64,000 nt of DNA from Prevotella sp. (GTDB lineage Bacteria; Bacteroidota; Bacteroidia; Bacteroidales; Bacteroidaceae), in the NCBI GenBank assembly GCA_015060485.1, contig SUYI01000006.1, positions 1 to 64,000 of the forward strand, in the 5' to 3' direction. The notes under the pieces were generated by a model. The model saw only the letters and a program-made list of their open reading frames with translations. It was not told the DNA's origin and made no database searches. Made by a program: the position numbers and the translations under genes. Every line of letters starts with the position of its first letter. Position 1 is the stretch's first letter. Below, piece by piece: positions 1-64,000 of the stretch.

Positions 1-75
1 GGTGCCCGTAGTTCAGTTGGTTAGAGCGTCAGATTGTGGTTCTGAATGTCGACGGTTCGAGTCCGTCCGGGCACC
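1..75 (+). tRNA. tRNA-His(GTG)
   Basis: The cloverleaf folds with a GTGCCCG/CGGGCAC acceptor stem, and the extra 5' G opposite C73 is the identity element of tRNA-His. The anticodon loop contains GTG and the T loop is TTCGAGT. The 3' CCA is not fully encoded. The gene begins at the first base of the window. It differs strongly from the second tRNA-His in the array near 12 kb, so this one is probably the host copy and a likely integration target for the adjacent recombinase. Confidence 0.95.
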
Positions 76-92
76 CAAGCAAGAAAACAAAG

Positions 93-137
93 GAAATTTC
101 CGAGAATCCCAGTAAATAAAGGGGTTCTCGGAATTTC
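93..137 (+). terminator. hairpin after tRNA-His
   Basis: A long inverted repeat (GAAATT-CCGAGAA-CCC pairing with GGGG-TTCTCGG-AATTTC) sits 18 bases after the tRNA and leads into an A/T-rich tract. It is probably the tRNA transcript's terminator. The word TTCTCGGAA recurs near 1831 beyond the recombinase gene. Confidence 0.6.
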
Positions 138-187
138 AATTTAAAGAGGACGAGTTCCAACTTTTTGGTCTGAGACCAACTTTTAGG

Positions 188-284
188 GTCGAAAATCGAC
201 GCAAAATCGACGCAAAAATCGAAAATCGACGCAAAATCGACGCAAAATCGACGCAAAATCGACGCAAAAATCGACGCAAAAATT
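188..284. repeat. tandem 11-12 bp repeats (CGACGCAAAAT)
   Basis: Eight or so copies of a unit close to CGACGCAAAAT, with one or two extra A residues in some copies, run head to tail between the tRNA-His terminator and the recombinase start. The spacing is close to one helical turn. They could be arm-type binding sites for the recombinase or operator sites for its control. The role is inferred from position only. The ORFs that cross this block read the repeat as low-complexity protein and are not genes. Confidence 0.8.
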
Positions 285-343
285 TGCAAGATTCAATACC
301 AGATGGAAGCACCCATAATGTATAATTAAAAAAAATTGGCATT

Positions 344-1663
344 ATGGCAACGATTACAACTGAGTTTGGAAAGTTAAGTTCCAAAAAACAGAGAGCAGTT
401 TATCTGCTAGTGAGAGACAAGAAGACGGTAAAGCGCATCATTACCGGGGTTAAGGTTGATGAATCGGAAATATCACCGAAGACCAAGAAGATTAAAAACT
501 TCGAAAAGGCGCAGATTGTTGAAAAACTGAAGTCGGAACTGGCAGCAAAGCTGTCATCTATGGCTCCAGAGATCAACTACAGCGACAATATGGATGCTAC
601 AAAGATTGCATCCAAGATTGTCAAGAAGAAGAAAGAAGATACATTGGATTTCTTCAGTTTTGCTGAGTTGTGGATATCCAGGCGCGAGTCTAAGAGCATG
701 AGAAACTACGTCTGCATGCTTAACAAGTTTAAGGAGTTCTTGAAGCGTGATACTTTAGACTTCTCTGAGATTACCTACACCCTGCTGAAAGATTTTGAGA
801 ACTATCTGAGTGATTTCACACGTGCCAAATCGATGTATTTGGGCGAAATCCGCCATTTATATCGTGAGGCCATGCTGGAGTACAACACCGATGAAGAGAC
901 TGTCATCAAAAACGACCCATTTTTGAGATATAAGGCTCCAAAGCAGGTGTTGAAACTTGGTGTCAGAGCTTTAAAGTTGGAGGACATCCTGAAGATTTAC
1001 CATTACGATGCAGTTCCAGGCAGCAGAGTCCAAATGGCTCGTGATTGCTTCATCCTCTCATTCTGCCTGATGGGCATGAATTCTGTGGATATGTATCAGG
1101 CTACGAAGTTGGAGAAGGGAACTCTAAAATACAAACGAGCCAAGACTAAAGATCGCCGTGCTGATGAAGCCTATATCGAAGTGAAGATTCATCCATTCAT
1201 TAAACCACTGATGAAACGTTACGAAGGTTCTACTCATGTCTTCAGTTTTTACAAGAAATACGTTGTTCCGGAGAATTTCAACAACAATATCAATCGTGGT
1301 TTGAAAGATCTTGGCAGGGCTATCGGCCTTCCTAATCTCCAGTTCTACCAGGCTCGTCATACTTTTGCCACCCTATCGAGAAACATGATGAAATTCAGTA
1401 AAAGTGATGTCGATGAAGCTCTGAACCATGTCGGTAGCTATGGCATTGCTGATGTCTATATCACGAAGGACTTCAACATCATCAACGATAACAACTTTAA
1501 GCTGATTGAGGAGGTCTTTAAGGATGAAATTGCTGGCACTCCCAGTACTGTACTTGCCGCTGAATCAAACAAAGGCATCCAAACCGATGCCAATACAGAG
1601 GCTCCCTTGGCTAAGCGTCCCTATCATAGAAAAGCTAAAACTGCAGCCAATGCACAGATATAA
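344..1663 (+). CDS. tyrosine recombinase / integrase
   Basis: A 439-residue site-specific recombinase of the phage-integrase family in its Bacteroidota form: an N-terminal SAM-like core-binding domain (about residues 110-200) and a C-terminal catalytic domain. Catalytic box II reads YQARHTFAT, with the Y-x-x-R version of the usual H-x-x-R, and the nucleophile is probably the Tyr in ADVYITKDF near residue 375. The usual box I arginine is not apparent: the segment reads LMGMNSVDM. This resembles the group that includes CTnDOT IntDOT, where that arginine is replaced. The gene lies between tRNA-His and the iterons and may catalyse integration at the tRNA or resolve plasmid dimers. The C-terminal 30 residues are basic and low in complexity. 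Start chosen at the first ATG after the AT-rich leader. Confidence 0.9.
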   Translation: MATITTEFGKLSSKKQRAVYLLVRDKKTVKRIITGVKVDESEISPKTKKIKNFEKAQIVEKLKSELAAKLSSMAPEINYSDNMDATKIASKIVKKKKEDTLDFFSFAELWISRRESKSMRNYVCMLNKFKEFLKRDTLDFSEITYTLLKDFENYLSDFTRAKSMYLGEIRHLYREAMLEYNTDEETVIKNDPFLRYKAPKQVLKLGVRALKLEDILKIYHYDAVPGSRVQMARDCFILSFCLMGMNSVDMYQATKLEKGTLKYKRAKTKDRRADEAYIEVKIHPFIKPLMKRYEGSTHVFSFYKKYVVPENFNNNINRGLKDLGRAIGLPNLQFYQARHTFATLSRNMMKFSKSDVDEALNHVGSYGIADVYITKDFNIINDNNFKLIEEVFKDEIAGTPSTVLAAESNKGIQTDANTEAPLAKRPYHRKAKTAANAQI

Positions 1664-1708
1664 TCATTCAGGAATCCCCTGCAAAGCCCTATTTGTGGGG
1701 GATTTACT

Positions 1709-2005
1709 GGTTTTAACCTGTGGGTTATGCAGAGTTTTAAGTTGTGGGGATTTGGTTTTAACTTGTGGGTTATCCCTGCCGATTCTCGGTTTTAAAGTGC
1801 GGGATATTGAGTTTTAAGTTGTGGGATATGATTCTCGGAACTGCCTGAAACTTCGATAATTGCGCACTCCCTACAGAGCAAATAAACAGTCCATGCTAAA
1901 AAACAGAGCATTCAGACGCTGTTTTCATGCTTGGCCAAGAATTAATTAAGTGATTTGGGCTTCGCGCACGAATAGATAATCGCGCGGTTTTAAATTGTGG
2001 GTTAT
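1709..2005. repeat. iteron array, probable replication origin
   Basis: Six imperfect copies of a 20-bp word close to GGTTTTAACTTGTGGGTTAT start near 1709, 1732, 1754, 1788, 1809 and 1986. The spacing is mostly 21-23 bp, about two helical turns, so all would face the same side of the DNA. A partial copy lies near 1690. The initiator gene is immediately beyond. This is the classical layout of an iteron-controlled origin, where Rep monomers bind the repeats to open DNA and to limit copy number. The 1830-1985 part contains an A/T-rich stretch and GCGCG words and no coding sequence I can support. Confidence 0.8.
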
Positions 2006-2037
2006 TATCTAACGCGCCCATGAGGAAAGCATTAGAA

Positions 2038-2079
2038 AAAGGCTGCCCGACACGTCATTTCGTGCCAGGTAGCCCTTTC
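2038..2079. terminator. hairpin terminator between iterons and rep
   Basis: AAAGGCTGCC and GGTAGCCCTTT form the outer stem, with an inner CACG/CGTG stem, just downstream of the minus-strand rep gene. It can serve the rep transcript. Confidence 0.6.
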
Positions 2080-2080
2080 G

Positions 2081-2150
2081 CATGCAATCGGATGCCATCG
2101 CATGCAATCGCAGTTTCTCGCTTGCCATCGCATGCAGTTGGATGCCGTCG
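2081..2150. repeat. seven phased 10-bp repeats
   Basis: Seven consecutive decamers follow in exact 10-bp register: CATGCAATCG, GATGCCATCG, CATGCAATCG, CAGTTTCTCG, CTTGCCATCG, CATGCAGTTG and GATGCCGTCG. They lie between the hairpin and the stop codon of rep. One-turn phasing suggests a protein-binding or bending element, possibly a partition site or a second initiator-binding block. The function is inferred. Confidence 0.75.
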
Positions 2151-2153
2151 CAG

Positions 2154-3221
2154 CTATTTTTCCCACTCTTTGTAGAGCGAAGGCTGTTTTTCAGCTTCCT
2201 TCACCTCGCCTTTGATAGCCTGAATCACCCATCCAATGCCCATATACGAGCCATCCGCCTTGCGTCTTCTGCCTTGAATGTCGGCCAGCGTCCCGATGAA
2301 GTCTGGCAGTAATTTGGCCGCATTGTTGATGAGATCTTTGTGCGGCTGAATGCTTTTCAGCGGGAATCCCATCTGCTTCCTCATGTAGTCTATTGCCCTT
2401 GGAGCCATAAAGCCTACCGAAGTCAATGCAGTAAGTCTGGTCTGTTCCAGTTCCTGGTCCCGATACTTGTCTTGATAGACCGGATAGAACTTGAACCCTA
2501 CCGCCACGCTCTTGCCGTTGTTAGGATTGGCCCGGATTTTGTCGTAGGTGAACGTGTAGGGACAATTCTCGTCGAGCAACTTCTTAACAGGTCTCAATAT
2601 TCGGTCTTCTATATGGTCAACCCTGTCTTTGCCGTCTTTCTTGTACTTGTCTGGTGCAATTCCAAGCCAACTCTTCAAGTCGTCAATCGTCAGTTTAAAA
2701 GGTCTTTCCTGCCCACTCAGTACCATGTAGAACTGGAGCGAATAAGATGTTGGTAGTGCCAGAGCTTTGTTCAGTTCGAACCTTCGGAAGCCCTCGCTGA
2801 AGTCCGTCAACACTCGCCAAATCTTGTTATCCACCTCCACCGTGATTTCTCCTGTTCCGTACACATACGTCGCATTGTTGATGAATCCGCACACTGTGTA
2901 CCGCTCGTTGTCCTTGTACTCAAACGTCCTGCCACGCAGGTTGTAAAGTGCCTGTTCGATGTCTTTGTGCTTCATCTTCGTATTGAACAGTACTGCCGAG
3001 GCTGGCATTGTGATGGTCACATTCTTTAGCCCTAAGTCTAGCTTGCACATGTTATCGCGCAACTTTATGCCCTTCAGCTTGATCGAGGCTCTTTCAATGA
3101 TACGCAACACAACCCTTTGTTCCAGGATCGACATGTCTTTCTGCCTTGCCCAGCTGTAGATGAACGAGGCCACCACGTCCTTATTCGGAGTCTGTATGTT
3201 TATCAGTTCTCGCTTGCTCAT
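2154..3221 (-). CDS. plasmid replication initiator (Rep_3 superfamily)
   Basis: A 355-residue replication initiator. The N-terminal half follows the Rep_3 pattern of paired winged-helix domains: a start rich in isoleucine and asparagine, a repeat of basic helices, then an FELNKALALPTSYSLQFYM segment (about residues 150-172) typical of the family. It should bind the iterons just beyond its 3' end and recruit host helicase. It starts two bases after the stop of the upstream 102-residue gene, so translation is probably coupled to parA and that gene. Position beside iterons and parA supports the call strongly. The C-terminal 100 residues are less conserved and I cannot assign them. Confidence 0.9.
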   Translation of the reverse strand: MSKRELINIQTPNKDVVASFIYSWARQKDMSILEQRVVLRIIERASIKLKGIKLRDNMCKLDLGLKNVTITMPASAVLFNTKMKHKDIEQALYNLRGRTFEYKDNERYTVCGFINNATYVYGTGEITVEVDNKIWRVLTDFSEGFRRFELNKALALPTSYSLQFYMVLSGQERPFKLTIDDLKSWLGIAPDKYKKDGKDRVDHIEDRILRPVKKLLDENCPYTFTYDKIRANPNNGKSVAVGFKFYPVYQDKYRDQELEQTRLTALTSVGFMAPRAIDYMRKQMGFPLKSIQPHKDLINNAAKLLPDFIGTLADIQGRRRKADGSYMGIGWVIQAIKGEVKEAEKQPSLYKEWEK

Positions 3222-3223
3222 AC

Positions 3224-3532
3224 TTAGTCCTCCATGCCAAACACCTCACTGGCATTGCCCCGCTTAGCCTTTCTAACCTTGATTTCGCCATACTTCTGTT
3301 CATAGCTGCTGATGGCCATATTCAGTCCTACGGCAAAGATGTCCTTCAGGGCAATCCCCTCACGTTCGGCTATCGTCCTCACCTTTGCCATCTGCTCTAC
3401 CGAAACCAGTGTACACACATGTTCCATCGGCTTTTTGCGTTTCACCGTCTGAGGCCTATTCTCGTTCTTCTCCTCCTGCTCACCTGTCAGCCCACTAACA
3501 AGCTGGCTCATATCGAAATCTTTCTTGCTCAT
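3224..3532 (-). CDS. small basic protein between parA and rep (DUF3408-like / partition accessory)
   Basis: A 102-residue protein with a charged disordered first third (rich in E, N and K) and a compact helical second part containing VSVEQMAKVRTIAEREGI. This resembles the ribbon-helix-helix-like DUF3408 proteins that follow parA on Bacteroidota plasmids and conjugative elements. It lies 21 bp after parA and 2 bp before rep, so it belongs to the same operon. The likely role is as the DNA-binding partner of ParA in place of a classical ParB. No ParB nuclease motif is present. Family placement is by position and general look. Confidence 0.6.
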   Translation of the reverse strand: MSKKDFDMSQLVSGLTGEQEEKNENRPQTVKRKKPMEHVCTLVSVEQMAKVRTIAEREGIALKDIFAVGLNMAISSYEQKYGEIKVRKAKRGNASEVFGMED

Positions 3533-3553
3533 AATGCTCCAGTTTATTCGGTT

Positions 3554-4303
3554 CTACTTCAGTTTCTTCATCAGTTCCCGTGCAAACTCCAGATAGTCTG
3601 TCGCCCCATTGCTCTTTGGTGCATACGTCACAATGTCTTTCACCTCATAAGGAGCCTCGGCCAGACTCACATTCTTGCGAATCTTTGTTGTGAACACTTT
3701 ACTGCCCAACGACTCGCGCAGCTGACTTTCCACGCCACGTCCCAGTTTCGTATTCTCCCAACGTGTTATCAGGATGCCTGTCACATGAGCCTTCTCGTTC
3801 AGTTTCTTTTGCACCATGCCGATGAAGCGGTTCATCATAGCCAGTCCTTTGAACGGTAGAACCTCGGCCACCAATGGAATAACGATGTCTGTAGATGCCG
3901 TCAGTGCGTTCAATGTAAGCAAACCAAGTGACGGAGGACAATCTATCAATACGTATTCAAACTTTCCCTTTATTGGCTCTATCAGTTCAGATAATATACG
4001 TTCCCGTGCCATTGCCGATGCAAGTTCCAACTCTGCCATAGAGAGTTGAAGCGATGCTGGTACCAAGAAAAGATTCTCACTCAGTGAAGCTATTGGAAGC
4101 GACTCATTCCCCATCAGTGCCGAATACACCGTTGATTCTGGATCACCATTCAACATGCTGCTTGTCAGATTAGCCTGAGCATCCATGTCTATCATCAGTA
4201 CCCGATGTCCCTGTGATGACAATATACTTCCTACACTCGCAACCGTAGTTGTCTTACCTACGCCTCCCTTATGGTTGGCTACAGAAATGATCTTTGTTTC
4301 CAT
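3554..4303 (-). CDS. parA: ParA-type partition ATPase
   Basis: A 249-residue Walker-type ATPase of the ParA/Soj family. The deviant Walker A KGGVGKTTT is at residues 12-20 with the signature lysine near its start, Walker A' is LMIDMDAQ (about 36-43), and Walker B is VLIDCPPSLG (about 118-127). It segregates the replicon by dynamic binding to nucleoid DNA. There is no N-terminal helix-turn-helix extension, as in small type Ib or chromosomal-like ParA proteins. It is the first gene of the parA-102aa-rep operon and has a recognisable promoter upstream. Confidence 0.95.
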   Translation of the reverse strand: METKIISVANHKGGVGKTTTVASVGSILSSQGHRVLMIDMDAQANLTSSMLNGDPESTVYSALMGNESLPIASLSENLFLVPASLQLSMAELELASAMARERILSELIEPIKGKFEYVLIDCPPSLGLLTLNALTASTDIVIPLVAEVLPFKGLAMMNRFIGMVQKKLNEKAHVTGILITRWENTKLGRGVESQLRESLGSKVFTTKIRKNVSLAEAPYEVKDIVTYAPKSNGATDYLEFARELMKKLK

Positions 4304-4356
4304 ACCTATTTATATTATATATATTGTTTTATTGAACTATTCATTCAAATCAATGT

Positions 4357-4365
4357 GCAAAAGTA
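4357..4365 (-). promoter_or_regulatory. parA promoter (-7 element)
   Basis: On the minus strand the sequence reads TACTTTTGC, preceded 20 bases upstream by TTTG. This matches the Bacteroidota -7/-33 consensus and lies about 55 bases before the parA ATG. Confidence 0.65.
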
Positions 4366-4566
4366 TAAATATTATAGAATATTGGCAAATACTTCAATAA
4401 TAATTTAACCAAATATAACAATACTTCTATACGTGATTAAGTATTCTGCTATATTTTTATTGCAAATAGGAGTGCAAAAGTGAAGTAATAACATAGAAAT
4501 ACCCCATTGTGTATTTGGATATTTCCATATTGTTGTATGATTGTATTTGTGTATTAGAGTATTGCG
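4366..4566. other. AT-rich intergenic junction
   Basis: About 200 bases of strongly A/T-rich DNA with short direct repeats and a second TTTTGCAC word near 4473. I see no gene. This is where a right attachment site would be expected if the region is an integrated plasmid, but no match to the tRNA-His 3' end is visible. Confidence 0.5.
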
Positions 4567-5433
4567 CTAAACATTGCCCAGATACACATACTTGATGCCT
4601 TCTTCAATGGCTATTTGCTTGGCAGCTTTTAGCGTCTGGACGGGAGTCGGAGGAATGTCCTGCATCTTGTAGCGAGGGAAGAACCGGCTGAAATGAAGGG
4701 GATTGTCGGCGAGGCCGTTGCTGGCTATCCACTGGCACATCCGACGAATCATAGGCATGTCATCGTTGATGCCAGGAATAAGCAGGTTCGTCAGTTCTAT
4801 CCACACGCCAGCATCGCGCATGGCGAGGATGGTATCAAGCACTGGCTGCAGATGGCCTCCGCTGATCTTCACGTAGATGTCGTCGGAGAATGATTTCAAG
4901 TCTATATTGGCAGCATCGAGATACGGCAGCAGGTCACTGAGCGACTCCTGACAGACATAGCCCGCCGTGACGAGGATGTTCCATAGTCCTGCCTCGTGAG
5001 CCAACCGAGCCGTGTCCGTGATGTATTCAAGGTAGGTCAGCGGCTCCGTATAGGTGTAGGCAATACCTGGACAATGGTGTTCTATACAGAGTTCTACAAC
5101 GGCTTCAGGCGAGAGATCATAATGCCCGACCTCCGATGGCGCGACCTGCGAAATCTCATGGTTCTGACAGTTCAGGCAGCGGAAGTTGCAGCCCGTACAG
5201 GCGATGGAAAGGCACTTGGTGCCTGGGTGAAAGTGGTAGAGCGGCTTCTTCTCGATGGGGTCGATGGCCAGCGAACAAGGCCGTCCGTACACCTCACTTA
5301 CCAGCACACCGCCCTCATTGCTTCGGCTCCGACAGATGCCTGTCCTGCCCTCGCTGATGTGGCAATGGTGTGGGCAGAGCAGACACTCTACCCTGCCATC
5401 ATCCAACTTATGATAATACCTGCACTCCATCAT
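4567..5433 (-). CDS. amrS: AmmeMemoRadiSam system radical SAM enzyme
   Basis: A 288-residue radical SAM protein. The cluster motif CTGCNFRCLNC (near residue 80) binds the 4Fe-4S cluster. The N-terminus carries extra cysteines (CLLCPHHC ... GICRSR), as in pyruvate-formate-lyase-activating-like AmrS. The family always sits beside Memo-like and AMMECR1-like proteins, and the next gene (32 bp upstream) is exactly their fusion. The substrate of the AMMECR1/Memo/radical SAM system is not known. The start at 5433 is one of two adjacent ATGs; an in-frame TTG just before is less likely. Confidence 0.9.
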   Translation of the reverse strand: MMECRYYHKLDDGRVECLLCPHHCHISEGRTGICRSRSNEGGVLVSEVYGRPCSLAIDPIEKKPLYHFHPGTKCLSIACTGCNFRCLNCQNHEISQVAPSEVGHYDLSPEAVVELCIEHHCPGIAYTYTEPLTYLEYITDTARLAHEAGLWNILVTAGYVCQESLSDLLPYLDAANIDLKSFSDDIYVKISGGHLQPVLDTILAMRDAGVWIELTNLLIPGINDDMPMIRRMCQWIASNGLADNPLHFSRFFPRYKMQDIPPTPVQTLKAAKQIAIEEGIKYVYLGNV

Positions 5434-5434
5434 C

Positions 5435-5462
5435 AAATCCGTTAAATCCGTGCAATCCGTTG
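5435..5462. repeat. AATCCGT short direct repeats
   Basis: The word AATCCGT occurs three times at 9-10 bp spacing between the two AMMECR-system genes. Similar AATCCGTG strings are scattered between genes in many Bacteroidota. No function is evident. Confidence 0.6.
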
Positions 5463-5465
5463 TCG

Positions 5466-6965
5466 TTAAAACACAATGGCTTCATAAACGTATAGTTCTG
5501 TCTCTGCATCTTTCCAGCCATCCCATCCGATGCCCGCCTTATCCTGTGCACAATGCGAAACGAACTCTTCCTTCGTCCAGTTTACCTCATCGGCCACTTG
5601 TGGCAGATACGTCCCACTGCGATAGCCCTTACGGATATAGATACCGTGCCGATGCAGTTCAAACTCGTCCAGACTCTGAATGCGGCGCATGGGTGTGAGC
5701 ACCGAAATCTCAATATCAATGTCCGAGAGTTCATCAGCAGTGACAGGCATGAATCGCGGGTCTTCGAAAGCAGCCGCACGCGCCATCTCTGCCACAATCT
5801 CATGCAGGGGCACGTCCTCGCCAAAATGTCCGATGCAGCCACGAAGCCTTCCATGCTTATGCAGCGACACGAACGCCCCACACTTCTGACGTAGCGTAGC
5901 CGTCAGCGAAGGATGCTCCGCAATCGGCTTTCCATTCAGCGAGTCTTTGATGCTCGTCAGTACAATTTCTTTCAGCGTCCGCTTCTCATCCTCCGACAGC
6001 GAGAACACCTGCGATGCCTTGCGCACGACGGCAAACGCATGATAGCCTACCACCCGGCTGTGATCCGACTCCTCGGCATCCCCAGAGTTCTGATATATCA
6101 GGTGCTTCACCTCATACGTGCTGTCTATCATCATCAGCAGCGTTGCGATGGCCAGTTCTCCGCAGGCACTCGTAGCCAGACCAGGCACGCCACGCCGTGC
6201 ATTCTCTTCCAGCGCAGCGATAAACTGCTCCACGTCGCCACTTTCCACGGCTTTGCCCGTCCGTGCATCCACCTTGCAGGCATCCTCATACTTCGGATAG
6301 TGCGAGAAGTCGCTACTGACGATGAACAGATTCTCCTCCGTCAGATACGGCTTCAGCACCTCCGCTATCCGCTTCAACTTCTGGAAGTCGTTCGTGGAAA
6401 TGATAATCGGCACGATGAGCGGCACGGAATCCTCGCTCGTCTGAGTGGATTTACCATTCCCGAATCTCCTTTGCAAGAATGGCAGTTGCACCTCCAAGCA
6501 ATGCTCCCTGTCATGCGCTCTGGGTTCATATCGAAACACACTGTCAGCAGCCGTCAGAGCCAGAGCCGTCTCATGATCCACCTTCACCTGCCCCAACGGC
6601 GTGGCATAATAGTCAGCCTCCGTGTTCACCGAAGCCCCGTCGAGCCATTCGTGGTGACTCGGTCCCAACAGGAATATCCGCTTATACTGCTTATCCTTCG
6701 GCACAGCCATATACGCTGCTGCCGCCACATTGCCCGAAAAATAATAGCCCGCATGAGGCACTATCAGCGCAGCCACATTATTAAATATGGTCTCGCCGCG
6801 ATGCAGAGCCAGCAGACTATCCACCTCCTCGCTCAGTTCCTTGGCATCGCCCGTATAGAACCGGTTCGCCTGCGTCGCAGGTCTCACCACCGGCTCCTTT
6901 CTCGTCTGTCCGTTACACATATTCATCATCATGACAGTCGTTAATATTGTCAGTAATGTTTTCAT
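5466..6965 (-). CDS. Memo-like / AMMECR1 fusion protein (AmmeMemoRadiSam proteins B+A)
   Basis: About 499 residues from the ATG at 6965, with a hydrophobic N-terminal segment (MKTLLTILTTVMMMNMC) that looks like a signal peptide, possibly a lipoprotein signal ending at that Cys. The first half is a Memo domain related to extradiol dioxygenases: PHAGYYFSG, LGPSHHEW, the HCLEVQLPFLQ motif and SSDFSHY are visible. The second half is an AMMECR1 domain with LRGCIGHF. In many bacteria these are separate genes; the fusion with an adjacent AmrS is typical of Bacteroidota. The upstream in-frame start at 6983 is not preferred because the later ATG begins a better signal peptide. Confidence 0.9.
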   Translation of the reverse strand: MKTLLTILTTVMMMNMCNGQTRKEPVVRPATQANRFYTGDAKELSEEVDSLLALHRGETIFNNVAALIVPHAGYYFSGNVAAAAYMAVPKDKQYKRIFLLGPSHHEWLDGASVNTEADYYATPLGQVKVDHETALALTAADSVFRYEPRAHDREHCLEVQLPFLQRRFGNGKSTQTSEDSVPLIVPIIISTNDFQKLKRIAEVLKPYLTEENLFIVSSDFSHYPKYEDACKVDARTGKAVESGDVEQFIAALEENARRGVPGLATSACGELAIATLLMMIDSTYEVKHLIYQNSGDAEESDHSRVVGYHAFAVVRKASQVFSLSEDEKRTLKEIVLTSIKDSLNGKPIAEHPSLTATLRQKCGAFVSLHKHGRLRGCIGHFGEDVPLHEIVAEMARAAAFEDPRFMPVTADELSDIDIEISVLTPMRRIQSLDEFELHRHGIYIRKGYRSGTYLPQVADEVNWTKEEFVSHCAQDKAGIGWDGWKDAETELYVYEAIVF

Positions 6966-7081
6966 TAGCCCCACCATTAGCATTCATGCCGATCAGTCTT
7001 TATTACCTACTTGGATGGCCTGACTATACGGGCCGATGGCAGCAGGGGCTGCCTGAGTGTTTGCCCGAAAGCCCGTTTTCG

Positions 7082-8377
7082 CTATTTCAACCTTGCATAC
7101 GCCTCGCCCATCAGGAGATGGCCACCGTTGTGGGCAATCTCGACCTCTGTACCCTTCTGGAACAGCATGACGATGTCTGAGCCGCCAAAGAGGAAATAGC
7201 CCATCTCGTCACCTCGATTCAGCTGCTGGCCAACATGCAGCGACTCTATCCAGTTGCACGAACAAATCTGCGACATGCCGATGGGCATCATAGCCACCAG
7301 TCCGTAGTGCTCCGTCTCGATGATGGCGCACGAGCGCGTCTCTACCATCTGGAATCCGATGTTGTTGTGGTAATAGTAGAGCTTCTTCTCGTTGTCCCAC
7401 AGCGTATAGCCGCCACCCGCTGCCACGCCTGGGATGTTGCGCAGTTCGCGCAGAGTGCCGCTGACGGGCGAGTGATAGCGGTGGTAGTCGTTCACGTCGA
7501 GGAAGGTGTGTGTCAGCGTGCCTCCCGCAAAAGCATCCTTATACTGCGAGTCGTCGCCTATCAGCTGTGCGATGTCTGAAATCTTCGCCGTCTTGATCTG
7601 GAGGGCGGCAGGGTATTCCAACTGATTATCGTCGCCGATATGCCAGGTGGTTGTCGGGCGGTCATCGTAGGGCGACTTGGGCCATGAGTCGGCAGGCGAC
7701 ACCACTTCCACATCAGCAATCGGACGGACATCGGGCGATGCCAGGCGACGTGAGAAGAAATCGTTGAACGTGCGCCACTGGTTGCCCTCGCCATACCACC
7801 CGCGCTGCAGTCCCCAGTCAGGATCGCTGGCCACCATGTTATAATAGGTGTCGTTCCAACTCTCCTCCGTCGCAAGCCAGCTGCCCCACGAATTGGCGTA
7901 GGTGGTGAGCCACGAGGCAAAGGGTTCCACAAACTCCACCGTAGGATAGTAGTAGCCGCGACCCTCCAGCTCTTCCAATGGCTGTTGAACGAGGAACCAG
8001 AAGTAGCCCACGCCTTGGTCTGTGCGTCCGTAGAGTGACTGTCCGTAGTCGCCGGGAGCCTGATGGATCATCACGTCCCACGGCAACTGGCGCACGTTCC
8101 AGTCCACGAAGTCGTAGAACTCCGAGAGCGTCTGCGCCGGATTATACCTGCGGTCAGGATTCACCTTTGCCGCCTTGGTTATCGATTTCTCCAGCAGGGC
8201 TTTCACCTCAGGGTTGCCGTTGAGTAACCGTATCAGTTCGCTAACCGCCTCCGTGTGCTGTTTCTGAGGCTCTGGCACTATTGGCGTGTCATCGTTCGAG
8301 CAAGCCACCATCAAAGCCAAAAAGCAGACAACGACGAGGTTCGTCATCAAGTGTGTCAATCTATTCATCTTAATCAT
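7082..8377 (-). CDS. phosphatidylserine decarboxylase-like lipoprotein
   Basis: A 431-residue protein with a lipoprotein signal (hydrophobic stretch ending LALMVAC, the Cys near residue 26) and a C-terminal PSD-type decarboxylase domain. The N-terminal half carries FNDFFSRRLASPDVRPI, a segment characteristic of the PSD-like proteins that include fungal psilocybin-pathway decarboxylases. The maturation site appears as FLFGGSDIVMLF near residue 400, where self-cleavage before Ser would create the pyruvoyl group. Surface or periplasmic location is unusual for classical PSD, so the substrate may not be phosphatidylserine; amino-acid decarboxylation is another possibility. It stands alone between the AMMECR genes and a GNAT gene. 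Confidence 0.85.
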   Translation of the reverse strand: MIKMNRLTHLMTNLVVVCFLALMVACSNDDTPIVPEPQKQHTEAVSELIRLLNGNPEVKALLEKSITKAAKVNPDRRYNPAQTLSEFYDFVDWNVRQLPWDVMIHQAPGDYGQSLYGRTDQGVGYFWFLVQQPLEELEGRGYYYPTVEFVEPFASWLTTYANSWGSWLATEESWNDTYYNMVASDPDWGLQRGWYGEGNQWRTFNDFFSRRLASPDVRPIADVEVVSPADSWPKSPYDDRPTTTWHIGDDNQLEYPAALQIKTAKISDIAQLIGDDSQYKDAFAGGTLTHTFLDVNDYHRYHSPVSGTLRELRNIPGVAAGGGYTLWDNEKKLYYYHNNIGFQMVETRSCAIIETEHYGLVAMMPIGMSQICSCNWIESLHVGQQLNRGDEMGYFLFGGSDIVMLFQKGTEVEIAHNGGHLLMGEAYARLK

Positions 8378-8391
8378 AGTCGCATTCTATT

Positions 8392-8877
8392 TTATGTCGT
8401 TGACAATCGTTCCAACGCTGAAGCATCCAGCCGGTAAACCGTCCATTCCTTCATGGGCACAGCTCCGAGCGAGAGGTAGAAGTCAATGCTTGGCTGGTTC
8501 CAGTTCAAGCATGTCCATTCCATTCTTCCGCAATGGTGTTCTCGTGCAATCTTTACAAGGTACAGTAGCAAGGCCTTCCCATAACCTTTACCACGATCTT
8601 CCGGCCAAACAAACAAATCCTCCAAATATAGCCCTGAGTGTCCAATGAACGTAGAGAAGTTGTAGAAGTAAAGTGCAAAGCCCACTTCACGCCCATCCAC
8701 TACGGCAAACACCGCTTCTGCCCTGTGCTCAACAAACATTTCCCGTTCCAGCACTTTTGGTGATGCAATCACCTCATTCTCCATCTTCTCATATCGAGCA
8801 ATGCCCTTAATGAACTCCAGAAGCAGCGGCACATCTCGTCGTTCGGCCTTACGTATTATAAAATTGTTATCCATCAT
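8392..8877 (-). CDS. GNAT N-acetyltransferase, spermidine/thialysine acetyltransferase-like
   Basis: About 161 residues of GNAT fold. The acetyl-CoA motif A is EDRGKGYGKALL (about 95-106), preceded by LYLEDLFVWP and followed by WNQPSIDFYLSLGAVPM. This arrangement is that of the SSAT/SAT2 group (spermidine/spermine or thialysine acetyltransferase). The substrate cannot be fixed from sequence. An in-frame GTG at 8886 overlaps the preceding gene; the ATG at 8877 or 8874 is the better start. It follows the sigma/A1S_2505 fusion gene directly and is likely co-transcribed. Confidence 0.85.
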   Translation of the reverse strand: MMDNNFIIRKAERRDVPLLLEFIKGIARYEKMENEVIASPKVLEREMFVEHRAEAVFAVVDGREVGFALYFYNFSTFIGHSGLYLEDLFVWPEDRGKGYGKALLLYLVKIAREHHCGRMEWTCLNWNQPSIDFYLSLGAVPMKEWTVYRLDASALERLSTT

Positions 8878-8879
8878 TA

Positions 8880-9974
8880 TCACCAATTAGGCGGCAACAC
8901 GATATTTTCCACCTCATGTGCCTCTTTAAATAGCGGAGAGATTTCATCATCAGTAAATCCGGCTATGCCGCAGCCAATGCGAGTCACGAGGAATGTCAAC
9001 TCGGGATGCTGCTTTGCAAACCAAATAAATTCATCAACATACGGACGGATCGTTTCTACACCACCCTGCATGGTGGGGATGGCATAGCTCTGGCCCTGCA
9101 GACCCACGCCCTGACCCATGATGGCCCCAAACTTGCGGTAGGCGATATAAGCCGCACCACCTCCGTGCATACCTTTGAGATTGCTGCCAAACACGAATAT
9201 CTCGTTCGGCTGCAGCTCGGTGATAAACTCTGGTGTTGTCCTTTTCTGTTCCATAACTTCTTCCCTGATAAAGTCCATATCCTCGAAAGCCATGCTTTCC
9301 CTGGCACCCATAGGAGGTGCAGGCATACATGCCTCTGCCATCGTAGCCTCCCTGCGCAGGATGGCCATTTCGTCCATAACCTCCGGCATATCCAGGTCCA
9401 TGTCGAAGTTCTTCCTAAAATACGGCACGATAATCTGCTCCTTCAGTTTCTTGTACTTCTGCGATATGGCCGATGGGGTCATCCCCATCTGCGCTGCAAT
9501 CTCCTTCGACTTGAAACCCTGCAACAGCAGCATGTCGATAATCAGCCGTTCCTGACGGTCCAACGGTGCATGGTCGCACACATCTTCCACCATCCGATTG
9601 AACTGCAACCGCAGGTCGCTGGTCACGTCAAACGACATCAGATAGTCCTCGAACGTGATGCTGCCATACTCCTTGCGGTACCATTTCAGTGCATCGAGCA
9701 CCACATAGCGGAACCCGTTGATGAGCCATGTCTTCAGACTCACATTCGGCGAGTGATCCTCCAGCGGCTTCCAGTCATGCTCCATCAGGTACAGTGCATA
9801 CTGGTGAGCCAACGACATAAAGTCCAGATTCTCCTTCTCACGCAACTGATAACGCTGGTCGAAGATGGTATAGCCAACTTGACAGTACCCGTAGAAATAC
9901 TCACGGATAATGCTGGCATCGCCCTCGCGGAAACCGCCCAGAATCTCTTCGTCTGACAATCGCTGATAGTACAT
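8880..9974 (-). CDS. sigma-factor-like HTH protein fused to an A1S_2505-type domain
   Basis: 364 residues in two parts. Residues 1-190 resemble a short sigma-70-type factor: a region-2-like helical segment around DFMSLAHQYALYLM, then a region-4-like HTH with DRQERLIIDMLLLQGFKSKEIAAQM and SAISQKYKKLKEQ. Residues 250-364 carry a domain I recognise from A1S_2505-type phage proteins: EIFVFGSNLKG, GGGAAYIA, SYAIPTM and FLVTRIGCGIAGF. A glycine-rich end of this type resembles a macrodomain phosphate loop, but that is inference. The same domain occurs near 34 kb inside the large defence operon. It might act as a regulator that senses a nucleotide ligand. It lies upstream of a GNAT gene with a 3-bp gap. 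Confidence 0.75.
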   Translation of the reverse strand: MYYQRLSDEEILGGFREGDASIIREYFYGYCQVGYTIFDQRYQLREKENLDFMSLAHQYALYLMEHDWKPLEDHSPNVSLKTWLINGFRYVVLDALKWYRKEYGSITFEDYLMSFDVTSDLRLQFNRMVEDVCDHAPLDRQERLIIDMLLLQGFKSKEIAAQMGMTPSAISQKYKKLKEQIIVPYFRKNFDMDLDMPEVMDEMAILRREATMAEACMPAPPMGARESMAFEDMDFIREEVMEQKRTTPEFITELQPNEIFVFGSNLKGMHGGGAAYIAYRKFGAIMGQGVGLQGQSYAIPTMQGGVETIRPYVDEFIWFAKQHPELTFLVTRIGCGIAGFTDDEISPLFKEAHEVENIVLPPNW

Positions 9975-10101
9975 AACTCGATATTTTTGGGCGAAATTAC
10001 GAAAATTTTCTCATTCTTGCTTAATTTTTTCCGAAAAACATCTTCAAAGAGATAAAAGACGTCTTCAAATTATGTATTCACCATTTAAAAAAGTTATGAT
10101 T

Positions 10102-10758
10102 ATGAAAACGATTATGCAAGATCCACTTCCAACTAAGCGAGTCCACAACTTGATTATTGTCGACGAGAGCGGCTCAATGTCTATCATCCGCAAACAGGCT
10201 TTCACTGGTATGAACGAAACCCTGCAGACTGTCCGTCAGATGCAGAAGAAATATCCTGACCAAGTACAGTTTGTCACCCTGCTTACCTTCGACAGCGGCC
10301 ACGCCACATGGCACTATGACGATACCGCTGCCCTGAAGACCAAAGACCTCAATTGGAAAGCCTATAACCCCGGTGGCGGCACACCCCTCTATGATGCTAT
10401 TGGCAAAGGAATCTCCAAGGTTAACGCCCAGATTGAGGACGGCGACCATGTGTTGGTGACCATCATCACAGACGGCGAGGAAAATAGCAGCGAAGAATGG
10501 ACGCTAAAGATGATCCGCACAATGATTGAGAAACTGAAGAAGCAAAATTGGACCTTCACGCTCATCGGCACCGACAACCTCGATGTAGAAACTATGGCTC
10601 ACTCCTTCGCCATTGACGAGCACCTGGAGTTCCAGCAGGACGAAGCCGGCACTAAGGCCATGTTCGCCCGTGAGCGTCGCAGTCGCGAACGCTACAATTG
10701 CTGTGTTGCAGAGGATGCCGCCATGCCTGTTGGCTCGTTCTTCAATGAAGAATCGTGA
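10102..10758 (+). CDS. von Willebrand factor A domain protein
   Basis: About 218 residues, almost entirely one vWA domain. The MIDAS motif is DESGSMS (near residue 21), with the conserved threonine in PGGGTPLYDAIG and the late aspartate in TIITDGEENSSEEW. It should bind a divalent metal and mediate protein-protein contacts. There is no signal peptide or membrane segment, so it is cytosolic. The C-terminus ends with a basic segment (ARERRSRERYN) and a short tail. In-frame ATGs at 10072 and 10096 also exist; I prefer 10102 because the domain begins shortly after. It is divergent from the sigma-like fusion gene and monocistronic. Confidence 0.85.
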   Translation: MKTIMQDPLPTKRVHNLIIVDESGSMSIIRKQAFTGMNETLQTVRQMQKKYPDQVQFVTLLTFDSGHATWHYDDTAALKTKDLNWKAYNPGGGTPLYDAIGKGISKVNAQIEDGDHVLVTIITDGEENSSEEWTLKMIRTMIEKLKKQNWTFTLIGTDNLDVETMAHSFAIDEHLEFQQDEAGTKAMFARERRSRERYNCCVAEDAAMPVGSFFNEES

Positions 10759-10770
10759 CCCCATTCTTAT

Positions 10771-10806
10771 TCTGTCCGTTTCTGCATATCTATAGGAACG
10801 GACAGA
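10771..10806 (+). terminator. hairpin after the vWA gene
   Basis: TCTGTCCGTT and AACGGACAGA form a perfect 10-bp stem with a 16-base loop, 13 bases after the stop codon. Confidence 0.7.
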
Positions 10807-10891
10807 TAATCCTTCCTTGTTGTTTTTCAACGAGATATGTTAAATTTTGAACTTTTTCGCAGCTACGCAAAAAGATTTCGTTCTTAATTTG

Positions 10892-10900
10892 TATCTTTGC
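10892..10900 (+). promoter_or_regulatory. -7 element (TATCTTTGC)
   Basis: A consensus Bacteroidota -7 box, about 27 bases before an ATG at 10927. An imperfect palindrome (CTTTTTCGC/GCAAAAAG) lies just upstream near 10852-10874 and could be an operator. Confidence 0.6.
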
Positions 10901-10904
10901 AGCC

Positions 10905-11160
10905 GATTTTAAGAATCCTATACAGTATGAACGCGATAGCAAACATAACGACACTAGCTTTTGTTCGGGGTCAGCGACGCTTCGAACCGACATGTTATGT
11001 GCAGCATCCATTTGGTACACCATGCACATACGGTATAGGATTACCACGTCATCAAGAACATAGTTTTATCTTCCGGGCATCATAGGTTGCCGTCAGAGAG
11101 AATTGTAATAGAGTGATAGTTGGGACATCCTTACCGAGGGAGATTCCAACTATTTTTGTT
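10905..11160 (+). other. short transcript of unknown function
   Basis: Between a good promoter (10892) and a clear terminator (11116-11153) lies about 250 bases without a gene I recognise. One short ORF (10927-11085, 53 residues) reads MNAIANITTLAFVRGQRRF and so on, with no known domain. The unit could be a small RNA, a leader peptide or a structured 5' region acting before the WYL-family gene at 11186. I cannot choose between these. Confidence 0.4.
11116..11153 (+). terminator. rho-independent terminator
   Basis: ATAGTTGG and CCAACTAT pair around a loop and are followed by TTTTGTTTT. It separates the promoter at 10892 from the gene at 11186, so it could be an attenuator. Confidence 0.7.
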
Positions 11161-11185
11161 TTATCACCTAATGAAGAAATAAACT

Positions 11186-11599
11186 ATGCCTGCAAATAAG
11201 AATGCCTTGATAAGGTACAAGACGATAGACAACTGTTTGAGAAACAGATACAGAAGATGGACGCTTGATGACCTCGTAGATGCTTGCTGCGAGGCACTGT
11301 ACGACATGGAAGGTATCACCAAAGGTGTATGCACTAGAACAGTACAGATGGATATACAGATTATGAGGTCTGACAAGTTGGGTTACAATGCGCCTATAGA
11401 GGTGTACGACAGAATCTACTATAGATATGCCGACCCCAGCTACTCCATCACTGAGATGCCCTTGTCAGCTGATGACTGCAAACTGATAAAGGAGGCCATC
11501 ACGCTTCTTGGGAACAAGGAGAATGCTGACACGGCCAGAACTCGGAAAGTCCTGAAGAAAGTTGAGAACAGGCTGATGGCTATTCTGAACTTCGTATAA
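11186..11599 (+). CDS. HTH-only member of the WYL/YafY regulator family
   Basis: 137 residues that match the N-terminal winged-helix part of Bacteroidota WYL-domain regulators: NKNALIRYKTIDNCLRN at the start, then KGVCTRTVQMDIQIMRSDKLGYNAP. Full-length relatives continue with a WYL ligand-binding domain and are about 300-350 residues long. Here the protein stops soon after a short helical segment and no WYL motif follows in any frame before the tRNA array. It may be a natural short form acting as a DNA-binding repressor, or a remnant. It ends 48 bp before the tRNA array. Confidence 0.7.
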   Translation: MPANKNALIRYKTIDNCLRNRYRRWTLDDLVDACCEALYDMEGITKGVCTRTVQMDIQIMRSDKLGYNAPIEVYDRIYYRYADPSYSITEMPLSADDCKLIKEAITLLGNKENADTARTRKVLKKVENRLMAILNFV

Positions 11600-11606
11600 C
11601 AAAGAG

Positions 11607-11646
11607 ACTCCTTCTTAGGTTTTGATGCCAAAGAAGGAGCCTTTTT
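11607..11646 (+). terminator. terminator between the WYL-family gene and tRNA array
   Basis: ACTCCTTCTT and AAGAAGGAG form the stem, followed by CTTTTTG on the plus strand. On the minus strand the same hairpin lies just after the last tRNA and may also end the array transcript. Confidence 0.75.
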
Positions 11647-11647
11647 G

Positions 11648-11720
11648 TCTGGATAGCGAGACTCGAACTCACTCCGCATGGTCCCAAACCACGAATGCTA
11701 CCATTAAACACCACATCCAG
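11648..11720 (-). tRNA. tRNA-Pro(TGG)
   Basis: Ninth and last tRNA of the array. Anticodon loop TTTGGGA gives TGG, the acceptor stem is CTGGATG/TATCCAG and the T loop is TTCGAGT. The anticodon and T stems each contain one G-T pair and CCA is not encoded. The sequence looks degenerate for a housekeeping tRNA-Pro. Confidence 0.8.
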
Positions 11721-11727
11721 AAATCAG

Positions 11728-11799
11728 AGCTTCAAGCAGGATTCGAACCTGCGACCTGCTCATTACAAGTGAGCTGCACTACCTCTGTGCTATTGAAGC
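11728..11799 (-). tRNA. tRNA-Thr(TGT)
   Basis: Eighth tRNA of the array. The anticodon loop CTTGTAA lies between GCTCA and TGAGC, the acceptor stem is GCTTCAA/TTGAAGC and the T loop is TTCGAAT. Confidence 0.88.
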
Positions 11800-11805
11800 G
11801 TTTTG

Positions 11806-11878
11806 TAGTCGGTACGAGGATCGAACTCGTGTGGACAGATTGAAAATCTGTAATCCTGACCTGTTAGATGAACCGACC
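11806..11878 (-). tRNA. tRNA-Glu(TTC)
   Basis: Seventh tRNA of the array. The anticodon loop TTTTCAA lies between ACAGA and TCTGT. The acceptor stem GGTCGGT/ACCGACT has a terminal G-T pair. Confidence 0.85.
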
Positions 11879-11956
11879 AAGCAGCGAGAGCCATCAAACT
11901 TGTTTGAATGGCCGAGTCGTGAGGGAGGAAGAGCAAAGCTCAACCGACCATCTCAG

Positions 11957-12030
11957 GGAGTTTGACAGGATTCGAACCTGCGTTGACAAGTGCCACAAAC
12001 TTGCGCCTAAGCCTCTCGGCCACAAACTCC
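11957..12030 (-). tRNA. tRNA-His(GTG), second copy
   Basis: Sixth tRNA of the array. The anticodon loop TTGTGGC gives GTG between CAAGT and ACTTG. The acceptor GAGTTTG/CAAACTC is preceded by G and followed by C, so the G-1:C73 identity pair of tRNA-His is kept. Its body is unrelated in detail to the tRNA-His at position 1. The 11879-11956 spacer before the next tRNA holds no tRNA. Confidence 0.85.
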
Positions 12031-12037
12031 ATATAAA

Positions 12038-12108
12038 CTGCTCCAGATGGACTCGAACCACCACCTCCAGAACCGGAATCTGGTATGCTTCCATTACACC
12101 ATGGTGCA
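12038..12108 (-). tRNA. tRNA-Arg(CCG)
   Basis: Fifth tRNA of the array. The anticodon loop TTCCGGT lies between CCAGA and TCTGG, with a standard GTGTAATGG D arm. The acceptor TGCACCA/TGGAGCA contains one A-A mismatch, a sign of relaxed constraint. Confidence 0.8.
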
Positions 12109-12116
12109 GTATATCG

Positions 12117-12187
12117 TCGCCCCAGAAGGAGTCGAACCTTCGCTAACAGAGCCAAAACCTGTTGTGCTACCGTTATACTATAGGGCA
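12117..12187 (-). tRNA. tRNA-Gln(TTG)
   Basis: Fourth tRNA of the array. The anticodon loop is TTTTGGC between ACAGG and TCTGT. The acceptor TGCCCTA/TGGGGCG has G-T pairs. Confidence 0.85.
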
Positions 12188-12194
12188 TTATCAG

Positions 12195-12267
12195 TGGAAC
12201 CTCGTGGAGTCGAACCACGTTCTGAGGATTTTCAGTCCTCCGCATACACCAAGTCTGCCAAAGTTCC
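12195..12267 (-). tRNA. tRNA-Phe(GAA)
   Basis: Third tRNA of the array. The anticodon loop CTGAAAA lies between GAGGA and TCCTC, and the acceptor is GGAACTT/AGGTTCC. The D arm is unusual for tRNA-Phe. Confidence 0.85.
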
Positions 12268-12275
12268 CAATATCG

Positions 12276-12347
12276 TTGCCTTAGATGGGTTCGAACCACC
12301 ACTTCCAGATTCAGAATCTGACGTGCTAACCGTTACACCATAAAGCA
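12276..12347 (-). tRNA. tRNA-Gln(CTG)
   Basis: Second tRNA of the array. The anticodon loop TTCTGAA lies between TCAGA and TCTGG, and the acceptor is TGCTTTA/TAAGGCA. It is a second glutamine tRNA reading CAG. Confidence 0.85.
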
Positions 12348-12354
12348 TTGATGG

Positions 12355-12429
12355 TGACTCGTGAGAGATTCGAACTCCCGACCCCGACGTTCGTAGCGTC
12401 GTACTCTAATCCAACTGAGCTAACGAGCC
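12355..12429 (-). tRNA. tRNA-Arg(ACG)
   Basis: First tRNA of the array, nearest the promoter. The anticodon loop CTACGAA gives ACG, expected to be edited to ICG. The acceptor is GGCTCGT/ACGAGTC. Confidence 0.9.
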
Positions 12430-12448
12430 TTGTTTCATCTTTCTGGGT

Positions 12449-12457
12449 GCAAAGGTA
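12449..12457 (-). promoter_or_regulatory. tRNA array promoter (-7 TACCTTTGC)
   Basis: A consensus -7 box on the minus strand, about 20 bases before the first tRNA of the array. No other promoter is visible inside the array, so the nine tRNAs are probably one precursor. Confidence 0.7.
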
Positions 12458-12530
12458 TAATAGGCAGATGAAACCTTTTTTCGTAGCAGAAAAAAGTTTG
12501 ATTTATTTTGTATTTTTCGGATTTTATTGC

Positions 12531-12539
12531 TACTTTTGC
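12531..12539 (+). promoter_or_regulatory. promoter of the N-formylglutamate amidohydrolase-like gene
   Basis: TACTTTTGC is preceded at 20 bp by TTTTG. It leaves a leader of about 100 bases, within which GAGCTTACGT and related short words occur; no riboswitch was recognised. Confidence 0.65.
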
Positions 12540-12646
12540 ACCCGATAAGCATCAAGAGTGCTTCAATGCACACCAACCGAGCTTACGTTATGCCACGGTG
12601 GTAAAATGATGCGAGTTAAGTGAGTATTAACTAAAATGATAACGAC

Positions 12647-13348
12647 ATGCAATACAAGCGAATTGTTCTTAACGAGCCGCATGCCTCTATTGAAGGCCTG
12701 TACGACAACCAACTGAGTTTTTGGAACATTGATGAGCGCTTCATCAATGACATTGTCCTTAAGTGGACTGATTGGCACACTGATTTTCTGTTTCATGGGT
12801 ATAGGAGTGAGAAGGTAAGAACCGTAAGATTCCCATACTCACGATTCATTGTAGATGCTGAAAGGCTTTGGGATGACCCCTTGGAGCAGCATGGTCAGGG
12901 AATCGTCTACAAGCAGTTTGATGGTTACACGCGGACTGTGCCTGAAGAGAACGAGGCAAAACTGCTTGGTTTATGGCATTGGCATCAACAACGACTTCGA
13001 GATAATCTCTGCGAAGGCGCTCTGCTTCTTGACTGTCACTCTTTCCCCAGTGAAATGAGCGATGTGGATATCTGTATAGGCTTTAATGAAGATTGGTCAA
13101 AGCCCCATAAGGCCACTGTTGAATTAGCCGTTAACCTCTTTGAGGACAATGGCTACAAGGTGGGTATCAATGAACCATATAGCAATTCTGAGACTCCTGA
13201 CTGCCCATTCCCCTACCAATCTATGATGCTAGAGGTGAACAAAAGAGTCTATATGGAAGATGGGTCTTTGCGCCTAATAGAAAAAAACAACCATAAAAGA
13301 GACGTGAGAGACATAATGAATATCATTCTATCTGAATTGGAAATATAG
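12647..13348 (+). CDS. N-formylglutamate amidohydrolase-family protein
   Basis: 233 residues matching the N-formylglutamate amidohydrolase superfamily, zinc-dependent hydrolases of N-acyl amino acids. Visible marks are NEPHASIEG near the start, RFPYSRFIVDAERLWDD, the metal-binding LLDCHSFPSEM (about 127-137), INEPYSNSETP and MLEVNKRVYM. There is no signal peptide. It is monocistronic, with its own promoter and a strong terminator. The substrate is not determined; some relatives act on N-acetyl or formyl amino acids rather than formylglutamate. Confidence 0.85.
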   Translation: MQYKRIVLNEPHASIEGLYDNQLSFWNIDERFINDIVLKWTDWHTDFLFHGYRSEKVRTVRFPYSRFIVDAERLWDDPLEQHGQGIVYKQFDGYTRTVPEENEAKLLGLWHWHQQRLRDNLCEGALLLDCHSFPSEMSDVDICIGFNEDWSKPHKATVELAVNLFEDNGYKVGINEPYSNSETPDCPFPYQSMMLEVNKRVYMEDGSLRLIEKNNHKRDVRDIMNIILSELEI

Positions 13349-13358
13349 ATAGGTTAAC

Positions 13359-13394
13359 GAAGAGCAATTTACACCAATTATTAAATTGCTCTTC
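13359..13394. terminator. bidirectional terminator
   Basis: GAAGAGCAATTT and AAATTGCTCTTC form a perfect 12-bp stem between two convergent genes. Confidence 0.85.
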
Positions 13395-13416
13395 TTAAAT
13401 CATGCTCTAAAAGAAA

Positions 13417-13689
13417 TTACTTCTCTTTCAAGTGCTTCTGATAAGCATCTAAGATTGCAGATGATGCCATATCGCCAATAAGGAATTCTGGTTCACCAAG
13501 ATCTTTAAGGAGTGATTCTAGATTCTCCCTTTCTCCTGTATGAATCCAGTAATTGCGAATCCACAGACCAAGTGAAAAGTGAAATTCAAACATAGCCTCT
13601 GCATCTCTGATTGCTTTCTTCTCGTCTTCGCTCAATCTCTTGTCGAGTCTCTTGAAAGCCTCTGCTGCTGTTTTGGGACATCTTGCCAT
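13417..13689 (-). CDS. DUF6794-like small protein
   Basis: A 90-residue protein beginning MARCPKTAAEAFKRLDKRLSED, followed by a segment with HFSLGLWIRNYWIHTGE. This pattern (CPKT..EA...L at the start and a GLGxWIRNxW core) fits the DUF6794 group of small cytosolic proteins often found beside toxin or immunity genes. The function is unknown. It is the last gene of the minus-strand run 18025-13417, 11 bp after the Nudix gene. Confidence 0.6.
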   Translation of the reverse strand: MARCPKTAAEAFKRLDKRLSEDEKKAIRDAEAMFEFHFSLGLWIRNYWIHTGERENLESLLKDLGEPEFLIGDMASSAILDAYQKHLKEK

Positions 13690-13700
13690 AATAATACCTT

Positions 13701-14138
13701 TTATTTCACGATTATTTTATAAGCTCTGATTGCATCCTGCATGATGTCATAATGGTCAAATGCCAGATGTGGCAAATCCGACAGTGACCACCACTCTGCT
13801 TTGGCTGCATCATCCTGGCCGGTGACAGCCATAGGTTCATCAACGATAGCGAGGTAAGCAACAGTGACAGTCCTTCCTCGTGGGTCGCGGTCAACCTTTG
13901 AATAGGCTCCTATCTGCTGTATCTTCGACACTCGGAGTCCAGTCTCTTCCTCCAGCTCTCGGATGGCGCACTGTTCCGTTGTCTCGTCCATGTTCATGAA
14001 ACCACCGGGAAAAGCCCAACCTCCTTTAAAAGGTTCTTCTCCCCTCTGTATAAGCAGTACTTTCGGTTCTGACTCTCTCGTTATTACAATGCAGTCAGCC
14101 GTCACTGCAGGTCTCGGATATTTGTAGGTATATGCCAT
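13701..14138 (-). CDS. Nudix hydrolase
   Basis: 145 residues with a full Nudix box from Gly45 to Leu68 (GG-x5-E-x7-REL-EEET-GL pattern; the RELEEE catalytic core is at about 60-65). It should hydrolyse a nucleoside diphosphate linked to another moiety. ADP-ribose is an attractive candidate because an ADP-ribosylglycohydrolase lies in the same run, but the SQPWxFPxS motif of NADH pyrophosphatases is absent, so the substrate is inference. It starts 2 bp after the stop of the upstream gene. Confidence 0.9.
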   Translation of the reverse strand: MAYTYKYPRPAVTADCIVITRESEPKVLLIQRGEEPFKGGWAFPGGFMNMDETTEQCAIRELEEETGLRVSKIQQIGAYSKVDRDPRGRTVTVAYLAIVDEPMAVTGQDDAAKAEWWSLSDLPHLAFDHYDIMQDAIRAYKIIVK

Positions 14139-14140
14139 AT

Positions 14141-14614
14141 TTATTCCGCTTTCTCTGTTATAATACGTTGGAAGTTTGTTCGAATATATTTCTCGAAACG
14201 AGGCTTGGCATATTCCACTCCCTTTCGCTTCCCATTAAACCAAATACTGCGTTTGCCAACGTTCTTTCCGTTCTTGTTTTGTATCGACTCTTCTATGAAT
14301 TCCTTGGACGACATAATCCACATAGTACCGCTTTCTCCAATTCTTTCTGAATAGAAAACAAACCAATAGTTTGGCCGGTATTCATGTTCAATCGCAGCAA
14401 AGAGAGCGGCATCGCCTTCTTTTACTGCCTTAGAGCGGGCTTTTATCTGAATCTCAACAAATGAGCCGTCGGGACGACGCACAACAGCATCAATACCTTT
14501 ATCATCTACTACTGGGAGATAGACATCAAGGCCTTCTTTGAGCATTTGTCCAATAAGGAAATGCTCTATTCGTTTTCCAAATGATGCTAAGTTTGTGAAA
14601 GAATGATTATCCAT
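14141..14614 (-). CDS. PD-(D/E)XK-like protein of unknown function
   Basis: 158 residues from the ATG at 14614, the first start after the upstream stop. The order DDKGIDAVV, then FVEIQIKARSK, gives a D...E-x-K arrangement (about residues 40-60) typical of the PD-(D/E)XK nuclease fold, with an upstream helix GKRIEHFLIG. Similar proteins include DUF4365-type domains. It could be a nuclease, or the fold may have another use. An in-frame extension to 14800 overlaps a real small gene and is not used. Confidence 0.55.
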   Translation of the reverse strand: MDNHSFTNLASFGKRIEHFLIGQMLKEGLDVYLPVVDDKGIDAVVRRPDGSFVEIQIKARSKAVKEGDAALFAAIEHEYRPNYWFVFYSERIGESGTMWIMSSKEFIEESIQNKNGKNVGKRSIWFNGKRKGVEYAKPRFEKYIRTNFQRIITEKAE

Positions 14615-14624
14615 GTTAGTTCTT

Positions 14625-14819
14625 TTATTCCATTGTTTCTGGACTATCGTAAAACTCCATTGCAGCAAGGGCTTCGTCATCATTGCTGAAGTTCGAATCC
14701 TCCTCGAAGATTTCTTCAACCTCTTCAGCAACTTCTCTATCCTCCAATTGCTCAAGCTCCACCTTTTGTTTCTCAGGTGTGAACGAGCCAACTTTACCAC
14801 CTTTTATTCTATGTCTCAT
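14625..14819 (-). CDS. small acidic hypothetical protein
   Basis: 64 residues: a basic N-terminus (MRHRIKGGKV) and then a strongly acidic stretch with runs of E and D. There is no domain I know. The small spacing to both neighbours (10 and 12 bp) and a clean reading frame support it as a real member of the run. It could be a small binding partner of the nuclease-like protein encoded next. Confidence 0.6.
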   Translation of the reverse strand: MRHRIKGGKVGSFTPEKQKVELEQLEDREVAEEVEEIFEEDSNFSNDDEALAAMEFYDSPETME

Positions 14820-14831
14820 AATTCTTGTACT

Positions 14832-15707
14832 TTATAGTTTGCAGAGAGAGTCTTTACAATATTGATTTGCAACAGAGGCCACACGCGGGTCATCTTCATG
14901 CTCTTTCCAGAATCCATCAAAGGCATCTGCTATCATGAGAACGTTACAATTATCAGAGTAACAATACTTATTGAAAAGATCATTCATTTCTTTTGTTAAT
15001 GATTCGTCGTTGGCATTATCCGCTATAGCCTGGAAGATAGTACGTAACTTACTACTTAAGTCATTTTCGACTCCTGATACTCTATAAACAGAAAGATCTT
15101 TATCCCATAAATATCTTGATACCAATTTTCGCATAGTTTCTCCTCGATTAATCAAATCAAGAAGGGTGCCGATCTTCTGATTATATGTAGCAGATTCAGA
15201 TTCAACCACTCCACTTTCAAAGAAAGCTCGTGGCACCACAGTTATACCATGTCTTCTGAAAGCATTATCTCCGCTATAATTGGATAGTTCGTCAGCAACA
15301 ATTTTCAGTGTTAGCTGACATCTCTCTTTATCGAAATAATTATCAAGGAAATCATTGAAAATGTCTTCTGGAGATACAATATCAAACAATGTAAGACAAG
15401 AACGAAGTTTCATTGCATCCAGTTCTCCAAAGATATCATCAGCATCCCCAAAAACAGGCAAAGCATTCATAATCTCATATAGACGACTGTTTAATGTGTC
15501 ATGCTCTAGGTATGCTTTTGCTTCAAGAAGAGACGTAATACCATACTTCTGCGAAGTTGAGGTATGCCCAAGTCCTCTCATTTGTGGGAAGATGTACCAC
15601 ATCCAGTGTGATTCTTTACAGCCATTTTTTACTTCCTGTAAAGCTGTAGAATATGAATCATAAGCATCCTGAGCTTTTACAAATCTATTTAAATCAAAAA
15701 GTTCCAT
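14832..15707 (-). CDS. DUF1810 protein with an extra C-terminal domain
   Basis: 291 residues. The first 145 match DUF1810: FDLNRFVKAQD, SHWMWYIFPQMRGLGHT, the KYGI segment and an acidic LDAMKLRSCLTLF. Stand-alone DUF1810 proteins end around there. The remaining 145 residues, starting near VVPRAFFESGVVESE, form a helical domain I do not recognise, ending with FWKEHEDDPRVASVANQYC. DUF1810 has no established enzyme activity. It lies in a gene run with an ADP-ribosylglycohydrolase and a Nudix hydrolase. Confidence 0.75.
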   Translation of the reverse strand: MELFDLNRFVKAQDAYDSYSTALQEVKNGCKESHWMWYIFPQMRGLGHTSTSQKYGITSLLEAKAYLEHDTLNSRLYEIMNALPVFGDADDIFGELDAMKLRSCLTLFDIVSPEDIFNDFLDNYFDKERCQLTLKIVADELSNYSGDNAFRRHGITVVPRAFFESGVVESESATYNQKIGTLLDLINRGETMRKLVSRYLWDKDLSVYRVSGVENDLSSKLRTIFQAIADNANDESLTKEMNDLFNKYCYSDNCNVLMIADAFDGFWKEHEDDPRVASVANQYCKDSLCKL

Positions 15708-15732
15708 ATTATTACTTTATCTTTATTAAAGA

Positions 15733-16092
15733 TTAATCCCATCCTTCTTCATCATTATTCTCCATATAGCGGCTCATGCCGTTATCATCCATGTCATCCT
15801 CAGATGCTGGATCGAAGCCGCGCATATTGTCTGGCTTGTGGGGAGGACGGCCTTTCCCATGTGGTGGTGGAGGTGGCGGCCCGCCTGGGCGCATACCATC
15901 AGGTGGCGGTGGACGATGACCATCAAAGCTGCCACTATCTGGCGGTGGAGGTGGCATATCAGGACGCATAGAGTCCAAAACAGCAATACTATCCACGTCA
16001 TCAATGTTAACGTCATTAGCACTCTTCCTACTGGTACATGAAACCATGAATAGCAGCGCAATGACAATGTAACTATATGTAAGTTTTCTCAT
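15733..16092 (-). CDS. proline/glycine-rich lipoprotein
   Basis: 119 residues. The N-terminal signal MRKLTYSYIVIALLFMVSC has a lipoprotein-type end. The rest is low complexity, with several PPPPP runs, PPHG and an acidic C-terminal third. Such proteins are probably envelope-anchored and flexible. No domain was recognised. It is out of place among cytosolic ADP-ribose-type genes but is spaced as part of the same run (21 bp to the next gene). Confidence 0.75.
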   Translation of the reverse strand: MRKLTYSYIVIALLFMVSCTSRKSANDVNIDDVDSIAVLDSMRPDMPPPPPDSGSFDGHRPPPPDGMRPGGPPPPPPHGKGRPPHKPDNMRGFDPASEDDMDDNGMSRYMENNDEEGWD

Positions 16093-16113
16093 TCCTGAAA
16101 CCGTATTATTACT

Positions 16114-16983
16114 TCATTTTACATCTTCAGTCAACAAGTCTATTGCTGCCCCTTCATCGCCATAACCTGCAATAAAGCTGTCTCTTATATATCGCCTATA
16201 GAATTGAAGAATCACTCTCTTCATATCTGTAGGTAGATACTTCATTGCATCCAACTGCATTTCTACCGGTATTCCCCAAATGGATTCTGCGATACTACCT
16301 ACAATCGCTCCAAGGGTATCAGCATCAGCCCCAAGACTAACGGCTTTCCGCACCGCATCCTCATATGATGTGCTTTCACCAATAATCCATAGTGCAACAG
16401 GAACAGTTCCATGACAAGTTTCATCGAAGCGATTGATAACATCTTCTTTTCTGATATTGATGTTATATTCAGCTCGACTTGCGCATGTTTCAACAAGTTC
16501 CTTGACATGTCCTTGTGTAAAATTCGGGTGATAACACGGCAACTCTATTCCATAGTGAATGGCCAAGGCTACCGTCTGAGCACCCTTTATGCCCTCTGGG
16601 TGGTTATGGGAACAAGCAGCACTCTTTTCAGCCATATCCATCAGATATTTAAACTCCAAGTCATTTGCTGCCCATGCCACAGGACTCACTCTCATGGCGC
16701 TCCCATTACCCCAACTGTTGTATGGCTGGGGATGGTCACTCCTTACCCACTGTGAGAAACGCCCCCCGTATCCACCCATTGGATTGGGATACTTACGGCA
16801 CCATTCATGAATGTATTTGCCAAAGTCTTCTGAGTTATGGAGTATGGCATCAGCAACAGCCACCGTACAGATGGTGTCATCCGTGAAGTCATTCTTATCT
16901 GACAGCCATTCAAAATGGTAATCATTCGTGGGATTAAACTCCCAACGACTGCCGACGATATCACCAATAATTGCTCCTAACAT
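16114..16983 (-). CDS. ADP-ribosylglycohydrolase family protein
   Basis: 289 residues of the ADP-ribosylglycohydrolase (DraG/ARH) fold. Key motifs for the two metal ions are IIGDIVGSRWEF at the start, FTDDT (about 33-37) and SLGADADTLGAIVGSIAE (about 222-239). A conserved WGNGSAMRVSP segment is in between. It removes ADP-ribose from a modified target, releasing ADP-ribose. Known members act on arginine- or serine-linked or other ADP-ribosyl groups; specificity cannot be set here. Its closeness to a DarT/macrodomain operon and a Nudix gene makes DNA or protein ADP-ribose reversal plausible. Confidence 0.92.
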   Translation of the reverse strand: MLGAIIGDIVGSRWEFNPTNDYHFEWLSDKNDFTDDTICTVAVADAILHNSEDFGKYIHEWCRKYPNPMGGYGGRFSQWVRSDHPQPYNSWGNGSAMRVSPVAWAANDLEFKYLMDMAEKSAACSHNHPEGIKGAQTVALAIHYGIELPCYHPNFTQGHVKELVETCASRAEYNINIRKEDVINRFDETCHGTVPVALWIIGESTSYEDAVRKAVSLGADADTLGAIVGSIAESIWGIPVEMQLDAMKYLPTDMKRVILQFYRRYIRDSFIAGYGDEGAAIDLLTEDVK

Positions 16984-16993
16984 ATACTAAATC

Positions 16994-18025
16994 TTATTCA
17001 AATGTTATTCTTCCAGCCTTAATCTGACTGTAAACATCGGCTTCCATATTACCGATACGCAGTCTTCCAGCTAGTTCTTCTGTCCCTTTTCCCGTATCAT
17101 CGTTTGTATGGACGTACACGGCAGGAATGTCTCTACCGGCTTTCTTATATAGGAAACTGTCTTGCTCGTATAGCTCTGACAGTTCATAGATATTACTACG
17201 GAAGGACTCTTCATCATTTAGATTGACAGTCAAAAAGCTATTCTCTCGTGCCACCTCTTTGTCCTTTTCTGGGAACCACCCCGTAATCTTCGTTACGCCA
17301 TATCCCAATTCGCGTAGCCTTTTCTGGAGCTTTCTGTTGTTGTCGTCATTGGTCTTTCTGCTTTTTCCACCTCGCCATGCCGTAATTATGGCACAGTCAC
17401 GTGTGTTAAACCATGAATTAGCTCTTACGATACTACATGGATGACCTCCTTCAGAAATACAGATATCTCCGTTATCATCCGTCATCTCAATATCATCTGA
17501 GCTGCAGAATGCCTCTTGATTCTCATACGATTCAATGTCTTCTGCTGGAAGCTCTATGTTTATCTGGTCTGGGGCGAATCCTTCTCCCATCTCAGACTGG
17601 GAATCTAGTCCTTCGTTAGTATCTGGCTGTTCATACCAGTCAAAATTGTCATCTTCATCAAACTCTGCACTTGCCAGGAACCCTTCTCCTTCGTAATAAT
17701 AGAAGAGACTAACCATTGTTGTTAAGTCCAGGCAAAAATACTTCTGATATGGATCGCCCTCTTTTACCTCAAATCCATAGAACCTGTTCTTTACTTCATT
17801 ATAGAAGAGTGTAAATGGGAACATATCTGATGTCATGTCGGTTACTTGTATGATGGCCGAGCCATCTGAGATGTAAACAACAACACCAGAAATATGTGAG
17901 TTCGTCCCCTCAGGGGTGAAGTTGTCTTCTATGAACTCGTAGAACCCACTATTATCCACACCTGTTTCTTTTGGACTTTGTAGAGTCCATCTCAGCGTTG
18001 ATCCGATTTTGATTTGTTCAGTCAT
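16994..18025 (-). CDS. two-part protein with DUF3293-like C-terminus
   Basis: 343 residues. The first 190 residues form an acidic domain I do not recognise, with a DNFDWYEQPDTNEG stretch. The C-terminal 140 residues include RDCAIITAWRGGKS, NRKLQKRLRELGYGVTKITGWFPE and ENSFLTV, which follow the DUF3293 pattern (ITA-R-G, N-LQ-L---GY, G-pE, E-sFLV). The function of DUF3293 is unknown. It is the first gene of the minus-strand run and has its own promoter at about 18055. Confidence 0.55.
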   Translation of the reverse strand: MTEQIKIGSTLRWTLQSPKETGVDNSGFYEFIEDNFTPEGTNSHISGVVVYISDGSAIIQVTDMTSDMFPFTLFYNEVKNRFYGFEVKEGDPYQKYFCLDLTTMVSLFYYYEGEGFLASAEFDEDDNFDWYEQPDTNEGLDSQSEMGEGFAPDQINIELPAEDIESYENQEAFCSSDDIEMTDDNGDICISEGGHPCSIVRANSWFNTRDCAIITAWRGGKSRKTNDDNNRKLQKRLRELGYGVTKITGWFPEKDKEVARENSFLTVNLNDEESFRSNIYELSELYEQDSFLYKKAGRDIPAVYVHTNDDTGKGTEELAGRLRIGNMEADVYSQIKAGRITFE

Positions 18026-18054
18026 ACACTATGGTTTTAGTGGTAATATGTGTG

Positions 18055-18063
18055 CAAAGATAC
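18055..18063 (-). promoter_or_regulatory. promoter of the 18025-13417 run
   Basis: TATCTTTGC on the minus strand, about 30 bases before the ATG at 18025. All eight genes to 13417 follow on the same strand with gaps of 2-25 bp, so this is probably the promoter of the whole run. Confidence 0.65.
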
Positions 18064-18168
18064 GAAAAAATAGACTAAATAGCTACTCAAAAGGAATAAA
18101 TCTACATAAAGAGTCAAAAATCAGCTTGGTATACATATAACTTGAATCCAACTCCAACCGTTTTTTCG

Positions 18169-18177
18169 TACTTTTGC
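18169..18177 (+). promoter_or_regulatory. promoter of the acidic protein gene at 18213
   Basis: TACTTTTGC on the plus strand, 35 bases before the ATG. It forms a divergent pair with the promoter at 18055. Confidence 0.65.
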
Positions 18178-18212
18178 ACTATCAAACGTTAAACTTTTAA
18201 TTCTTTAGTGTT

Positions 18213-18776
18213 ATGGCAGAATATAAAATTGAATGTGAACAGTTTCTTGGTTTCTCTCATAGTGGTTCCGTTTACACCAGTGGTGAGAGTACAGTAGAAT
18301 TATCCGACGATGAAGTAGCCACGTTGGTACAGCTGATGCGTGAGAAGAATACGACCAATGTTGAGAAACTCGATCTTGAGACTTCTCATCCAGAGCTTTA
18401 TAAGAAGCTCGACGAGGCATACCACGAAATGGCCCGCCATGCAGAGTATATGCACTGGTTATGGGAGGGCTACAATAATGGCTACTACGAATATGATGAA
18501 GACGAACTGATGGATTATTGTGAGCGTGAATGTGGCTTCTCTTTCGAATATGATGAAGAAGACTACCTTGATGAAAACGGAGAATTCGACGAGGAGGAGA
18601 TGGGCTATGCCAAGTCAGATGCCTTCCGTAGCTGGCTTGATGACTATGTGACAGGACTCAGTGACGACGAAGTGGACACCTTCTTCACCGAGCACATGGA
18701 TGCCCAGGTGGAAGTCGAGGATGTGGAGTATAAGGTCGCAATCCCTGACGAAATCATTCAACTGGCGAAGAAATAG
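18213..18776 (+). CDS. acidic hypothetical protein, LSDDEV family
   Basis: 187 residues, strongly acidic with several runs of D, E and Y. An N-terminal beta-rich segment (MAEYKIECEQFLGF) leads to VELSDDEVATLVQLM, then helical ELYKKLDEAYHEM and an NGYYEYDEDEL motif. The protein at 59764 has the same order: DLSDEEVSKI, DKDLFYKFWWDI and NGYIEKYEEDD. This indicates a small paralogous family in this genome. The 19295 protein shares only the LSDDLV part. The function is unknown; acidic surface and DNA-mimic roles are speculation. It is co-transcribed with a SprT-like gene. Confidence 0.75.
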   Translation: MAEYKIECEQFLGFSHSGSVYTSGESTVELSDDEVATLVQLMREKNTTNVEKLDLETSHPELYKKLDEAYHEMARHAEYMHWLWEGYNNGYYEYDEDELMDYCERECGFSFEYDEEDYLDENGEFDEEEMGYAKSDAFRSWLDDYVTGLSDDEVDTFFTEHMDAQVEVEDVEYKVAIPDEIIQLAKK

Positions 18777-18781
18777 ATAGC

Positions 18782-19198
18782 ATGATAGCAGATTATAACA
18801 CGATGCCCCACATGTTTTGGGAGTGCAACCGGAAGTACTTCGACCACAAGTTGCCTACTCCCAAATATGGCCTTCTTCACTCTTTTCGTATTCTTGCTCG
18901 GTTCGAATACGACAGGAGGAAAGGAAAGGTAGATAAGCGCAAAAGGCTACTCTTCTCTGACTATTTTGATTTCGATGAAGAAACTTTCAGGAATATCATG
19001 GTTCACGAAATGATCCATTATTACCTGCTCCTCTATGGTACGAACGACAAATGTGACCATGGCGCGGACTTCAAAGCGATGGCTCAGGAGATGAATCAGA
19101 AGTACGGTTTGAACATAACGACTTCTTTTGATGCATCCGGCATCCCTAACTCTCCCAACGCCCCTAAACGAACCTGGTGGCGATGCTTTCATCTCTGA
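18782..19198 (+). CDS. SprT-like zinc metallopeptidase
   Basis: 138 residues of the SprT family. The zinc motif HEMIH is at 75-79 and a further histidine appears in CDHGADFKAMAQEMN. SprT-like proteins are thought to be proteases of the Spartan kind, which remove proteins crosslinked to DNA. The third ligand and the C-terminal zinc ribbon of longer members are lacking, so this is a minimal form. It starts 5 bp after the stop of the acidic gene; coupled translation is likely. Confidence 0.85.
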   Translation: MIADYNTMPHMFWECNRKYFDHKLPTPKYGLLHSFRILARFEYDRRKGKVDKRKRLLFSDYFDFDEETFRNIMVHEMIHYYLLLYGTNDKCDHGADFKAMAQEMNQKYGLNITTSFDASGIPNSPNAPKRTWWRCFHL

Positions 19199-19250
19199 AT
19201 AAAATGCCTGTTATACGTATATAATCAAGGCCTTATCCAATTATATTTCG

Positions 19251-19259
19251 TACCTTTGC
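19251..19259 (+). promoter_or_regulatory. promoter of the gene at 19295
   Basis: TACCTTTGC, a consensus -7 box 36 bases before the ATG. Confidence 0.65.
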
Positions 19260-19294
19260 ACCGTGAAACTTTTAATAACTTATATTTATAGAAT

Positions 19295-19921
19295 ATGATG
19301 ATTGAGACTTTTGAACAGGCCCTGCAGCTGGCCAATGAATTCCTTGCAACCAAGGAGCGTAAGAACTACTACGAGTCAAAGGGTATTAGCGAGCCTTACC
19401 CTGAATATGCAGGTATGCTCGTCGAGCTTTCCGACGACTTGGTAAGTCAAATCCGCACCCTCAAAGAGCGTTACGGCCAGGACTTTGTTAATCATCTTCA
19501 AGAGATCATTGACGACGAGGATGTCATCTCCGATATGTTCTATGGCGACCCTGTCGACATCAATCTCGATTATGTCTATCATCAGTATACGTTCAAGATT
19601 CACGAGCTGAAGCCAGACGGTACTACAAACGTCTATTCTTGCAATATTGACCTCAAGGACGAGGAATATGCAAGGCTGCTTGCATGGCATCTTTACGATG
19701 AACATCTCACCATCAACATCTTGCGCCAGCGTGACGGAAATCTCTACAACACCATCATGCGAGGCATCGACGGCCACTATTACCAGCCAGAAGGCTATCT
19801 CTGGGTAGAGAATCCCTATGTGGCCACCCTCGACGAGGCAAAGGCTGACGCTGAGACCATCATCCGTCAGCATGACATCAAATGCGGAGGGGGCTATCTG
19901 GTCCTGACGAATCTGAGATAA
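19295..19921 (+). CDS. hypothetical protein of unknown function
   Basis: 208 residues with no domain I recognise. It begins with a helix rich in Q, A and L (FEQALQLANEFLAT), then VELSDDLVSQIRTLKERYG, an acidic EIIDDEDVISDMFYG, and a C-terminal region with alternating aromatic and charged residues (HYYQPEGYLWVENPYVATLDEAKAD). The LSDD motif links it loosely to the acidic proteins at 18213 and 59764. The gene is well formed, with its own promoter. Confidence 0.7.
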   Translation: MMIETFEQALQLANEFLATKERKNYYESKGISEPYPEYAGMLVELSDDLVSQIRTLKERYGQDFVNHLQEIIDDEDVISDMFYGDPVDINLDYVYHQYTFKIHELKPDGTTNVYSCNIDLKDEEYARLLAWHLYDEHLTINILRQRDGNLYNTIMRGIDGHYYQPEGYLWVENPYVATLDEAKADAETIIRQHDIKCGGGYLVLTNLR

Positions 19922-19952
19922 GAATCATATTAACATATAAATATTTAGGATT

Positions 19953-20144
19953 ATGGCAAGACAAACATTAAGAGACCGTAACCAGCACGTTATTGGTTAC
20001 ATTGACGTAGAATTCAGTGGACGCCAGTGTCTGCGTGACAGTAACAATCATGTTCTTGGTTATTATGAGCCAGGGCGCAACCAGACGCTTGACTCCAACT
20101 ACCATGTTATAGGAAATGGTAACATCCTTACCACTCTTCTATAG
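19953..20144 (+). CDS. short repeat protein (4-fold beta-flower-like)
   Basis: 63 residues made of three imperfect repeats of the form LRDxNxHVxGY (TLRDRNQHVIGYID, CLRDSNNHVLGYYE, TLDSNYHVIG). This type of short repeat is that of the small 4-fold beta-flower proteins and similar beta-repeat peptides found in Bacteroidota. I rely on the pattern rather than a search. It starts 31 bp after the preceding gene and ends before a bidirectional terminator. Confidence 0.6.
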   Translation: MARQTLRDRNQHVIGYIDVEFSGRQCLRDSNNHVLGYYEPGRNQTLDSNYHVIGNGNILTTLL

Positions 20145-20183
20145 TTAGACTTACAACTCACCAAAATTACTCATCTTCAGAAA

Positions 20184-20212
20184 AAGCGCCCAGTCGTGAT
20201 GACTCGGCGCTT
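20184..20212. terminator. bidirectional terminator
   Basis: AAGCGCC-AGTC and GACT-GGCGCTT pair between two convergent genes, with A-rich and T-rich flanks. Confidence 0.85.
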
Positions 20213-20218
20213 ATTGGA

Positions 20219-22498
20219 TTATTCTGATAGCAGGTCTATTGGACCAGTTTCTTCATCCCATTCCTCATATTTATTTGGGTTGAGTTTCTTGGCCATAGAA
20301 TAGTCTTGCGACCTTCTGCTTACGGACTTGTACTTAAGCATAAAGTCCCTCGTAGGAAGACCTTTTGTGTACAGAGCAAGAGAATCGGGGATTACTATCT
20401 GTTCAGGACTAACGGCAATAGATGTAATACTGTCTCTACCTCCAGTCGATCTTGTTTTATAAAGCTCTAACTCTTCATCGCTACATACCTCTTTGAAGAG
20501 ATCCGCTGCTTTTCTCATTTCATTCGAATACATCCAATTAGCATATTCATAGGTCCAATGTTTCTTCCCATCCTCGTCTTTACTAATAGTTTCATTGTAT
20601 ATGAACTTTTCAATCCATTTCTCTGGACCTTCTTCATCAGCCAGAAGGCTAATTTTTGCCAGACTGACAAGTCTTTCTCTGCCATAACAGAAGAAGCGGG
20701 CCATCAGTCCCTGTACAGAGTCCTTATTCGAGATAAGCAGCAAAAGCAACAGATAGCAAAATTTACGCCTGTCAGTACCGAATCTCACGTTCGACTCTGT
20801 CCCATCTGCATGATGCACGTAGATGTCGAACCTTCCCATTTTTCCGCGTTTACCCAGGTCTCTTATCTCGATGTAGCTATCATTTACACCTGTCGTCTCT
20901 TGGATCTCACCCTCAATCTTGTCAATCAGCTCCCTTGCAGTCTGCTCAGGATGTTCTTTGTCCTCATAGCCCAATCTATCAGCCATTCGAAGCAGGGCTA
21001 AAGCAGTCGACGGGTTAGACTTCTCGGTTCCTTTTCCTGCATAAGCCAATATGCCAAGCAGGAAATAAGCTTTGGCATAGTGAGGTAGATTCTCTTCGTC
21101 TAAAGGATTCTCGATAAAGACACGCCCACTCTCATCTTCGTGCGATACCATGGTAACGAGATTTTCCCTATATTCCTCTTCGTCATTGCATACAGCTTCC
21201 AGAATATCGTTGGCTCGCTTATAGTCGCATTTTACTCCCCAGCCTTCAATAAGACTTTCTGCCATGGAAACCTTTGAACGCAAATCGCCCATCTCTGCAC
21301 CTTTCTGGTAGAGTTCAAAAGCCATCTTCTCGTCCTTATCTACCCCAAGCCCCTTTCTGTAGCAATCCCCGAAAGGCCCATAAGCAGATCTTTCTCCGTT
21401 TTCGCAGCTTTCTTTGAGCCAGTGTGCAGCCTGAGTGAAGTTCTGTTCCACACCTTTACCTTCCATATACATTTCTCCCAGCACTTCCTGGCTATTTGCA
21501 TAGCCAAGATGAGCTGCTTTGGTGTGGAACTCTGCTGCTTTTCCATAGTCTTGCTCAACGCCACGACCCAGGTAATAGCAATTTGCCATATTGCTCATGG
21601 CCTCCTGATTCATTCTTTCTGCAGCTTGCGAGTACCAATAAAAGGCCTTTTCGTAATTCTGAGCTACACCTACTCCGTAGGCGTACATATTTGCTAGATT
21701 GTTTTGAGCATGGTCTAAACCATTTTCTGCTGCCTTTTCATACCATTCAGCAGCTTGCGAGTAATCTTTGTCCAATCCAATTAGAGGCAGTCCATAGTAA
21801 TAGAAATTGCCTAATCTGAATTGTGCATCTCGATCATCTTCAGTTACTGCCAACTCATAATATGTATCGTATGCTTCTTGATCCAGTGCCTTGGCTTTAT
21901 CCAAATCCTTCTCTACCACGAGACCCTTTGAATAAAAGGTGGAAAGCATCAGTTTAGAAAAGATGTCGCCAGTCTCTGCACCTCGTTGATAGTAGCTAAA
22001 AGACTTCTCTAGGTCCTTTTCAACAAGTTCTCCGACAAAGTACAGGTCACCTAATTCCACAAGAGCCGTAGGATAGTTCTCTTCAGCTGCTTTTTCAAGC
22101 CAAAAGAGTGCTTTTTCGATGTTTTGACTTACACCATAACCACGTTCGTAGTTTAGGCCCATATCAAACATGGCTCTGACAATACCAGCTTTTGCGGCCT
22201 TCTCGTTATAAAAAGCAGCCTTCTGGAGGTCTGTTTCTGTTCCATGTCCCCAGAAATAGCACATACCAAGGTTATCCATACAATCAGGATCCCCTGCTTT
22301 TGCGCCTTTCAGATACATTTCAAAGGCTTGCTTATAATCTTGCGCTACACCATTTCCAGCGAAATAAAGGTTCCCAAGGTCGCAATATGCTTCGGCCACG
22401 CCTTCCTGAGCAGCCCTTTCAAAACATTCCTTAGCCTGTGCATAGTCCTCTTTATCCATGCACTCCCAAGCTTTCTCAAACCATTCGTTCTCAGCCAT
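20219..22498 (-). CDS. Sel1-repeat protein
   Basis: About 759 residues. Roughly residues 1-470 are Sel1-like tetratricopeptide repeats, each about 36 residues with an AAExG---A---LG--Y--G-GV pattern (for example NGVAQDYKQAFEMYLKGA), at least a dozen copies. The C-terminal 240 residues, from about IEIRDLGKRGKMGRFDIYV, form a non-repeat region with a hydrophobic CYLLLLLLISN stretch and end in a basic then acidic tail. Sel1 repeats mediate protein-protein contacts. The ATG at 22498 is chosen because the longer form starts with TTG inside the promoter. Confidence 0.85.
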   Translation of the reverse strand: MAENEWFEKAWECMDKEDYAQAKECFERAAQEGVAEAYCDLGNLYFAGNGVAQDYKQAFEMYLKGAKAGDPDCMDNLGMCYFWGHGTETDLQKAAFYNEKAAKAGIVRAMFDMGLNYERGYGVSQNIEKALFWLEKAAEENYPTALVELGDLYFVGELVEKDLEKSFSYYQRGAETGDIFSKLMLSTFYSKGLVVEKDLDKAKALDQEAYDTYYELAVTEDDRDAQFRLGNFYYYGLPLIGLDKDYSQAAEWYEKAAENGLDHAQNNLANMYAYGVGVAQNYEKAFYWYSQAAERMNQEAMSNMANCYYLGRGVEQDYGKAAEFHTKAAHLGYANSQEVLGEMYMEGKGVEQNFTQAAHWLKESCENGERSAYGPFGDCYRKGLGVDKDEKMAFELYQKGAEMGDLRSKVSMAESLIEGWGVKCDYKRANDILEAVCNDEEEYRENLVTMVSHEDESGRVFIENPLDEENLPHYAKAYFLLGILAYAGKGTEKSNPSTALALLRMADRLGYEDKEHPEQTARELIDKIEGEIQETTGVNDSYIEIRDLGKRGKMGRFDIYVHHADGTESNVRFGTDRRKFCYLLLLLLISNKDSVQGLMARFFCYGRERLVSLAKISLLADEEGPEKWIEKFIYNETISKDEDGKKHWTYEYANWMYSNEMRKAADLFKEVCSDEELELYKTRSTGGRDSITSIAVSPEQIVIPDSLALYTKGLPTRDFMLKYKSVSRRSQDYSMAKKLNPNKYEEWDEETGPIDLLSE

Positions 22499-22512
22499 AT
22501 CGTTATTTTTTT

Positions 22513-22563
22513 GCAAAAATAGGGAAAAATAATCGTATGTCCAAAAAAACTTCGTATATTTGC
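22513..22563. promoter_or_regulatory. divergent promoter pair
   Basis: Minus strand TATTTTTGC (22513-22521) faces the Sel1 gene, and plus strand TATATTTGC (22555-22563) faces the gene at 22580. Both match the -7 consensus. Confidence 0.6.
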
Positions 22564-22579
22564 ATAAAATTTCAAGGTT

Positions 22580-22780
22580 ATGGCAAAAAAGGCATCATCT
22601 AAGTCCAAGAAACAAGAAGAGTTAGAGGATATAGAGCTTTCTGTCTCATTAGGTAATCATGTGGACTATGGTCATGTCCCTGGTCTAAGAACCTATAAAG
22701 GCGATATTGAAGCACTGTCTCCACGCCAAAAAGCTATGCTTGCAAAGGTGAAATCCCAAAAAGAAGGTTGCAACAAATAG
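22580..22780 (+). CDS. small hypothetical protein
   Basis: 66 residues: a basic start (MAKKASSKSKKQ), a short acidic part and a C-terminal segment with PRQKAMLAKVKSQK. No domain is recognised. It is directly followed (ATG 2 bp after the stop) by an HD-domain gene and shares its promoter, so it may act with that enzyme. Confidence 0.65.
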   Translation: MAKKASSKSKKQEELEDIELSVSLGNHVDYGHVPGLRTYKGDIEALSPRQKAMLAKVKSQKEGCNK

Positions 22781-22781
22781 T

Positions 22782-23372
22782 ATGGAGCATATACATAAGA
22801 CCATAGAGCAGAAGAAAGAAGAGTGTCTCGCTTTGCTCCGCTCAACGAATCGGGATAAAATGGAGGACCTTATAACCTATATTACTGGCATGGGTTACTT
22901 CGAGGCTCCAGGTTCTTTAAAGCATCATCGCTTTGTTGGTGGTCTTGTTAGCCATTCCTTAGAGACTTATCACAAGGCAATGAAACTGCGCGAAGAAAAG
23001 ATTCGCGATGGTTTTTCTCCAGACCAGATGCCAGTAGATAGTGTCATTATAGCAGCATTAATGCATGACTTGTGTAAGGCCGATGTACTGCGTTATAGTT
23101 CTGAAACCCATAAAGCTTATGTTTGTAAAAGTCATAAAGGCCATAGCCAAAGGTCTGTCCGACAGGTTGGTTACTCAGGTTTTCAACTCACATCCATAGA
23201 AAAAGAAGCCATTTTGTGGCACATGGGAGGAAAACATATCTGTCCTGATAAGCAGGAGAGGGTGATTTACTATGAGTCACACCCTCTAAGCGATATAATC
23301 CGCAGAGCTGATGGCAAATCTATTGGAGAATCTAAAAAAAGACATCACCCCCAAAGGTATAGTGATAGTTGA
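22782..23372 (+). CDS. HD-domain phosphohydrolase-like protein
   Basis: 196 residues with an HD-superfamily core: HHRFVGGLVSHSLETY (first His), LMHDLCKADVLRY (the HD pair) and later KEAILWHMGGK. These metal-binding residues suggest a phosphohydrolase acting on nucleotides, similar to small HD proteins in phage and mobile regions. There is no second catalytic domain. The C-terminal 20 residues are basic and disordered. It ends near 23372, just before the convergent defence operon. Confidence 0.8.
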   Translation: MEHIHKTIEQKKEECLALLRSTNRDKMEDLITYITGMGYFEAPGSLKHHRFVGGLVSHSLETYHKAMKLREEKIRDGFSPDQMPVDSVIIAALMHDLCKADVLRYSSETHKAYVCKSHKGHSQRSVRQVGYSGFQLTSIEKEAILWHMGGKHICPDKQERVIYYESHPLSDIIRRADGKSIGESKKRHHPQRYSDS

Positions 23373-23398
23373 ATATTCATTTTTCTTGTGCTACAATG

Positions 23399-24070
23399 TT
23401 ATTTGTAGCCCATAACTAACCCAAAACATTTTTCTATCGTTGTGATTCCTATGCCATTCAATGATGTCAGGGATGTCATTGATTTGATTTCAGAATCATT
23501 TAATGCATTATCAATTGTTTGAATCTGTTTTGCAGTTCTTATTCCTGCTTTCTTTTTCTCAGTTGGGGAAAGAGAATTCCATTTCTTTTTGAATTGCTCA
23601 AATAATTCGTCAGGAGCGTCAGGATCATATTCATATATTTCAATGGGTATATCACACCTCTCCAAATATTTGTGCATCAAATTTAATACCTCAATCTTAT
23701 CGAGGCCACCATTATGAGTTCCTAAAAGAGGGAATGAAATGGATGTAATACCCTTTTCTTTATAAGAATCTACGAATTTTTGAAGGCCGAGCTCCAAATA
23801 TTCCATTTTACTTGGATATTTCCAATGAATTTTGGTCGGAAAATTAAGTACCCATTGAGAATCGTTATCTGGCTTATATAGCCAAAGTTTTCCAACTGTC
23901 AGTTGCTTGTTCTGACAAAACACTTTATATTTCTCATACATTTCAGGGTAACGAAGACGAAATCCTAAAGCAACGCCTTTACCCATAACACCGACACAAT
24001 TCACTGTATTAACAATGGTCTGTTTGTCGGACTGGAAAATATTCCCTTTAATATACGTGATGTTACTCAT
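23399..24070 (-). CDS. macrodomain protein, DarG-like
   Basis: 223 residues. The macrodomain (residues 1-150) shows NTVNCVGVMGKGVALGF at about 20-36 and SFPLLGTHNGGLD at about 109-121, the ADP-ribose-binding loops of the DarG/TARG1 type. DarG removes thymidine-linked ADP-ribose from DNA and neutralises DarT. The C-terminal 70 residues do not look like the DarT-binding domain of E. coli DarG; they include a helix-hairpin-helix-like NGIGITTIEKCFGL. Its ATG overlaps the end of the DarT-domain gene by 8 bp, so toxin and antidote are translationally coupled in the usual order. Confidence 0.85.
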   Translation of the reverse strand: MSNITYIKGNIFQSDKQTIVNTVNCVGVMGKGVALGFRLRYPEMYEKYKVFCQNKQLTVGKLWLYKPDNDSQWVLNFPTKIHWKYPSKMEYLELGLQKFVDSYKEKGITSISFPLLGTHNGGLDKIEVLNLMHKYLERCDIPIEIYEYDPDAPDELFEQFKKKWNSLSPTEKKKAGIRTAKQIQTIDNALNDSEIKSMTSLTSLNGIGITTIEKCFGLVMGYK

Positions 24071-27000
24071 ATTGTTTTCTTAATTGCTCGTATCGTTCTT
24101 TATATACCGGTGACATAAGGAGAATTCCATATTCTTCATCAAACATCTTCTCTCCATTATCATAAACAAACATGTGTTCCAGATATTTAAGACCTCCTGC
24201 ATCTTTTGTGTATGAAGCGATGTCGCATTGATACAAAATCATCTTGTATTGTAACAATACAGAAGGCTCTATATTTAAAATCATAGCATCATCAGAAATC
24301 TCATTCTTGATGTCTTCTAATTTATATTGTCCCTTAAAATACAACCCCATATGGTCATTTTTGAGCAAACATTCCACAAGACTGAGTTCATATTTAGTAA
24401 ATGGAGAAGATTCCCAAAGCTCACGTATTAAGTCCAGTGTATGCTCATGTTGAGTCGGCCTGTCAATTGCTTTTCCAACATCATGCATAGCGAGAATCAC
24501 TCTCATGAGGTCAAGATTCATATACTCTGAATTGAATTTGAATATATACTTCTCAAATTGCTGACAAACCAATAAAGTGTGATTCTTTACAATATAGTGT
24601 CGAACACGAGTATTGTATAATTCTTCCAATTTTGGCATAATCAATTCAAGAGCAGAGATAAGTTCTTCTGGACTAAACTCATCGTCTTCAAAGCTTATAC
24701 CCAAATAATCTTCTATCACATCAGTCGATGTTATTAATGTTTCTTTCTCTTCTGGTGTGTATTGATAAATCAGCCATCTTGGTGAACGAGCGCTAGGGTG
24801 CATATTAACATAAAAAATATCAAAGCCATAATCACCAAGACTAACAGCAACAGAATTCAATAATTGAATAATGTTCTTCTTTTCGTTTTTTATATCCTTG
24901 GGATTAAGTACTTTAATTTTAGTTATATTGTCACTTTCAATCTGGAACATATAATCACCCTTGTATAAAGTTGAGATATTTATTGTTGACCCATCTGTGT
25001 CAAAACGTAATTGTGGGTTTTTGTGATCAAACACATCTTCCACATTATCGTATATTGCATAGATATTATTACTAATGGGATCTTCGTGGAATAATTCCTT
25101 CAGAATCTCAGCCTCTTCTCTATCATAGCAAATAATCTGAACGTTTGATATATCTGAAAAATCAAATTCACTTTTCACAAGAAACTCTTGCTGCCTTTTA
25201 TCCCTTTCTATTTGACTATAACCATAGCTATACAGATTCTTTGCATCAATGTGATCTGGCGATTCAGTCACTTTATATATAGTTGCCCAATTTGATTGTA
25301 AATTTCCTGTACTATATGAGCATAGTTTCGCTTTCTTTGACAACACTTCTTGTAGATCAAACTTAAAAAAAACCGGCATAGGACACATTGGCAAACCATT
25401 ATTGATAGCTTTACTGTAATACTTTGTATCAGTCCTGTCTTTTCCTAAGCATTCATTATAGAATTGAGTCTGTGTTCCTGTTCTATAATAGAATCGAGCA
25501 TAAGGATGGGCTTTTTCAGAACGATTAACAACAGCTCCTGCTGCATCATATTTCAGTAGTCCCAACTCTTTTGCCCTATTTCTGCTTAATATTTTCCTTG
25601 TACGTATAACCTCAATAGCATTATACAAATGCGTAAAATGATATATACACGGTTTGGGACGATATTCTCTTAGTATATTATAAAATTCCATAGAATTCAA
25701 CTCCTTAGAGAAAGATGCTTCAACTTCTGATGATTTGAATGCCGGATTCTCGGATAATGCAACCCAGTCCCACTTATCTCGATACTTGTCAACTAATGAG
25801 GGAGAGAATGGTATGGTGGTATTTCGTGAAATAACTTGCCAGTCCAATCTCTCAGTAAAGGTGTCAAGGGTATCTTCGTCAATGATAAAGTCTTGCCTTA
25901 AACAGATTAAGTGCCAGTTAAGTTGTAGCTCGAACTCAAGAAGATTATCTTTGGTTACAGCAAAACTATAGTTCTTTGATATATAATCCCAATCAAGATA
26001 TTCCCTGAAAGTTTTCAGCGCTTTAATATTTTGTAAGTCGATATGGGAACTGCGTGTAAGAATTGACCAATCCAAATGGTCTTTATATGCTATGATCACG
26101 TCATGACCTAATTCTTCTCTTCGTGAAATAGCCTGCCAATCAAGTTTTTTATCCTTTAAGATGCGCAATACTTGCATTGTTGGATAAAAATCTTTTCTTT
26201 GGCAGAATGCTTTCCAATCGACATCCTTGTCAAGAATCAAAGAAAGAAGCTCTTCTGTAAATACAATATCTTCTCTCTTTTGTAATGCTTTCCAGTTCCA
26301 ATTTCTGTCAACTAATGATATTATAAAATCAGTTGAATATGCTATTTCTTTTCTTATAGATAGATAATCCCAATCCCAATCAAATTCTTTATGGGTCTTT
26401 ATGAAATCACTATTGAACACACAATTCCTTCTGCGTGATAATGTCAACCAATCCCAGTTCCAGTCCGGATGACTTTCTACGAAGTTTTGAGTGAAATCGA
26501 AAGCATAATTTGATGAAATTGCAAACCAATCCCATGAATATGATGAAAGGCTTTCTAATTCTCCTTCATCGAATTTGACATCATCACGGTTAGAAAGAAC
26601 AGAGAAATCTAAATAATTAGCAAATCTCTGGATATGTTTTATCAGTTCTTGATTTTTCTTGGGATTATATCTAAAATAGGAACTGTTTTGTGAGAGGTAT
26701 GCCCAATCCCATTCATTTGTTCTTATTTGTAATACACTATCACACCAATTAATGGAATCTAGAGTTGACAAATATTTGAAGTTCCACTGATACTCTTCTT
26801 TTCCAAGAATCCTTTCAACAACTTCTATCCAATTTTTAAAGTCTTTAGTAACTTTTCGATCCCATCTTAATATTCTATTAAGAGATTTGGATGATGATAA
26901 GGCATTCCAATCAACATATACATGGTTATTGATAATGCTTTCCAGATAAGATTCTATGTCAAAATCGTTTCTGTTATATACATCATAATAATTCCAATTA

Positions 27001-29459
27001 TATGGTACAGAATAGAGAGAATCTGAACTGGCAGTACCCAATATTTCTGCTGTAGAGTATTGTTTTGTAAACAAGTCCCACAAAGGTTGTGACCTTTCAT
27101 CTTCTAGTTGAGATAGAATTATGGCAATTTGGCTTTTTATATTATTATCTCTATAATCGGCTTCTGTTAATACACCTGTCATAAGAGAGTTCCAATTCCA
27201 ATCATTATAATAATCTGTGAGATTATCAATGATAAAATCATGTTCCAACCTGACTGTTACAACATCCCAATTCCACCTATCTCTGTAATTAGCTAAGTAT
27301 TCTTGAATATCAACAACCTTAAGGTTTTCAGAAAGAAAACCCCAATCAAGTTTTTCAACCCAGCGTTTATCACCAAGTTTTGACATGTGCATTGTTGCAC
27401 AGAATCTTCTTGTTAAGATAATCCAATCCCAATTGGGTTCATTGAAGTTACTTTTTATTGTGGATTCTGAAACCTTTTCTGTTAGTACTGACCATAATGA
27501 ATTCTTTGTTACAAGGTCCCTGAAGTTAGAATCATTATATAAACGGTCTGAGAATTGTACAGAAAGAGCGGGAAGTAATATGTCAAGAGATAATTTGTCA
27601 ATGTGTGACTTGATAAAATTTAAATCTGATAGGACAATGTTCCTTTGTGATAAAATAGGCCATACCCACCCAAAATCCTCATTTAATTCGATGGACTTGC
27701 AGGATTGTATGTTCTCAGAAATATGAGTAAATCCTTTTTCAGAAAAGCTCCTTGTTTTGAAGTGATCAAACAAATCAATGTCCCAAACAATGTCGCTATT
27801 ACATTCTAAGCCTTCTGAATTATGAGAAGAATGCCAGGAAACGAACCCCATCTTTTCAAGCCACTCAATAAGATTGATAGACCACGCAAAATGAGCTTTG
27901 TTAGCATTAAAACAATCGTGCAAATACTCTTTTCTTTCAATAATGGCAAATGCAAATTCTCCAGAATCAACAAACCTCTCAGCCCATTCAGATGAGACAA
28001 ATGCTCTATTCATAATAGTATCCAGAAGGAGATAATCGCCCAAGCTATGAATGCTATTTAGTATGAAACCGAGATCTGCTATCGTAGATATTAGTTCCCA
28101 ATCCCATTTCCTATCAGGATATTCTGCAATTATATTAGGATGTGTGGTAAGGAATTTCTCGGTTGCGATATACATCTCAAACGGAATGCTCGAGATATTT
28201 TCAAGGATAAAATTATCATCCAATTTAGGAATAATCACAGGCCAATCCCAATCTACATCCTTATGTAATTCCGGGATAATTAGTAGTCTCTTGATCGTGT
28301 TTATACTCCTGCTGGAAGACAAAGACTCAAAATCCCAAGGGTATTTTACTGCGTTTTCTACAATGAAATTATCATCATAACGTTCCGAAAGAATAATCCA
28401 GTCCAGTAAATCCTTATATTTGTCAAGATATGATTTTAATGTTTTTATAGGGCACAGACTGGATATTTGAGTCCATTGAGTTCCATTCGCTTTCTCTGCT
28501 ATTTTGTCAAATAACGCTTTATCAGACCAATCCAAAGATTTACTATCAAGGAAATCATTAAGATCCCAGATGTCCATATATGGTTTTAAAGATGAGTAAT
28601 TTAGAATCTGGCCACTTTCACGAACGAGATACAAATATTCACCTATATGTATTTTATTATTTATATAGTTCTGGTTGGCTTCTTGGAATAGTAATTCATT
28701 AGTTTCTACCGATGGGGTATCACTATGAAATACAAGAGGATATTTAATAGAATTCAATTCATAAAGTCTGAAATCCACTTGGATTTCTCCCATACGGGCA
28801 TCTTTCGATTCCTCGGCAGTAAAAATATTAATTCCTATCTCTGATTGCAGGTTTAAACGGTCGACAAGTTCTGAAGATGTATTATATAATAAGTCTTCTA
28901 TGTCATCAACATTAAACAACTCAAAAGGCAGTTGCCTCTCATTTTGAATAGTAGATGTTATACCTAATGCATCTCTAAAAGGGAAATACAAATAATCATC
29001 AGCAGACTTTTGGGCTATGTCAAAATGCTGTATAAGTGGCATATAGCCACCAAAGAATGAGTGTTTAACTCCCTTTTCTAGTGCTAGGATTCCTAATGGA
29101 GATAAAGAGACTTGCTTTTCATGACGAATTATAAGTCCAAATGAAGAAACCTGTTCTAATAAACCCTCAAAAATCTTCTTTTCTCCTTCGTCGGCATATC
29201 TTTTGGGGGATGTATAATAATCATCTTCGACATTGAAGCCCATTATCTTCGCAAGTTGATTTTCATACAACTTGTTCCCATTGAACTCTAACGTTAGTAG
29301 AATTGCTTTATCCAGTTTCGTTAGCTCAGTCGTTTTGTAATAGGAAACGGAACAAGCGATCTTTTCAATCCTCCATCTCCTAAAATTGACATCGTTAGGG
29401 CGAGAAGCATAAATAAGTCTTCCTTGGTTATATATAACGTTACAGTCCATAATCTCCAT
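24063..29459 (-). CDS. giant repeat protein with DarT ADP-ribosyltransferase and HD domains
   Basis: 1798 residues. Residues 1-280 hold a winged-helix-like region. From about 310 to 1240 come roughly 28 imperfect repeats of about 33 residues with a core W/LDWxxLSxR (for example LDWQAISRREEL, FDWDWDYLSIRKEI), likely a solenoid of helices. From about 1265 to 1445 is a DarT-type domain (DUF4433): PCIYHFTHLYNAIEVI, AHPYARFYYRTGTQTQFYN and the probable catalytic Glu in QQEFLVKSEF. A C-terminal HD domain has NHTLLV (about 1625), MHDVGK (about 1658) and CDIASY (about 1747). DarT modifies thymidine in single-stranded DNA with ADP-ribose using NAD+. The repeats could sense a phage product or other operon proteins. 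It overlaps the upstream helicase gene by 20 bp. Confidence 0.8.
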   Translation of the reverse strand: MEIMDCNVIYNQGRLIYASRPNDVNFRRWRIEKIACSVSYYKTTELTKLDKAILLTLEFNGNKLYENQLAKIMGFNVEDDYYTSPKRYADEGEKKIFEGLLEQVSSFGLIIRHEKQVSLSPLGILALEKGVKHSFFGGYMPLIQHFDIAQKSADDYLYFPFRDALGITSTIQNERQLPFELFNVDDIEDLLYNTSSELVDRLNLQSEIGINIFTAEESKDARMGEIQVDFRLYELNSIKYPLVFHSDTPSVETNELLFQEANQNYINNKIHIGEYLYLVRESGQILNYSSLKPYMDIWDLNDFLDSKSLDWSDKALFDKIAEKANGTQWTQISSLCPIKTLKSYLDKYKDLLDWIILSERYDDNFIVENAVKYPWDFESLSSSRSINTIKRLLIIPELHKDVDWDWPVIIPKLDDNFILENISSIPFEMYIATEKFLTTHPNIIAEYPDRKWDWELISTIADLGFILNSIHSLGDYLLLDTIMNRAFVSSEWAERFVDSGEFAFAIIERKEYLHDCFNANKAHFAWSINLIEWLEKMGFVSWHSSHNSEGLECNSDIVWDIDLFDHFKTRSFSEKGFTHISENIQSCKSIELNEDFGWVWPILSQRNIVLSDLNFIKSHIDKLSLDILLPALSVQFSDRLYNDSNFRDLVTKNSLWSVLTEKVSESTIKSNFNEPNWDWIILTRRFCATMHMSKLGDKRWVEKLDWGFLSENLKVVDIQEYLANYRDRWNWDVVTVRLEHDFIIDNLTDYYNDWNWNSLMTGVLTEADYRDNNIKSQIAIILSQLEDERSQPLWDLFTKQYSTAEILGTASSDSLYSVPYNWNYYDVYNRNDFDIESYLESIINNHVYVDWNALSSSKSLNRILRWDRKVTKDFKNWIEVVERILGKEEYQWNFKYLSTLDSINWCDSVLQIRTNEWDWAYLSQNSSYFRYNPKKNQELIKHIQRFANYLDFSVLSNRDDVKFDEGELESLSSYSWDWFAISSNYAFDFTQNFVESHPDWNWDWLTLSRRRNCVFNSDFIKTHKEFDWDWDYLSIRKEIAYSTDFIISLVDRNWNWKALQKREDIVFTEELLSLILDKDVDWKAFCQRKDFYPTMQVLRILKDKKLDWQAISRREELGHDVIIAYKDHLDWSILTRSSHIDLQNIKALKTFREYLDWDYISKNYSFAVTKDNLLEFELQLNWHLICLRQDFIIDEDTLDTFTERLDWQVISRNTTIPFSPSLVDKYRDKWDWVALSENPAFKSSEVEASFSKELNSMEFYNILREYRPKPCIYHFTHLYNAIEVIRTRKILSRNRAKELGLLKYDAAGAVVNRSEKAHPYARFYYRTGTQTQFYNECLGKDRTDTKYYSKAINNGLPMCPMPVFFKFDLQEVLSKKAKLCSYSTGNLQSNWATIYKVTESPDHIDAKNLYSYGYSQIERDKRQQEFLVKSEFDFSDISNVQIICYDREEAEILKELFHEDPISNNIYAIYDNVEDVFDHKNPQLRFDTDGSTINISTLYKGDYMFQIESDNITKIKVLNPKDIKNEKKNIIQLLNSVAVSLGDYGFDIFYVNMHPSARSPRWLIYQYTPEEKETLITSTDVIEDYLGISFEDDEFSPEELISALELIMPKLEELYNTRVRHYIVKNHTLLVCQQFEKYIFKFNSEYMNLDLMRVILAMHDVGKAIDRPTQHEHTLDLIRELWESSPFTKYELSLVECLLKNDHMGLYFKGQYKLEDIKNEISDDAMILNIEPSVLLQYKMILYQCDIASYTKDAGGLKYLEHMFVYDNGEKMFDEEYGILLMSPVYKERYEQLRKQYE

Positions 29460-32400
29460 AATTAATTACTTCCCCATTTTCATGAGACATTATTGTATTG
29501 TAAACATTGTCATATATCTCTTTCGTCCGAAACAGTTTACTGTCACCCACGATTATAAGTAATCGTTTAGCTCGAGAAAGAGCCACGTTCAGACGATTTG
29601 GCGATTGTGCAAATCCTAATTCGGATTGTGCGGGATATCCTTCTTTATACCTTACAAAGTTTGGCTTCTGGCCGCGCTCAGTTTGTATAAGATGGCTTCT
29701 TACCATTGAAACGATAATAATATTGCGTTCCATTCCTTGGAATCGGTCTACAGTACTTATGCGAATAGGCAGTTTCTCTTTGTCAAAACCGCGCGCCATA
29801 TCACGTAACAGCCTAAGTTGTTTACCGTAGAATGATATTAACCCGATTTGCTTGTCTTCTATATTATCCCACTTGTTATTATACGCATGGAAAGATGGCG
29901 ATGAATAAATATCTGATAATACTTTGCGTATCACCTCAACTTCTCCGTAGTTAACTCTTGAAGTACCATCAAGCATTTCAGGTGTATCTGTATCAATCCA
30001 TAAAACATGTGTGTTGGGCGTAATTGGACCAGCTGTAATACCATGATACCTTGATGCTCCATTATTAATGAAATCAGGATCATCTATTCCTAAATCCACT
30101 GGATTTACCAACCCGCATTCCAATCCACCATCTTCTTTATAAAATTGTTTGATTACTTCGTTAATTGCAGGATGCATTCTAAACTGATAGTTAAATACAC
30201 CTTTCAGCGTTGGGTCAATTTGGTTAAATAACCTCTCGAAATGTGATATTTCAAGTTTCTTGAAATTGCGGGAAACAAATAACTTCAAACTTTCCAACTC
30301 CTTTTTCTTGCTTTCATCCTTTTCCCTTTTGATGAGATAATCAAAGGAATTCATAAATGATTCCAAAGACAACATTGGAGGAAGTTGCCTGTGGTCACCA
30401 ATAATCACATTTTTCTTTCCATAGATCAACGGTAATGATAGCTCTGCAGGGGTTGCTTTACTTGATTCATCTTGTATAACGACATCAAAACTTATTGGAG
30501 GGTTGTAGTTATTCCTATTTCCATATATCTTTCTGTAAATCTTGTAGAATGCTGTTGGAATGAATTTGCTCTTTTTCCCGGTATTTTCCATCGACTCAGT
30601 AAAAATAATGTTCTTTTGACCAATGGAACTACATGTTGCGCCAATAACATTGCAGTTGGCAATATAATTGTTAAAGAATAACTTTCGGATATCGTCAGAT
30701 GGATTATTTAGTAAGTCGCTCCACAATTCAAATGCTTCTTCTGGCATTTGTTTGTTATCAGCGCGATTACGTATGTTTTCCATCCAATTTATCAAAATCA
30801 ACTTTTCTGGAGATTCATATACGTATTCGTCTTGTAATTCATCTTCATCGTCATCATCAATAAATGAATCGGAGAAATCTTCCCCTTTAGCCCAACGTTC
30901 CATAGCCGTGTATGAAAATTGGAGTCCCTCAGTTTCTAATCTCGACTCGTCACCAATACGAACGGGCTTCACGAGATTATGCTGGTTATTGACAATTCTG
31001 TCTATAGCATTGTCTACTGCCAAATTGGTTTCGGAAGTAAGCAAAACACGACATTGTGGATTTTGCCTGATATGCTGCCATATTAATTCTGCAATGGCTG
31101 TAGATTTACCGGTTCCAGGAGGCCCCTGAATAATGGCAAGATCTGGTGCAAGAATGGCTTTAGCAATAGCATCTTTTTGAGGTTCATTATTGTTTATCTT
31201 GTTATTTAAAATATGTTTTCCTATTTCTTGCTTCTGAAGCCTGATATTCTCTTCGAAGTCTTTGATACCACCAGCCTGTGAAGCATCAAAAATGAATGTT
31301 CCTAATGATGGATTTTCAATATCAATACCAGAAATAATTCGATTTAGAGAATCTTTTAATCGTGCCAGTTTTTCTAAATCTCCCGACAAATCGGGCTCAA
31401 CACGATCTACTATGGTCCCTTCTACCAATTGTTTTGTCGTTTCATAATTGTCCCCAGAAATGTCAAAAACAAGTTCTGGATAGGATGCAGTACGAATAAG
31501 CTTACCAATTTTCAAATCGCCAATCATAAAGTCTGCACCTTTTAGTTCACGAGCTGCGTCCATACGTTCTTCATTTCTACTCTGAATATCATGGAAGAAC
31601 AGCAACTTAACCATGTTCGCAGGAACATCGTCAAATGTGAATTGATAGCGGTTAAGATCAAAAGAATTAAGTTTGTTGACTAGTAATGTTTTGAACGTAA
31701 GTAAATCATCAAAAGACTCAAATTCTTTAGAGAATGCTAATTCTGAACCCTTCTTTACCAATTCAATTTTCAAGTCCTCGAAAGAATTGTGAAGTTCTTC
31801 CATGACACCAGCCAGCTCAGCTTTCTTATATTCTATATCAAAATTGCATTTATGCCCTTTTTTGAAAAGACTATAATTAATATATGGATATTTGTGACTA
31901 AGTTCTGTTAGAATAGTAGTTAGACTTTGTTCTTTCCAATTAAAATCAATTCCAATACTAGAACCGTCTGATGCTACAGAGATGCCATGTTGTTTTTGGA
32001 AAATAAGATGTAACTGATCATTAAACCGATCAAGTTCATCTGTTGAAGCCCAGCTTTTGTTATCTTCATATTTGTAATAATAGGTATCTTCAAAAGTATA
32101 ACTATCCTCGCCAAAGATTCGTTTTATACTTTTATTACATAATGAATATTCAAGATCAACATCTGAGATTGTCCTTTTGACAGTATATTGCTTTGGCTTT
32201 CCAGTTTCGTGAATTTCTTCATGCTCATCATTTGCATCCACACAATCCGATAACTCTTCTACAAATCTCTTATTGAATATGATGACACCATCCACAGGCT
32301 TCGGAAGGTCTGATTTGTTTTCATCCCAGTCATAGGACTTAAGAGCCGATTCTTTCATTATGAACCTAAACTCTACACGATATAGTCTCATGTCGAAAAT

Positions 32401-33990
32401 AGGGCGTAAGAGTTCAAGGGTCTCTTCTTTGAAATAGCCGCCATCAACAATTATACGCTTATCAATGGAAATACCACCATCGCTATTTTTTTTGAATTTC
32501 TGGGTGTTTTGGAAATTGTGATTGGGACACAGTTTTTCCAAATACCATAAAATACTGGGGTAAACGGGAATTATGGCAGTCGCTTCATCTGGAAAAGAGA
32601 GTTTCAAGTTTTTAAAATCCTCATTTTCTTTCAATTTTTCCAGCTGTTCAATGGCAATTTGCAGACGGTGCTTTTTATCGTAGGCAAATTCTATATCAAG
32701 TTGGTTGAGTAAACGCTTAACATTATTGTACTGACAATTCTTGTCTATTATAATGCCATCTATTTCGGGTGAGAAAGAAAAGTTTACATAATCTCGTAAG
32801 GCCTTAGAACTAATTCTTGATTTATCCGATTCACTCACTTTCAGCCAATTATCCAATGAAGCTAGAACATAACCCTCATCGAAATGACAATCCGCTTCAT
32901 CCAAGTCAAGGACTTTAATAATTTCTTGTTTTAGACCATCTGTGTTATCAGAAACATCTGCTCTAACATGTAATTTCTCATTCTTAATTATTGATGCTTC
33001 GGGCACAATAGTTATAGGAGCTGTTCTTTGGCGGAGTATCTGCTCTTGTACTTCTGTATGTTTCTGCCAAATCTCTTTGAGGGTGTTTTTATCAGTAGCT
33101 TTTCGATTTATTTCCTCTTCAAGCACAGCTTTCCTACTAACAACGACATTACGAAACTCATTATTAACCTTGATTATTTTTACACCAATCGTTTTTCCAA
33201 CATATTGGTCATAATTCTTAATTTGATATGCTTCTATTTGGGAGCCAGGAAGAAACGCCTCTATACCCATTAAGTCCACAACGAGTCCGCCTTTTGTCCT
33301 ACATTTGACATAAACATTGGTTGTTTCCTGATCGTCAAGCAATTCATTAACTTTATCCCAAGCCTTACTTAGCCTGGCTTTTTTATGTGAAAGTATGACC
33401 CTTCCTCTTTCATATCCTTCTACATAAACTTCGACAGAATCTCCAACCTTTAAGTCAGGATTATATCGAAATTCACTCGCAGGAATTATACCATCCTGTT
33501 TATATGCAATATTTACAATTACTTCCTTTTTATCAATTGAAATGACAACACCTGTTACTATCCCTTGCTGGTTGTCTGCTACAATAATGTCATCATCTTC
33601 ATTAATGGTAGATTGGACACCATTTTCGAAAACATCCCAATCAAAATCATCTAAAGGATTGGTAGGTCTTCCCTTAGATTTTTCGTCCTTATCTTTTTGA
33701 ATAAGGGGTTTGTTTAACTTGTCCAAATATTGTTTTTTGGGGGGGACTGTTTTAGTGCTATTTGCCCCAGTCTTGGGCGTTTCTGGCTTTTTTTGTTTCG
33801 GCCATGTAATCTTATTCCCATTTTTATTAAAATACTTGGCCAATGCCTCGTATTGAATATCCGAGATTTTCGTATTAGGCGATGCATCTGATTTGATTTC
33901 ACCTAACTCCGGCCTTCTCTTTAAATAATCTACAGCAGTCTGAAGACCTATATTGAGTTCACTTAAGACTTTATTCAATCGTACGCCCAT
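29440..33990 (-). CDS. IF2N-S1-S1-UPF1-like SF1 helicase fusion
   Basis: 1516 residues. Residues 1-55 resemble the N-terminal domain of Bacteroidota translation initiation factor IF-2 (RLNKVLSELNIGLQTAVDYL). Residues 140-295 are two S1 RNA-binding domains with the wording of Bacteroidota ribosomal protein S1 (GIIPASEFRYNPDLKVGDSV, KKARLSKAWDKVNE, GIEAFLPGSQIEAYQIKNYD). A long central region is unknown. The C-terminal third is an SF1 helicase of the UPF1/DNA2 type: QGPPGTGKSTA at about 958, VIQDESSKATPAEL at about 1175, then GDHRQLPPM and NVALSRAKRLLIIVG. It may act on RNA or RNA-DNA hybrids, perhaps at ribosomes. A C7/A6 homopolymer lies near residue 82. Confidence 0.85.
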   Translation of the reverse strand: MGVRLNKVLSELNIGLQTAVDYLKRRPELGEIKSDASPNTKISDIQYEALAKYFNKNGNKITWPKQKKPETPKTGANSTKTVPPKKQYLDKLNKPLIQKDKDEKSKGRPTNPLDDFDWDVFENGVQSTINEDDDIIVADNQQGIVTGVVISIDKKEVIVNIAYKQDGIIPASEFRYNPDLKVGDSVEVYVEGYERGRVILSHKKARLSKAWDKVNELLDDQETTNVYVKCRTKGGLVVDLMGIEAFLPGSQIEAYQIKNYDQYVGKTIGVKIIKVNNEFRNVVVSRKAVLEEEINRKATDKNTLKEIWQKHTEVQEQILRQRTAPITIVPEASIIKNEKLHVRADVSDNTDGLKQEIIKVLDLDEADCHFDEGYVLASLDNWLKVSESDKSRISSKALRDYVNFSFSPEIDGIIIDKNCQYNNVKRLLNQLDIEFAYDKKHRLQIAIEQLEKLKENEDFKNLKLSFPDEATAIIPVYPSILWYLEKLCPNHNFQNTQKFKKNSDGGISIDKRIIVDGGYFKEETLELLRPIFDMRLYRVEFRFIMKESALKSYDWDENKSDLPKPVDGVIIFNKRFVEELSDCVDANDEHEEIHETGKPKQYTVKRTISDVDLEYSLCNKSIKRIFGEDSYTFEDTYYYKYEDNKSWASTDELDRFNDQLHLIFQKQHGISVASDGSSIGIDFNWKEQSLTTILTELSHKYPYINYSLFKKGHKCNFDIEYKKAELAGVMEELHNSFEDLKIELVKKGSELAFSKEFESFDDLLTFKTLLVNKLNSFDLNRYQFTFDDVPANMVKLLFFHDIQSRNEERMDAARELKGADFMIGDLKIGKLIRTASYPELVFDISGDNYETTKQLVEGTIVDRVEPDLSGDLEKLARLKDSLNRIISGIDIENPSLGTFIFDASQAGGIKDFEENIRLQKQEIGKHILNNKINNNEPQKDAIAKAILAPDLAIIQGPPGTGKSTAIAELIWQHIRQNPQCRVLLTSETNLAVDNAIDRIVNNQHNLVKPVRIGDESRLETEGLQFSYTAMERWAKGEDFSDSFIDDDDEDELQDEYVYESPEKLILINWMENIRNRADNKQMPEEAFELWSDLLNNPSDDIRKLFFNNYIANCNVIGATCSSIGQKNIIFTESMENTGKKSKFIPTAFYKIYRKIYGNRNNYNPPISFDVVIQDESSKATPAELSLPLIYGKKNVIIGDHRQLPPMLSLESFMNSFDYLIKREKDESKKKELESLKLFVSRNFKKLEISHFERLFNQIDPTLKGVFNYQFRMHPAINEVIKQFYKEDGGLECGLVNPVDLGIDDPDFINNGASRYHGITAGPITPNTHVLWIDTDTPEMLDGTSRVNYGEVEVIRKVLSDIYSSPSFHAYNNKWDNIEDKQIGLISFYGKQLRLLRDMARGFDKEKLPIRISTVDRFQGMERNIIIVSMVRSHLIQTERGQKPNFVRYKEGYPAQSELGFAQSPNRLNVALSRAKRLLIIVGDSKLFRTKEIYDNVYNTIMSHENGEVINYGDYGL

Positions 33991-33994
33991 GTTT

Positions 33995-34729
33995 TCAACT
34001 TCTATGACTGATTATAAAATCCTTACCTGTCATCACTTTATAGCCAGAGGCAATAAATCTTTGTTTGTCAGAATCGGAAAAGGGCATGAACACGATTTTC
34101 TCTGATTCAATACCCAGTTCTGCTTCTGCACATACTTTTGTCCCTTCCATAAGAGCGTAGCCTCCCTCATGATTAAAAGGAATGTTATGTTCATAAAGGT
34201 ACTTTACAACTTCGTGTATTTCATTACTGAAGTTTTCAAGTATCTGAGATATATTGGTATTATCTTTATATTGTTTCTTCTGCCAAAGATGACAATCCCT
34301 TTTATAAGCCATAATAAACAACTTTGGAAGGAAAACATTACATAAAGCAACACATCCAACAAAAAGAGGAGCGACTTTTTCCGCGCCTAATCCTGCATGG
34401 CCACATCCCACAGCTGTTACAAGGAATTGTAATTCGGTATGGTTACGAGCATATAATTCGAAATCAGCAACATACTGTTGGAGTTGGCTAATTGAAACGC
34501 CCCGGGTCGGCAAAGCATATGCTCTACCTGTCGGCCCATTCGAAACGCCAACCTTTGCGCCAAAACTTTTTGCCGCAAGACCCGCAGCGCCTAGTTTTTG
34601 ACTTCCTTGAAGGTCTGTACCGAATACAAACACCTGAGACTGACGTAGGCTTGATATCCTCTCAGGCGTGTATCGGTTGTAGCCGTTCACAACGTCATTC
34701 AGAAGTTTATAGTATAATTCTTCCATCAT
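33995..34729 (-). CDS. A1S_2505-type protein with a C-terminal domain shared with the DUF1998 helicase
   Basis: 244 residues. Residues 25-125 are the A1S_2505-type domain (QVFVFGTDLQGSQK, RAYALPTRG, FLVTAVGCGHAGLG), homologous by eye to the C-terminus of the protein at 8880. Residues 160-240 (EIHEVVKYLYEHNIPFNHEGG, CAEAELGIESEKIVFMPFSD, FIASGYKV) match the last 80 residues of the 2095-residue helicase. The E-x-E and K positions suggest a PD-(D/E)XK-like nuclease or degenerate fold. It could be an effector or adaptor that docks on the helicase complex. It is 12 bp after the RecQ-like gene and 4 bp before the S1 fusion gene. Confidence 0.7.
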   Translation of the reverse strand: MMEELYYKLLNDVVNGYNRYTPERISSLRQSQVFVFGTDLQGSQKLGAAGLAAKSFGAKVGVSNGPTGRAYALPTRGVSISQLQQYVADFELYARNHTELQFLVTAVGCGHAGLGAEKVAPLFVGCVALCNVFLPKLFIMAYKRDCHLWQKKQYKDNTNISQILENFSNEIHEVVKYLYEHNIPFNHEGGYALMEGTKVCAEAELGIESEKIVFMPFSDSDKQRFIASGYKVMTGKDFIISHRS

Positions 34730-34741
34730 GACTAATCTGAT

Positions 34742-37700
34742 TTATATTACTTTCTTTTCCAGTATTTCTCGATGCTTTTTTATGAGGGCAGTTGGCGACA
34801 ATTCATTAACCTTAAGAAGAAGCTCAATAGTTTCTTTCTTGGTCATGGTAATCTTATCCTCATTTTTGCGCCACCATTTGTAGAACTTAACAGGCATATC
34901 TTGATAAGGTACTTTTGCAGCAACCATGCTGTCGTATCCAGGGAATACAATCTGCAGCTTTAATCCAAGTACATCACGGTAATAAGGGAAGAAATCCGCC
35001 CTCAGTTTGGACATCAAGACTAAATATGTCTCTTTCTCAATTGAGAGTTTGTATTTCCTGCGTACTTTGTCTAATTCTACAGGATTGTCAATTAGCCATT
35101 TGCTGATTTTCTTGGTTTTCGCGTCAATAGTCAATAGGTCATTTGGGTAATAGGTCCGTCCTTCTTTTGGCGCAAAGGTGTTAATTCCCTCTACACTTTT
35201 TTTATCAGAAGCTCCATCAGTGTTGACAATATTCATATGGTCACGAACATATGATATAATATCAATGTGATTTCTTTCACTTCCAGGATATTTAGTAAAC
35301 AATTCATCGTTTGACTCTCCTAAGAAAAAGTCTTCAATGAAATTCCATCTGTCTTCATTCTCAAATGAATGGAGGAAGAAATGGTCAAATATGTCAGAAC
35401 TGCTTTTATATCTCCGTTCAATAGTCGTGAGCAGGGAATTCCTGTAACTAACATCTGCAGCATCCTTGGCAATTCTTCTTGGATCATTAATACGAATGAA
35501 GATCATGGGATTATCACCTCCACGACTTTCATAAGTGCCAATTCCAAGAATTTCCATAAGGCTACCAAGCCTGATATAATTTGTTAGATATTCTCCACCA
35601 TAAGACGTATAAAGCGAGGACATATTACCAGGAACGCCTTCAAAAAGCTTCTGCATTCGTCTTTTCAATGTGGCAAAGTTATGTGTATACTGGTTGTTAA
35701 AAACACGATACTGTTCTTCTTGTTTAGTATTTCTACGACGTTGTAAGAAAGCATCATTATCAATCTGATTTGGAACGGTGCCTCTACCAGAGTAAGTGGC
35801 CAACAGAAATTTTACAACTTTCTCACGGACTACGTCATCAGTCAGCTGCCTGCTTAATTCTTCCTCTAATTCTTCTTTTGAGAAATAATGCCCTGACAAA
35901 CGTGTCAAAGTTGATTGAATGGTATCAAGCAATCCTGCTAGTTTCCGATTTGCACGATCAAAGTCTGTTTCTAAAGTAAAAGTTAATTTTACCTGCGGCT
36001 TGCATTCAACGTTGTCTTCTTTCAGCAACCTTCCTTCATAGAAGTCACGTTTAATCATGGGGAAGCTGCAATCGCTGAAGCTCTTCTTCCAGATCTTGTC
36101 AAGATCAAGTTCAACAACTGTCAGTTCGTCCGTAACAGCGCGAAGCTCCGTAAAACATCCCTTATATTTTTGTTTCAGGAGTTGAAGACCATATCTGTTT
36201 ACTCGGCAATATACTTTGACGAACAGTTTTTTGGGACGTGCAATCAGTACATTGAATCGATATTTTGCCAGATAGTCTTTTTCTATCATCATGAGAGAGG
36301 TCATCACTTTCTGGTCATTATCTAAGGCGTTATCAAATATATAGCTAAAATCATCAGCAGAGACTAACATATTTCTCTTTTTACCGTTCGCGACGAACAT
36401 CTTGTTGATCTTGTTGATGACCTCTCTTACTTGATAGTGCCTTAACGCTGAGATTCCATGCAGTATTTTACTATATCTTTGATCATCAAGAGCATAGCTC
36501 AATGCTGCAAATCCATTTATCTCAGGCTTTCTTGCAGCACGTCCTACTTCCTGTACATAGTCCGGCAACAGTCCTGATGGAGCATGATGGTATACCAGTT
36601 GTATATCAGGAATATCAACACCCATTCCAAAAGCCTTGGTCGAAATCATCACCTTTGCCTCGTTATCCTTAAAACTGGAGTAAGCAAGATTCTTATTGTC
36701 AGCAGATAGGCCGGAATGATATGCGACAGCAATACCATCCTTGCCGTCAGCCTCCAAACGCTGTATGAGATTATCGATATGCTTTCGATAAGGGGCATAA
36801 ACGATTGTTTTAACTCCTTCTTCGGCAATTGACTCAATAAACTTAACTGTTTCTTTTTCCTTCTCAGAATCGTAATTGGACTTATATTTATCGTGATTAT
36901 CTATAACAAATGTTATATTTTTACGCTTTACCTCTCCGATAAACAAATGAGGGTCGTGCATGTATAGGCTGTTAACACTGTCAAACACCATGTCATTGTC
37001 ACCACCATATATTGCTGTCGCGGTAACTGCCACTAATGGAAAATGATAATCATGGTTTTTGCGAATCTTATTGATATGCTGCCCCAAGAACCAGTAGTCA
37101 ACTCTGAAATCGCGCCCCCATGTTGTTATCAAATGGGCCTCGTCAATAACAAGAAGACCTAACTTCCTTTTTTCTCCGATAAAGTATGTTATGTCATATG
37201 ACAAAAGCAATTCAGGTGAAAGATATAAGATGTCAATATCGCCATTCTGGCAATCTTCAATGACCTTATCGCGGTCGATCAAACTTAATTCGCTATTCAA
37301 AAAGAACACTTTCTCGAACCCTCTTTCCTGCCTGATTTGTTCTACCTGGTCTCTCATCAGAGCAATTAATGGTGAAACGACAATAGTAACATCTTTCTGC
37401 GATGACACATAGAAAGCTGGAAGTTGGAAAAGAAGGGATTTTCCTGCACCTGTTGGCGCTGTTAAGAACAAATCCTTAACGTCTTTCCCTGCTTTGGCAT
37501 TCTTATATTCATTGATGATAGTTTCAACGATCAGACCTTGTGAGATATTAATAATTTCCTTCCCATAGTCTGGGTTCTTATAGACACTCAGCTCTCGGAA
37601 TGTCGCATTAGTTCCCCAATATTGCTTTAGTAAATGGAGGGTTTCTTCAGATGGGTGAAATTCCTCTTGAATAGCGGATTCGTCAAGTTCATAAAGCTGG

Positions 37701-38446
37701 CCACCAAATTGCCCCAACAACCAGTTCAGTTTTTCAAGCATCATCTTTGCTTGTTTATTCATGGGCTGCTTTTGGAATATCTTTACGATGACATTCTTAT
37801 CGAAATCTCCCTCACTTAGACAACGATTGATAAATATGTCAATACCGTGCGGATCGCTCACTGTATCAATAACCTCATGTGTATCGTCTTCTGGAAGAAG
37901 TAAAAGTGGCTTTTGTTCTGTGAACACATCGATGGTCATAAACTCTTCGAGTGGGGTCTTGACTGAATAATAGAATTTGTCACCAATCTGCATCTGTTCT
38001 GCCATATATATAGGCATCGCTTCATTGCGCTCCTCGATGTTCTCTTGTCCTACTTTCTCAATAAATTCACTCTTCTCTAGAGGTAATAATGAGCGGAATC
38101 CATCACGGACAAGTATTAGTCGGTTTTTGAAGAATTCCGGCTGGATATAGCTTATTAAATAGCTAAATTGAGGAAAAGATAGAATTGTATAAGGTATATC
38201 TGGATTTGCCATGGCATTATTTAGTTCTGTAAATACCTGGGCAAACCATGTCTGGTTAAAGAACTGACTATTATCGTTTTTTTGAAACGAATCTTTGTCT
38301 ACAATGAATTTATCAAACTCATTCATATTGACATAATCGTTCATGCCCATGAATACGAATATCGGATTCATAGTGCTCTCCAGTTCTTCCTCCATTTGAT
38401 CTTTTATCAAAGGAGTGAGTATTTCCTTAATCCTTTCCTTATTCAT
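34742..38446 (-). CDS. RecQ-like DEAH helicase, large
   Basis: About 1234 residues. A 300-residue N-terminal domain of unknown type is followed by a RecQ-family helicase core: APTGAGKSLLFQLPAF (about 330), VVSPLIALMRDQ, DEAHLITTWGRDFR (about 435), VTATA and YVQEVGRAARKPE (about 634). A 560-residue C-terminal part has no recognisable RecQ zinc or HRDC domain. Length and layout resemble the RecQ-like helicases of multi-gene defence systems such as DpdF. It unwinds DNA in the 3'-5' direction if it behaves like the family. The ATG at 38446 lies just after the methylase stop; the longer TTG form overlaps that gene. Confidence 0.85.
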   Translation of the reverse strand: MNKERIKEILTPLIKDQMEEELESTMNPIFVFMGMNDYVNMNEFDKFIVDKDSFQKNDNSQFFNQTWFAQVFTELNNAMANPDIPYTILSFPQFSYLISYIQPEFFKNRLILVRDGFRSLLPLEKSEFIEKVGQENIEERNEAMPIYMAEQMQIGDKFYYSVKTPLEEFMTIDVFTEQKPLLLLPEDDTHEVIDTVSDPHGIDIFINRCLSEGDFDKNVIVKIFQKQPMNKQAKMMLEKLNWLLGQFGGQLYELDESAIQEEFHPSEETLHLLKQYWGTNATFRELSVYKNPDYGKEIINISQGLIVETIINEYKNAKAGKDVKDLFLTAPTGAGKSLLFQLPAFYVSSQKDVTIVVSPLIALMRDQVEQIRQERGFEKVFFLNSELSLIDRDKVIEDCQNGDIDILYLSPELLLSYDITYFIGEKRKLGLLVIDEAHLITTWGRDFRVDYWFLGQHINKIRKNHDYHFPLVAVTATAIYGGDNDMVFDSVNSLYMHDPHLFIGEVKRKNITFVIDNHDKYKSNYDSEKEKETVKFIESIAEEGVKTIVYAPYRKHIDNLIQRLEADGKDGIAVAYHSGLSADNKNLAYSSFKDNEAKVMISTKAFGMGVDIPDIQLVYHHAPSGLLPDYVQEVGRAARKPEINGFAALSYALDDQRYSKILHGISALRHYQVREVINKINKMFVANGKKRNMLVSADDFSYIFDNALDNDQKVMTSLMMIEKDYLAKYRFNVLIARPKKLFVKVYCRVNRYGLQLLKQKYKGCFTELRAVTDELTVVELDLDKIWKKSFSDCSFPMIKRDFYEGRLLKEDNVECKPQVKLTFTLETDFDRANRKLAGLLDTIQSTLTRLSGHYFSKEELEEELSRQLTDDVVREKVVKFLLATYSGRGTVPNQIDNDAFLQRRRNTKQEEQYRVFNNQYTHNFATLKRRMQKLFEGVPGNMSSLYTSYGGEYLTNYIRLGSLMEILGIGTYESRGGDNPMIFIRINDPRRIAKDAADVSYRNSLLTTIERRYKSSSDIFDHFFLHSFENEDRWNFIEDFFLGESNDELFTKYPGSERNHIDIISYVRDHMNIVNTDGASDKKSVEGINTFAPKEGRTYYPNDLLTIDAKTKKISKWLIDNPVELDKVRRKYKLSIEKETYLVLMSKLRADFFPYYRDVLGLKLQIVFPGYDSMVAAKVPYQDMPVKFYKWWRKNEDKITMTKKETIELLLKVNELSPTALIKKHREILEKKVI

Positions 38447-38450
38447 AACT

Positions 38451-41400
38451 TCAATCTTTAAATACTTTTTCAAAATGTTCCCATGCGCGTCGATAGTCCT
38501 CTATACGGTTTTGGCGATTGTAAGGGGCGTAATAAGTAACTGTTTCTCCACCATATAGCTCGCTTTTTGCAGGGTCAATAACAAAAGATGATGTTGGCTC
38601 AATACCAGCATAGTTATTGTCATCAAGTTTCTCTCCGCGAATTGTTTCCCATGTCTGACGATCAAGACCAACTCCAGTAAGGCCTTTAGAACATGTAAAA
38701 ACAATATTGCCTTTAGCATCATACCATGTGTCGTCCTCATTCTGTTGCAGAACAGGGAATTGGATGGTATATATCATCTCTAAGTCTTGCAGACTAAGGC
38801 CTAAAGCCATTGCTGTGATTACATCAATTTCTACTAAAGCTTGACGACGCTCAAAGTAGTTGCGAAGCGGTGTGTTCCATGTCCAATCGCTTTGCAAGGA
38901 GTTGAATTGTTTTAAACGGGAATCATTAATACTCCATGACTGCAAACAGTAATTATCCTCCCACATTCCATTCCAAAGGCTAGAATAGAAACTTGTCAGA
39001 CAATTAAGCATAAGAGTACGAGGAAATAATGCGGATTTAAATTTATCTGCAATACCTAGAGGGAATGACAATATTCTACCTCCATGTAAAGCACCCGTAC
39101 CAATAGTTTTAACAAAAAAATCCAAGGTCAATGACGAAGTTAATCCGGTAAATTCTGTTAAAAGCCTATTATCTGGAAATACTGCAGATATTACGGTACA
39201 TATGTGAGAAGTTCTCGGAGGTATTATTCCGCCACTTAATGTCCTTTCGCCAGCTTGGCTTAACATCAATCTAAATGCAGATTTATAATAATCTATCCAA
39301 TTATCATATATAGGATTGCCTTCATCGTCTTGACCAATTTGAAACCCAGAGAATGCTTTCTCATAGTCATTCTTTGCAATACAAGGTGTATAATTAGTCC
39401 TTGAGATGTAATCTGTGTTAATCGCATTCAAATCTATAACATTATAATCAGCCTTTCCAATACAAACAGATTTTGGGGTTTTATAAAGTGGATTGCCAAC
39501 AAACATATGAGGCCCACTGTATATCATTTGCAACTGAGACATATCTGGGTATTGGGTACTACGTTTTATTATGCCTTTATCAACATCGTTTGTTTCATGC
39601 CAGCCTTCAGAAATAATACAGTTGTAATTCCTGACATGTTTTTTAAAAGAGGACAAAGATTTTAGCACGTCAAGTATCTCTTTTGCATGAATTGAAACAA
39701 GTTTTGTGCATTCCCAATTTCCCCCTTCTTCAAATGTATCACAAAGAACTCGTAACCCTACTTCATCATAATGAACTATACGATCTTTATGACCAGATAA
39801 GTTCCATTCACCATTTTCTTTAATACCATGACATTCGCCATTTCCATTATGGGTAAAACATAAATCAATAGTATTTGGATGGAAAAGATTGTTTATGCTA
39901 TCAAATGAGATAGCTTCTTTAAGCCCTCCATATATACTTGATCCATATTTCTCTCTATGAGCTACCTCTGCAAATAGATTAAGAGCATTTTGAAATTGGA
40001 AATGGTAACAAAGTCTTTTGTACATTTCTTTACGTAATGGCTGTCCTTTGGAATCATCATATACAGTTTCTGGATGAAGTAATCCCATATATCCTTGATT
40101 AGATAACAATGAGAAGCCATTAGCTAATACGCACTTATAAAGATTTGTTTGTTGTCCAACTAAAAGTGGATAGTTACAATATGCATTGAGGAATGCAGTA
40201 CTGCCAACATTTTCGTTTTCCTCTTCATGATAGATTTTCCTAAGTTTCTGTGTTCCAGATACTTTTCTCTCATCATCACGTACGAAATACGTCATTAACT
40301 CACGACGTACATCTGGTGCAGACATACGGCGCACAGCTACTTCTGGGAACTTCTCCGCAACTATATCGGTGTCATTAAATTCTAATTTAATCCAAGGTGG
40401 ATTACCACAGATAATATCAAAACCATCACGCAACCAGAATACTTCAAGGAAATCGAGCATGGGATGGAAGAAACGGTATCTTTCAGATAATCTTGTTACA
40501 ATATCAAAACGATCATTACTTACTTGCCCTTCTAACTGAAGTTCTCCTGTTTGGCGTCCACCAACTTTAGAAAGGATTTCATTAACCTCCATAGCTTTTA
40601 CCTCACTTTCTTCTTCCGCTTGATCGAAAGCAAAATGTCCTTGCTTTGGAAGGAATAGGTCTTGTTGTCCAGTTTTGTCGGCATTAGAAAAGCGAACTTT
40701 GTGCTCATACTCTACATCAACATTGAGAACTCGCTCTATATCATCCCAATACTGTTGACGTGTAGGTAAGCTTGCAGCATCTTCATATTCCCAAAAGAAT
40801 AGAGAACACCAGTAATCCATCACAGCTTTCAACTTCCGATATGCAGAATTCTTACCATATCGGCGATCATCAAGTTCCTGACGTTGCTGGGTAGTATTGA
40901 AAGGTAGTTCCCGATTCAAAGGATAATTCCACACACTATATCCATTATTGGCATATTTTTCTATACCCATCTGGAACTTTACATATTCTTTTAATAGTAC
41001 ATCGATTTTATTAGAAATACGCTTTAGCTGTGTATATTCATCACCAGTAATTCCTTTTAGCCAGCCACGCTTCTTTTCTTTCATGGACCGATATTCTGGA
41101 TCTGTGCTTGAACGTTGGTGAGTAGTCAACACTCCAAGCATTTCTTTTACAGGAAGAAGAAAATGATAGACTTCAGTATAATGACGTAATGGCCGTTTGG
41201 AATCGAATGATAATCGACGAGTGCTTGCTTCCCACCATTTCTTATCAACATAATGCTTGTTTACGACATCACTTTGTACATCAGTCTGCTTATATACCTT
41301 TAACCACGCACCAATAACCGCATTTCCATGAGCCAGACGGTTTGAGAAGAAAGGAGTTTCCATGTCTCGATGCATGACATTAAGCCACAATGACAGTTTT

Positions 41401-43271
41401 CCTAGCTCTATAGCAGTCGCATTAAGGTCAACGCCATATACATTGTTGGTTGCTATGAAGGCTTTTGTTTTTTGAAGCTCATTGGGATAATCCAATGGAT
41501 CGATAGCTTCACTTACCTCTTTCTGCCTATATTGCAGATATAGTCGAGCAATTTGATTTATGGCCTCATTCTGGAATGCAGCAGCTCCCATAGCAGGCTC
41601 TAAGATTTTCATCTGCATAAGGTCACATGCTGATAGTTCTCCCTTCTCCAACTTTTCAACAATAGGACGAAGTGTATACTTGACAGTGCTTTTCGTCAGT
41701 ACTTCTGGCGTATAATAACTAGCAGATTTCTTGCGATCACGACCATTCAAACGATATATAAAGCGTCCTTTATTGTAAATGACATCTGTACCATTTTCCT
41801 CCTTTAATATTTCATCCTCATTGAAATCACCACGTCTTGAACGAGGTACAAGATATGTTTCAACTGTATCGCCAACTGGATGAACCTCAATATAATCCTC
41901 TTCTGCATAAAAACCACGATATGCCAATAGATTCTCATAGACGCTGCCCAATTGGTTGATGCCAAGATTTGCATATGATATTCGACCACGAGCTTTACCT
42001 TTCTGCTGTTGAGACAGAGATAGCTGGCAAATGATACGCTGCCAGACTAAATTGCGGAATTGAACACCTTTTAATACTTTGAGTTTCTGTTCAGAAAATA
42101 AAGGAGAGTCCAGATGACGTACCCGGAAAGAAGCCGATAATGATGTTTCATCTCGGCGATTTTCATTGTATCCTCCAAGAATTAATTTGAATAGTTGTTT
42201 GATACTGTAGTCAAAGAAATAGCCGTTTTGCTCTTCTGCAGTAATCATATTTACTTGCTCCAAATCTCGTAGCATCTCTAAAGAATAGCCACGTTGATAT
42301 GTCTTGTCGTTGATGGGCAAAATATCGAGATCTGGACGGCTCTCTGCATAAAAAATGAACAACAGACGGTAAATATAAGTCAGACAGTCGTCACGCATCA
42401 TCGCTTCGAAATTATCATCAGTTTCATCCTGCTGGTGGAAAGGATGCTCTGGGTGCTGTTTAATATACCAGATAGCCTCGTTTGCCAAATCCTCCACTGC
42501 ACTCACTACTCCGAGCTTTAAGTCTTGTGTGACAGAATATGCATTCTTGTAAGACTCCTCTTCAAGTTGTTCCATTAGTGGCGTCTCTGCTGTGTTGGCC
42601 AATGCATCACGTGACACGAGCAGGTAAAACAGTGCGAAGTAGTTACGCATACTGCTTTGGGTCGTCTCGGTTAATAACCGCTCTATATCAAATTGCAAGT
42701 AGGCTCCACGATTCCACTTGTCTGCATCCATGAAGAACACCTTGTTACCAGACAATAACAATATATAACGCGGATGTTCTTTTTCTGGCATAGCAAATAC
42801 ATGAGAAACCAAACGGTCAAGGCCCGTTTCTGCAAATCCTAATTCAGGTTCATCGCCAACAGTGATTAGGGTGGCAATGTCCATTACATATAACTGAGGA
42901 GTGTTATCAGCCCTACTACAGACAGTACGAACAGGAAACTCCTTCAATGCGCCATTTTCCCCTAAAGGCAGAGATAGTAGAGTATCTGGCTCTGCTTTAT
43001 CAACCCCGTAATAGCCTAAACACTTCAGGATATTGGTATTGAAGTCATGGGTAAATAGTTGTTTGTCTTTCTCACGGGCATATCTAGAACCCACATCTTG
43101 CTTATAGCGGTTATATTGCTGGCGTAAAGCACTAAAACGTGCATTTAGCTGACTAATACCATCGGCACTATAGCCAGCCTTATCAAATACTTTCTTGTGA
43201 AAATCCTCAGTGAAATATCCTGTGGAAAAAAAGTCGTTGACGTTCTCTATGAAACTGTATGATGCGTTCAT
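38451..43271 (-). CDS. Eco57I-type N6-adenine DNA methyltransferase (DrmMI-like)
   Basis: 1606 residues. The catalytic part shows the SAM-binding ILEPAMGAAAF (about 559) preceded by SASYYTPEVLTK, and the catalytic GNPPWIKLEF (about 957), the order of type IIG and BREX/DISARM methylases. The N-terminal 500 residues are helical and could carry a nuclease remnant, but no clear PD-(D/E)XK triad is visible. The C-terminal 500 residues are likely target recognition. It should methylate adenine at a specific site, marking host DNA. The SNF2 gene precedes it by 11 bp, the DrmD-DrmMI order of DISARM class 1. Confidence 0.88.
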   Translation of the reverse strand: MNASYSFIENVNDFFSTGYFTEDFHKKVFDKAGYSADGISQLNARFSALRQQYNRYKQDVGSRYAREKDKQLFTHDFNTNILKCLGYYGVDKAEPDTLLSLPLGENGALKEFPVRTVCSRADNTPQLYVMDIATLITVGDEPELGFAETGLDRLVSHVFAMPEKEHPRYILLLSGNKVFFMDADKWNRGAYLQFDIERLLTETTQSSMRNYFALFYLLVSRDALANTAETPLMEQLEEESYKNAYSVTQDLKLGVVSAVEDLANEAIWYIKQHPEHPFHQQDETDDNFEAMMRDDCLTYIYRLLFIFYAESRPDLDILPINDKTYQRGYSLEMLRDLEQVNMITAEEQNGYFFDYSIKQLFKLILGGYNENRRDETSLSASFRVRHLDSPLFSEQKLKVLKGVQFRNLVWQRIICQLSLSQQQKGKARGRISYANLGINQLGSVYENLLAYRGFYAEEDYIEVHPVGDTVETYLVPRSRRGDFNEDEILKEENGTDVIYNKGRFIYRLNGRDRKKSASYYTPEVLTKSTVKYTLRPIVEKLEKGELSACDLMQMKILEPAMGAAAFQNEAINQIARLYLQYRQKEVSEAIDPLDYPNELQKTKAFIATNNVYGVDLNATAIELGKLSLWLNVMHRDMETPFFSNRLAHGNAVIGAWLKVYKQTDVQSDVVNKHYVDKKWWEASTRRLSFDSKRPLRHYTEVYHFLLPVKEMLGVLTTHQRSSTDPEYRSMKEKKRGWLKGITGDEYTQLKRISNKIDVLLKEYVKFQMGIEKYANNGYSVWNYPLNRELPFNTTQQRQELDDRRYGKNSAYRKLKAVMDYWCSLFFWEYEDAASLPTRQQYWDDIERVLNVDVEYEHKVRFSNADKTGQQDLFLPKQGHFAFDQAEEESEVKAMEVNEILSKVGGRQTGELQLEGQVSNDRFDIVTRLSERYRFFHPMLDFLEVFWLRDGFDIICGNPPWIKLEFNDTDIVAEKFPEVAVRRMSAPDVRRELMTYFVRDDERKVSGTQKLRKIYHEEENENVGSTAFLNAYCNYPLLVGQQTNLYKCVLANGFSLLSNQGYMGLLHPETVYDDSKGQPLRKEMYKRLCYHFQFQNALNLFAEVAHREKYGSSIYGGLKEAISFDSINNLFHPNTIDLCFTHNGNGECHGIKENGEWNLSGHKDRIVHYDEVGLRVLCDTFEEGGNWECTKLVSIHAKEILDVLKSLSSFKKHVRNYNCIISEGWHETNDVDKGIIKRSTQYPDMSQLQMIYSGPHMFVGNPLYKTPKSVCIGKADYNVIDLNAINTDYISRTNYTPCIAKNDYEKAFSGFQIGQDDEGNPIYDNWIDYYKSAFRLMLSQAGERTLSGGIIPPRTSHICTVISAVFPDNRLLTEFTGLTSSLTLDFFVKTIGTGALHGGRILSFPLGIADKFKSALFPRTLMLNCLTSFYSSLWNGMWEDNYCLQSWSINDSRLKQFNSLQSDWTWNTPLRNYFERRQALVEIDVITAMALGLSLQDLEMIYTIQFPVLQQNEDDTWYDAKGNIVFTCSKGLTGVGLDRQTWETIRGEKLDDNNYAGIEPTSSFVIDPAKSELYGGETVTYYAPYNRQNRIEDYRRAWEHFEKVFKD

Positions 43272-43282
43272 AATCTATCCTT

Positions 43283-46159
43283 TTAAAAATTGTAGAAAGC
43301 AGCAATTACCTTAATATAAGGCTCACCTTGTAATGATTCAAGATCTTTAAGATATTGACCACGATCCTCATATAGCGCAGAGACCTTCTTCGTCCTGCGA
43401 TTTATACGCACAGCAGCGAATCCGGATGGAATTCCCTCCTCTTCAAAAAGTTTTAACTGCTTTTGCTCTCCATTCATCCATCGGTCCAATCGATCACGAT
43501 AGTCTTTGACAACGCTATTCATTGCAGCTGTCTTTGTTGCTTGCTCACCATTTATATAGTTTTGCAAATTTTCGATGGCTTCAGGCAAGAGCTCTTGTAG
43601 AATTGCGAGATGCTCTTCTGGAATAGTGTCAGTATATAAACGTTCCTTTAACTCGAATTGGTCAATAAAAGCAGATAATGGAATTGGCTTGAAAAGCCCA
43701 TTACCATCTTTATTAACCGGGCATACGACAAAATCACTAATAATACTGTCTCCAAGGCGATTACTAATCTGTCCACTCATAACAAAATAGGCCATGTCTT
43801 TGGGGAGAACCGATATTCTTGCAACTGGAGCATCATTTTTAGGGATTGAAGCTGTAAGCTTTGTAATCATAAAACGTATAACAGGATGCAGGTCATAAAG
43901 CAATTGAATATCAGCCCAACGAATACCGTCAGTATTGTTTATGGCCTTATCTGCCACGCGAGCATCTTCTATCGCCCTCATCACATCCTCTTTATTGGCT
44001 GATAGACGATAGCGCATACCGATCCTTGGCTTTGCTTCGGCAGGCATGTCATATAATACTTTATCCAATTCATCAGTGTTTGTAATACTAATGAAATTAT
44101 TCTCAACAACGACATTGCCTGCCATTATTTGATGGTCACTTTCAAGTTGTCGGAACAACTCAGAATAGAAATCCATATCTTTTTTGAAGATAGATAGTGG
44201 AGTTTCTACTTTTACATCTACTTCAGAATCGTCTGACTTTAGAACAGGCGTCGGAGTTGGCGATTGTCCTCCTTCCTCAGAGGAATCAGTTCCACCTTCT
44301 AATCCTAATGCTGCAAGTTTTGCCCAAACATCATCATCATCATTGATAATTGCATGTTCAATAACTTTTTCTTCTTTATGGACATCGTAAAGATGCATGA
44401 CTTCAGCGGCATCGCCCAAAGTCTTACTAACCTCATCCTCTTTTTCCTTTAGTCTGTCTAAGATACGGAAATCGGTACTAATATTTGTATTATCACTACG
44501 AAGTACAAGATAATGTATGTATGGTACTTTTGGCTGTTTGTAGCGGTCAATACGACCATTTCGCTGTTCCAAAGTAATAAGACTCCATGGAATATCGTAG
44601 TTGAACATCCGATTGCAATAGTAATGAAGATTAACACCTTGTGCTCCTGCATCACTGCAAATAAGCATACGAATCGGAGAATCTTTCATGCCAAAATTCT
44701 CAATCATTGCATCTTGCTCTGTGTCGAGCATTCCTCCTTGGAATATTGCAATACGTGGGTAAGCGGCATCACCAGTCTTAATAGGGGTGGGCTTGATTTT
44801 GAAATCTTGTTCTAGGCGAGTCTTGAGATAATTGATAGTCTCAATACGTTCAGTAAATACAACAATTCGATCATCTTGTTCCTTACCGCTCCAATTTAAT
44901 GATTTAAGTATTTCCTTAAATTTAGTGTATTTAGAATCCTGATCTGTTGCAAGGATCTTGTTAATCAAATCTAATTGCTCACGGAGTTCTTCACTATCCT
45001 CCTTCTCTAATCTGTTCTCAATAGATTTTTTTGCAGCTGCCGGTGAAGACATATAACTCTTGAACAACAATAATGGCATGAACATTTCTCCTAAACGTGA
45101 TTTGCTCTGTTTGTATAGTTTGAATTGCTCATGCTGACAACACAAGAACTGCTCTTCTAATGGATTCAACGTTACATGATCTGAAACCAGCTGCCTGTCA
45201 GGGAAGTTTCCCGCTATTTCTAGATCATTTTTCAAATCGTTCTTAAAACGTCGAACATAATATGGCTTAATATCCTCACTCGTAAAGTCACCACTGAGGG
45301 GAATGGCCGTTGGCTCTAACATCCGAACAAGTGACGCAAAATTCTCTGCGCGTCCGTTGTGCGGAGTTGCCGAAGTAAAGATGAGACTGTCACAATGTTC
45401 TGCCAGGATCTGAGCCAATGAACCACGCTGACTTGATGAATTAGTCACCTTATGGCATTCATCAATAACAATAATATTCCAACGGGTATGCTCAATATAG
45501 TTCCGAAACATTGTACTGTTCTTCAATGTATCAACAGACATTATAGTCTTGTCATAATAATCGAAGGGGTTCTTATTCTGTGGAATGATGGTCTTTATTT
45601 TATTGACACCGTCAGAATCGAGGCGTACAAGGGGTATGTCAAAGCGGTTCCACAATTCTTCTTGAAACTGCTTCAAAATGCTTTTGAGGGCTATAACCAA
45701 GATGCGTTTGCCTCTACCTCTCCGAATCATCTCAGAGAGGAAAATACCAACTTCAATGGTCTTTCCTAATCCGACAGCATCAGCAATCAACATTCTTGGA
45801 CGAGGCATAGACAATGCCTTTACTGTGGGAACAAGTTGATAATTATGGACATCGTATGCTCCTTTTTGGGCAATTGTAATAGCAGGAGAATGTTGGGCGC
45901 TGGAGCGTAATGCGGCTTCGATATAAAGTTTCGTCAGGCGATACCCACTCTGTGTGTCAGGCACAAAATGTGTATTCTCTGGGCGTACTGGCTCTATCTC
46001 TTCCAGATTGGTGTCAAAACAAAAAGTTTTTCCTGCAACCAGTGGGGAAATACCAACTACATCGAGCAGGATATTGCCCTCACCACCATCATTTTTATCA
46101 GTTATAAGGAAATCCTCTCCTCTAACCGTGATACGCTGACCTTGTGAATATGTAATCAT
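43283..46159 (-). CDS. SNF2-family helicase/translocase (DrmD-like)
   Basis: About 958 residues from the ATG at 46159; an in-frame TTG start 3 codons upstream is less likely. Motifs are ADAVGLGKTIEVGIF (about 128), VIDECHK (about 233), SATPHNGRAE and EQRNGRIDRYKQ (about 536), of the SNF2/RapA kind. A Ser/Pro/Gly-rich linker (about residues 640-665) follows the second RecA lobe, and a C-terminal 300-residue domain is unknown. It probably translocates along double-stranded DNA and works with the methylase next door. The resemblance to DrmD is by length, order and motifs. Confidence 0.88.
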   Translation of the reverse strand: MITYSQGQRITVRGEDFLITDKNDGGEGNILLDVVGISPLVAGKTFCFDTNLEEIEPVRPENTHFVPDTQSGYRLTKLYIEAALRSSAQHSPAITIAQKGAYDVHNYQLVPTVKALSMPRPRMLIADAVGLGKTIEVGIFLSEMIRRGRGKRILVIALKSILKQFQEELWNRFDIPLVRLDSDGVNKIKTIIPQNKNPFDYYDKTIMSVDTLKNSTMFRNYIEHTRWNIIVIDECHKVTNSSSQRGSLAQILAEHCDSLIFTSATPHNGRAENFASLVRMLEPTAIPLSGDFTSEDIKPYYVRRFKNDLKNDLEIAGNFPDRQLVSDHVTLNPLEEQFLCCQHEQFKLYKQSKSRLGEMFMPLLLFKSYMSSPAAAKKSIENRLEKEDSEELREQLDLINKILATDQDSKYTKFKEILKSLNWSGKEQDDRIVVFTERIETINYLKTRLEQDFKIKPTPIKTGDAAYPRIAIFQGGMLDTEQDAMIENFGMKDSPIRMLICSDAGAQGVNLHYYCNRMFNYDIPWSLITLEQRNGRIDRYKQPKVPYIHYLVLRSDNTNISTDFRILDRLKEKEDEVSKTLGDAAEVMHLYDVHKEEKVIEHAIINDDDDVWAKLAALGLEGGTDSSEEGGQSPTPTPVLKSDDSEVDVKVETPLSIFKKDMDFYSELFRQLESDHQIMAGNVVVENNFISITNTDELDKVLYDMPAEAKPRIGMRYRLSANKEDVMRAIEDARVADKAINNTDGIRWADIQLLYDLHPVIRFMITKLTASIPKNDAPVARISVLPKDMAYFVMSGQISNRLGDSIISDFVVCPVNKDGNGLFKPIPLSAFIDQFELKERLYTDTIPEEHLAILQELLPEAIENLQNYINGEQATKTAAMNSVVKDYRDRLDRWMNGEQKQLKLFEEEGIPSGFAAVRINRRTKKVSALYEDRGQYLKDLESLQGEPYIKVIAAFYNF

Positions 46160-46180
46160 TCCAAACAAGATTATTTTTTG

Positions 46181-48256
46181 TTATTTGAGTGACTTTAAGA
46201 AAGAAGATGGCTCGCCACATCCAGTAATTAGGACACGGTTCACGGCACGAGTCAGTGCAACGTACATCAAAGAACGCTGCTGTTGATCAATCTGCCGTTT
46301 TTGCTCATCATCCAATTCTTGATAATTGGATGGGTGGTACGGTATAGTGTTACGACTTACATCCGTTAAGATTACTACGCGGAATTCCAGACCTTTCATA
46401 CGATGAAATGTATATGCCCGAACACCATCGATGTCACCTCCATTCCATCGACGGCAAGGAATCGAAGCTTGGCGGGATAGATAGTTTGCCGTACTATCCA
46501 CCATATCATTTCGATACGCAGCTACACAGATGTCATCAGGACGGATGCCCGCATCAAGACATTGCCTGATGTATGTAGCTATAGCATCCAATTCCTGATT
46601 CTTATTTGGATACATCTGATATATGGGGGCTTCTCCATGGAGGAGAGATACATATCCTCTGAGGTTTTCTGCATTGCCGTCAAAATCGTCAACTTCCATG
46701 CCAGAAACGATGCTAACGGCATGTTTCTTTATTTCTTCTGTAGTACGGTAATTAACACGTAAGCGGCGACTGCGACCTGCTATATTGATCCCAGCACTCT
46801 TGAAATTCAGTTTTCTTGAATAGATGCGTTGATATGGATCTCCAACAAGGAACAAATCATTTGGACCAACTGGAGTTAAGGCACGCAAGAATCTGAGTTG
46901 TGGGTTGGACAAGTCTTGTATCTCGTCTGCAATAACATGGGTATAAGGACGCTCATCGTTTTCGTTCAGCCATCCTGTGACCATATTGAAGAGCTCGTCG
47001 CGCTCAACAAGGTTTTGCATGCTCTTTTTCTCTGTGTATTTTTCCACCATCTCCCAGACATTCTTTCTTTGCTTACGGGAAAGAGCACTGCCTTGCCCTG
47101 TTCGTGGTGTTTTAAGATACTGTTCCAATGATTTAACATCATGGTAGAGAATGATGTCCTGATATTCGGACTGAAGGAAATCTGCTGAGAACTCTGACAT
47201 ATTATCCATTACAACCTCCTCCCATAAAGCATGGATTCGGCGTTCATCGAGAAGGACATTAGTCCCTTTCCCGATAATGTTTTTGGCCTTGGCAATATCC
47301 AGAGAAACCTTATCAACAGTATCAAGAACATATCTCTGAGACGGGACCTCCATTTGTTGGATTGAACCTATCAGATTATCAACCAAAGAACGATTATATG
47401 CCGTATAAAGGACCTTTCCTTGTCCTTCATAAGTCTCTGTACACAGGCGCTTCAGCCGATGTATAGCAGCAACCGTCTTTCCAGTTCCTCCACCTCCACT
47501 TACCTTAAGAGAGCCAGAGTAATTCCCTTCAACAATACGACGCTGAGAGGGATGCAAGAATATCATCCACTGCTTTAAGTCTGCTTTTAATATGTGCTCC
47601 AAATCTTCGTCATCAGTGATATCGATAAAGCGACGGCGATTATTCTCACTTTGAAGTTGTTTCTCATGCTCCTCTTCCTTGCGTTTACCTTCTTCTACAT
47701 CGTAGATAATTCGATTAATGTCTCCAGAATCGAGAAGGTAATATAGATTCTCCCATGCATCTTGTGGTATCTCATTCTCATATTTGTCAAGTTCATCAAG
47801 ATCCTTTATAGACTTAACAAGAGGTAATAATTCCGAAGGAACACCAATACGCAACAGCTGTTCATCTGAGTATGGGGAAAAAGCAGTAGCTTCAGTACTA
47901 TTAGCTATAGCCTGACGTTCTTGTACGTGTTCAACAGAAATGATTTGAAATGAATTGATTTGCTCATTCCAAATGAATTTCTTGTTCTCAGCCCACTGCA
48001 TAGCTTCGTCATGATGGTCGATATGCAGCAAACAATAATCCTCGCCATTAACGACACCGATAATCATTCTATACTCAAGCCCCAAACGTGCAGTTCTTAG
48101 GTTCTCGTCTTTAAACGACGCTATCGACTCCAAATTGATGGCTGCTGACTTGGGGTTCTCCTTAAACTTACGTCTGAACTCCTTAAATTTGTTTTGTACA
48201 TCGCGCGGGAGGCTCATAATGCTATCCCAACATGATTCTTCAAGAAATAGTCTCAT
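46181..48256 (-). CDS. UvrD-like helicase with RelE-fold N-terminus
   Basis: 691 residues. The first 95 resemble a RelE/ParE toxin fold (RDVQNKFKEFRRKFKENP, LEYRMIIGVV, HIDHHDEAMQWAENKKF). After a linker comes an SF1A helicase: VSGGGGTGKTVAAIH (about 254), VIADEIQDLSNPQ (about 444), then GDPYQRIY and MYVALTRAVNRVLIT. The fused toxin-like domain is known in a group of UvrD proteins; it may bind nucleic acid or ribosomes, or simply act as a structural module. The domain's catalytic residues cannot be confirmed. It is 6 bp after the DUF1998 helicase gene. Confidence 0.88.
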   Translation of the reverse strand: MRLFLEESCWDSIMSLPRDVQNKFKEFRRKFKENPKSAAINLESIASFKDENLRTARLGLEYRMIIGVVNGEDYCLLHIDHHDEAMQWAENKKFIWNEQINSFQIISVEHVQERQAIANSTEATAFSPYSDEQLLRIGVPSELLPLVKSIKDLDELDKYENEIPQDAWENLYYLLDSGDINRIIYDVEEGKRKEEEHEKQLQSENNRRRFIDITDDEDLEHILKADLKQWMIFLHPSQRRIVEGNYSGSLKVSGGGGTGKTVAAIHRLKRLCTETYEGQGKVLYTAYNRSLVDNLIGSIQQMEVPSQRYVLDTVDKVSLDIAKAKNIIGKGTNVLLDERRIHALWEEVVMDNMSEFSADFLQSEYQDIILYHDVKSLEQYLKTPRTGQGSALSRKQRKNVWEMVEKYTEKKSMQNLVERDELFNMVTGWLNENDERPYTHVIADEIQDLSNPQLRFLRALTPVGPNDLFLVGDPYQRIYSRKLNFKSAGINIAGRSRRLRVNYRTTEEIKKHAVSIVSGMEVDDFDGNAENLRGYVSLLHGEAPIYQMYPNKNQELDAIATYIRQCLDAGIRPDDICVAAYRNDMVDSTANYLSRQASIPCRRWNGGDIDGVRAYTFHRMKGLEFRVVILTDVSRNTIPYHPSNYQELDDEQKRQIDQQQRSLMYVALTRAVNRVLITGCGEPSSFLKSLK

Positions 48257-48262
48257 ATGTCT

Positions 48263-51200
48263 TTATTTTTTAATTGCTTCAATATTGAAAGTTTCTGGAT
48301 CGTATACTGAATAACCGGCAGCGGTAGCTGCGTCATCATCGTCAGAGAAGAAAACGAATTTGTATTGCTCAGAGACAAGGTCTGCTTCGCATACTTTGCG
48401 ACCACTTTCATCAAAAATGCCTACTCCAGCAGTATGATTGAATTCTATTCCTTGCTTAAGTAGTTGAATGACAATGTCATGGAGCTCATCATCAAATGCG
48501 CTTGCAATCCTTTCGAATTCTGCATCTTCGTCAATATCTGCGGCATTTGTATTTAACACTTCTATGCCCTGATACATGGAGATTAGGTCGTATACTCGCC
48601 AGAAATCCTGCCATTGTTTCTCAGGGAGTCCTTCATCTGTTTGAAAATTCTCAGGTACATTGAACTGGGTTTTTAATTGTTTGTTGGCCATATCAATCGT
48701 AACCTTTAATGAAGCCCATGGTTGGGATGGGAACAATTCGAAAGAGGAGTTTAGTGCAGGCTGCAAACCTACAACATACATCAATAGCTCATCCTTTATC
48801 TTTTTTGTTTGCCAAAGATTGGCTAAAAGATAGAACAGGCGTAACATAGAATTGTGTTGAGAAGTCCACGGGTTAGGTGGGAGCTTTTGAAGAATTGAAT
48901 TTTGATGTCGCTCGAAAACACTGTCCTTATTATTCTCTTTGTCTTCAAATAGATTCATATCGTTCCAAGAAAGAGTGTAGGACATATATCTGTCTGATGC
49001 TTCTATGCTTTGACGTTTACGAAAATCCTTATTAAAAACGTTGTGTTGAGATGATGCATGGTAACTGTAACCATCCATATAGATGGCAATGCTCCGCAGA
49101 TGGTCAAAAGCTACTTCATTCCATTGGTGACCATCATTATGTTTCATCATTACCGGGCGAATGAGAAAATCCGGCTCTGTATAAAACTCAACTCCTTTGG
49201 ATTTGTTGAGAACATATTGGGGTATTATCACATATGAGATAAGATTTGAACCATCATCATATGATAACTTATACTGCTGTCGATAAGACAAGTCATCTTT
49301 CTCAAATGACCACGAGTGGGTACCATCTGCTTGGTTGTCCTGTTGTATATAATTCTGGATGGCATAAATAAAGCGCTTCTCCAACTCACTTTCTTCCATG
49401 CCACCATCTTGGGAGAGGATACCTAATTTACCTATTTGTTCCCAGTTACTTGTTCCGTTTTTCTCATCATAGCAGTTATCAAGAATCTTACGGAATAATT
49501 CGTCAGCGCGTTTCCTGCTTAGTTTATCTTGTATTCGTTGATTGGAATAAGTAAAAATACAATGATAACATCCATCTTTCCCTTCTTCCTTACACTTACA
49601 GGTATGAATTCGCTCCCAAGCATTTTGAAGAATCTTTTCAAATTCTGTCGGATTACATATCTGTGCAAGATAACCTGTTCCGCCTGGTATCGTATCGTAA
49701 AGGATAATATAGCGGTCAAACCTATGAGTCTTATCATTATAGGTTTTATATTTCTCGATTTTTATGTGATCGGGATTCCCTTCAAAGTAATCACGTAGAC
49801 CAAGACCTATACCGGCAGCAAACATATCTGTGGTAGCTTCAGTATCTACTTCTTGAACAGGGAGAAGTACCTTTATTGCCTCTGTATGGAACTTATGATA
49901 CAAATATACCTCCTCAAAATATTCATCCGATTTATCTTTATAAGCCTGATCTTTATGCTTACAGAAAGAGTAGTGTAGTTCTTTGGGGTCTGTCACGTTC
50001 AAATCATGTGATTTGCTTGTAGACTTGCCACAGTAACGACAAGTAACAAATCCTTTTACGGGAACATGTTCACGTTCGTTGATTTGCAGATCGCGGGCAT
50101 CGCGTTGTTCGGAATCACCAAGATTGACATCGATGACATCAACACTTTTGCAGTATTCAATACCAAAGGGAATTGTTCGAAGTCCACTGGCATTAATACT
50201 TCCATCAAAAATGAAATGCTTTGATATCAAATAATAATTACTTTCTCTGTCATCACTATTATCACCTGTTACGGCATCTTCCTTCTTGTCGCTAGAACGG
50301 ACAACATCCATTCTTACAAAGTTATGGACATTAACGGGAGTTCCAAAATCTTGATCTCCACATATTGGACAAGTCTGTTCATGGTCAGCAGACTCTATTT
50401 CTATATGATCACATTTAGAGCAGAAACGCATTGGTACCAGTGTCTCTCTATCGCCGGAACTCCAATTAAGAGTAGATAAACCAGAAACATTCATCTTATA
50501 TTTCTGTGCATAGAAATGATTACCAGGAGCTAATTCCGATAAAGCGGACGATGCAGAACGTTGAACTTCAATTTCCTGAATGATATATTTTGATTGCTTA
50601 TCATTGACAGGAGGACGATGAATAATTGTAGCGTCAAGTGTTACTCCCTGTTCTGGGAAAGCATAGTTGGGCAACAATCCTGAATTGGTCATAAATTCAA
50701 GAACCTGTTGATTGACAAGGGTTCGTCTTGTCTTAAAGAGAATGCTTTTCTGGAGTTCTAATTCAATTCTCTCTTCATCTGTTTCTGCCCAACCAGAACT
50801 TTTAATAGTCTGACTAATATCATTGATACGTTCCGTCATTCCCATAAAGGTGTTGTACAGCTTTTTAAATTCTTTCTTTATAAGATTGACGAACATTCCA
50901 TCACGTAACATGGATGACAAACTATCAAGAGCTTCTTCTTGCTCTATTTTGTATTGGGATCGGAATAGGACTTCCAGTTCTTTGCCGTTCTCTATTATAT
51001 AAGAGATAATACGATTGTAAAAAGAACAATCATTTGTCTCGTATGTGGCTATTGGCAACATAAACACCCTTGATGGGATAATATTGTTTTCTGGATCTAA
51101 TCCTGTCCAGGTATCAAGGCAGAAGGCAAAATAGTGGCGACGGAGAATATCAACTGCAGACAGATAACATCCTGGTGTGTTGATTTTCCCCTGCATCATC

Positions 51201-54200
51201 TCTTTAGGTTCTGCATAATAGAATAAATCATGATATTCGTTACGGGCGAAATCGACTATTAGAGAAGCACCGCTCTTTCGGCCAGCGCGTCCAACTCTCT
51301 GGATGAAGTTAGATGGCATGGGCGGAATAGAGGTGTTGACAGCTACGTTCAAATCACCTATATCTATACCCATTTCAAGCGTAGAGGTGGCTACCATAGC
51401 ATTGATATTGTTCTTACTCTCGTTGCTCTTGAACTGGTATTCTATACTCTCTCTCTTCTTGCGATCAAGTATTCCTGTATGCTCATGAGCATAGATTCTT
51501 GGGGACAAGGCGCGATTATATACATTGTAATAATAGCGTTGTATTTCTTCGCGTTTTATGTCATTATATTGGCCAGGGCATTTGAAATCAATACAAGGAG
51601 TATTTTCTGAGATTTCATCTTGTTCTGCAACACACATAACAGATGTGCATTTATAGCATCCTATATGCTTTACTTTTTCGGATATAAATATCGCAGACGG
51701 TGAAATACAGTAGTTTTGCTCCTTTTCCCGTTCGCTTTGTTTCAATATTCCAACTTGTGACAGTGTCTCAAATAATTTGGAGAAGAAATCGTTATAAAGT
51801 GAATCTGGTATATCGTCCATTAGCATTTCGTTGATGGACAAATCCTTGGTGAAGCATTTCAGGAAATAATGCTTATACCAATTTGTTGTACGTGGATTCA
51901 CAAATGTACTGTCAAGAATATCACGAGAACTGCTCAAACGCTGTGTGGTAATTACCTTTGGATAGCGTGATTTCTTACCAAATCTATAGCATAAGAAATA
52001 TGGAGATCCCTTTATGTTACTAAGATTAAATGTGTTAGATTCTTCCTCTCTGAATTTGGTTAGGAATGGATGATCAACAGCTCCTCTTATACGCATACGA
52101 TGAAGAAGTCCATTCAAGAATTGAATAAAATGATTACGTGTAATTCTATCAAGTTTCACACTTGCTAACCACGGCTTCATTAACTCGAAAACTTCGCGTA
52201 ATTTATTTTCATCAAAGAAGGTTGCAGATGCTCCTGACTTTTCAAGAGTACGTCCAATCCTTGCGTTTAAACCAAATTCAGAAGTGATTTCCCATCCAAG
52301 GCGCAAATCAAGTTGCTCGATGAACTTTTTCTGGTAGCCATTTTTACCTTGCCTATAGTTATTGTCTAAGTCAATATCACCCAATCTGTCTGGTGGAAAG
52401 AATCGATATACATAATCTTCCTGATTCTCTGAGAAGTGACATTTTTCTTTCCAAAAGACAACGAACTCTTTCTCTAAGTCCTCCAAACTAATTGGTAAGC
52501 GTCCATCGTCTGCAAGTTTACGAATACAGTTTTGAAGGGCGTTTCGGAATGAGAAACGGTAATTTCTTGCTTCGAAGAAACCTGCTTGATGTGCCGCATC
52601 CTGAACACTATTTGTAAATGCAAGTATCTTGCGACTGCTTTCATTTTCATTATCCAGATCAGATGACATTACCTGGCTGATGGCGACTGAAGCGAGGGTC
52701 GCTACTTTTGTACCGATTATTGCTAAACTGTTTTCGGAACAACATGAAGGACATATTTCTTTAAACTTGGGGTTCTTGTTTTTTTTGCCAGCTTCGACTT
52801 TCCGAATTGCCAAAACGTGAACTCTGTTATCTGATTCTTCCCCTTGATTTTGATATATATGCAAATCGGATGGGTCAATCCACCAATCAAATACTTCACC
52901 TTTGTATTCATCGATAGGAAAGTGATCCGAGCTATAAAGGCTTATAAGATAACAATTTTCATCATTATCAATAAACTTCATAGAAGTCTTGCCCGGATCT
53001 GTTTCAAGACATTGGGAGTTTTTGGTTTTATATCCAATCCAACCACTAGCCCCACATTCTCTACAGAAATAAGCAGGAAGAGCTCGTTGGTCTTTTTCTG
53101 TTTTATCAATGTCCTTCTTCCAAGTAAACTTTATTTCATTCGAAACAACACGCAAGAACCCGGACAATTCGCGCAACCACAGCTGAACCTGGAGATATAG
53201 GAATGGGAATTGTGGCTTTGTTCCTTTTTTTGCAGCAGCAATGAGGGCAAATAAAGAATTTAGCACTGCCAATCTTGGGAATTCAACATTCTTGTATCGT
53301 GTCTCTTGAATGGAGCGGAACTGTTCATTGATGTCTGCAAGCTTAACTATCAGGTCAGAGACTGTAATATATGAATCGTAAGTAATGTTTGTAATATCTC
53401 GGATTATTGTCAACTTAGACAACCCAACAGCCAAACCATCATTTTGAAGTCCCCATAATTTAGTTTGACGTTCTATGTATATGTCATAATTATCATCTAA
53501 TCGAAACTTTGTATCATTCAAAGTGTCAATTGATGGTATAAAGTTATTATCTGCATCATGTGTAAAACCTTCTACTTTAATTCTATCCTCAACTATCACA
53601 GACTCTTCATCAAAGTACTCTCCAAACACATCTGATGCATAATTTCTTAAGAGTTTGGATGCATTAGGTCCGCTTCCAATGGTCGCAGATGTACCAATCG
53701 GGCATAACATGCCCTCTTGTAGCTTCAGCTTTAGCTTTAAGCGGCGAATTAGATTCGCAACATCTGTTCCTTGGGCACCATCGTAGGTATGCAACTCATC
53801 CAATACTAGGAACTGTAGCATGGAAGAATCTGCAAAATTGTGCTCCCAAATGCAAGCATAGTTATTTTTCATGAGGGCATAATCCAACATCTTAAAATTC
53901 GTTAGGATTATATCGGGTGGAGTTGCAAGGATTTGCTCTCTGTCTTCGATTATGTTATGTTCTCCCATCATTATGGGATACTTCTTTTCTCGATCTTTAC
54001 CTTCACCAATAAACAAACCGGCTGTTACATTCCCTCTTAATCTTTCATCTGCATAAATAGCTTCGGCTAATCGCTTAGCTTGATCGCTTGCAAGAGCATT
54101 CATTGGGTATAGGATGATGGCCTTTATTCCTTCCTTGTTCGGGTGGTTCTTGCGCCAATGATAACAGTAATCGAGTAGTGGGTATAAGAAACATTCCGTC

Positions 54201-54550
54201 TTACCTGAACCAGTACCTGTGGTCAAAAGCGTTGGCTGTGGGTGATGCTCATTCTTCGTAGAAAGACGAGAGAAAGAAAGATATTGATGCTTATACAGCA
54301 TGTAACCGGGAACAACATCTAACAAATCCCTACCGTCACTTTCAGCGGAGGTGAAAGGGGTTTTCAATGAAATATATGGCTCGTGTGAAATACCATACTT
54401 CTCATTTTGTATGAACTTGTAAAAGGCATCACTTATTTCCTTTTCTTTGAAATTAAAGGTTGCCTTAAGGTATTCTATGATGGCTTCTCTTGTTTCGTAT
54501 GCCTGTTGGAGTGGAAGCATATAATTCTCTATTAAGTTAGTAATTATCAA
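48263..54550 (-). CDS. giant DUF1998 helicase (DruE/DrmA-like)
   Basis: 2095 residues. The helicase core has TTGTGSGKTECFLYPLL (about 110), VLDELHTYDGAQG (about 250), SATIGSG, EMGIDIGDLN and QRVGRAGRKSG (about 1088). Several CxxC pairs (CRECGASG, CSKCDHIE, CPICGDQD, CRYCGKST) mark zinc-binding inserts, and DUF1998 with CYHCIFTYSNQ is near 1640. A Vsr-like segment IAIYMDGYSYHASSQHNVF (about 1825) follows. The last 80 residues match the protein at 33995. It starts with TTG, whose last two bases fall in the TGA stop of the XRE gene, giving strong coupling. The size matches Druantia DruE; the fold also recalls DISARM DrmA. DNA unwinding or surveillance of foreign DNA is inferred. Confidence 0.85.
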   Translation of the reverse strand: MIITNLIENYMLPLQQAYETREAIIEYLKATFNFKEKEISDAFYKFIQNEKYGISHEPYISLKTPFTSAESDGRDLLDVVPGYMLYKHQYLSFSRLSTKNEHHPQPTLLTTGTGSGKTECFLYPLLDYCYHWRKNHPNKEGIKAIILYPMNALASDQAKRLAEAIYADERLRGNVTAGLFIGEGKDREKKYPIMMGEHNIIEDREQILATPPDIILTNFKMLDYALMKNNYACIWEHNFADSSMLQFLVLDELHTYDGAQGTDVANLIRRLKLKLKLQEGMLCPIGTSATIGSGPNASKLLRNYASDVFGEYFDEESVIVEDRIKVEGFTHDADNNFIPSIDTLNDTKFRLDDNYDIYIERQTKLWGLQNDGLAVGLSKLTIIRDITNITYDSYITVSDLIVKLADINEQFRSIQETRYKNVEFPRLAVLNSLFALIAAAKKGTKPQFPFLYLQVQLWLRELSGFLRVVSNEIKFTWKKDIDKTEKDQRALPAYFCRECGASGWIGYKTKNSQCLETDPGKTSMKFIDNDENCYLISLYSSDHFPIDEYKGEVFDWWIDPSDLHIYQNQGEESDNRVHVLAIRKVEAGKKNKNPKFKEICPSCCSENSLAIIGTKVATLASVAISQVMSSDLDNENESSRKILAFTNSVQDAAHQAGFFEARNYRFSFRNALQNCIRKLADDGRLPISLEDLEKEFVVFWKEKCHFSENQEDYVYRFFPPDRLGDIDLDNNYRQGKNGYQKKFIEQLDLRLGWEITSEFGLNARIGRTLEKSGASATFFDENKLREVFELMKPWLASVKLDRITRNHFIQFLNGLLHRMRIRGAVDHPFLTKFREEESNTFNLSNIKGSPYFLCYRFGKKSRYPKVITTQRLSSSRDILDSTFVNPRTTNWYKHYFLKCFTKDLSINEMLMDDIPDSLYNDFFSKLFETLSQVGILKQSEREKEQNYCISPSAIFISEKVKHIGCYKCTSVMCVAEQDEISENTPCIDFKCPGQYNDIKREEIQRYYYNVYNRALSPRIYAHEHTGILDRKKRESIEYQFKSNESKNNINAMVATSTLEMGIDIGDLNVAVNTSIPPMPSNFIQRVGRAGRKSGASLIVDFARNEYHDLFYYAEPKEMMQGKINTPGCYLSAVDILRRHYFAFCLDTWTGLDPENNIIPSRVFMLPIATYETNDCSFYNRIISYIIENGKELEVLFRSQYKIEQEEALDSLSSMLRDGMFVNLIKKEFKKLYNTFMGMTERINDISQTIKSSGWAETDEERIELELQKSILFKTRRTLVNQQVLEFMTNSGLLPNYAFPEQGVTLDATIIHRPPVNDKQSKYIIQEIEVQRSASSALSELAPGNHFYAQKYKMNVSGLSTLNWSSGDRETLVPMRFCSKCDHIEIESADHEQTCPICGDQDFGTPVNVHNFVRMDVVRSSDKKEDAVTGDNSDDRESNYYLISKHFIFDGSINASGLRTIPFGIEYCKSVDVIDVNLGDSEQRDARDLQINEREHVPVKGFVTCRYCGKSTSKSHDLNVTDPKELHYSFCKHKDQAYKDKSDEYFEEVYLYHKFHTEAIKVLLPVQEVDTEATTDMFAAGIGLGLRDYFEGNPDHIKIEKYKTYNDKTHRFDRYIILYDTIPGGTGYLAQICNPTEFEKILQNAWERIHTCKCKEEGKDGCYHCIFTYSNQRIQDKLSRKRADELFRKILDNCYDEKNGTSNWEQIGKLGILSQDGGMEESELEKRFIYAIQNYIQQDNQADGTHSWSFEKDDLSYRQQYKLSYDDGSNLISYVIIPQYVLNKSKGVEFYTEPDFLIRPVMMKHNDGHQWNEVAFDHLRSIAIYMDGYSYHASSQHNVFNKDFRKRQSIEASDRYMSYTLSWNDMNLFEDKENNKDSVFERHQNSILQKLPPNPWTSQHNSMLRLFYLLANLWQTKKIKDELLMYVVGLQPALNSSFELFPSQPWASLKVTIDMANKQLKTQFNVPENFQTDEGLPEKQWQDFWRVYDLISMYQGIEVLNTNAADIDEDAEFERIASAFDDELHDIVIQLLKQGIEFNHTAGVGIFDESGRKVCEADLVSEQYKFVFFSDDDDAATAAGYSVYDPETFNIEAIKK

Positions 54551-54747
54551 TAGACCCGTACTAATTCTGCAATCTCAACATCTAATAGCTTTGCTATCTT
54601 CATGAGAGTTTCAAGTGTTGGCTGACAACTATTAGTACACCATTTCGATACAGTTGCGGGATCTTTCCCTAACTGTTCAGCCAACCATTTGTTAGTCCGC
54701 TTTTTATCTGCCAGAACAACTTTTATCCGGTTTATATCTTTATCCAT
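54547..54747 (-). CDS. XRE-family HTH regulator
   Basis: About 66 residues from the ATG at 54747: a Cro/CI-type HTH with NKWLAEQLGKDPATVSKW and LMKIAKLLDVEIAELVRV. It is the first gene of the defence operon, directly before the giant helicase, and probably represses the operon promoter. The longer in-frame start at 54786 lies upstream of the -7 box and is not used. Confidence 0.85.
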   Translation of the reverse strand: MDKDINRIKVVLADKKRTNKWLAEQLGKDPATVSKWCTNSCQPTLETLMKIAKLLDVEIAELVRVY

Positions 54748-54773
54748 CTTGATAGTTATTAGTAAATTATGTG

Positions 54774-54782
54774 GCAAATATA
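54774..54782 (-). promoter_or_regulatory. promoter of the defence operon
   Basis: TATATTTGC on the minus strand, about 27 bases before the XRE ATG; a weak TTTCG occupies the -33 place. It is the only consensus promoter seen for the ten genes down to 23399. Confidence 0.65.
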
Positions 54783-54789
54783 GCAAAAA

Positions 54790-55011
54790 AATTACAGAAA
54801 ATGCGAAAGAAAGAGAAAAAACTGACGAAAAATCACATTTTTATTGCATTTTTCTCAATATTTCCTCCAAAAAGACCGTTTTTAAATGAAATCTTTCATT
54901 TTAACTTCGTTCGAGGACGAGCCATCAATCTTCCATCAACGAACCATCTTCGAGCCTTCCCTATTGCCACTGTCTTGCTTGTGTCTTCCTATCGTCTTGA
55001 AATACAAGACA
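54790..55011. other. intergenic region upstream of the defence operon
   Basis: About 220 bases of A/T-rich sequence (A-rich near 54790-54840), then a mixed part with short repeats of GAACCATC/GAGCC type. One ORF crosses it into the sbcC antisense strand but has no support. No gene seen. Confidence 0.5.
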
Positions 55012-55033
55012 CATAGTGTATGTTTACACTATG
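55012..55033 (-). terminator. palindrome at the sbcC stop codon
   Basis: CATAGTGTA-TGTT-TACACTATG is a perfect 9-bp inverted repeat that contains the sbcC stop. It may act as a transcript end or as a stop-proximal hairpin; there is no clear U-run. Confidence 0.5.
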
Positions 55034-58000
55034 CTTGGCAATGTATCTCAATGTTACTTCGACCTTCGCCTTTCTTGATGACCTGTATCTTCACGGGGAT
55101 TCGCTCTTCGAGTTCTTCTCGGTGTGAGATGATACCTACACGACGGTTAGTCTGTCCGGCTATCTCCTGAAGCTTTTCGAGAGTAGACATGACGGAGTCA
55201 AGGCTCTTCTCGTCAAGTGTACCAAAGCCTTCGTCGATAAAGAGAATGTTGACGTTCATATCAGGACGATTAAGAGAAGAAAGAGCTAGTGAAAGAGCCA
55301 GCGAAATCATAAAACGTTCACCACCAGAGAGGACGGTAACACTTCGTACCTGATCTTTGTTGTAGCGGTCGAGCACCAAGATGGACAGCTGTTCGTTGGC
55401 TTCGCTGCACGTTAGGCGGTAGCGGTCAGTAATCTGCTCCAGATAGATATTTGCATTGTTCAGCAGGGGGCGCAGGATATAGGTCTGAACCAGCGTACGG
55501 AAGCGGGTGCCACCAAAGATACTGTTCAGACGGTCCCAACGAGCAAAGCTCTTCTTGGCCTTTTCAAGCTCAGCCTCAATCTCTTTCAGGTGTTTGATGT
55601 TCTTGTCATGAAGATCCAGCTGCGACTTTGCCTGTGTATGCTTGGCAAGTGCTTCATCGCGCTGTTGGCTAACAGATGCTTTATGCCCTTCAAGAACCTG
55701 TTTGTCGGGAAGATCTGTTCGCTCTGTAATATCCAGCTCCTTAAATGCTGCAGCTATCTGTCTCTCTGCCTCAGAGATGGCATCAATGCGAGACTTCAAC
55801 TGGGCATCTATGTCGCTTACCAACTTGCGTGCGGCAGCCACTTCAGTCTCTTTAGTCATGAGTTCCTTTAGTGTTTGCTCTGTCTTTCCAGTCTCTTCAT
55901 AGTAGGCGTTTAGTATCTCCTCGGATGAAGTGATGATGTTTTTGCTATCTTGCAACTTCGATACGAGTGAAGTTACCTTACTCAACAGGTTAGTCCACTC
56001 TGTATTGATATTACGACAAATATACGTTTGAGATGAGGTGTTGACAGTCCAGTCGGGACATGCACGAAGAATATCTTCGCTGTATTGCACAAGCGTACTT
56101 ATCAGCGTATTGTTCTTTTCCTGCTCCGTCTTTCTGTCGCTGAGAAGCTTTTGCTTGTCAAAGTAAGCCTTGGCATCGTCTTTCAGGCGTTTACGCACTT
56201 CTTCTGTATTCTTCTGCCAATCATCGCAATAATTTGACAGGATGGTATTGACCTCTGCTTTGATTCTCTCACCGTCCTGAACGAATTCTGCCTTTTCCTT
56301 TTCCATACGGGAGATAGCATCAGCATTGGTCTTAACGGCCATTTCTGCTTTCAGTCTAGCTGTCTCAGTCGCTGATTTCTTGTCATCGAAAGGTTTCTTC
56401 TCTTGTATGAGCCTGTTAATCTCAGTATGTAAGCGCTCAGCCTCGCCCAATGTGGATTCAAGCTTGGCGATGGAAGTGGCCAATTGGTCTATGTCTATCT
56501 CTATCTGTGAAGACAGGTCTTTATGTAGGTCAAGTCCCAATTGAGCCGCTTTTTCATCAATGTCCTTTTGGGTTTGCTCTATCTTCAGCTTATTCTTTTC
56601 AAAAAGAGTTTTATTGCTCTTGTGACTACCATCTGCCTGTTTGAAATTACCCATCGCCAAATCGCGTTGCTCAGTGGCTTTTCGGAGATTATCATTGGCA
56701 GTCTGTTGTTCTTCTTCGAGTGGAGTCAACATATCCTTGAAATCATCGTCCAGATGAATATGGTCGATATGCTGTCCGCACAACGGACAATTCTCTGTTT
56801 GTTCATCATAAAGGCGGTGACGAAGTTCCTTGATTTTGTCATCAAGGCTCATCTTCATGGTAGTCAGGCGTTTTGCAGCCTTTTCTGCGTCCTGCTGTTT
56901 AGCTAGGAAATCCGTGTTGGCTTTCTGAGCGGTGTCTTGCAATGCCTTCAGATTCTCTTCCTCAGATAGCAGAGTTGCTTTGAGTTTCTCATTCTCCTCT
57001 CTGACTGGCTTCAGATTGTCGATACTAGTCTTGAGGTCTCCCAGATCTTGTTTGCGGGTGTTCAACTTCTTCAATTCATCATTGACAGCCTGAGGATTCA
57101 GTTCTGAACGTTTCTTGCTCAGCTGATCAATCTGGTCTTGTCGTTCATTGACGGCTTTCACAGCATCCTGTGCAAGGACTTTCGCATCTTCCTCGGCTTT
57201 CTTTAGACCTTCTGTTTGGTCTTTTTCTTGTTTGATTTTAATTGTCAGGTCGCCAGACTTCCTGATTTTATCTAAATACTGACCAATTTTCAAGTCGGTC
57301 TCGCCAGCTTTGGTAAAAAGTTCTTCGTGGTGTGCTTGCTTGCCTATCTGTTCTTCCAGTTGCCGGATGGCATCTTCTTGCAGTTTTGCCTTTGCCTGTC
57401 TGTCGGCCATGTCAGCCGTGAGCAGACTGAAGGTTTCTCTAGCCTGACTGAGGTCTTGGCGAGCTTTTGCTTCATCTTGACGTGCTTTAATGAGATCTGA
57501 AAACTGTTGACGCTGGGCGGTAGTTCCATCCCAATCTGTAAAAAGTGACTTACTTCGTTTATACTCTTCACCAGCCATCTTTACTTCAAGTTCCTGCTTG
57601 AATTGGCTGGCCTCTGTCAGAGACTTCTCATTACGCAGTACCGCTTCCACTTGTTTCAGCTTGCCTTCTGTGGCTTCGATGTCCTTACCGTATTTTTCAA
57701 ACAGGCCCTTGGCTTCTGCCAGTTCCTTGGTGATTTGTTCTACCTGTTCATCGCTCAACGTGTGAGGTTTCTCCGTATCGTATTGAGTCTGGATTTGGGA
57801 CTGGGCATCTTTGGCCTTCTTCCAGAGACTCTGAATAGCCTCGCCATAAGCCGTGAAGTGCTGAGTATTGGTTAGCTGTTCAAGGATGGCCTCGCGCTCT
57901 TTCTTGTCACCAGTCAGGAAGTTGGCAAACTGTCCCTGGGCAAGCATGGCCATGCGCCCGAACTGCTGGAAGTCGAGTCCAACAGCTTGGAGTATGGTCT

Positions 58001-58484
58001 GCTCCACGCTGTCTTTTGTCCAGTCACCGTCCTCGACACGAATCTCCCATACAGGCGACTTATGCTTCAAAGGACGAATACCGGTGGTTTTGTCCTTGTT
58101 GCCCAACTTGATGCCAAGAGTCAGACGGGCATGGTACGTCTTACCATCGTTGCCTTCAAAGACTACCTCACTGTAACTGTCGTCCTTTTCTGAAATACCC
58201 AGACGAGTATATTGCTCAATGCTGGCCACACGGATGCTTTCCCCTTCAGTGTCGGTGAATTCGTTCTTGGTAACATTAGCTACATCGGCAATACGTGGTG
58301 TCTTCTTGTAGAGAGCCATCGAGATGCCATCAAGGATAACGCTCTTTCCTGCACCTGTATCTCCAGAAATCAGGAAGATAGAGGCAGGATCACCAGTAAC
58401 GGCATCATTTAGTCCGTGCTCAAAGTCGATGTCTGCACTCTCAATGGAGGCTATATTACGAATATGTAGTTCTTTCAGTTTCAT
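55029..58484 (-). CDS. sbcC: exonuclease SbcCD, ATPase subunit
   Basis: 1151 residues of the Rad50/SbcC family. Walker A ISGDTGAGKS is at 40-48, the zinc hook CPLCGQH near 566 sits between two long coiled coils, and the ABC signature LSGGERFMISLALSLAL (about 1053) and Walker B ILFIDEGFGTLDE (about 1085) are intact. With SbcD it cleaves hairpins and DNA ends. The gene overlaps sbcD by 4 bp. Length and organisation are normal, so this is probably a housekeeping repair gene, though it borders the defence operon. Confidence 0.95.
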   Translation of the reverse strand: MKLKELHIRNIASIESADIDFEHGLNDAVTGDPASIFLISGDTGAGKSVILDGISMALYKKTPRIADVANVTKNEFTDTEGESIRVASIEQYTRLGISEKDDSYSEVVFEGNDGKTYHARLTLGIKLGNKDKTTGIRPLKHKSPVWEIRVEDGDWTKDSVEQTILQAVGLDFQQFGRMAMLAQGQFANFLTGDKKEREAILEQLTNTQHFTAYGEAIQSLWKKAKDAQSQIQTQYDTEKPHTLSDEQVEQITKELAEAKGLFEKYGKDIEATEGKLKQVEAVLRNEKSLTEASQFKQELEVKMAGEEYKRSKSLFTDWDGTTAQRQQFSDLIKARQDEAKARQDLSQARETFSLLTADMADRQAKAKLQEDAIRQLEEQIGKQAHHEELFTKAGETDLKIGQYLDKIRKSGDLTIKIKQEKDQTEGLKKAEEDAKVLAQDAVKAVNERQDQIDQLSKKRSELNPQAVNDELKKLNTRKQDLGDLKTSIDNLKPVREENEKLKATLLSEEENLKALQDTAQKANTDFLAKQQDAEKAAKRLTTMKMSLDDKIKELRHRLYDEQTENCPLCGQHIDHIHLDDDFKDMLTPLEEEQQTANDNLRKATEQRDLAMGNFKQADGSHKSNKTLFEKNKLKIEQTQKDIDEKAAQLGLDLHKDLSSQIEIDIDQLATSIAKLESTLGEAERLHTEINRLIQEKKPFDDKKSATETARLKAEMAVKTNADAISRMEKEKAEFVQDGERIKAEVNTILSNYCDDWQKNTEEVRKRLKDDAKAYFDKQKLLSDRKTEQEKNNTLISTLVQYSEDILRACPDWTVNTSSQTYICRNINTEWTNLLSKVTSLVSKLQDSKNIITSSEEILNAYYEETGKTEQTLKELMTKETEVAAARKLVSDIDAQLKSRIDAISEAERQIAAAFKELDITERTDLPDKQVLEGHKASVSQQRDEALAKHTQAKSQLDLHDKNIKHLKEIEAELEKAKKSFARWDRLNSIFGGTRFRTLVQTYILRPLLNNANIYLEQITDRYRLTCSEANEQLSILVLDRYNKDQVRSVTVLSGGERFMISLALSLALSSLNRPDMNVNILFIDEGFGTLDEKSLDSVMSTLEKLQEIAGQTNRRVGIISHREELEERIPVKIQVIKKGEGRSNIEIHCQA

Positions 58485-59755
58485 GATTCTGCGGGATTAG
58501 TCTTTTGACGGGTCTTTGCTTGTCTCTCTTCATCCATACGATGCATCTCTGCCTTGACTTCTTCAAAGGCTAGTCGCACATCTTCAATGTCTAGACCAGG
58601 ATATTGATCCTTTGTGCGTTCGATAAACTGCATCGGATCTGTCATCTGCTGCAGTTCTGCCACTTCAAACACCAGTTGCTCCTTTTCCTGCTGCAGGGTA
58701 TTGTTTTGTCCAGTCCAAAGCATCTTGGGGTTGTATCGCCACTCATCATTGTAAGAAAGCAGAGCGTCATAAACCATCTGGCTGAAATTCGAAGGCAGGT
58801 TGGTTCTATGGTCAAAACGGAATCGAATATAGCCCCGTTCACCCTCGCTGGTGAACTGCTTCATAGCTTCAATGGCCTCTTCTGCCGATGAGAAAGAAGT
58901 ACCATCGAAGGGAAGTACATAGAAATGTCGCAGCTCATCGATGCGAAGTTGCTGAATGCTGACCTTACCCTTGTGACTATCGATCTCAACCATACTGACG
59001 GTATGAGGATACACCTCATCGCAACTCACATGAAGCACACTTCCGGCATATCTCACAACAGGTGAGCGATAAGATACATCTTCTGCCATACAGTCATCTT
59101 GATGACCAATGGTCTGTGGCTTGTGGATATGACCCAGAGCCAGATAGTCGAAGCCGCTGCCGAAGGTGTTGGCATCTTGCGTCTTCAATTTGCCAATCTC
59201 GAAGTCGTGACCAGTGACATCAACTCCTGTTACGGCTTGATGGGCCATCATTACCACGGGAAGACCGAGAGTGTTATCCTCTGCCACCTTATCAAGAATG
59301 GACTGAATGGTCTGTTTGCGTTCGCCAGTCATATAAGGTAGTGCAATAATATAGCCACTCTCTAACTTGATGATATACTGATACTGCCAACCATCAGGTG
59401 CTTCAAGGCAATTAAAAGCTGGTGGTGTACCAACCAGATAGGCATTGGCCAATTGCCATACGGCATTGTCGGCCTGAATACGCGAGGCTGAGTCGTGATT
59501 ACCTGCGGTAATGACGATGGCCATGTTCGGACATGTCTGATGCAGCCTCACAAAATAGTCGGTAAATGCCTTCTTTACGGTTGCCGATGGCTGTTGGATG
59601 TCAAATACATCACCGCTAACAAGCAATGCATCGGGTTGTTCATCCTTACACCATTGTTCCAGCTGACGGAAGAAATGCTGATGCTCATCGCTTCTGTCGT
59701 AGTTCTGATAGATGACCTGACCAAGATGTAGGTCGGCAGTATGTAGTATCTTCAT
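58481..59755 (-). CDS. sbcD: exonuclease SbcCD, nuclease subunit
   Basis: 424 residues of the Mre11/SbcD calcineurin-like phosphoesterase family: HTADLHLGQ (about 5-13), VSGDVFDI (about 45-52), TAGNHDSASRI (about 83-93) and LGHIHKPQ (about 215). These are the dinuclear metal motifs. The C-terminal 50 residues are charged. It is co-transcribed with sbcC and preceded by the small acidic gene at 59764 (8 bp gap). Confidence 0.95.
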   Translation of the reverse strand: MKILHTADLHLGQVIYQNYDRSDEHQHFFRQLEQWCKDEQPDALLVSGDVFDIQQPSATVKKAFTDYFVRLHQTCPNMAIVITAGNHDSASRIQADNAVWQLANAYLVGTPPAFNCLEAPDGWQYQYIIKLESGYIIALPYMTGERKQTIQSILDKVAEDNTLGLPVVMMAHQAVTGVDVTGHDFEIGKLKTQDANTFGSGFDYLALGHIHKPQTIGHQDDCMAEDVSYRSPVVRYAGSVLHVSCDEVYPHTVSMVEIDSHKGKVSIQQLRIDELRHFYVLPFDGTSFSSAEEAIEAMKQFTSEGERGYIRFRFDHRTNLPSNFSQMVYDALLSYNDEWRYNPKMLWTGQNNTLQQEKEQLVFEVAELQQMTDPMQFIERTKDQYPGLDIEDVRLAFEEVKAEMHRMDEERQAKTRQKTNPAES

Positions 59756-59763
59756 AAATTCTC

Positions 59764-60189
59764 TTATTTTTCTTTTGCCCAGTCTGGAATCCTACAAATA
59801 CAACTGCTAGAGTGCTCTAATTGGATGTCATCACTGTACATGTCGCAGATGTCATCGAAGTCATCTTTGTTTTCGTAGTCGAAGTCGTCTTCTTCATACT
59901 TCTCAATATAGCCATTCTTAATGCCATTGATTAACATCATGATAAAGACGCGTGGGTATATGATATCCCACCAGAACTTATAAAACAGATCCTTGTCCTT
60001 TTCTTCAAGAATGAGCAATAGACTTGGCTCAGGGGAATAGTCCTCTTCGTTCTTCTCAACAGCGGAGGTGGTACTCTCTGCAACATACTGCTTGATTTTG
60101 GAAACTTCCTCGTCAGAGAGGTCAATCTCTACCTCAATATCCTTGTCTTCATAGGTCAGTGCGACCATCACATCAAACTTGTAGTTCAT
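59764..60189 (-). CDS. acidic hypothetical protein, LSDDEV family
   Basis: 141 residues. It has the same layout as the 18213 protein: a beta-rich start, VEIDLSDEEVSKIKQYV, a helical DKDLFYKFWWDI and NGYIEKYEEDDF followed by a strongly acidic region (DDFDDICDMYSDD). The end, CICRIPDWAKEK, is unlike the other copy. The function is unknown. It heads the transcript of sbcDC, which might tie the family to DNA ends, but this is only context. Confidence 0.7.
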   Translation of the reverse strand: MNYKFDVMVALTYEDKDIEVEIDLSDEEVSKIKQYVAESTTSAVEKNEEDYSPEPSLLLILEEKDKDLFYKFWWDIIYPRVFIMMLINGIKNGYIEKYEEDDFDYENKDDFDDICDMYSDDIQLEHSSSCICRIPDWAKEK

Positions 60190-60215
60190 ACCTTATAAAT
60201 ATTAATCAATTGGGA

Positions 60216-60223
60216 CAAAGATA
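60216..60223 (-). promoter_or_regulatory. promoter of the acidic gene and sbcDC
   Basis: TATCTTTG on the minus strand, about 27 bases before the ATG at 60189. Confidence 0.6.
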
Positions 60224-60262
60224 GTGATTTTTATGCGAAATATACTCCTTTGATAACATTTA

Positions 60263-60799
60263 TTAATCAGAAATGATGGTTTTGGTGGTAAAATCTGAGT
60301 AAACGATGATTTGAACGCCTTTTTCGTTCGGCGAACAAGGACGACCAGAGAGGTTGTAACGAGCTACTTCTTCGATATCCTCATTGCCGTTTGTATTTGC
60401 TTCTATTCCTCTGACAGCGGAGGGTGTACTCTCACCATAATAGATTCCTTGAAGAGAAGTACAGCCAGCAAAGGCATCCTCACCAATGAAGCTGACAGTC
60501 TCAGGAAGGTATATCTCTCGTAAATAAGATGCTCCCTCAAAAGCCCCACGGGCAATTCGGCGACAGTTGGGATGGACATTATAGGTGGTGTTTCTGCTAC
60601 CGGAAGGATAACGTACCAAGATCCAGTCCTTGGTTCCCTCATAACCTACGGCATAGAGTACACCATCGATGGTTTTGTACTTGTTCATGTAGGTTCCGTT
60701 GATGTAACCTGAAGCGAACTTGTCTATCTTCTCAATCTCTTGGGCTTTTATGACTGTGCTCATTATCAGAGCAAGCATCACGAATAGTACTTTTCTCAT
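60263..60799 (-). CDS. secreted BspA-type leucine-rich repeat protein
   Basis: 178 residues with a signal peptide (MRKVLFVMLALIMSTVIKAQ), one clear LRR_5-type BspA repeat region (GAFEGASYLREIYLPETVSFIGEDAFAGCTSL) and a C-terminal end YNLSGRPCSPNEKGVQIIVYSD, like the tail found on many Bacteroidota secreted proteins. It is short for the family, which often has many repeats. Likely surface or secreted; the ligand is unknown. Confidence 0.8.
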   Translation of the reverse strand: MRKVLFVMLALIMSTVIKAQEIEKIDKFASGYINGTYMNKYKTIDGVLYAVGYEGTKDWILVRYPSGSRNTTYNVHPNCRRIARGAFEGASYLREIYLPETVSFIGEDAFAGCTSLQGIYYGESTPSAVRGIEANTNGNEDIEEVARYNLSGRPCSPNEKGVQIIVYSDFTTKTIISD

Positions 60800-60829
60800 A
60801 TAGTTATTTGTTTTTTGATTTGTATTTGA

Positions 60830-61249
60830 TTAGCATCCGTCGGCTCTCCGTTTGGCCATTGTATAGTGACCAAAAGAATCTCTAAGATATAGTTCTGGGA
60901 ATAGATATCCCTCAATAGTCAGGGAAATATTGCTCCCGCTTCTAGAGAACCGAAGGGTATTTCCATAATAGGAATAGTTATAGGTCTCTGTGTACCACTC
61001 TGTATCATGTTGCTGGGCCATTGTAATATCAGCCTTGCCACCAGACATGAACTTTATCTGCTTAAACTCCACCCCACTGATAATCATGGGATAGTAGCAT
61101 TGCCAGGTGCCAAGCAATACATCAGCATAGAATACATCGCCAGTAGAAGACTTACGCTGCTGGGCGCAGTCTAACTCGTCTTGATATGGGCATTCACAAG
61201 AAACACATATCAGAGCGACTAATGCAATAAGTAATCTTGTCAACTTCAT
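60830..61249 (-). CDS. lipocalin-like lipoprotein
   Basis: 139 residues. The signal MKLTRLLIALVALICVSC ends in a lipobox-type cysteine. The mature part, with LLGTWQCYYPMIISGVEF, YNYSYYGNTLRFSR and LTIEGYLFPELYLRDS, has the alternating pattern of the small lipocalin-like beta-barrel proteins common in Bacteroidota. The function is unknown. It is 16 bp after the LRR-bearing gene. Confidence 0.7.
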   Translation of the reverse strand: MKLTRLLIALVALICVSCECPYQDELDCAQQRKSSTGDVFYADVLLGTWQCYYPMIISGVEFKQIKFMSGGKADITMAQQHDTEWYTETYNYSYYGNTLRFSRSGSNISLTIEGYLFPELYLRDSFGHYTMAKRRADGC

Positions 61250-61265
61250 ATTTCATCGTTTTTGA

Positions 61266-62186
61266 TTAATCCCGTATCACAATTTGGCCACCATTACCAA
61301 AAATGGAGTCGCCAATGACTCGGACTGAGCGAGGTACAGAGAGTTCCAAGTAATGACGGCATGACAAGAATGCGCAGTCATCAATCTCCTCCACGCCATC
61401 AGGAACCTCATATCGTGTCTCATTAAAGGTAAACTTACAACCGGTCAGTTTTTTACCGTCTTTAGAATATCCTACATCCTGATCATCGAATATAGGCATG
61501 TCATCATCATCGTCATCTTCCTCTTCTTCAACAGGAGTCCCGTCATAATGGGTTTCCCACACTTTAACATTCAAAGGGAAACGATACTCAGAGAGAACCT
61601 CATCGGGACACACAAGACCCGCAGGAACCTCTAACTCTCTAAGACGTTTACAGTGTTTGGTGGCAAACGGACAGATGAAAAGAGTTCCTTCCTTAATCCT
61701 GTAGTGAGGTATATCAGGCAGTTGCAGGAGATGTGTCCCTGACGGAGAGTAGATGGCATCTTCCTTCGTAAGACTGGCATCGACAGCACACATCACAGAT
61801 TCAAGACTGACTGTCTGGTAGTCAAGAGCATGGATAAGCGTAGCCATGTCATATAGATCTACAGCTTTGAAATATACACAAGGAGTACTATTATCAATCA
61901 TAAATCCATAGACCTCATAAAAGGAGTTGCATGTGTCTCGAAAATCTTCCAACCGTTGTTGAGTGGGATTGTTGATGGTGTATGAAAGAAGGATAGAGGT
62001 GACCTGTCCGTCAAACAGGTCATAGGAGAATTTTGAGTCTATGTGAACATCCCCATTTCTCGAATACTGATTGTAGCAGTATTCGAGTTTGGGGTCAACC
62101 CTTTCATGAATGGCAGTGCTTGTGTTGACTTCATCAACATGGCCGTACAATAGCCCTTGGGTGCTTACAATCTTCTTCATAGACAC
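61266..62186 (-). CDS. cytosolic protein with C-terminal BspA-type LRR
   Basis: 306 residues without a signal peptide. The N-terminal 200 residues are unassigned, and an acidic run (EEEEDDDDDDM) separates them from a C-terminal LRR-like piece (VPDGVEEIDDCAFLSCRHYLELSVPRSVRVIGDSIF). It lies 4 bp after the AAA+ gene, so the two are co-transcribed; it could be a substrate adaptor of that ATPase. An ATG two codons in (62180) is an equally good start. Confidence 0.65.
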   Translation of the reverse strand: MSMKKIVSTQGLLYGHVDEVNTSTAIHERVDPKLEYCYNQYSRNGDVHIDSKFSYDLFDGQVTSILLSYTINNPTQQRLEDFRDTCNSFYEVYGFMIDNSTPCVYFKAVDLYDMATLIHALDYQTVSLESVMCAVDASLTKEDAIYSPSGTHLLQLPDIPHYRIKEGTLFICPFATKHCKRLRELEVPAGLVCPDEVLSEYRFPLNVKVWETHYDGTPVEEEEDDDDDDMPIFDDQDVGYSKDGKKLTGCKFTFNETRYEVPDGVEEIDDCAFLSCRHYLELSVPRSVRVIGDSIFGNGGQIVIRD

Positions 62187-62190
62187 TCAA

Positions 62191-63951
62191 CTATCTAGTG
62201 AAACCAATACTTCTGCGCTCCTTGCCCGTGAGGAGTTCTGCACGGCAATACCCTTCGATTTCATCTAATGACGCGTATTTACCAGAGAGGATGTAATCAA
62301 CAGTGCGTTTGCGAGCGATATTCTCAATCTGACCACCCGAAAAGTCAAAGTGAGAGGCAAGTTGACGGGCATCGTCGGTACTGATGTCCTTCAACATGGA
62401 ACACCAGATTTTTGTCTTCACGTCGGTATCAGGCTTGTGAAACTCCACCTTATAGAGGAAGCGACGCTCGAAGGCCTTGTCGAGATTGCTCGTCAAGTTG
62501 GTGGTGGCAATGAGGATGCCGTCCAAGTCCTCTATCTCCTGCAGGATAATGTTCTGCATGGCATTGTCCATCTTATCCACAGAGTGCTCAACGTTCTCAG
62601 TGCGCTTGTTAATTATAGCATCGGCCTCATTGAAGAACAGAATGGGCATCACCTCGCTGTTCTGGCAGAGCTTGCGATAGCGGGCGAACACCTCCTTGAT
62701 GTTCTTCTCACTCTCGCCAACCCACTTGTCGCGCAGTCCTGCGATATCGACCTGCATCAGGTCACGCCCCGTCTGACGAGCTATCTGTAGCACCGTTTCT
62801 GTCTTACCAGTTCCAGGCCCGCCATAGAATAGACAGGCGAAGCCCTTACGCATACCCTGTTCTTCAAGGCGCTGCTGGATAGACGGCAGGTTCTCCTTAC
62901 TGAGCAGACTGGTGAGTCGCTCAATTTGCTCCTGCTCAGAAGTATTGAAGAATAATGATTTCTCCTTGATTGCCTCATGACTCTTCAGGAAGCGGTTATC
63001 GACTCTTCTCCTACCACACTTCGAATGGCTGGGCTTATAGGCAGAAAGCAGTTCTGTCTTGGCCTTGCGCGTCAGCATATACTGCTCAGTATCTGCCTGA
63101 CCGTCATTACATTTATGCTCAATGTAGCCATAGCGCATCAAGGGATGTGTGCCTTCTCGCAGTTCCTGACGCAGACAGTCACACTCATATTCCTCAGGAT
63201 AGAGGTCGTTGATGGTCTGGAAGGTGAGTCCTTCACCCTCAGAACCCTCCCACTGAGCATAATCAACAACTATCAACAACAGCAGAGACTGAATGTGTAT
63301 GTCGTCGAACTTCAATACCTCATGGCAGAGCGGGAGATGTGAATTCGCCTTGGCCAGCTGCTGCATCCACTCCTCGTCATCCTTAAATTCAACATTGCGG
63401 TCGTTCATATTCTTGTCTATATGACTCTCCAGCTTATCGACGAACTGCTGTTCGTTGAGACCGTCAATCTTCTCAGGAACATAAGTCTTGTTATGACGCA
63501 GTGCTGTGATGACACCATGAACCAAGGCGAAACCCTCGAAAAATCCACCAATCTCGTGGACTCCTTTACGTACAGCCCAGCGCTTAGTCACCAGTTCCTC
63601 AATCTCCTCTGAATAGACCATGATAGACAGGCGAGAGCATCCAAGGTAGTTGCCCAGACGCTTCCAAGAGATAGGCTCACCAGCCTCAATCATGATGGCG
63701 AGCACGACAATCTGAACATTGGTAAGGCCCAATTCCTGACGTAAGAACGCTAGAGGATTCTTGCACACCTCCCAGTATTCATCAGACAACTGGGAGTCCT
63801 CAGCAACATCCAGCACTCTATTCAGTGCAGTGATAATAGTCCAAGTTTCAGGTTCCTTGAACTCATCCTTAGGCTCTTCAATGTCGAATAGACCATCATG
63901 GATGTCGATTTCTGAATTAAGTCTGCGTAACGGTTTCTTTCTATTGTTCAT
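62191..63951 (-). CDS. AAA+ ATPase with a large N-terminal domain
   Basis: 586 residues. The N-terminal 350 residues have winged-helix-like parts (QLGLTNVQIVVLAIMIEAGEPISW). The AAA+ core shows FYGGPGTGKTETVLQIA (about 377), a Walker B variant PILFFNEADAI (Asn in place of the usual Asp), and the sensor and arginine-finger region TTNLTSNLDKAFERRFLYKV. The DE-to-NE change may slow hydrolysis. It resembles the Bacteroidota AAA+ proteins that sit with small adaptor genes. It is the first gene of the run leading to 60263. Confidence 0.85.
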   Translation of the reverse strand: MNNRKKPLRRLNSEIDIHDGLFDIEEPKDEFKEPETWTIITALNRVLDVAEDSQLSDEYWEVCKNPLAFLRQELGLTNVQIVVLAIMIEAGEPISWKRLGNYLGCSRLSIMVYSEEIEELVTKRWAVRKGVHEIGGFFEGFALVHGVITALRHNKTYVPEKIDGLNEQQFVDKLESHIDKNMNDRNVEFKDDEEWMQQLAKANSHLPLCHEVLKFDDIHIQSLLLLIVVDYAQWEGSEGEGLTFQTINDLYPEEYECDCLRQELREGTHPLMRYGYIEHKCNDGQADTEQYMLTRKAKTELLSAYKPSHSKCGRRRVDNRFLKSHEAIKEKSLFFNTSEQEQIERLTSLLSKENLPSIQQRLEEQGMRKGFACLFYGGPGTGKTETVLQIARQTGRDLMQVDIAGLRDKWVGESEKNIKEVFARYRKLCQNSEVMPILFFNEADAIINKRTENVEHSVDKMDNAMQNIILQEIEDLDGILIATTNLTSNLDKAFERRFLYKVEFHKPDTDVKTKIWCSMLKDISTDDARQLASHFDFSGGQIENIARKRTVDYILSGKYASLDEIEGYCRAELLTGKERRSIGFTR

Positions 63952-63977
63952 ATTCTAATGTATTTTTAATTTCGAGG

Positions 63978-63986
63978 GCAAAGGTA
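63978..63986 (-). promoter_or_regulatory. promoter of the AAA+ gene
   Basis: TACCTTTGC on the minus strand, about 27 bases before the ATG at 63951. Confidence 0.7.
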
Positions 63987-64000
63987 ATCAATATAAATGA

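Follow-up and report, generated by a model that had tools for sequence, protein, structure and literature searches.

Closest described systems

ARMADA Type II, a direct and non-abortive defence in E. coli, consists of ArmA to ArmD and is described as having the strict gene order ArmA-B-C-D (Bell et al., bioRxiv 2025, PMC12458937). The main text of that paper mentions none of the terms ADP-ribos, DarT, RecQ, UPF1 or Bacteroid; 'macro' occurs there twice, in a company name both times. DarT modifies single-stranded DNA and stalls replication (PMC7003065). The closest precedent for a DarT module embedded in a restriction operon is the E. coli RptR-Type I RMS-DarTG2-M48 (RRDM) island, in which DarTG2 lies within a Type I operon under the repressor RptR and is active against phage (PMC12255303).

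The window, i.e., the whole 64,000-nucleotide stretch of Prevotella DNA analysed here, holds a locus that resembles the RRDM island: in both, a small regulator comes first and is followed by methylation-based restriction genes and DarT/DarG in a single run. However, the island carries Type I restriction where the window has an ARMADA-type set, and the DarT domain of the window forms part of a solenoid protein of 1798 aa, which has a helicase as its partner. A domain search among g1-g9 found no match to HsdM, HsdS or HsdR. We consider it probable (roughly 0.6) that the locus combines a permuted ARMADA Type II-like set with a DarT cassette, the two being co-transcribed under one HTH regulator and likely directed against phage. 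This reading is based on homology, conserved active-site residues, gene order and the recurrence of the cassette alongside different front ends. ARMADA and DNA ADP-ribosylation by DarT, both defence themes of recent description, come together here in one operon-like unit.

An operon-like run of ten genes

Ten minus-strand open reading frames (g0-g9; all features below lie on this strand) extend from 54747 down to 23399, with intergenic gaps of -20 to +26 bp (from g0 to g9: 26, 6, 12, 11, 4, 12, 4, -20 and -8 bp). The first-pass annotation had described a single operon in which ten genes unite a methylase/helicase defence core and a DarTG-type module, and such an operon-like run is present. Its statement that gaps are at most 21 bp holds for every junction except g0-g1, where the distance is 26 bp and depends on the start codon; the g2-g3 gap becomes 21 bp if the ATG of g3 is taken three codons later. 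The families it had named were all found: DEAD/MZB(DUF1998), UvrD, SNF2, Eco57I methylase, RecQ-type DEAD, UPF1-type AAA_11/12, DarT and Macro.

The leading gene, g0 (54547..54747), encodes a predicted XRE-type HTH regulator of 66 aa with weak NCBIfam HTH matches. A pattern scan placed a -7 type promoter element of Bacteroidota (TAnnTTTG; TATATTTG, 54775..54782) at 54782, 35 bp ahead of the g0 start, whereas the 200 bp preceding each of the starts of g1-g9 contain none. Across the run there are 19 same-strand TAnnTTTG elements, all but that of g0 located elsewhere. The promoter call for g0 is partial because no TTG was found at the scanned -33 spacing before this element. Since the gaps between g1 and g9 are at most 12 bp, they leave no space for a terminator; those at 34-39 kb (4, 12 and 4 bp) are too short to hold one, and the two minus-strand hairpins between 34 and 38 kb (35910 and 35013) both lie within g5. 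Terminator-like sites on both strands numbered 13 at 36-55 kb (11.7 expected) and 17 at 23-39 kb (8.2 expected). All ten genes are likely co-transcribed under one small HTH regulator.

The g1-g4 core and ARMADA Type II

ArmA-D of E. coli ATCC 8739 served as references, and g1-g4 aligned with them over most of their length at 29-36% identity. The YprA-family helicase with MZB/DUF1998 encoded by g1 (48263..54520; 2085 aa from ATG or 2095 aa from an upstream TTG, the database protein P0241 having 2085 aa) is an ArmC homologue (28.7% over 1931 aa, 758 bits). The UvrD/GajB-type helicase g2 (46181..48256) matched ArmD (31% over 702 aa) from residue 2 onwards, so that the alignment takes in the N-terminal domain, which is termed RelE-like in ArmD (PMC12458937). 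The SNF2/BrxHII-type helicase g3 (43283..46168) corresponds to ArmA (34% over 972 aa) and the PglX/Eco57I-type DNA methyltransferase g4 (38451..43271) to ArmB (36% over 1508 aa). All eight residues mutated by Bell et al. aligned to an identical residue in g1-g4, and the E/PDF/DG motifs of the Vsr-type C-terminus are common to g1 and ArmC in the alignment. The corresponding motifs of g1 (49058..49393; the E in ESELEKRF, PDF and MDGYSYH) define a predicted Vsr-like nuclease, an assignment that follows the ARMADA paper (PMC12458937) and our reading of the motifs.

As judged from these alignments, g1-g4 are homologous to ARMADA Type II but stand in permuted gene order, and the first-pass view that no named system has this set does not apply to these four genes. 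Because the order is C-D-A-B rather than the strict A-B-C-D, the locus is filed as an order variant of ARMADA Type II. The order is A-B-(insert)-C-D in Bacteroides gallinarum and B-C-D-A in genome G035, where the slot between the g4- and g1-type genes is empty. Four homologous proteins are common to ARMADA Type II and the window, whereas g0 and g5-g9 are six extra genes of the run.

Two other systems were considered for the same core. Druantia Type III has a YprA-family helicase, DruE, similar in size to g1, but membership was ruled out since g1 scored far lower with DruE than with ArmC (233 bits, summed across three pieces) and E. coli DruH was matched by no g-protein of the window. DISARM Class 1 shares an SNF2 helicase and a PglX-type methylase with the window; however, in the window DUF1998 (MZB) forms one protein with the helicase rather than being split into DrmA/DrmB, and the PLD nuclease DrmC had no match among the Pfam and PADLOC matches listed for g1-g9. 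Pairwise scores and these missing parts rule out DISARM membership.

Between the core and the cassette lie g5 (34742..38446), a RecQ/DpdF-type helicase (PADLOC C3a193, 548.6 bits), and g6 (33995..34729), which carries an A1S_2505-type domain with a predicted macrodomain-like fold and a C-terminal domain common to g1. This shared domain (48281..48529 in g1 and 34010..34264 in g6, by sequence alignment) had been noticed before and is real, with an alignment score of 115 against a maximum of 51 over 1000 shuffles. It was taken as an argument for one system, which it is not, because both families carry the domain regardless of co-occurrence, as seen in the g1 of G354 and the g6 of L034.

The DarT cassette

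From sequence and gene context, g7-g9 are read as a separate three-gene cassette of a UPF1-type helicase, a repeat-solenoid/DarT protein and a DarG-like macrodomain. The first gene, g7 (29440..33990), encodes two S1 domains (ribosomal protein S1-like) and a UPF1/IGHMBP2-type helicase; the second, g8 (24063..29459), a 1798-aa protein with a tryptophan-repeat solenoid, a DarT ADP-ribosyltransferase and a putative HD domain; and the third, g9 (23399..24070), a DarG-type macrodomain in a short form of 223 aa. Within g8, the DarT domain spans residues 1273-1464 (25068..25643) and was assigned by Pfam (DarT, E 6.6e-17) and by structure, a model of residues 601-1798 matching Thermus DarT 7omv (E 1.3e-6). 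Pfam DarT is present in 118 of the 120 g8 homologues listed. The DarT stretch alone had no match among PDB sequences, and g8 scored 17.9 with the NCBIfam DarT equivalog, far short of the cut-off of 150. Residues E1425, Y1273, H1274, F1275 and H1277 are invariant in all 17 aligned sequences, and E1425 is the putative catalytic glutamate as read from the motif. The g9 protein matched the DarG macrodomains 5m3i and 5m31 (121 and 118 bits) and has an NFPTK motif at residue 76. Its NCBIfam DarG score of 186 is under the cut-off of 250, with coverage of model positions 1-196 of 338; the canonical DarG C-terminal part is absent.

A DarT domain with an adjoining macrodomain gene is common to DarTG and the window. 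In contrast to DarTG, the DarT of the window is not free-standing but fused to the long repeat solenoid and the putative HD domain, g9 is a short rather than a full-length DarG, and a UPF1-type helicase gene lies directly upstream in 18 of the 20 cassette loci with sufficient contig. Rather than a plain toxin-antitoxin pair, the DarT part is a cassette that can be re-used.

Partners of the cassette in other genomes

Repeat-only matches (ORFs of ~170-830 aa) were left out of the locus counts, as were five near-duplicates: L029 and G642 (>99% identical to L026 and G109, respectively), G726 and G423 (100% identical to L027 and L033, respectively) and G966, which duplicates L030 as judged by coordinates. 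Upstream partners were counted at the 13 cassette loci having some readable upstream context and comprised an ARMADA-type set (3), Type I restriction (2), AbiP2 reverse transcriptase (2) and other or none (6).

The first-pass annotation favoured one obligate ten-gene system, with which the tight spacing, the common domain of g1 and g6 and the presence of both halves in B. gallinarum agree. We regard this as very improbable and have discarded it, as the cassette and the ARMADA core are mostly found apart: an ARMADA set is absent from the readable upstream stretch at 10 of the 13 cassette loci, and a g8 match is missing in three of the four sampled genomes of the order with a strong g1-type YprA (draft genomes). 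Moreover, SIR2 stands in place of g5 in B. gallinarum, and the 16 kb read from G079, which hold a 56% g5 homologue, gave no match to ARMADA or the cassette.

The halves are nevertheless not always separate, as the first-pass annotation would have had to find for its view to fall on that ground. They are interleaved in B. gallinarum, where SIR2 and g6-g9 lie inside ARMADA between the methylase (g4) and the YprA helicase (g1), and in Zeaxanthinibacter an ARMADA-type half and a DarT cassette are adjacent. Since the g8 proteins of the window and B. gallinarum share one clade, their two ARMADA-cassette pairings may represent one association. Zeaxanthinibacter is the only such case clearly apart from this clade, and its YprA is ambiguous (234 bits with ArmC, 220 bits with DruE).

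A second reading, which we hold to be plausible though on balance doubtful, is that two independent systems share a promoter: ARMADA would restrict alone, the DarT cassette would be stand-alone and toxin-antitoxin-like, and operons of these bacteria would gather modules behind a handy regulator. This agrees with G109 contig 4 and L028, where the cassette follows a g0-type gene immediately and is accompanied by nothing else, and with the ARMADA slot between g4 and g1, which holds an unrelated module (a TmtA-like protein and a small UPF1-like helicase) in G354 and G158 and nothing in G035. However, pairing with methylation-based systems is recurrent (the ARMADA-type and Type I cases above) and intimate, the cassette being contiguous with genes of a methylation-based system in L027 and nested within ARMADA in B. 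gallinarum.

Alternatively, the cassette could monitor the restriction front end and fire once phage anti-restriction proteins disable it, in the manner of PrrC with EcoprrI. Placement of the cassette inside or right behind modification-dependent operons at 5 of the 13 loci is in line with such a guard, as is the similar position of DarTG2 in the RptR island (PMC12255303). This is unlikely, since the cassette also occurs without a partner or behind an AbiP2 reverse transcriptase (L024 and G539), settings that offer no restriction enzyme for it to guard.

Since the three-gene set follows different defence genes in other genomes, it probably serves as a portable weapon taken up by defence operons. 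A search of 97 pattern-matching stretches in viral contigs found none encoding a g8 relative (tblastn), and phage records gave three records with short repeat matches covering 8% of the query. Three plasmid records matched, and that of Hymenobacter has a helicase-DarT pair amid mobile-element genes, which was excluded from the 21-locus count. In an empty-site comparison, the border genes sbcC and HD were matched in just 5 and 9, respectively, of 40 same-genus genomes (own included).

Proposed mechanism and the g0 regulator family

The PglX-like methylase g4, together with the SNF2 (g3), YprA (g1) and UvrD (g2) motors, would distinguish unmarked from host DNA, and g1-g4 would unwind or cut the unmarked DNA in a direct, non-abortive manner like that of ARMADA in E. 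coli. The DarT of g8, aided by the g7 helicase, would then attach ADP-ribose to single-stranded DNA exposed on the invader, which the ARMADA motors may have opened, so that replication of the invader stalls. Host DNA would be cleared of ADP-ribose by g9 and perhaps by the macrodomain-like g6, keeping the cell alive, and g0 would hold the operon low until infection. In a broader and more speculative version, which we put forward tentatively as less likely than not, one portable effector cassette of helicase, solenoid-DarT and macrodomain would serve several self/non-self front ends (ARMADA, Type I restriction or AbiP2 reverse transcriptase). In ARMADA, the helicases of the front end would pass foreign single-stranded DNA to DarT, and what was a restriction-type system would come to ADP-ribosylate DNA, governed by an HTH 'restriction controller' common in Bacteroidota. 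Whether a restriction-type motor complex supplies single-stranded, unmodified DNA to DarT becomes a testable question at this locus.

The g0 family is a small HTH family, and the upstream regions of 21 g0-family genes contained no common palindrome that could represent a shared operator. In six genomes, its members stand first in a methyltransferase system at 16 of the 21 sites. Restriction, ARMADA and DarT operons of Bacteroidales may have this small HTH family in common as their controller, and such a controller would give a handle on how the cell restrains many defence systems. Elements resembling the -7 type were seen by eye 5' of many other g0-family genes.

An ARMADA Type II-like core

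The first-pass annotation knew of no named system with this gene set. For genes g1–g4 that view gave way to pairwise comparison with the ARMADA phage defence locus of E. coli ATCC 8739, studied in a 2025 preprint (PMC12458937). The SNF2/BrxHII-type protein g3 aligned with ArmA (34% identity, 972 aa), the PglX/Eco57I-type methylase g4 with ArmB (36%, 1508 aa), the YprA-family helicase g1 with ArmC (28.7%, 1931 aa) and the UvrD helicase g2 with ArmD (31%, 702 aa). g1 scored 758 bits to ArmC versus 233 bits (three pieces summed) to Druantia III DruE. The residues mutated in the preprint in the NCTC 12900 proteins (ArmA K136 and D236; ArmC K110 and D234; ArmD K266 and D454; ArmB G605 and N971), have the same letters and numbers in the ATCC 8739 proteins, and all eight align with identical letters in g3, g1, g2 and g4. 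Judged by sequence, the g1–g4 core is ARMADA Type II-like.

The gene order of Type II is termed strict in PMC12458937, whereas the window has C-D-A-B; B. gallinarum has A-B-(insert)-C-D and genome G035 has B-C-D-A. The interval between PglX and YprA was variable among the ARMADA-type loci compared: it holds SIR2 and g6–g9 in B. gallinarum, a TmtA-like protein with a UPF1-like helicase of 593–595 aa in genomes G354 and G158 (the two proteins being 33% and 45% identical between these genomes), and is empty in G035. The PglX-type methylase is in two ORFs in B. gallinarum (L069:11684-16677, 4 bp overlap) and likewise in G158.

The tail is a separate DarT cassette

The g7–g8–g9 tail is a separate cassette. 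Its helicase g7 (29440-33990) combines two S1 domains with a UPF1/IGHMBP2-type helicase; the S1-domain pair (positions 113-296) resembles ribosomal protein S1 (179 bits to solved bS1) and could tether the helicase to RNA or to ribosomes. This stretch was matched at full length in only 2 of 17 other cassette helicases (L019 and L022); L027 matches part of it, and in G539 the match lies in a separate ORF. The 1798-aa protein g8 consists of tryptophan-rich helical repeats, a DarT domain (residues 1273-1464, Pfam E 6.6e-17) and a C-terminal part with putative HD-type motifs. Pfam HD is listed in one of 120 g8 homologues (P0114); in L020, L021 and L023 the HD-type part stands as its own ORF or is attached to g9. 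An AlphaFold model of g8 residues 601-1798 (mean pLDDT 88, pTM 0.42) was helical throughout the repeats, and its seven structure matches at E ≤ 0.001 were all DarT chains (top 7omv, 1.3e-6). g9 matched DarG macrodomains with 121 and 118 bits and lacks the C-terminal part of DarG.

The N-terminus of g6 is an A1S_2505 domain (107 bits). The model of g6 (pLDDT 92) best matched TARG1 and other macrodomains, and the predicted fold is likely, rather than proven, to be macrodomain-like because no Foldseek match passed E 0.001 (best 6.7e-3). The C-terminal domain of g6 also occurs at the end of g1 (alignment score 115 versus a shuffle maximum of 51).

Operon layout and a proposed mechanism

ORF reading places ten genes on the minus strand from 54747 to 23399, with gaps from g0 to g9 of 26, 6, 12, 11, 4, 12, 4, -20 and -8 bp when g1 and g5 start from an ATG within the listed TTG ORF and g3 from TTG. 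Upstream, sbcC ends at 55029 and is followed by a weak hairpin; downstream, a convergent HD-domain gene ends at 23372. A pattern scan placed a Bacteroidota-type -7 element 35 bp 5' of g0, found no -33 partner for it, and detected no -7 element in the 200 bp upstream of each of g1–g9. The main rival to a joint mechanism is that core and cassette share transcription without contact.

In the proposed joint mechanism, the ARMADA motors together with the methylase would single out foreign DNA and process it. ADP-ribosylation of exposed strands would fall to DarT and the clearing of host DNA to g9 and perhaps g6, and g0 would keep the operon repressed until needed. In E. coli, DarT modifies single-stranded DNA and stalls replication (PMC7003065). 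The nearest working precedent (PMC12255303) is a DarTG2 pair inside a Type I operon with the small repressor RptR first, for which phage defence was shown. Within the open-licence literature, represented by titles, abstract openings and part of PMC9503650, and covering DarT combined with helicase plus macrodomain, with UPF1 or with AbiP2 as well as ARMADA follow-ups, neither the cassette nor ARMADA with DarT was described.

The cassette follows several kinds of partner

An alignment scan of GTDB genomes with g8 gave 17 loci, and g8 searches covered 393 order, 399 family and 375 phylum genomes in partly overlapping draws; removal of repeat-only matches and near-duplicates left 21 distinct DarT-bearing loci, the window counted. 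A g7-type helicase lies directly upstream of g8 in 18 of the 20 loci whose contig extends that far (L033 is cut at the contig end), the exceptions being L035, with a Sel1-DarT protein, and G1205. A g9-type gene adjoins g8 in 20 of 20 loci (L032 is cut and uncounted), and in L031 g8 is split over two ORFs.

Partner counts are based on the 13 of 21 loci where 4 kb or more can be read upstream of g7. An ARMADA-type gene set precedes the cassette in three: the window, B. gallinarum DSM 18171 (L019/L069-L070) and Zeaxanthinibacter (L078/L030; order YprA, BrxH, PglX, UvrD), whose YprA is ambiguous (ArmC 234 bits versus DruE 220 bits). Type I restriction genes precede it in two: Phocaeicola L027, with contiguous g0, fused HsdM-HsdS, HsdR and g7-g8-g9, and Winogradskyella L020/L116, where Pfam identified HsdR, HsdM and HsdS were recognised by eye, and a Piwi-domain gene lies between. 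An AbiP2 reverse transcriptase is upstream in two (immediately so in L024, one ORF away in G539), a g0-type gene with no other partner between in two (L028, G109), and a NERD-g6 fusion in one (L034). In the remaining three (L026, L031 and G1034) the neighbours are of other or unassigned kinds; weak matches to PglX and BrxH lie on the opposite strand in G1034, 9–16 kb off.

The Winogradskyella stretch (L020:963-16483) also has an HD-type gene of its own, besides HsdR, the Piwi-domain gene and the DarT cassette; the genes resembling HsdM and HsdS, recognised by eye, lie farther upstream. The AbiP2-type reverse transcriptases (L024:4110-5762 and L117:2907-4580), which score 546 and 526 bits against PADLOC's AbiP2 model, accompany two g8 lineages. 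On a Hymenobacter plasmid (L164:10727-19025) a helicase-DarT pair lies near recombinase and transposase genes; a DarG-type gene is absent from its gene table, which is incomplete.

Some upstream stretches are just 4–6 kb, and a distant ARMADA set was therefore sought genome-wide with g1. Among 17 cassette genomes (L025 not included), B. gallinarum alone had a strong YprA (1655 bits); Phocaeicola, Zeaxanthinibacter and G109 came next with 81–90 bits. An ARMADA-like set is present in G109 on a different contig, likewise behind a g0-type gene. Four order genomes (G000, G354, G158 and G035) had a YprA match above 700 bits and just G000 had a g8 match, these being drafts in which two loci reach contig ends. 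In the g8 tree, the window and B. gallinarum proteins form one clade (support 1.00) and Zeaxanthinibacter is far off, so that the association of ARMADA with the cassette likely arose separately at least two times.

The g0 family mostly heads methyltransferase-based systems

Searches of 10 genomes, picked for carrying cassette or ARMADA loci, found 21 genes of the g0 type (66-aa HTH regulator) in six of them at E ≤ 1e-6. The next few genes include Type I methylase/restriction genes at eight sites and C5 methylases at four; one site has a PglX/Eco57I-type methylase operon (BREX-like by eye), three have ARMADA-type genes, two a DarT cassette without methylase and three none of these types. Overall, the g0-type gene stands at the head of a methyltransferase-based system at 16 of 21 sites; without the six sites known from cassette/ARMADA loci, the figure for methyltransferase or HsdR operons is 12 of the remaining 15. 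Eight of 13 N6_Mtase genes above 100 bits in these six genomes stand behind a g0-type gene. The share is far smaller for C5 methylases (4 sites versus 23 matches, 14 of the latter in G407, whose g0 sites include no C5 site). No common operator was found upstream of g0-family genes. The family (g0 at 54547-54747; L123-L143) looks like a general restriction controller in Bacteroidales.

Elsewhere in the window, a 343-aa protein (16994-18025), ~5 kb from the methylase-based defence operon, matches the Pfam S-adenosylmethionine lyase family (E 8.9e-15), a kind of enzyme that phages are known to use against restriction. A Rep3-type replication initiator gene (2154-3221) lies ~2 kb from a tRNA-His gene, and nine tRNA genes (Pro, Thr, Glu, His, Arg, Gln, Phe, Gln, Arg) form a tight array at 11647-12429.
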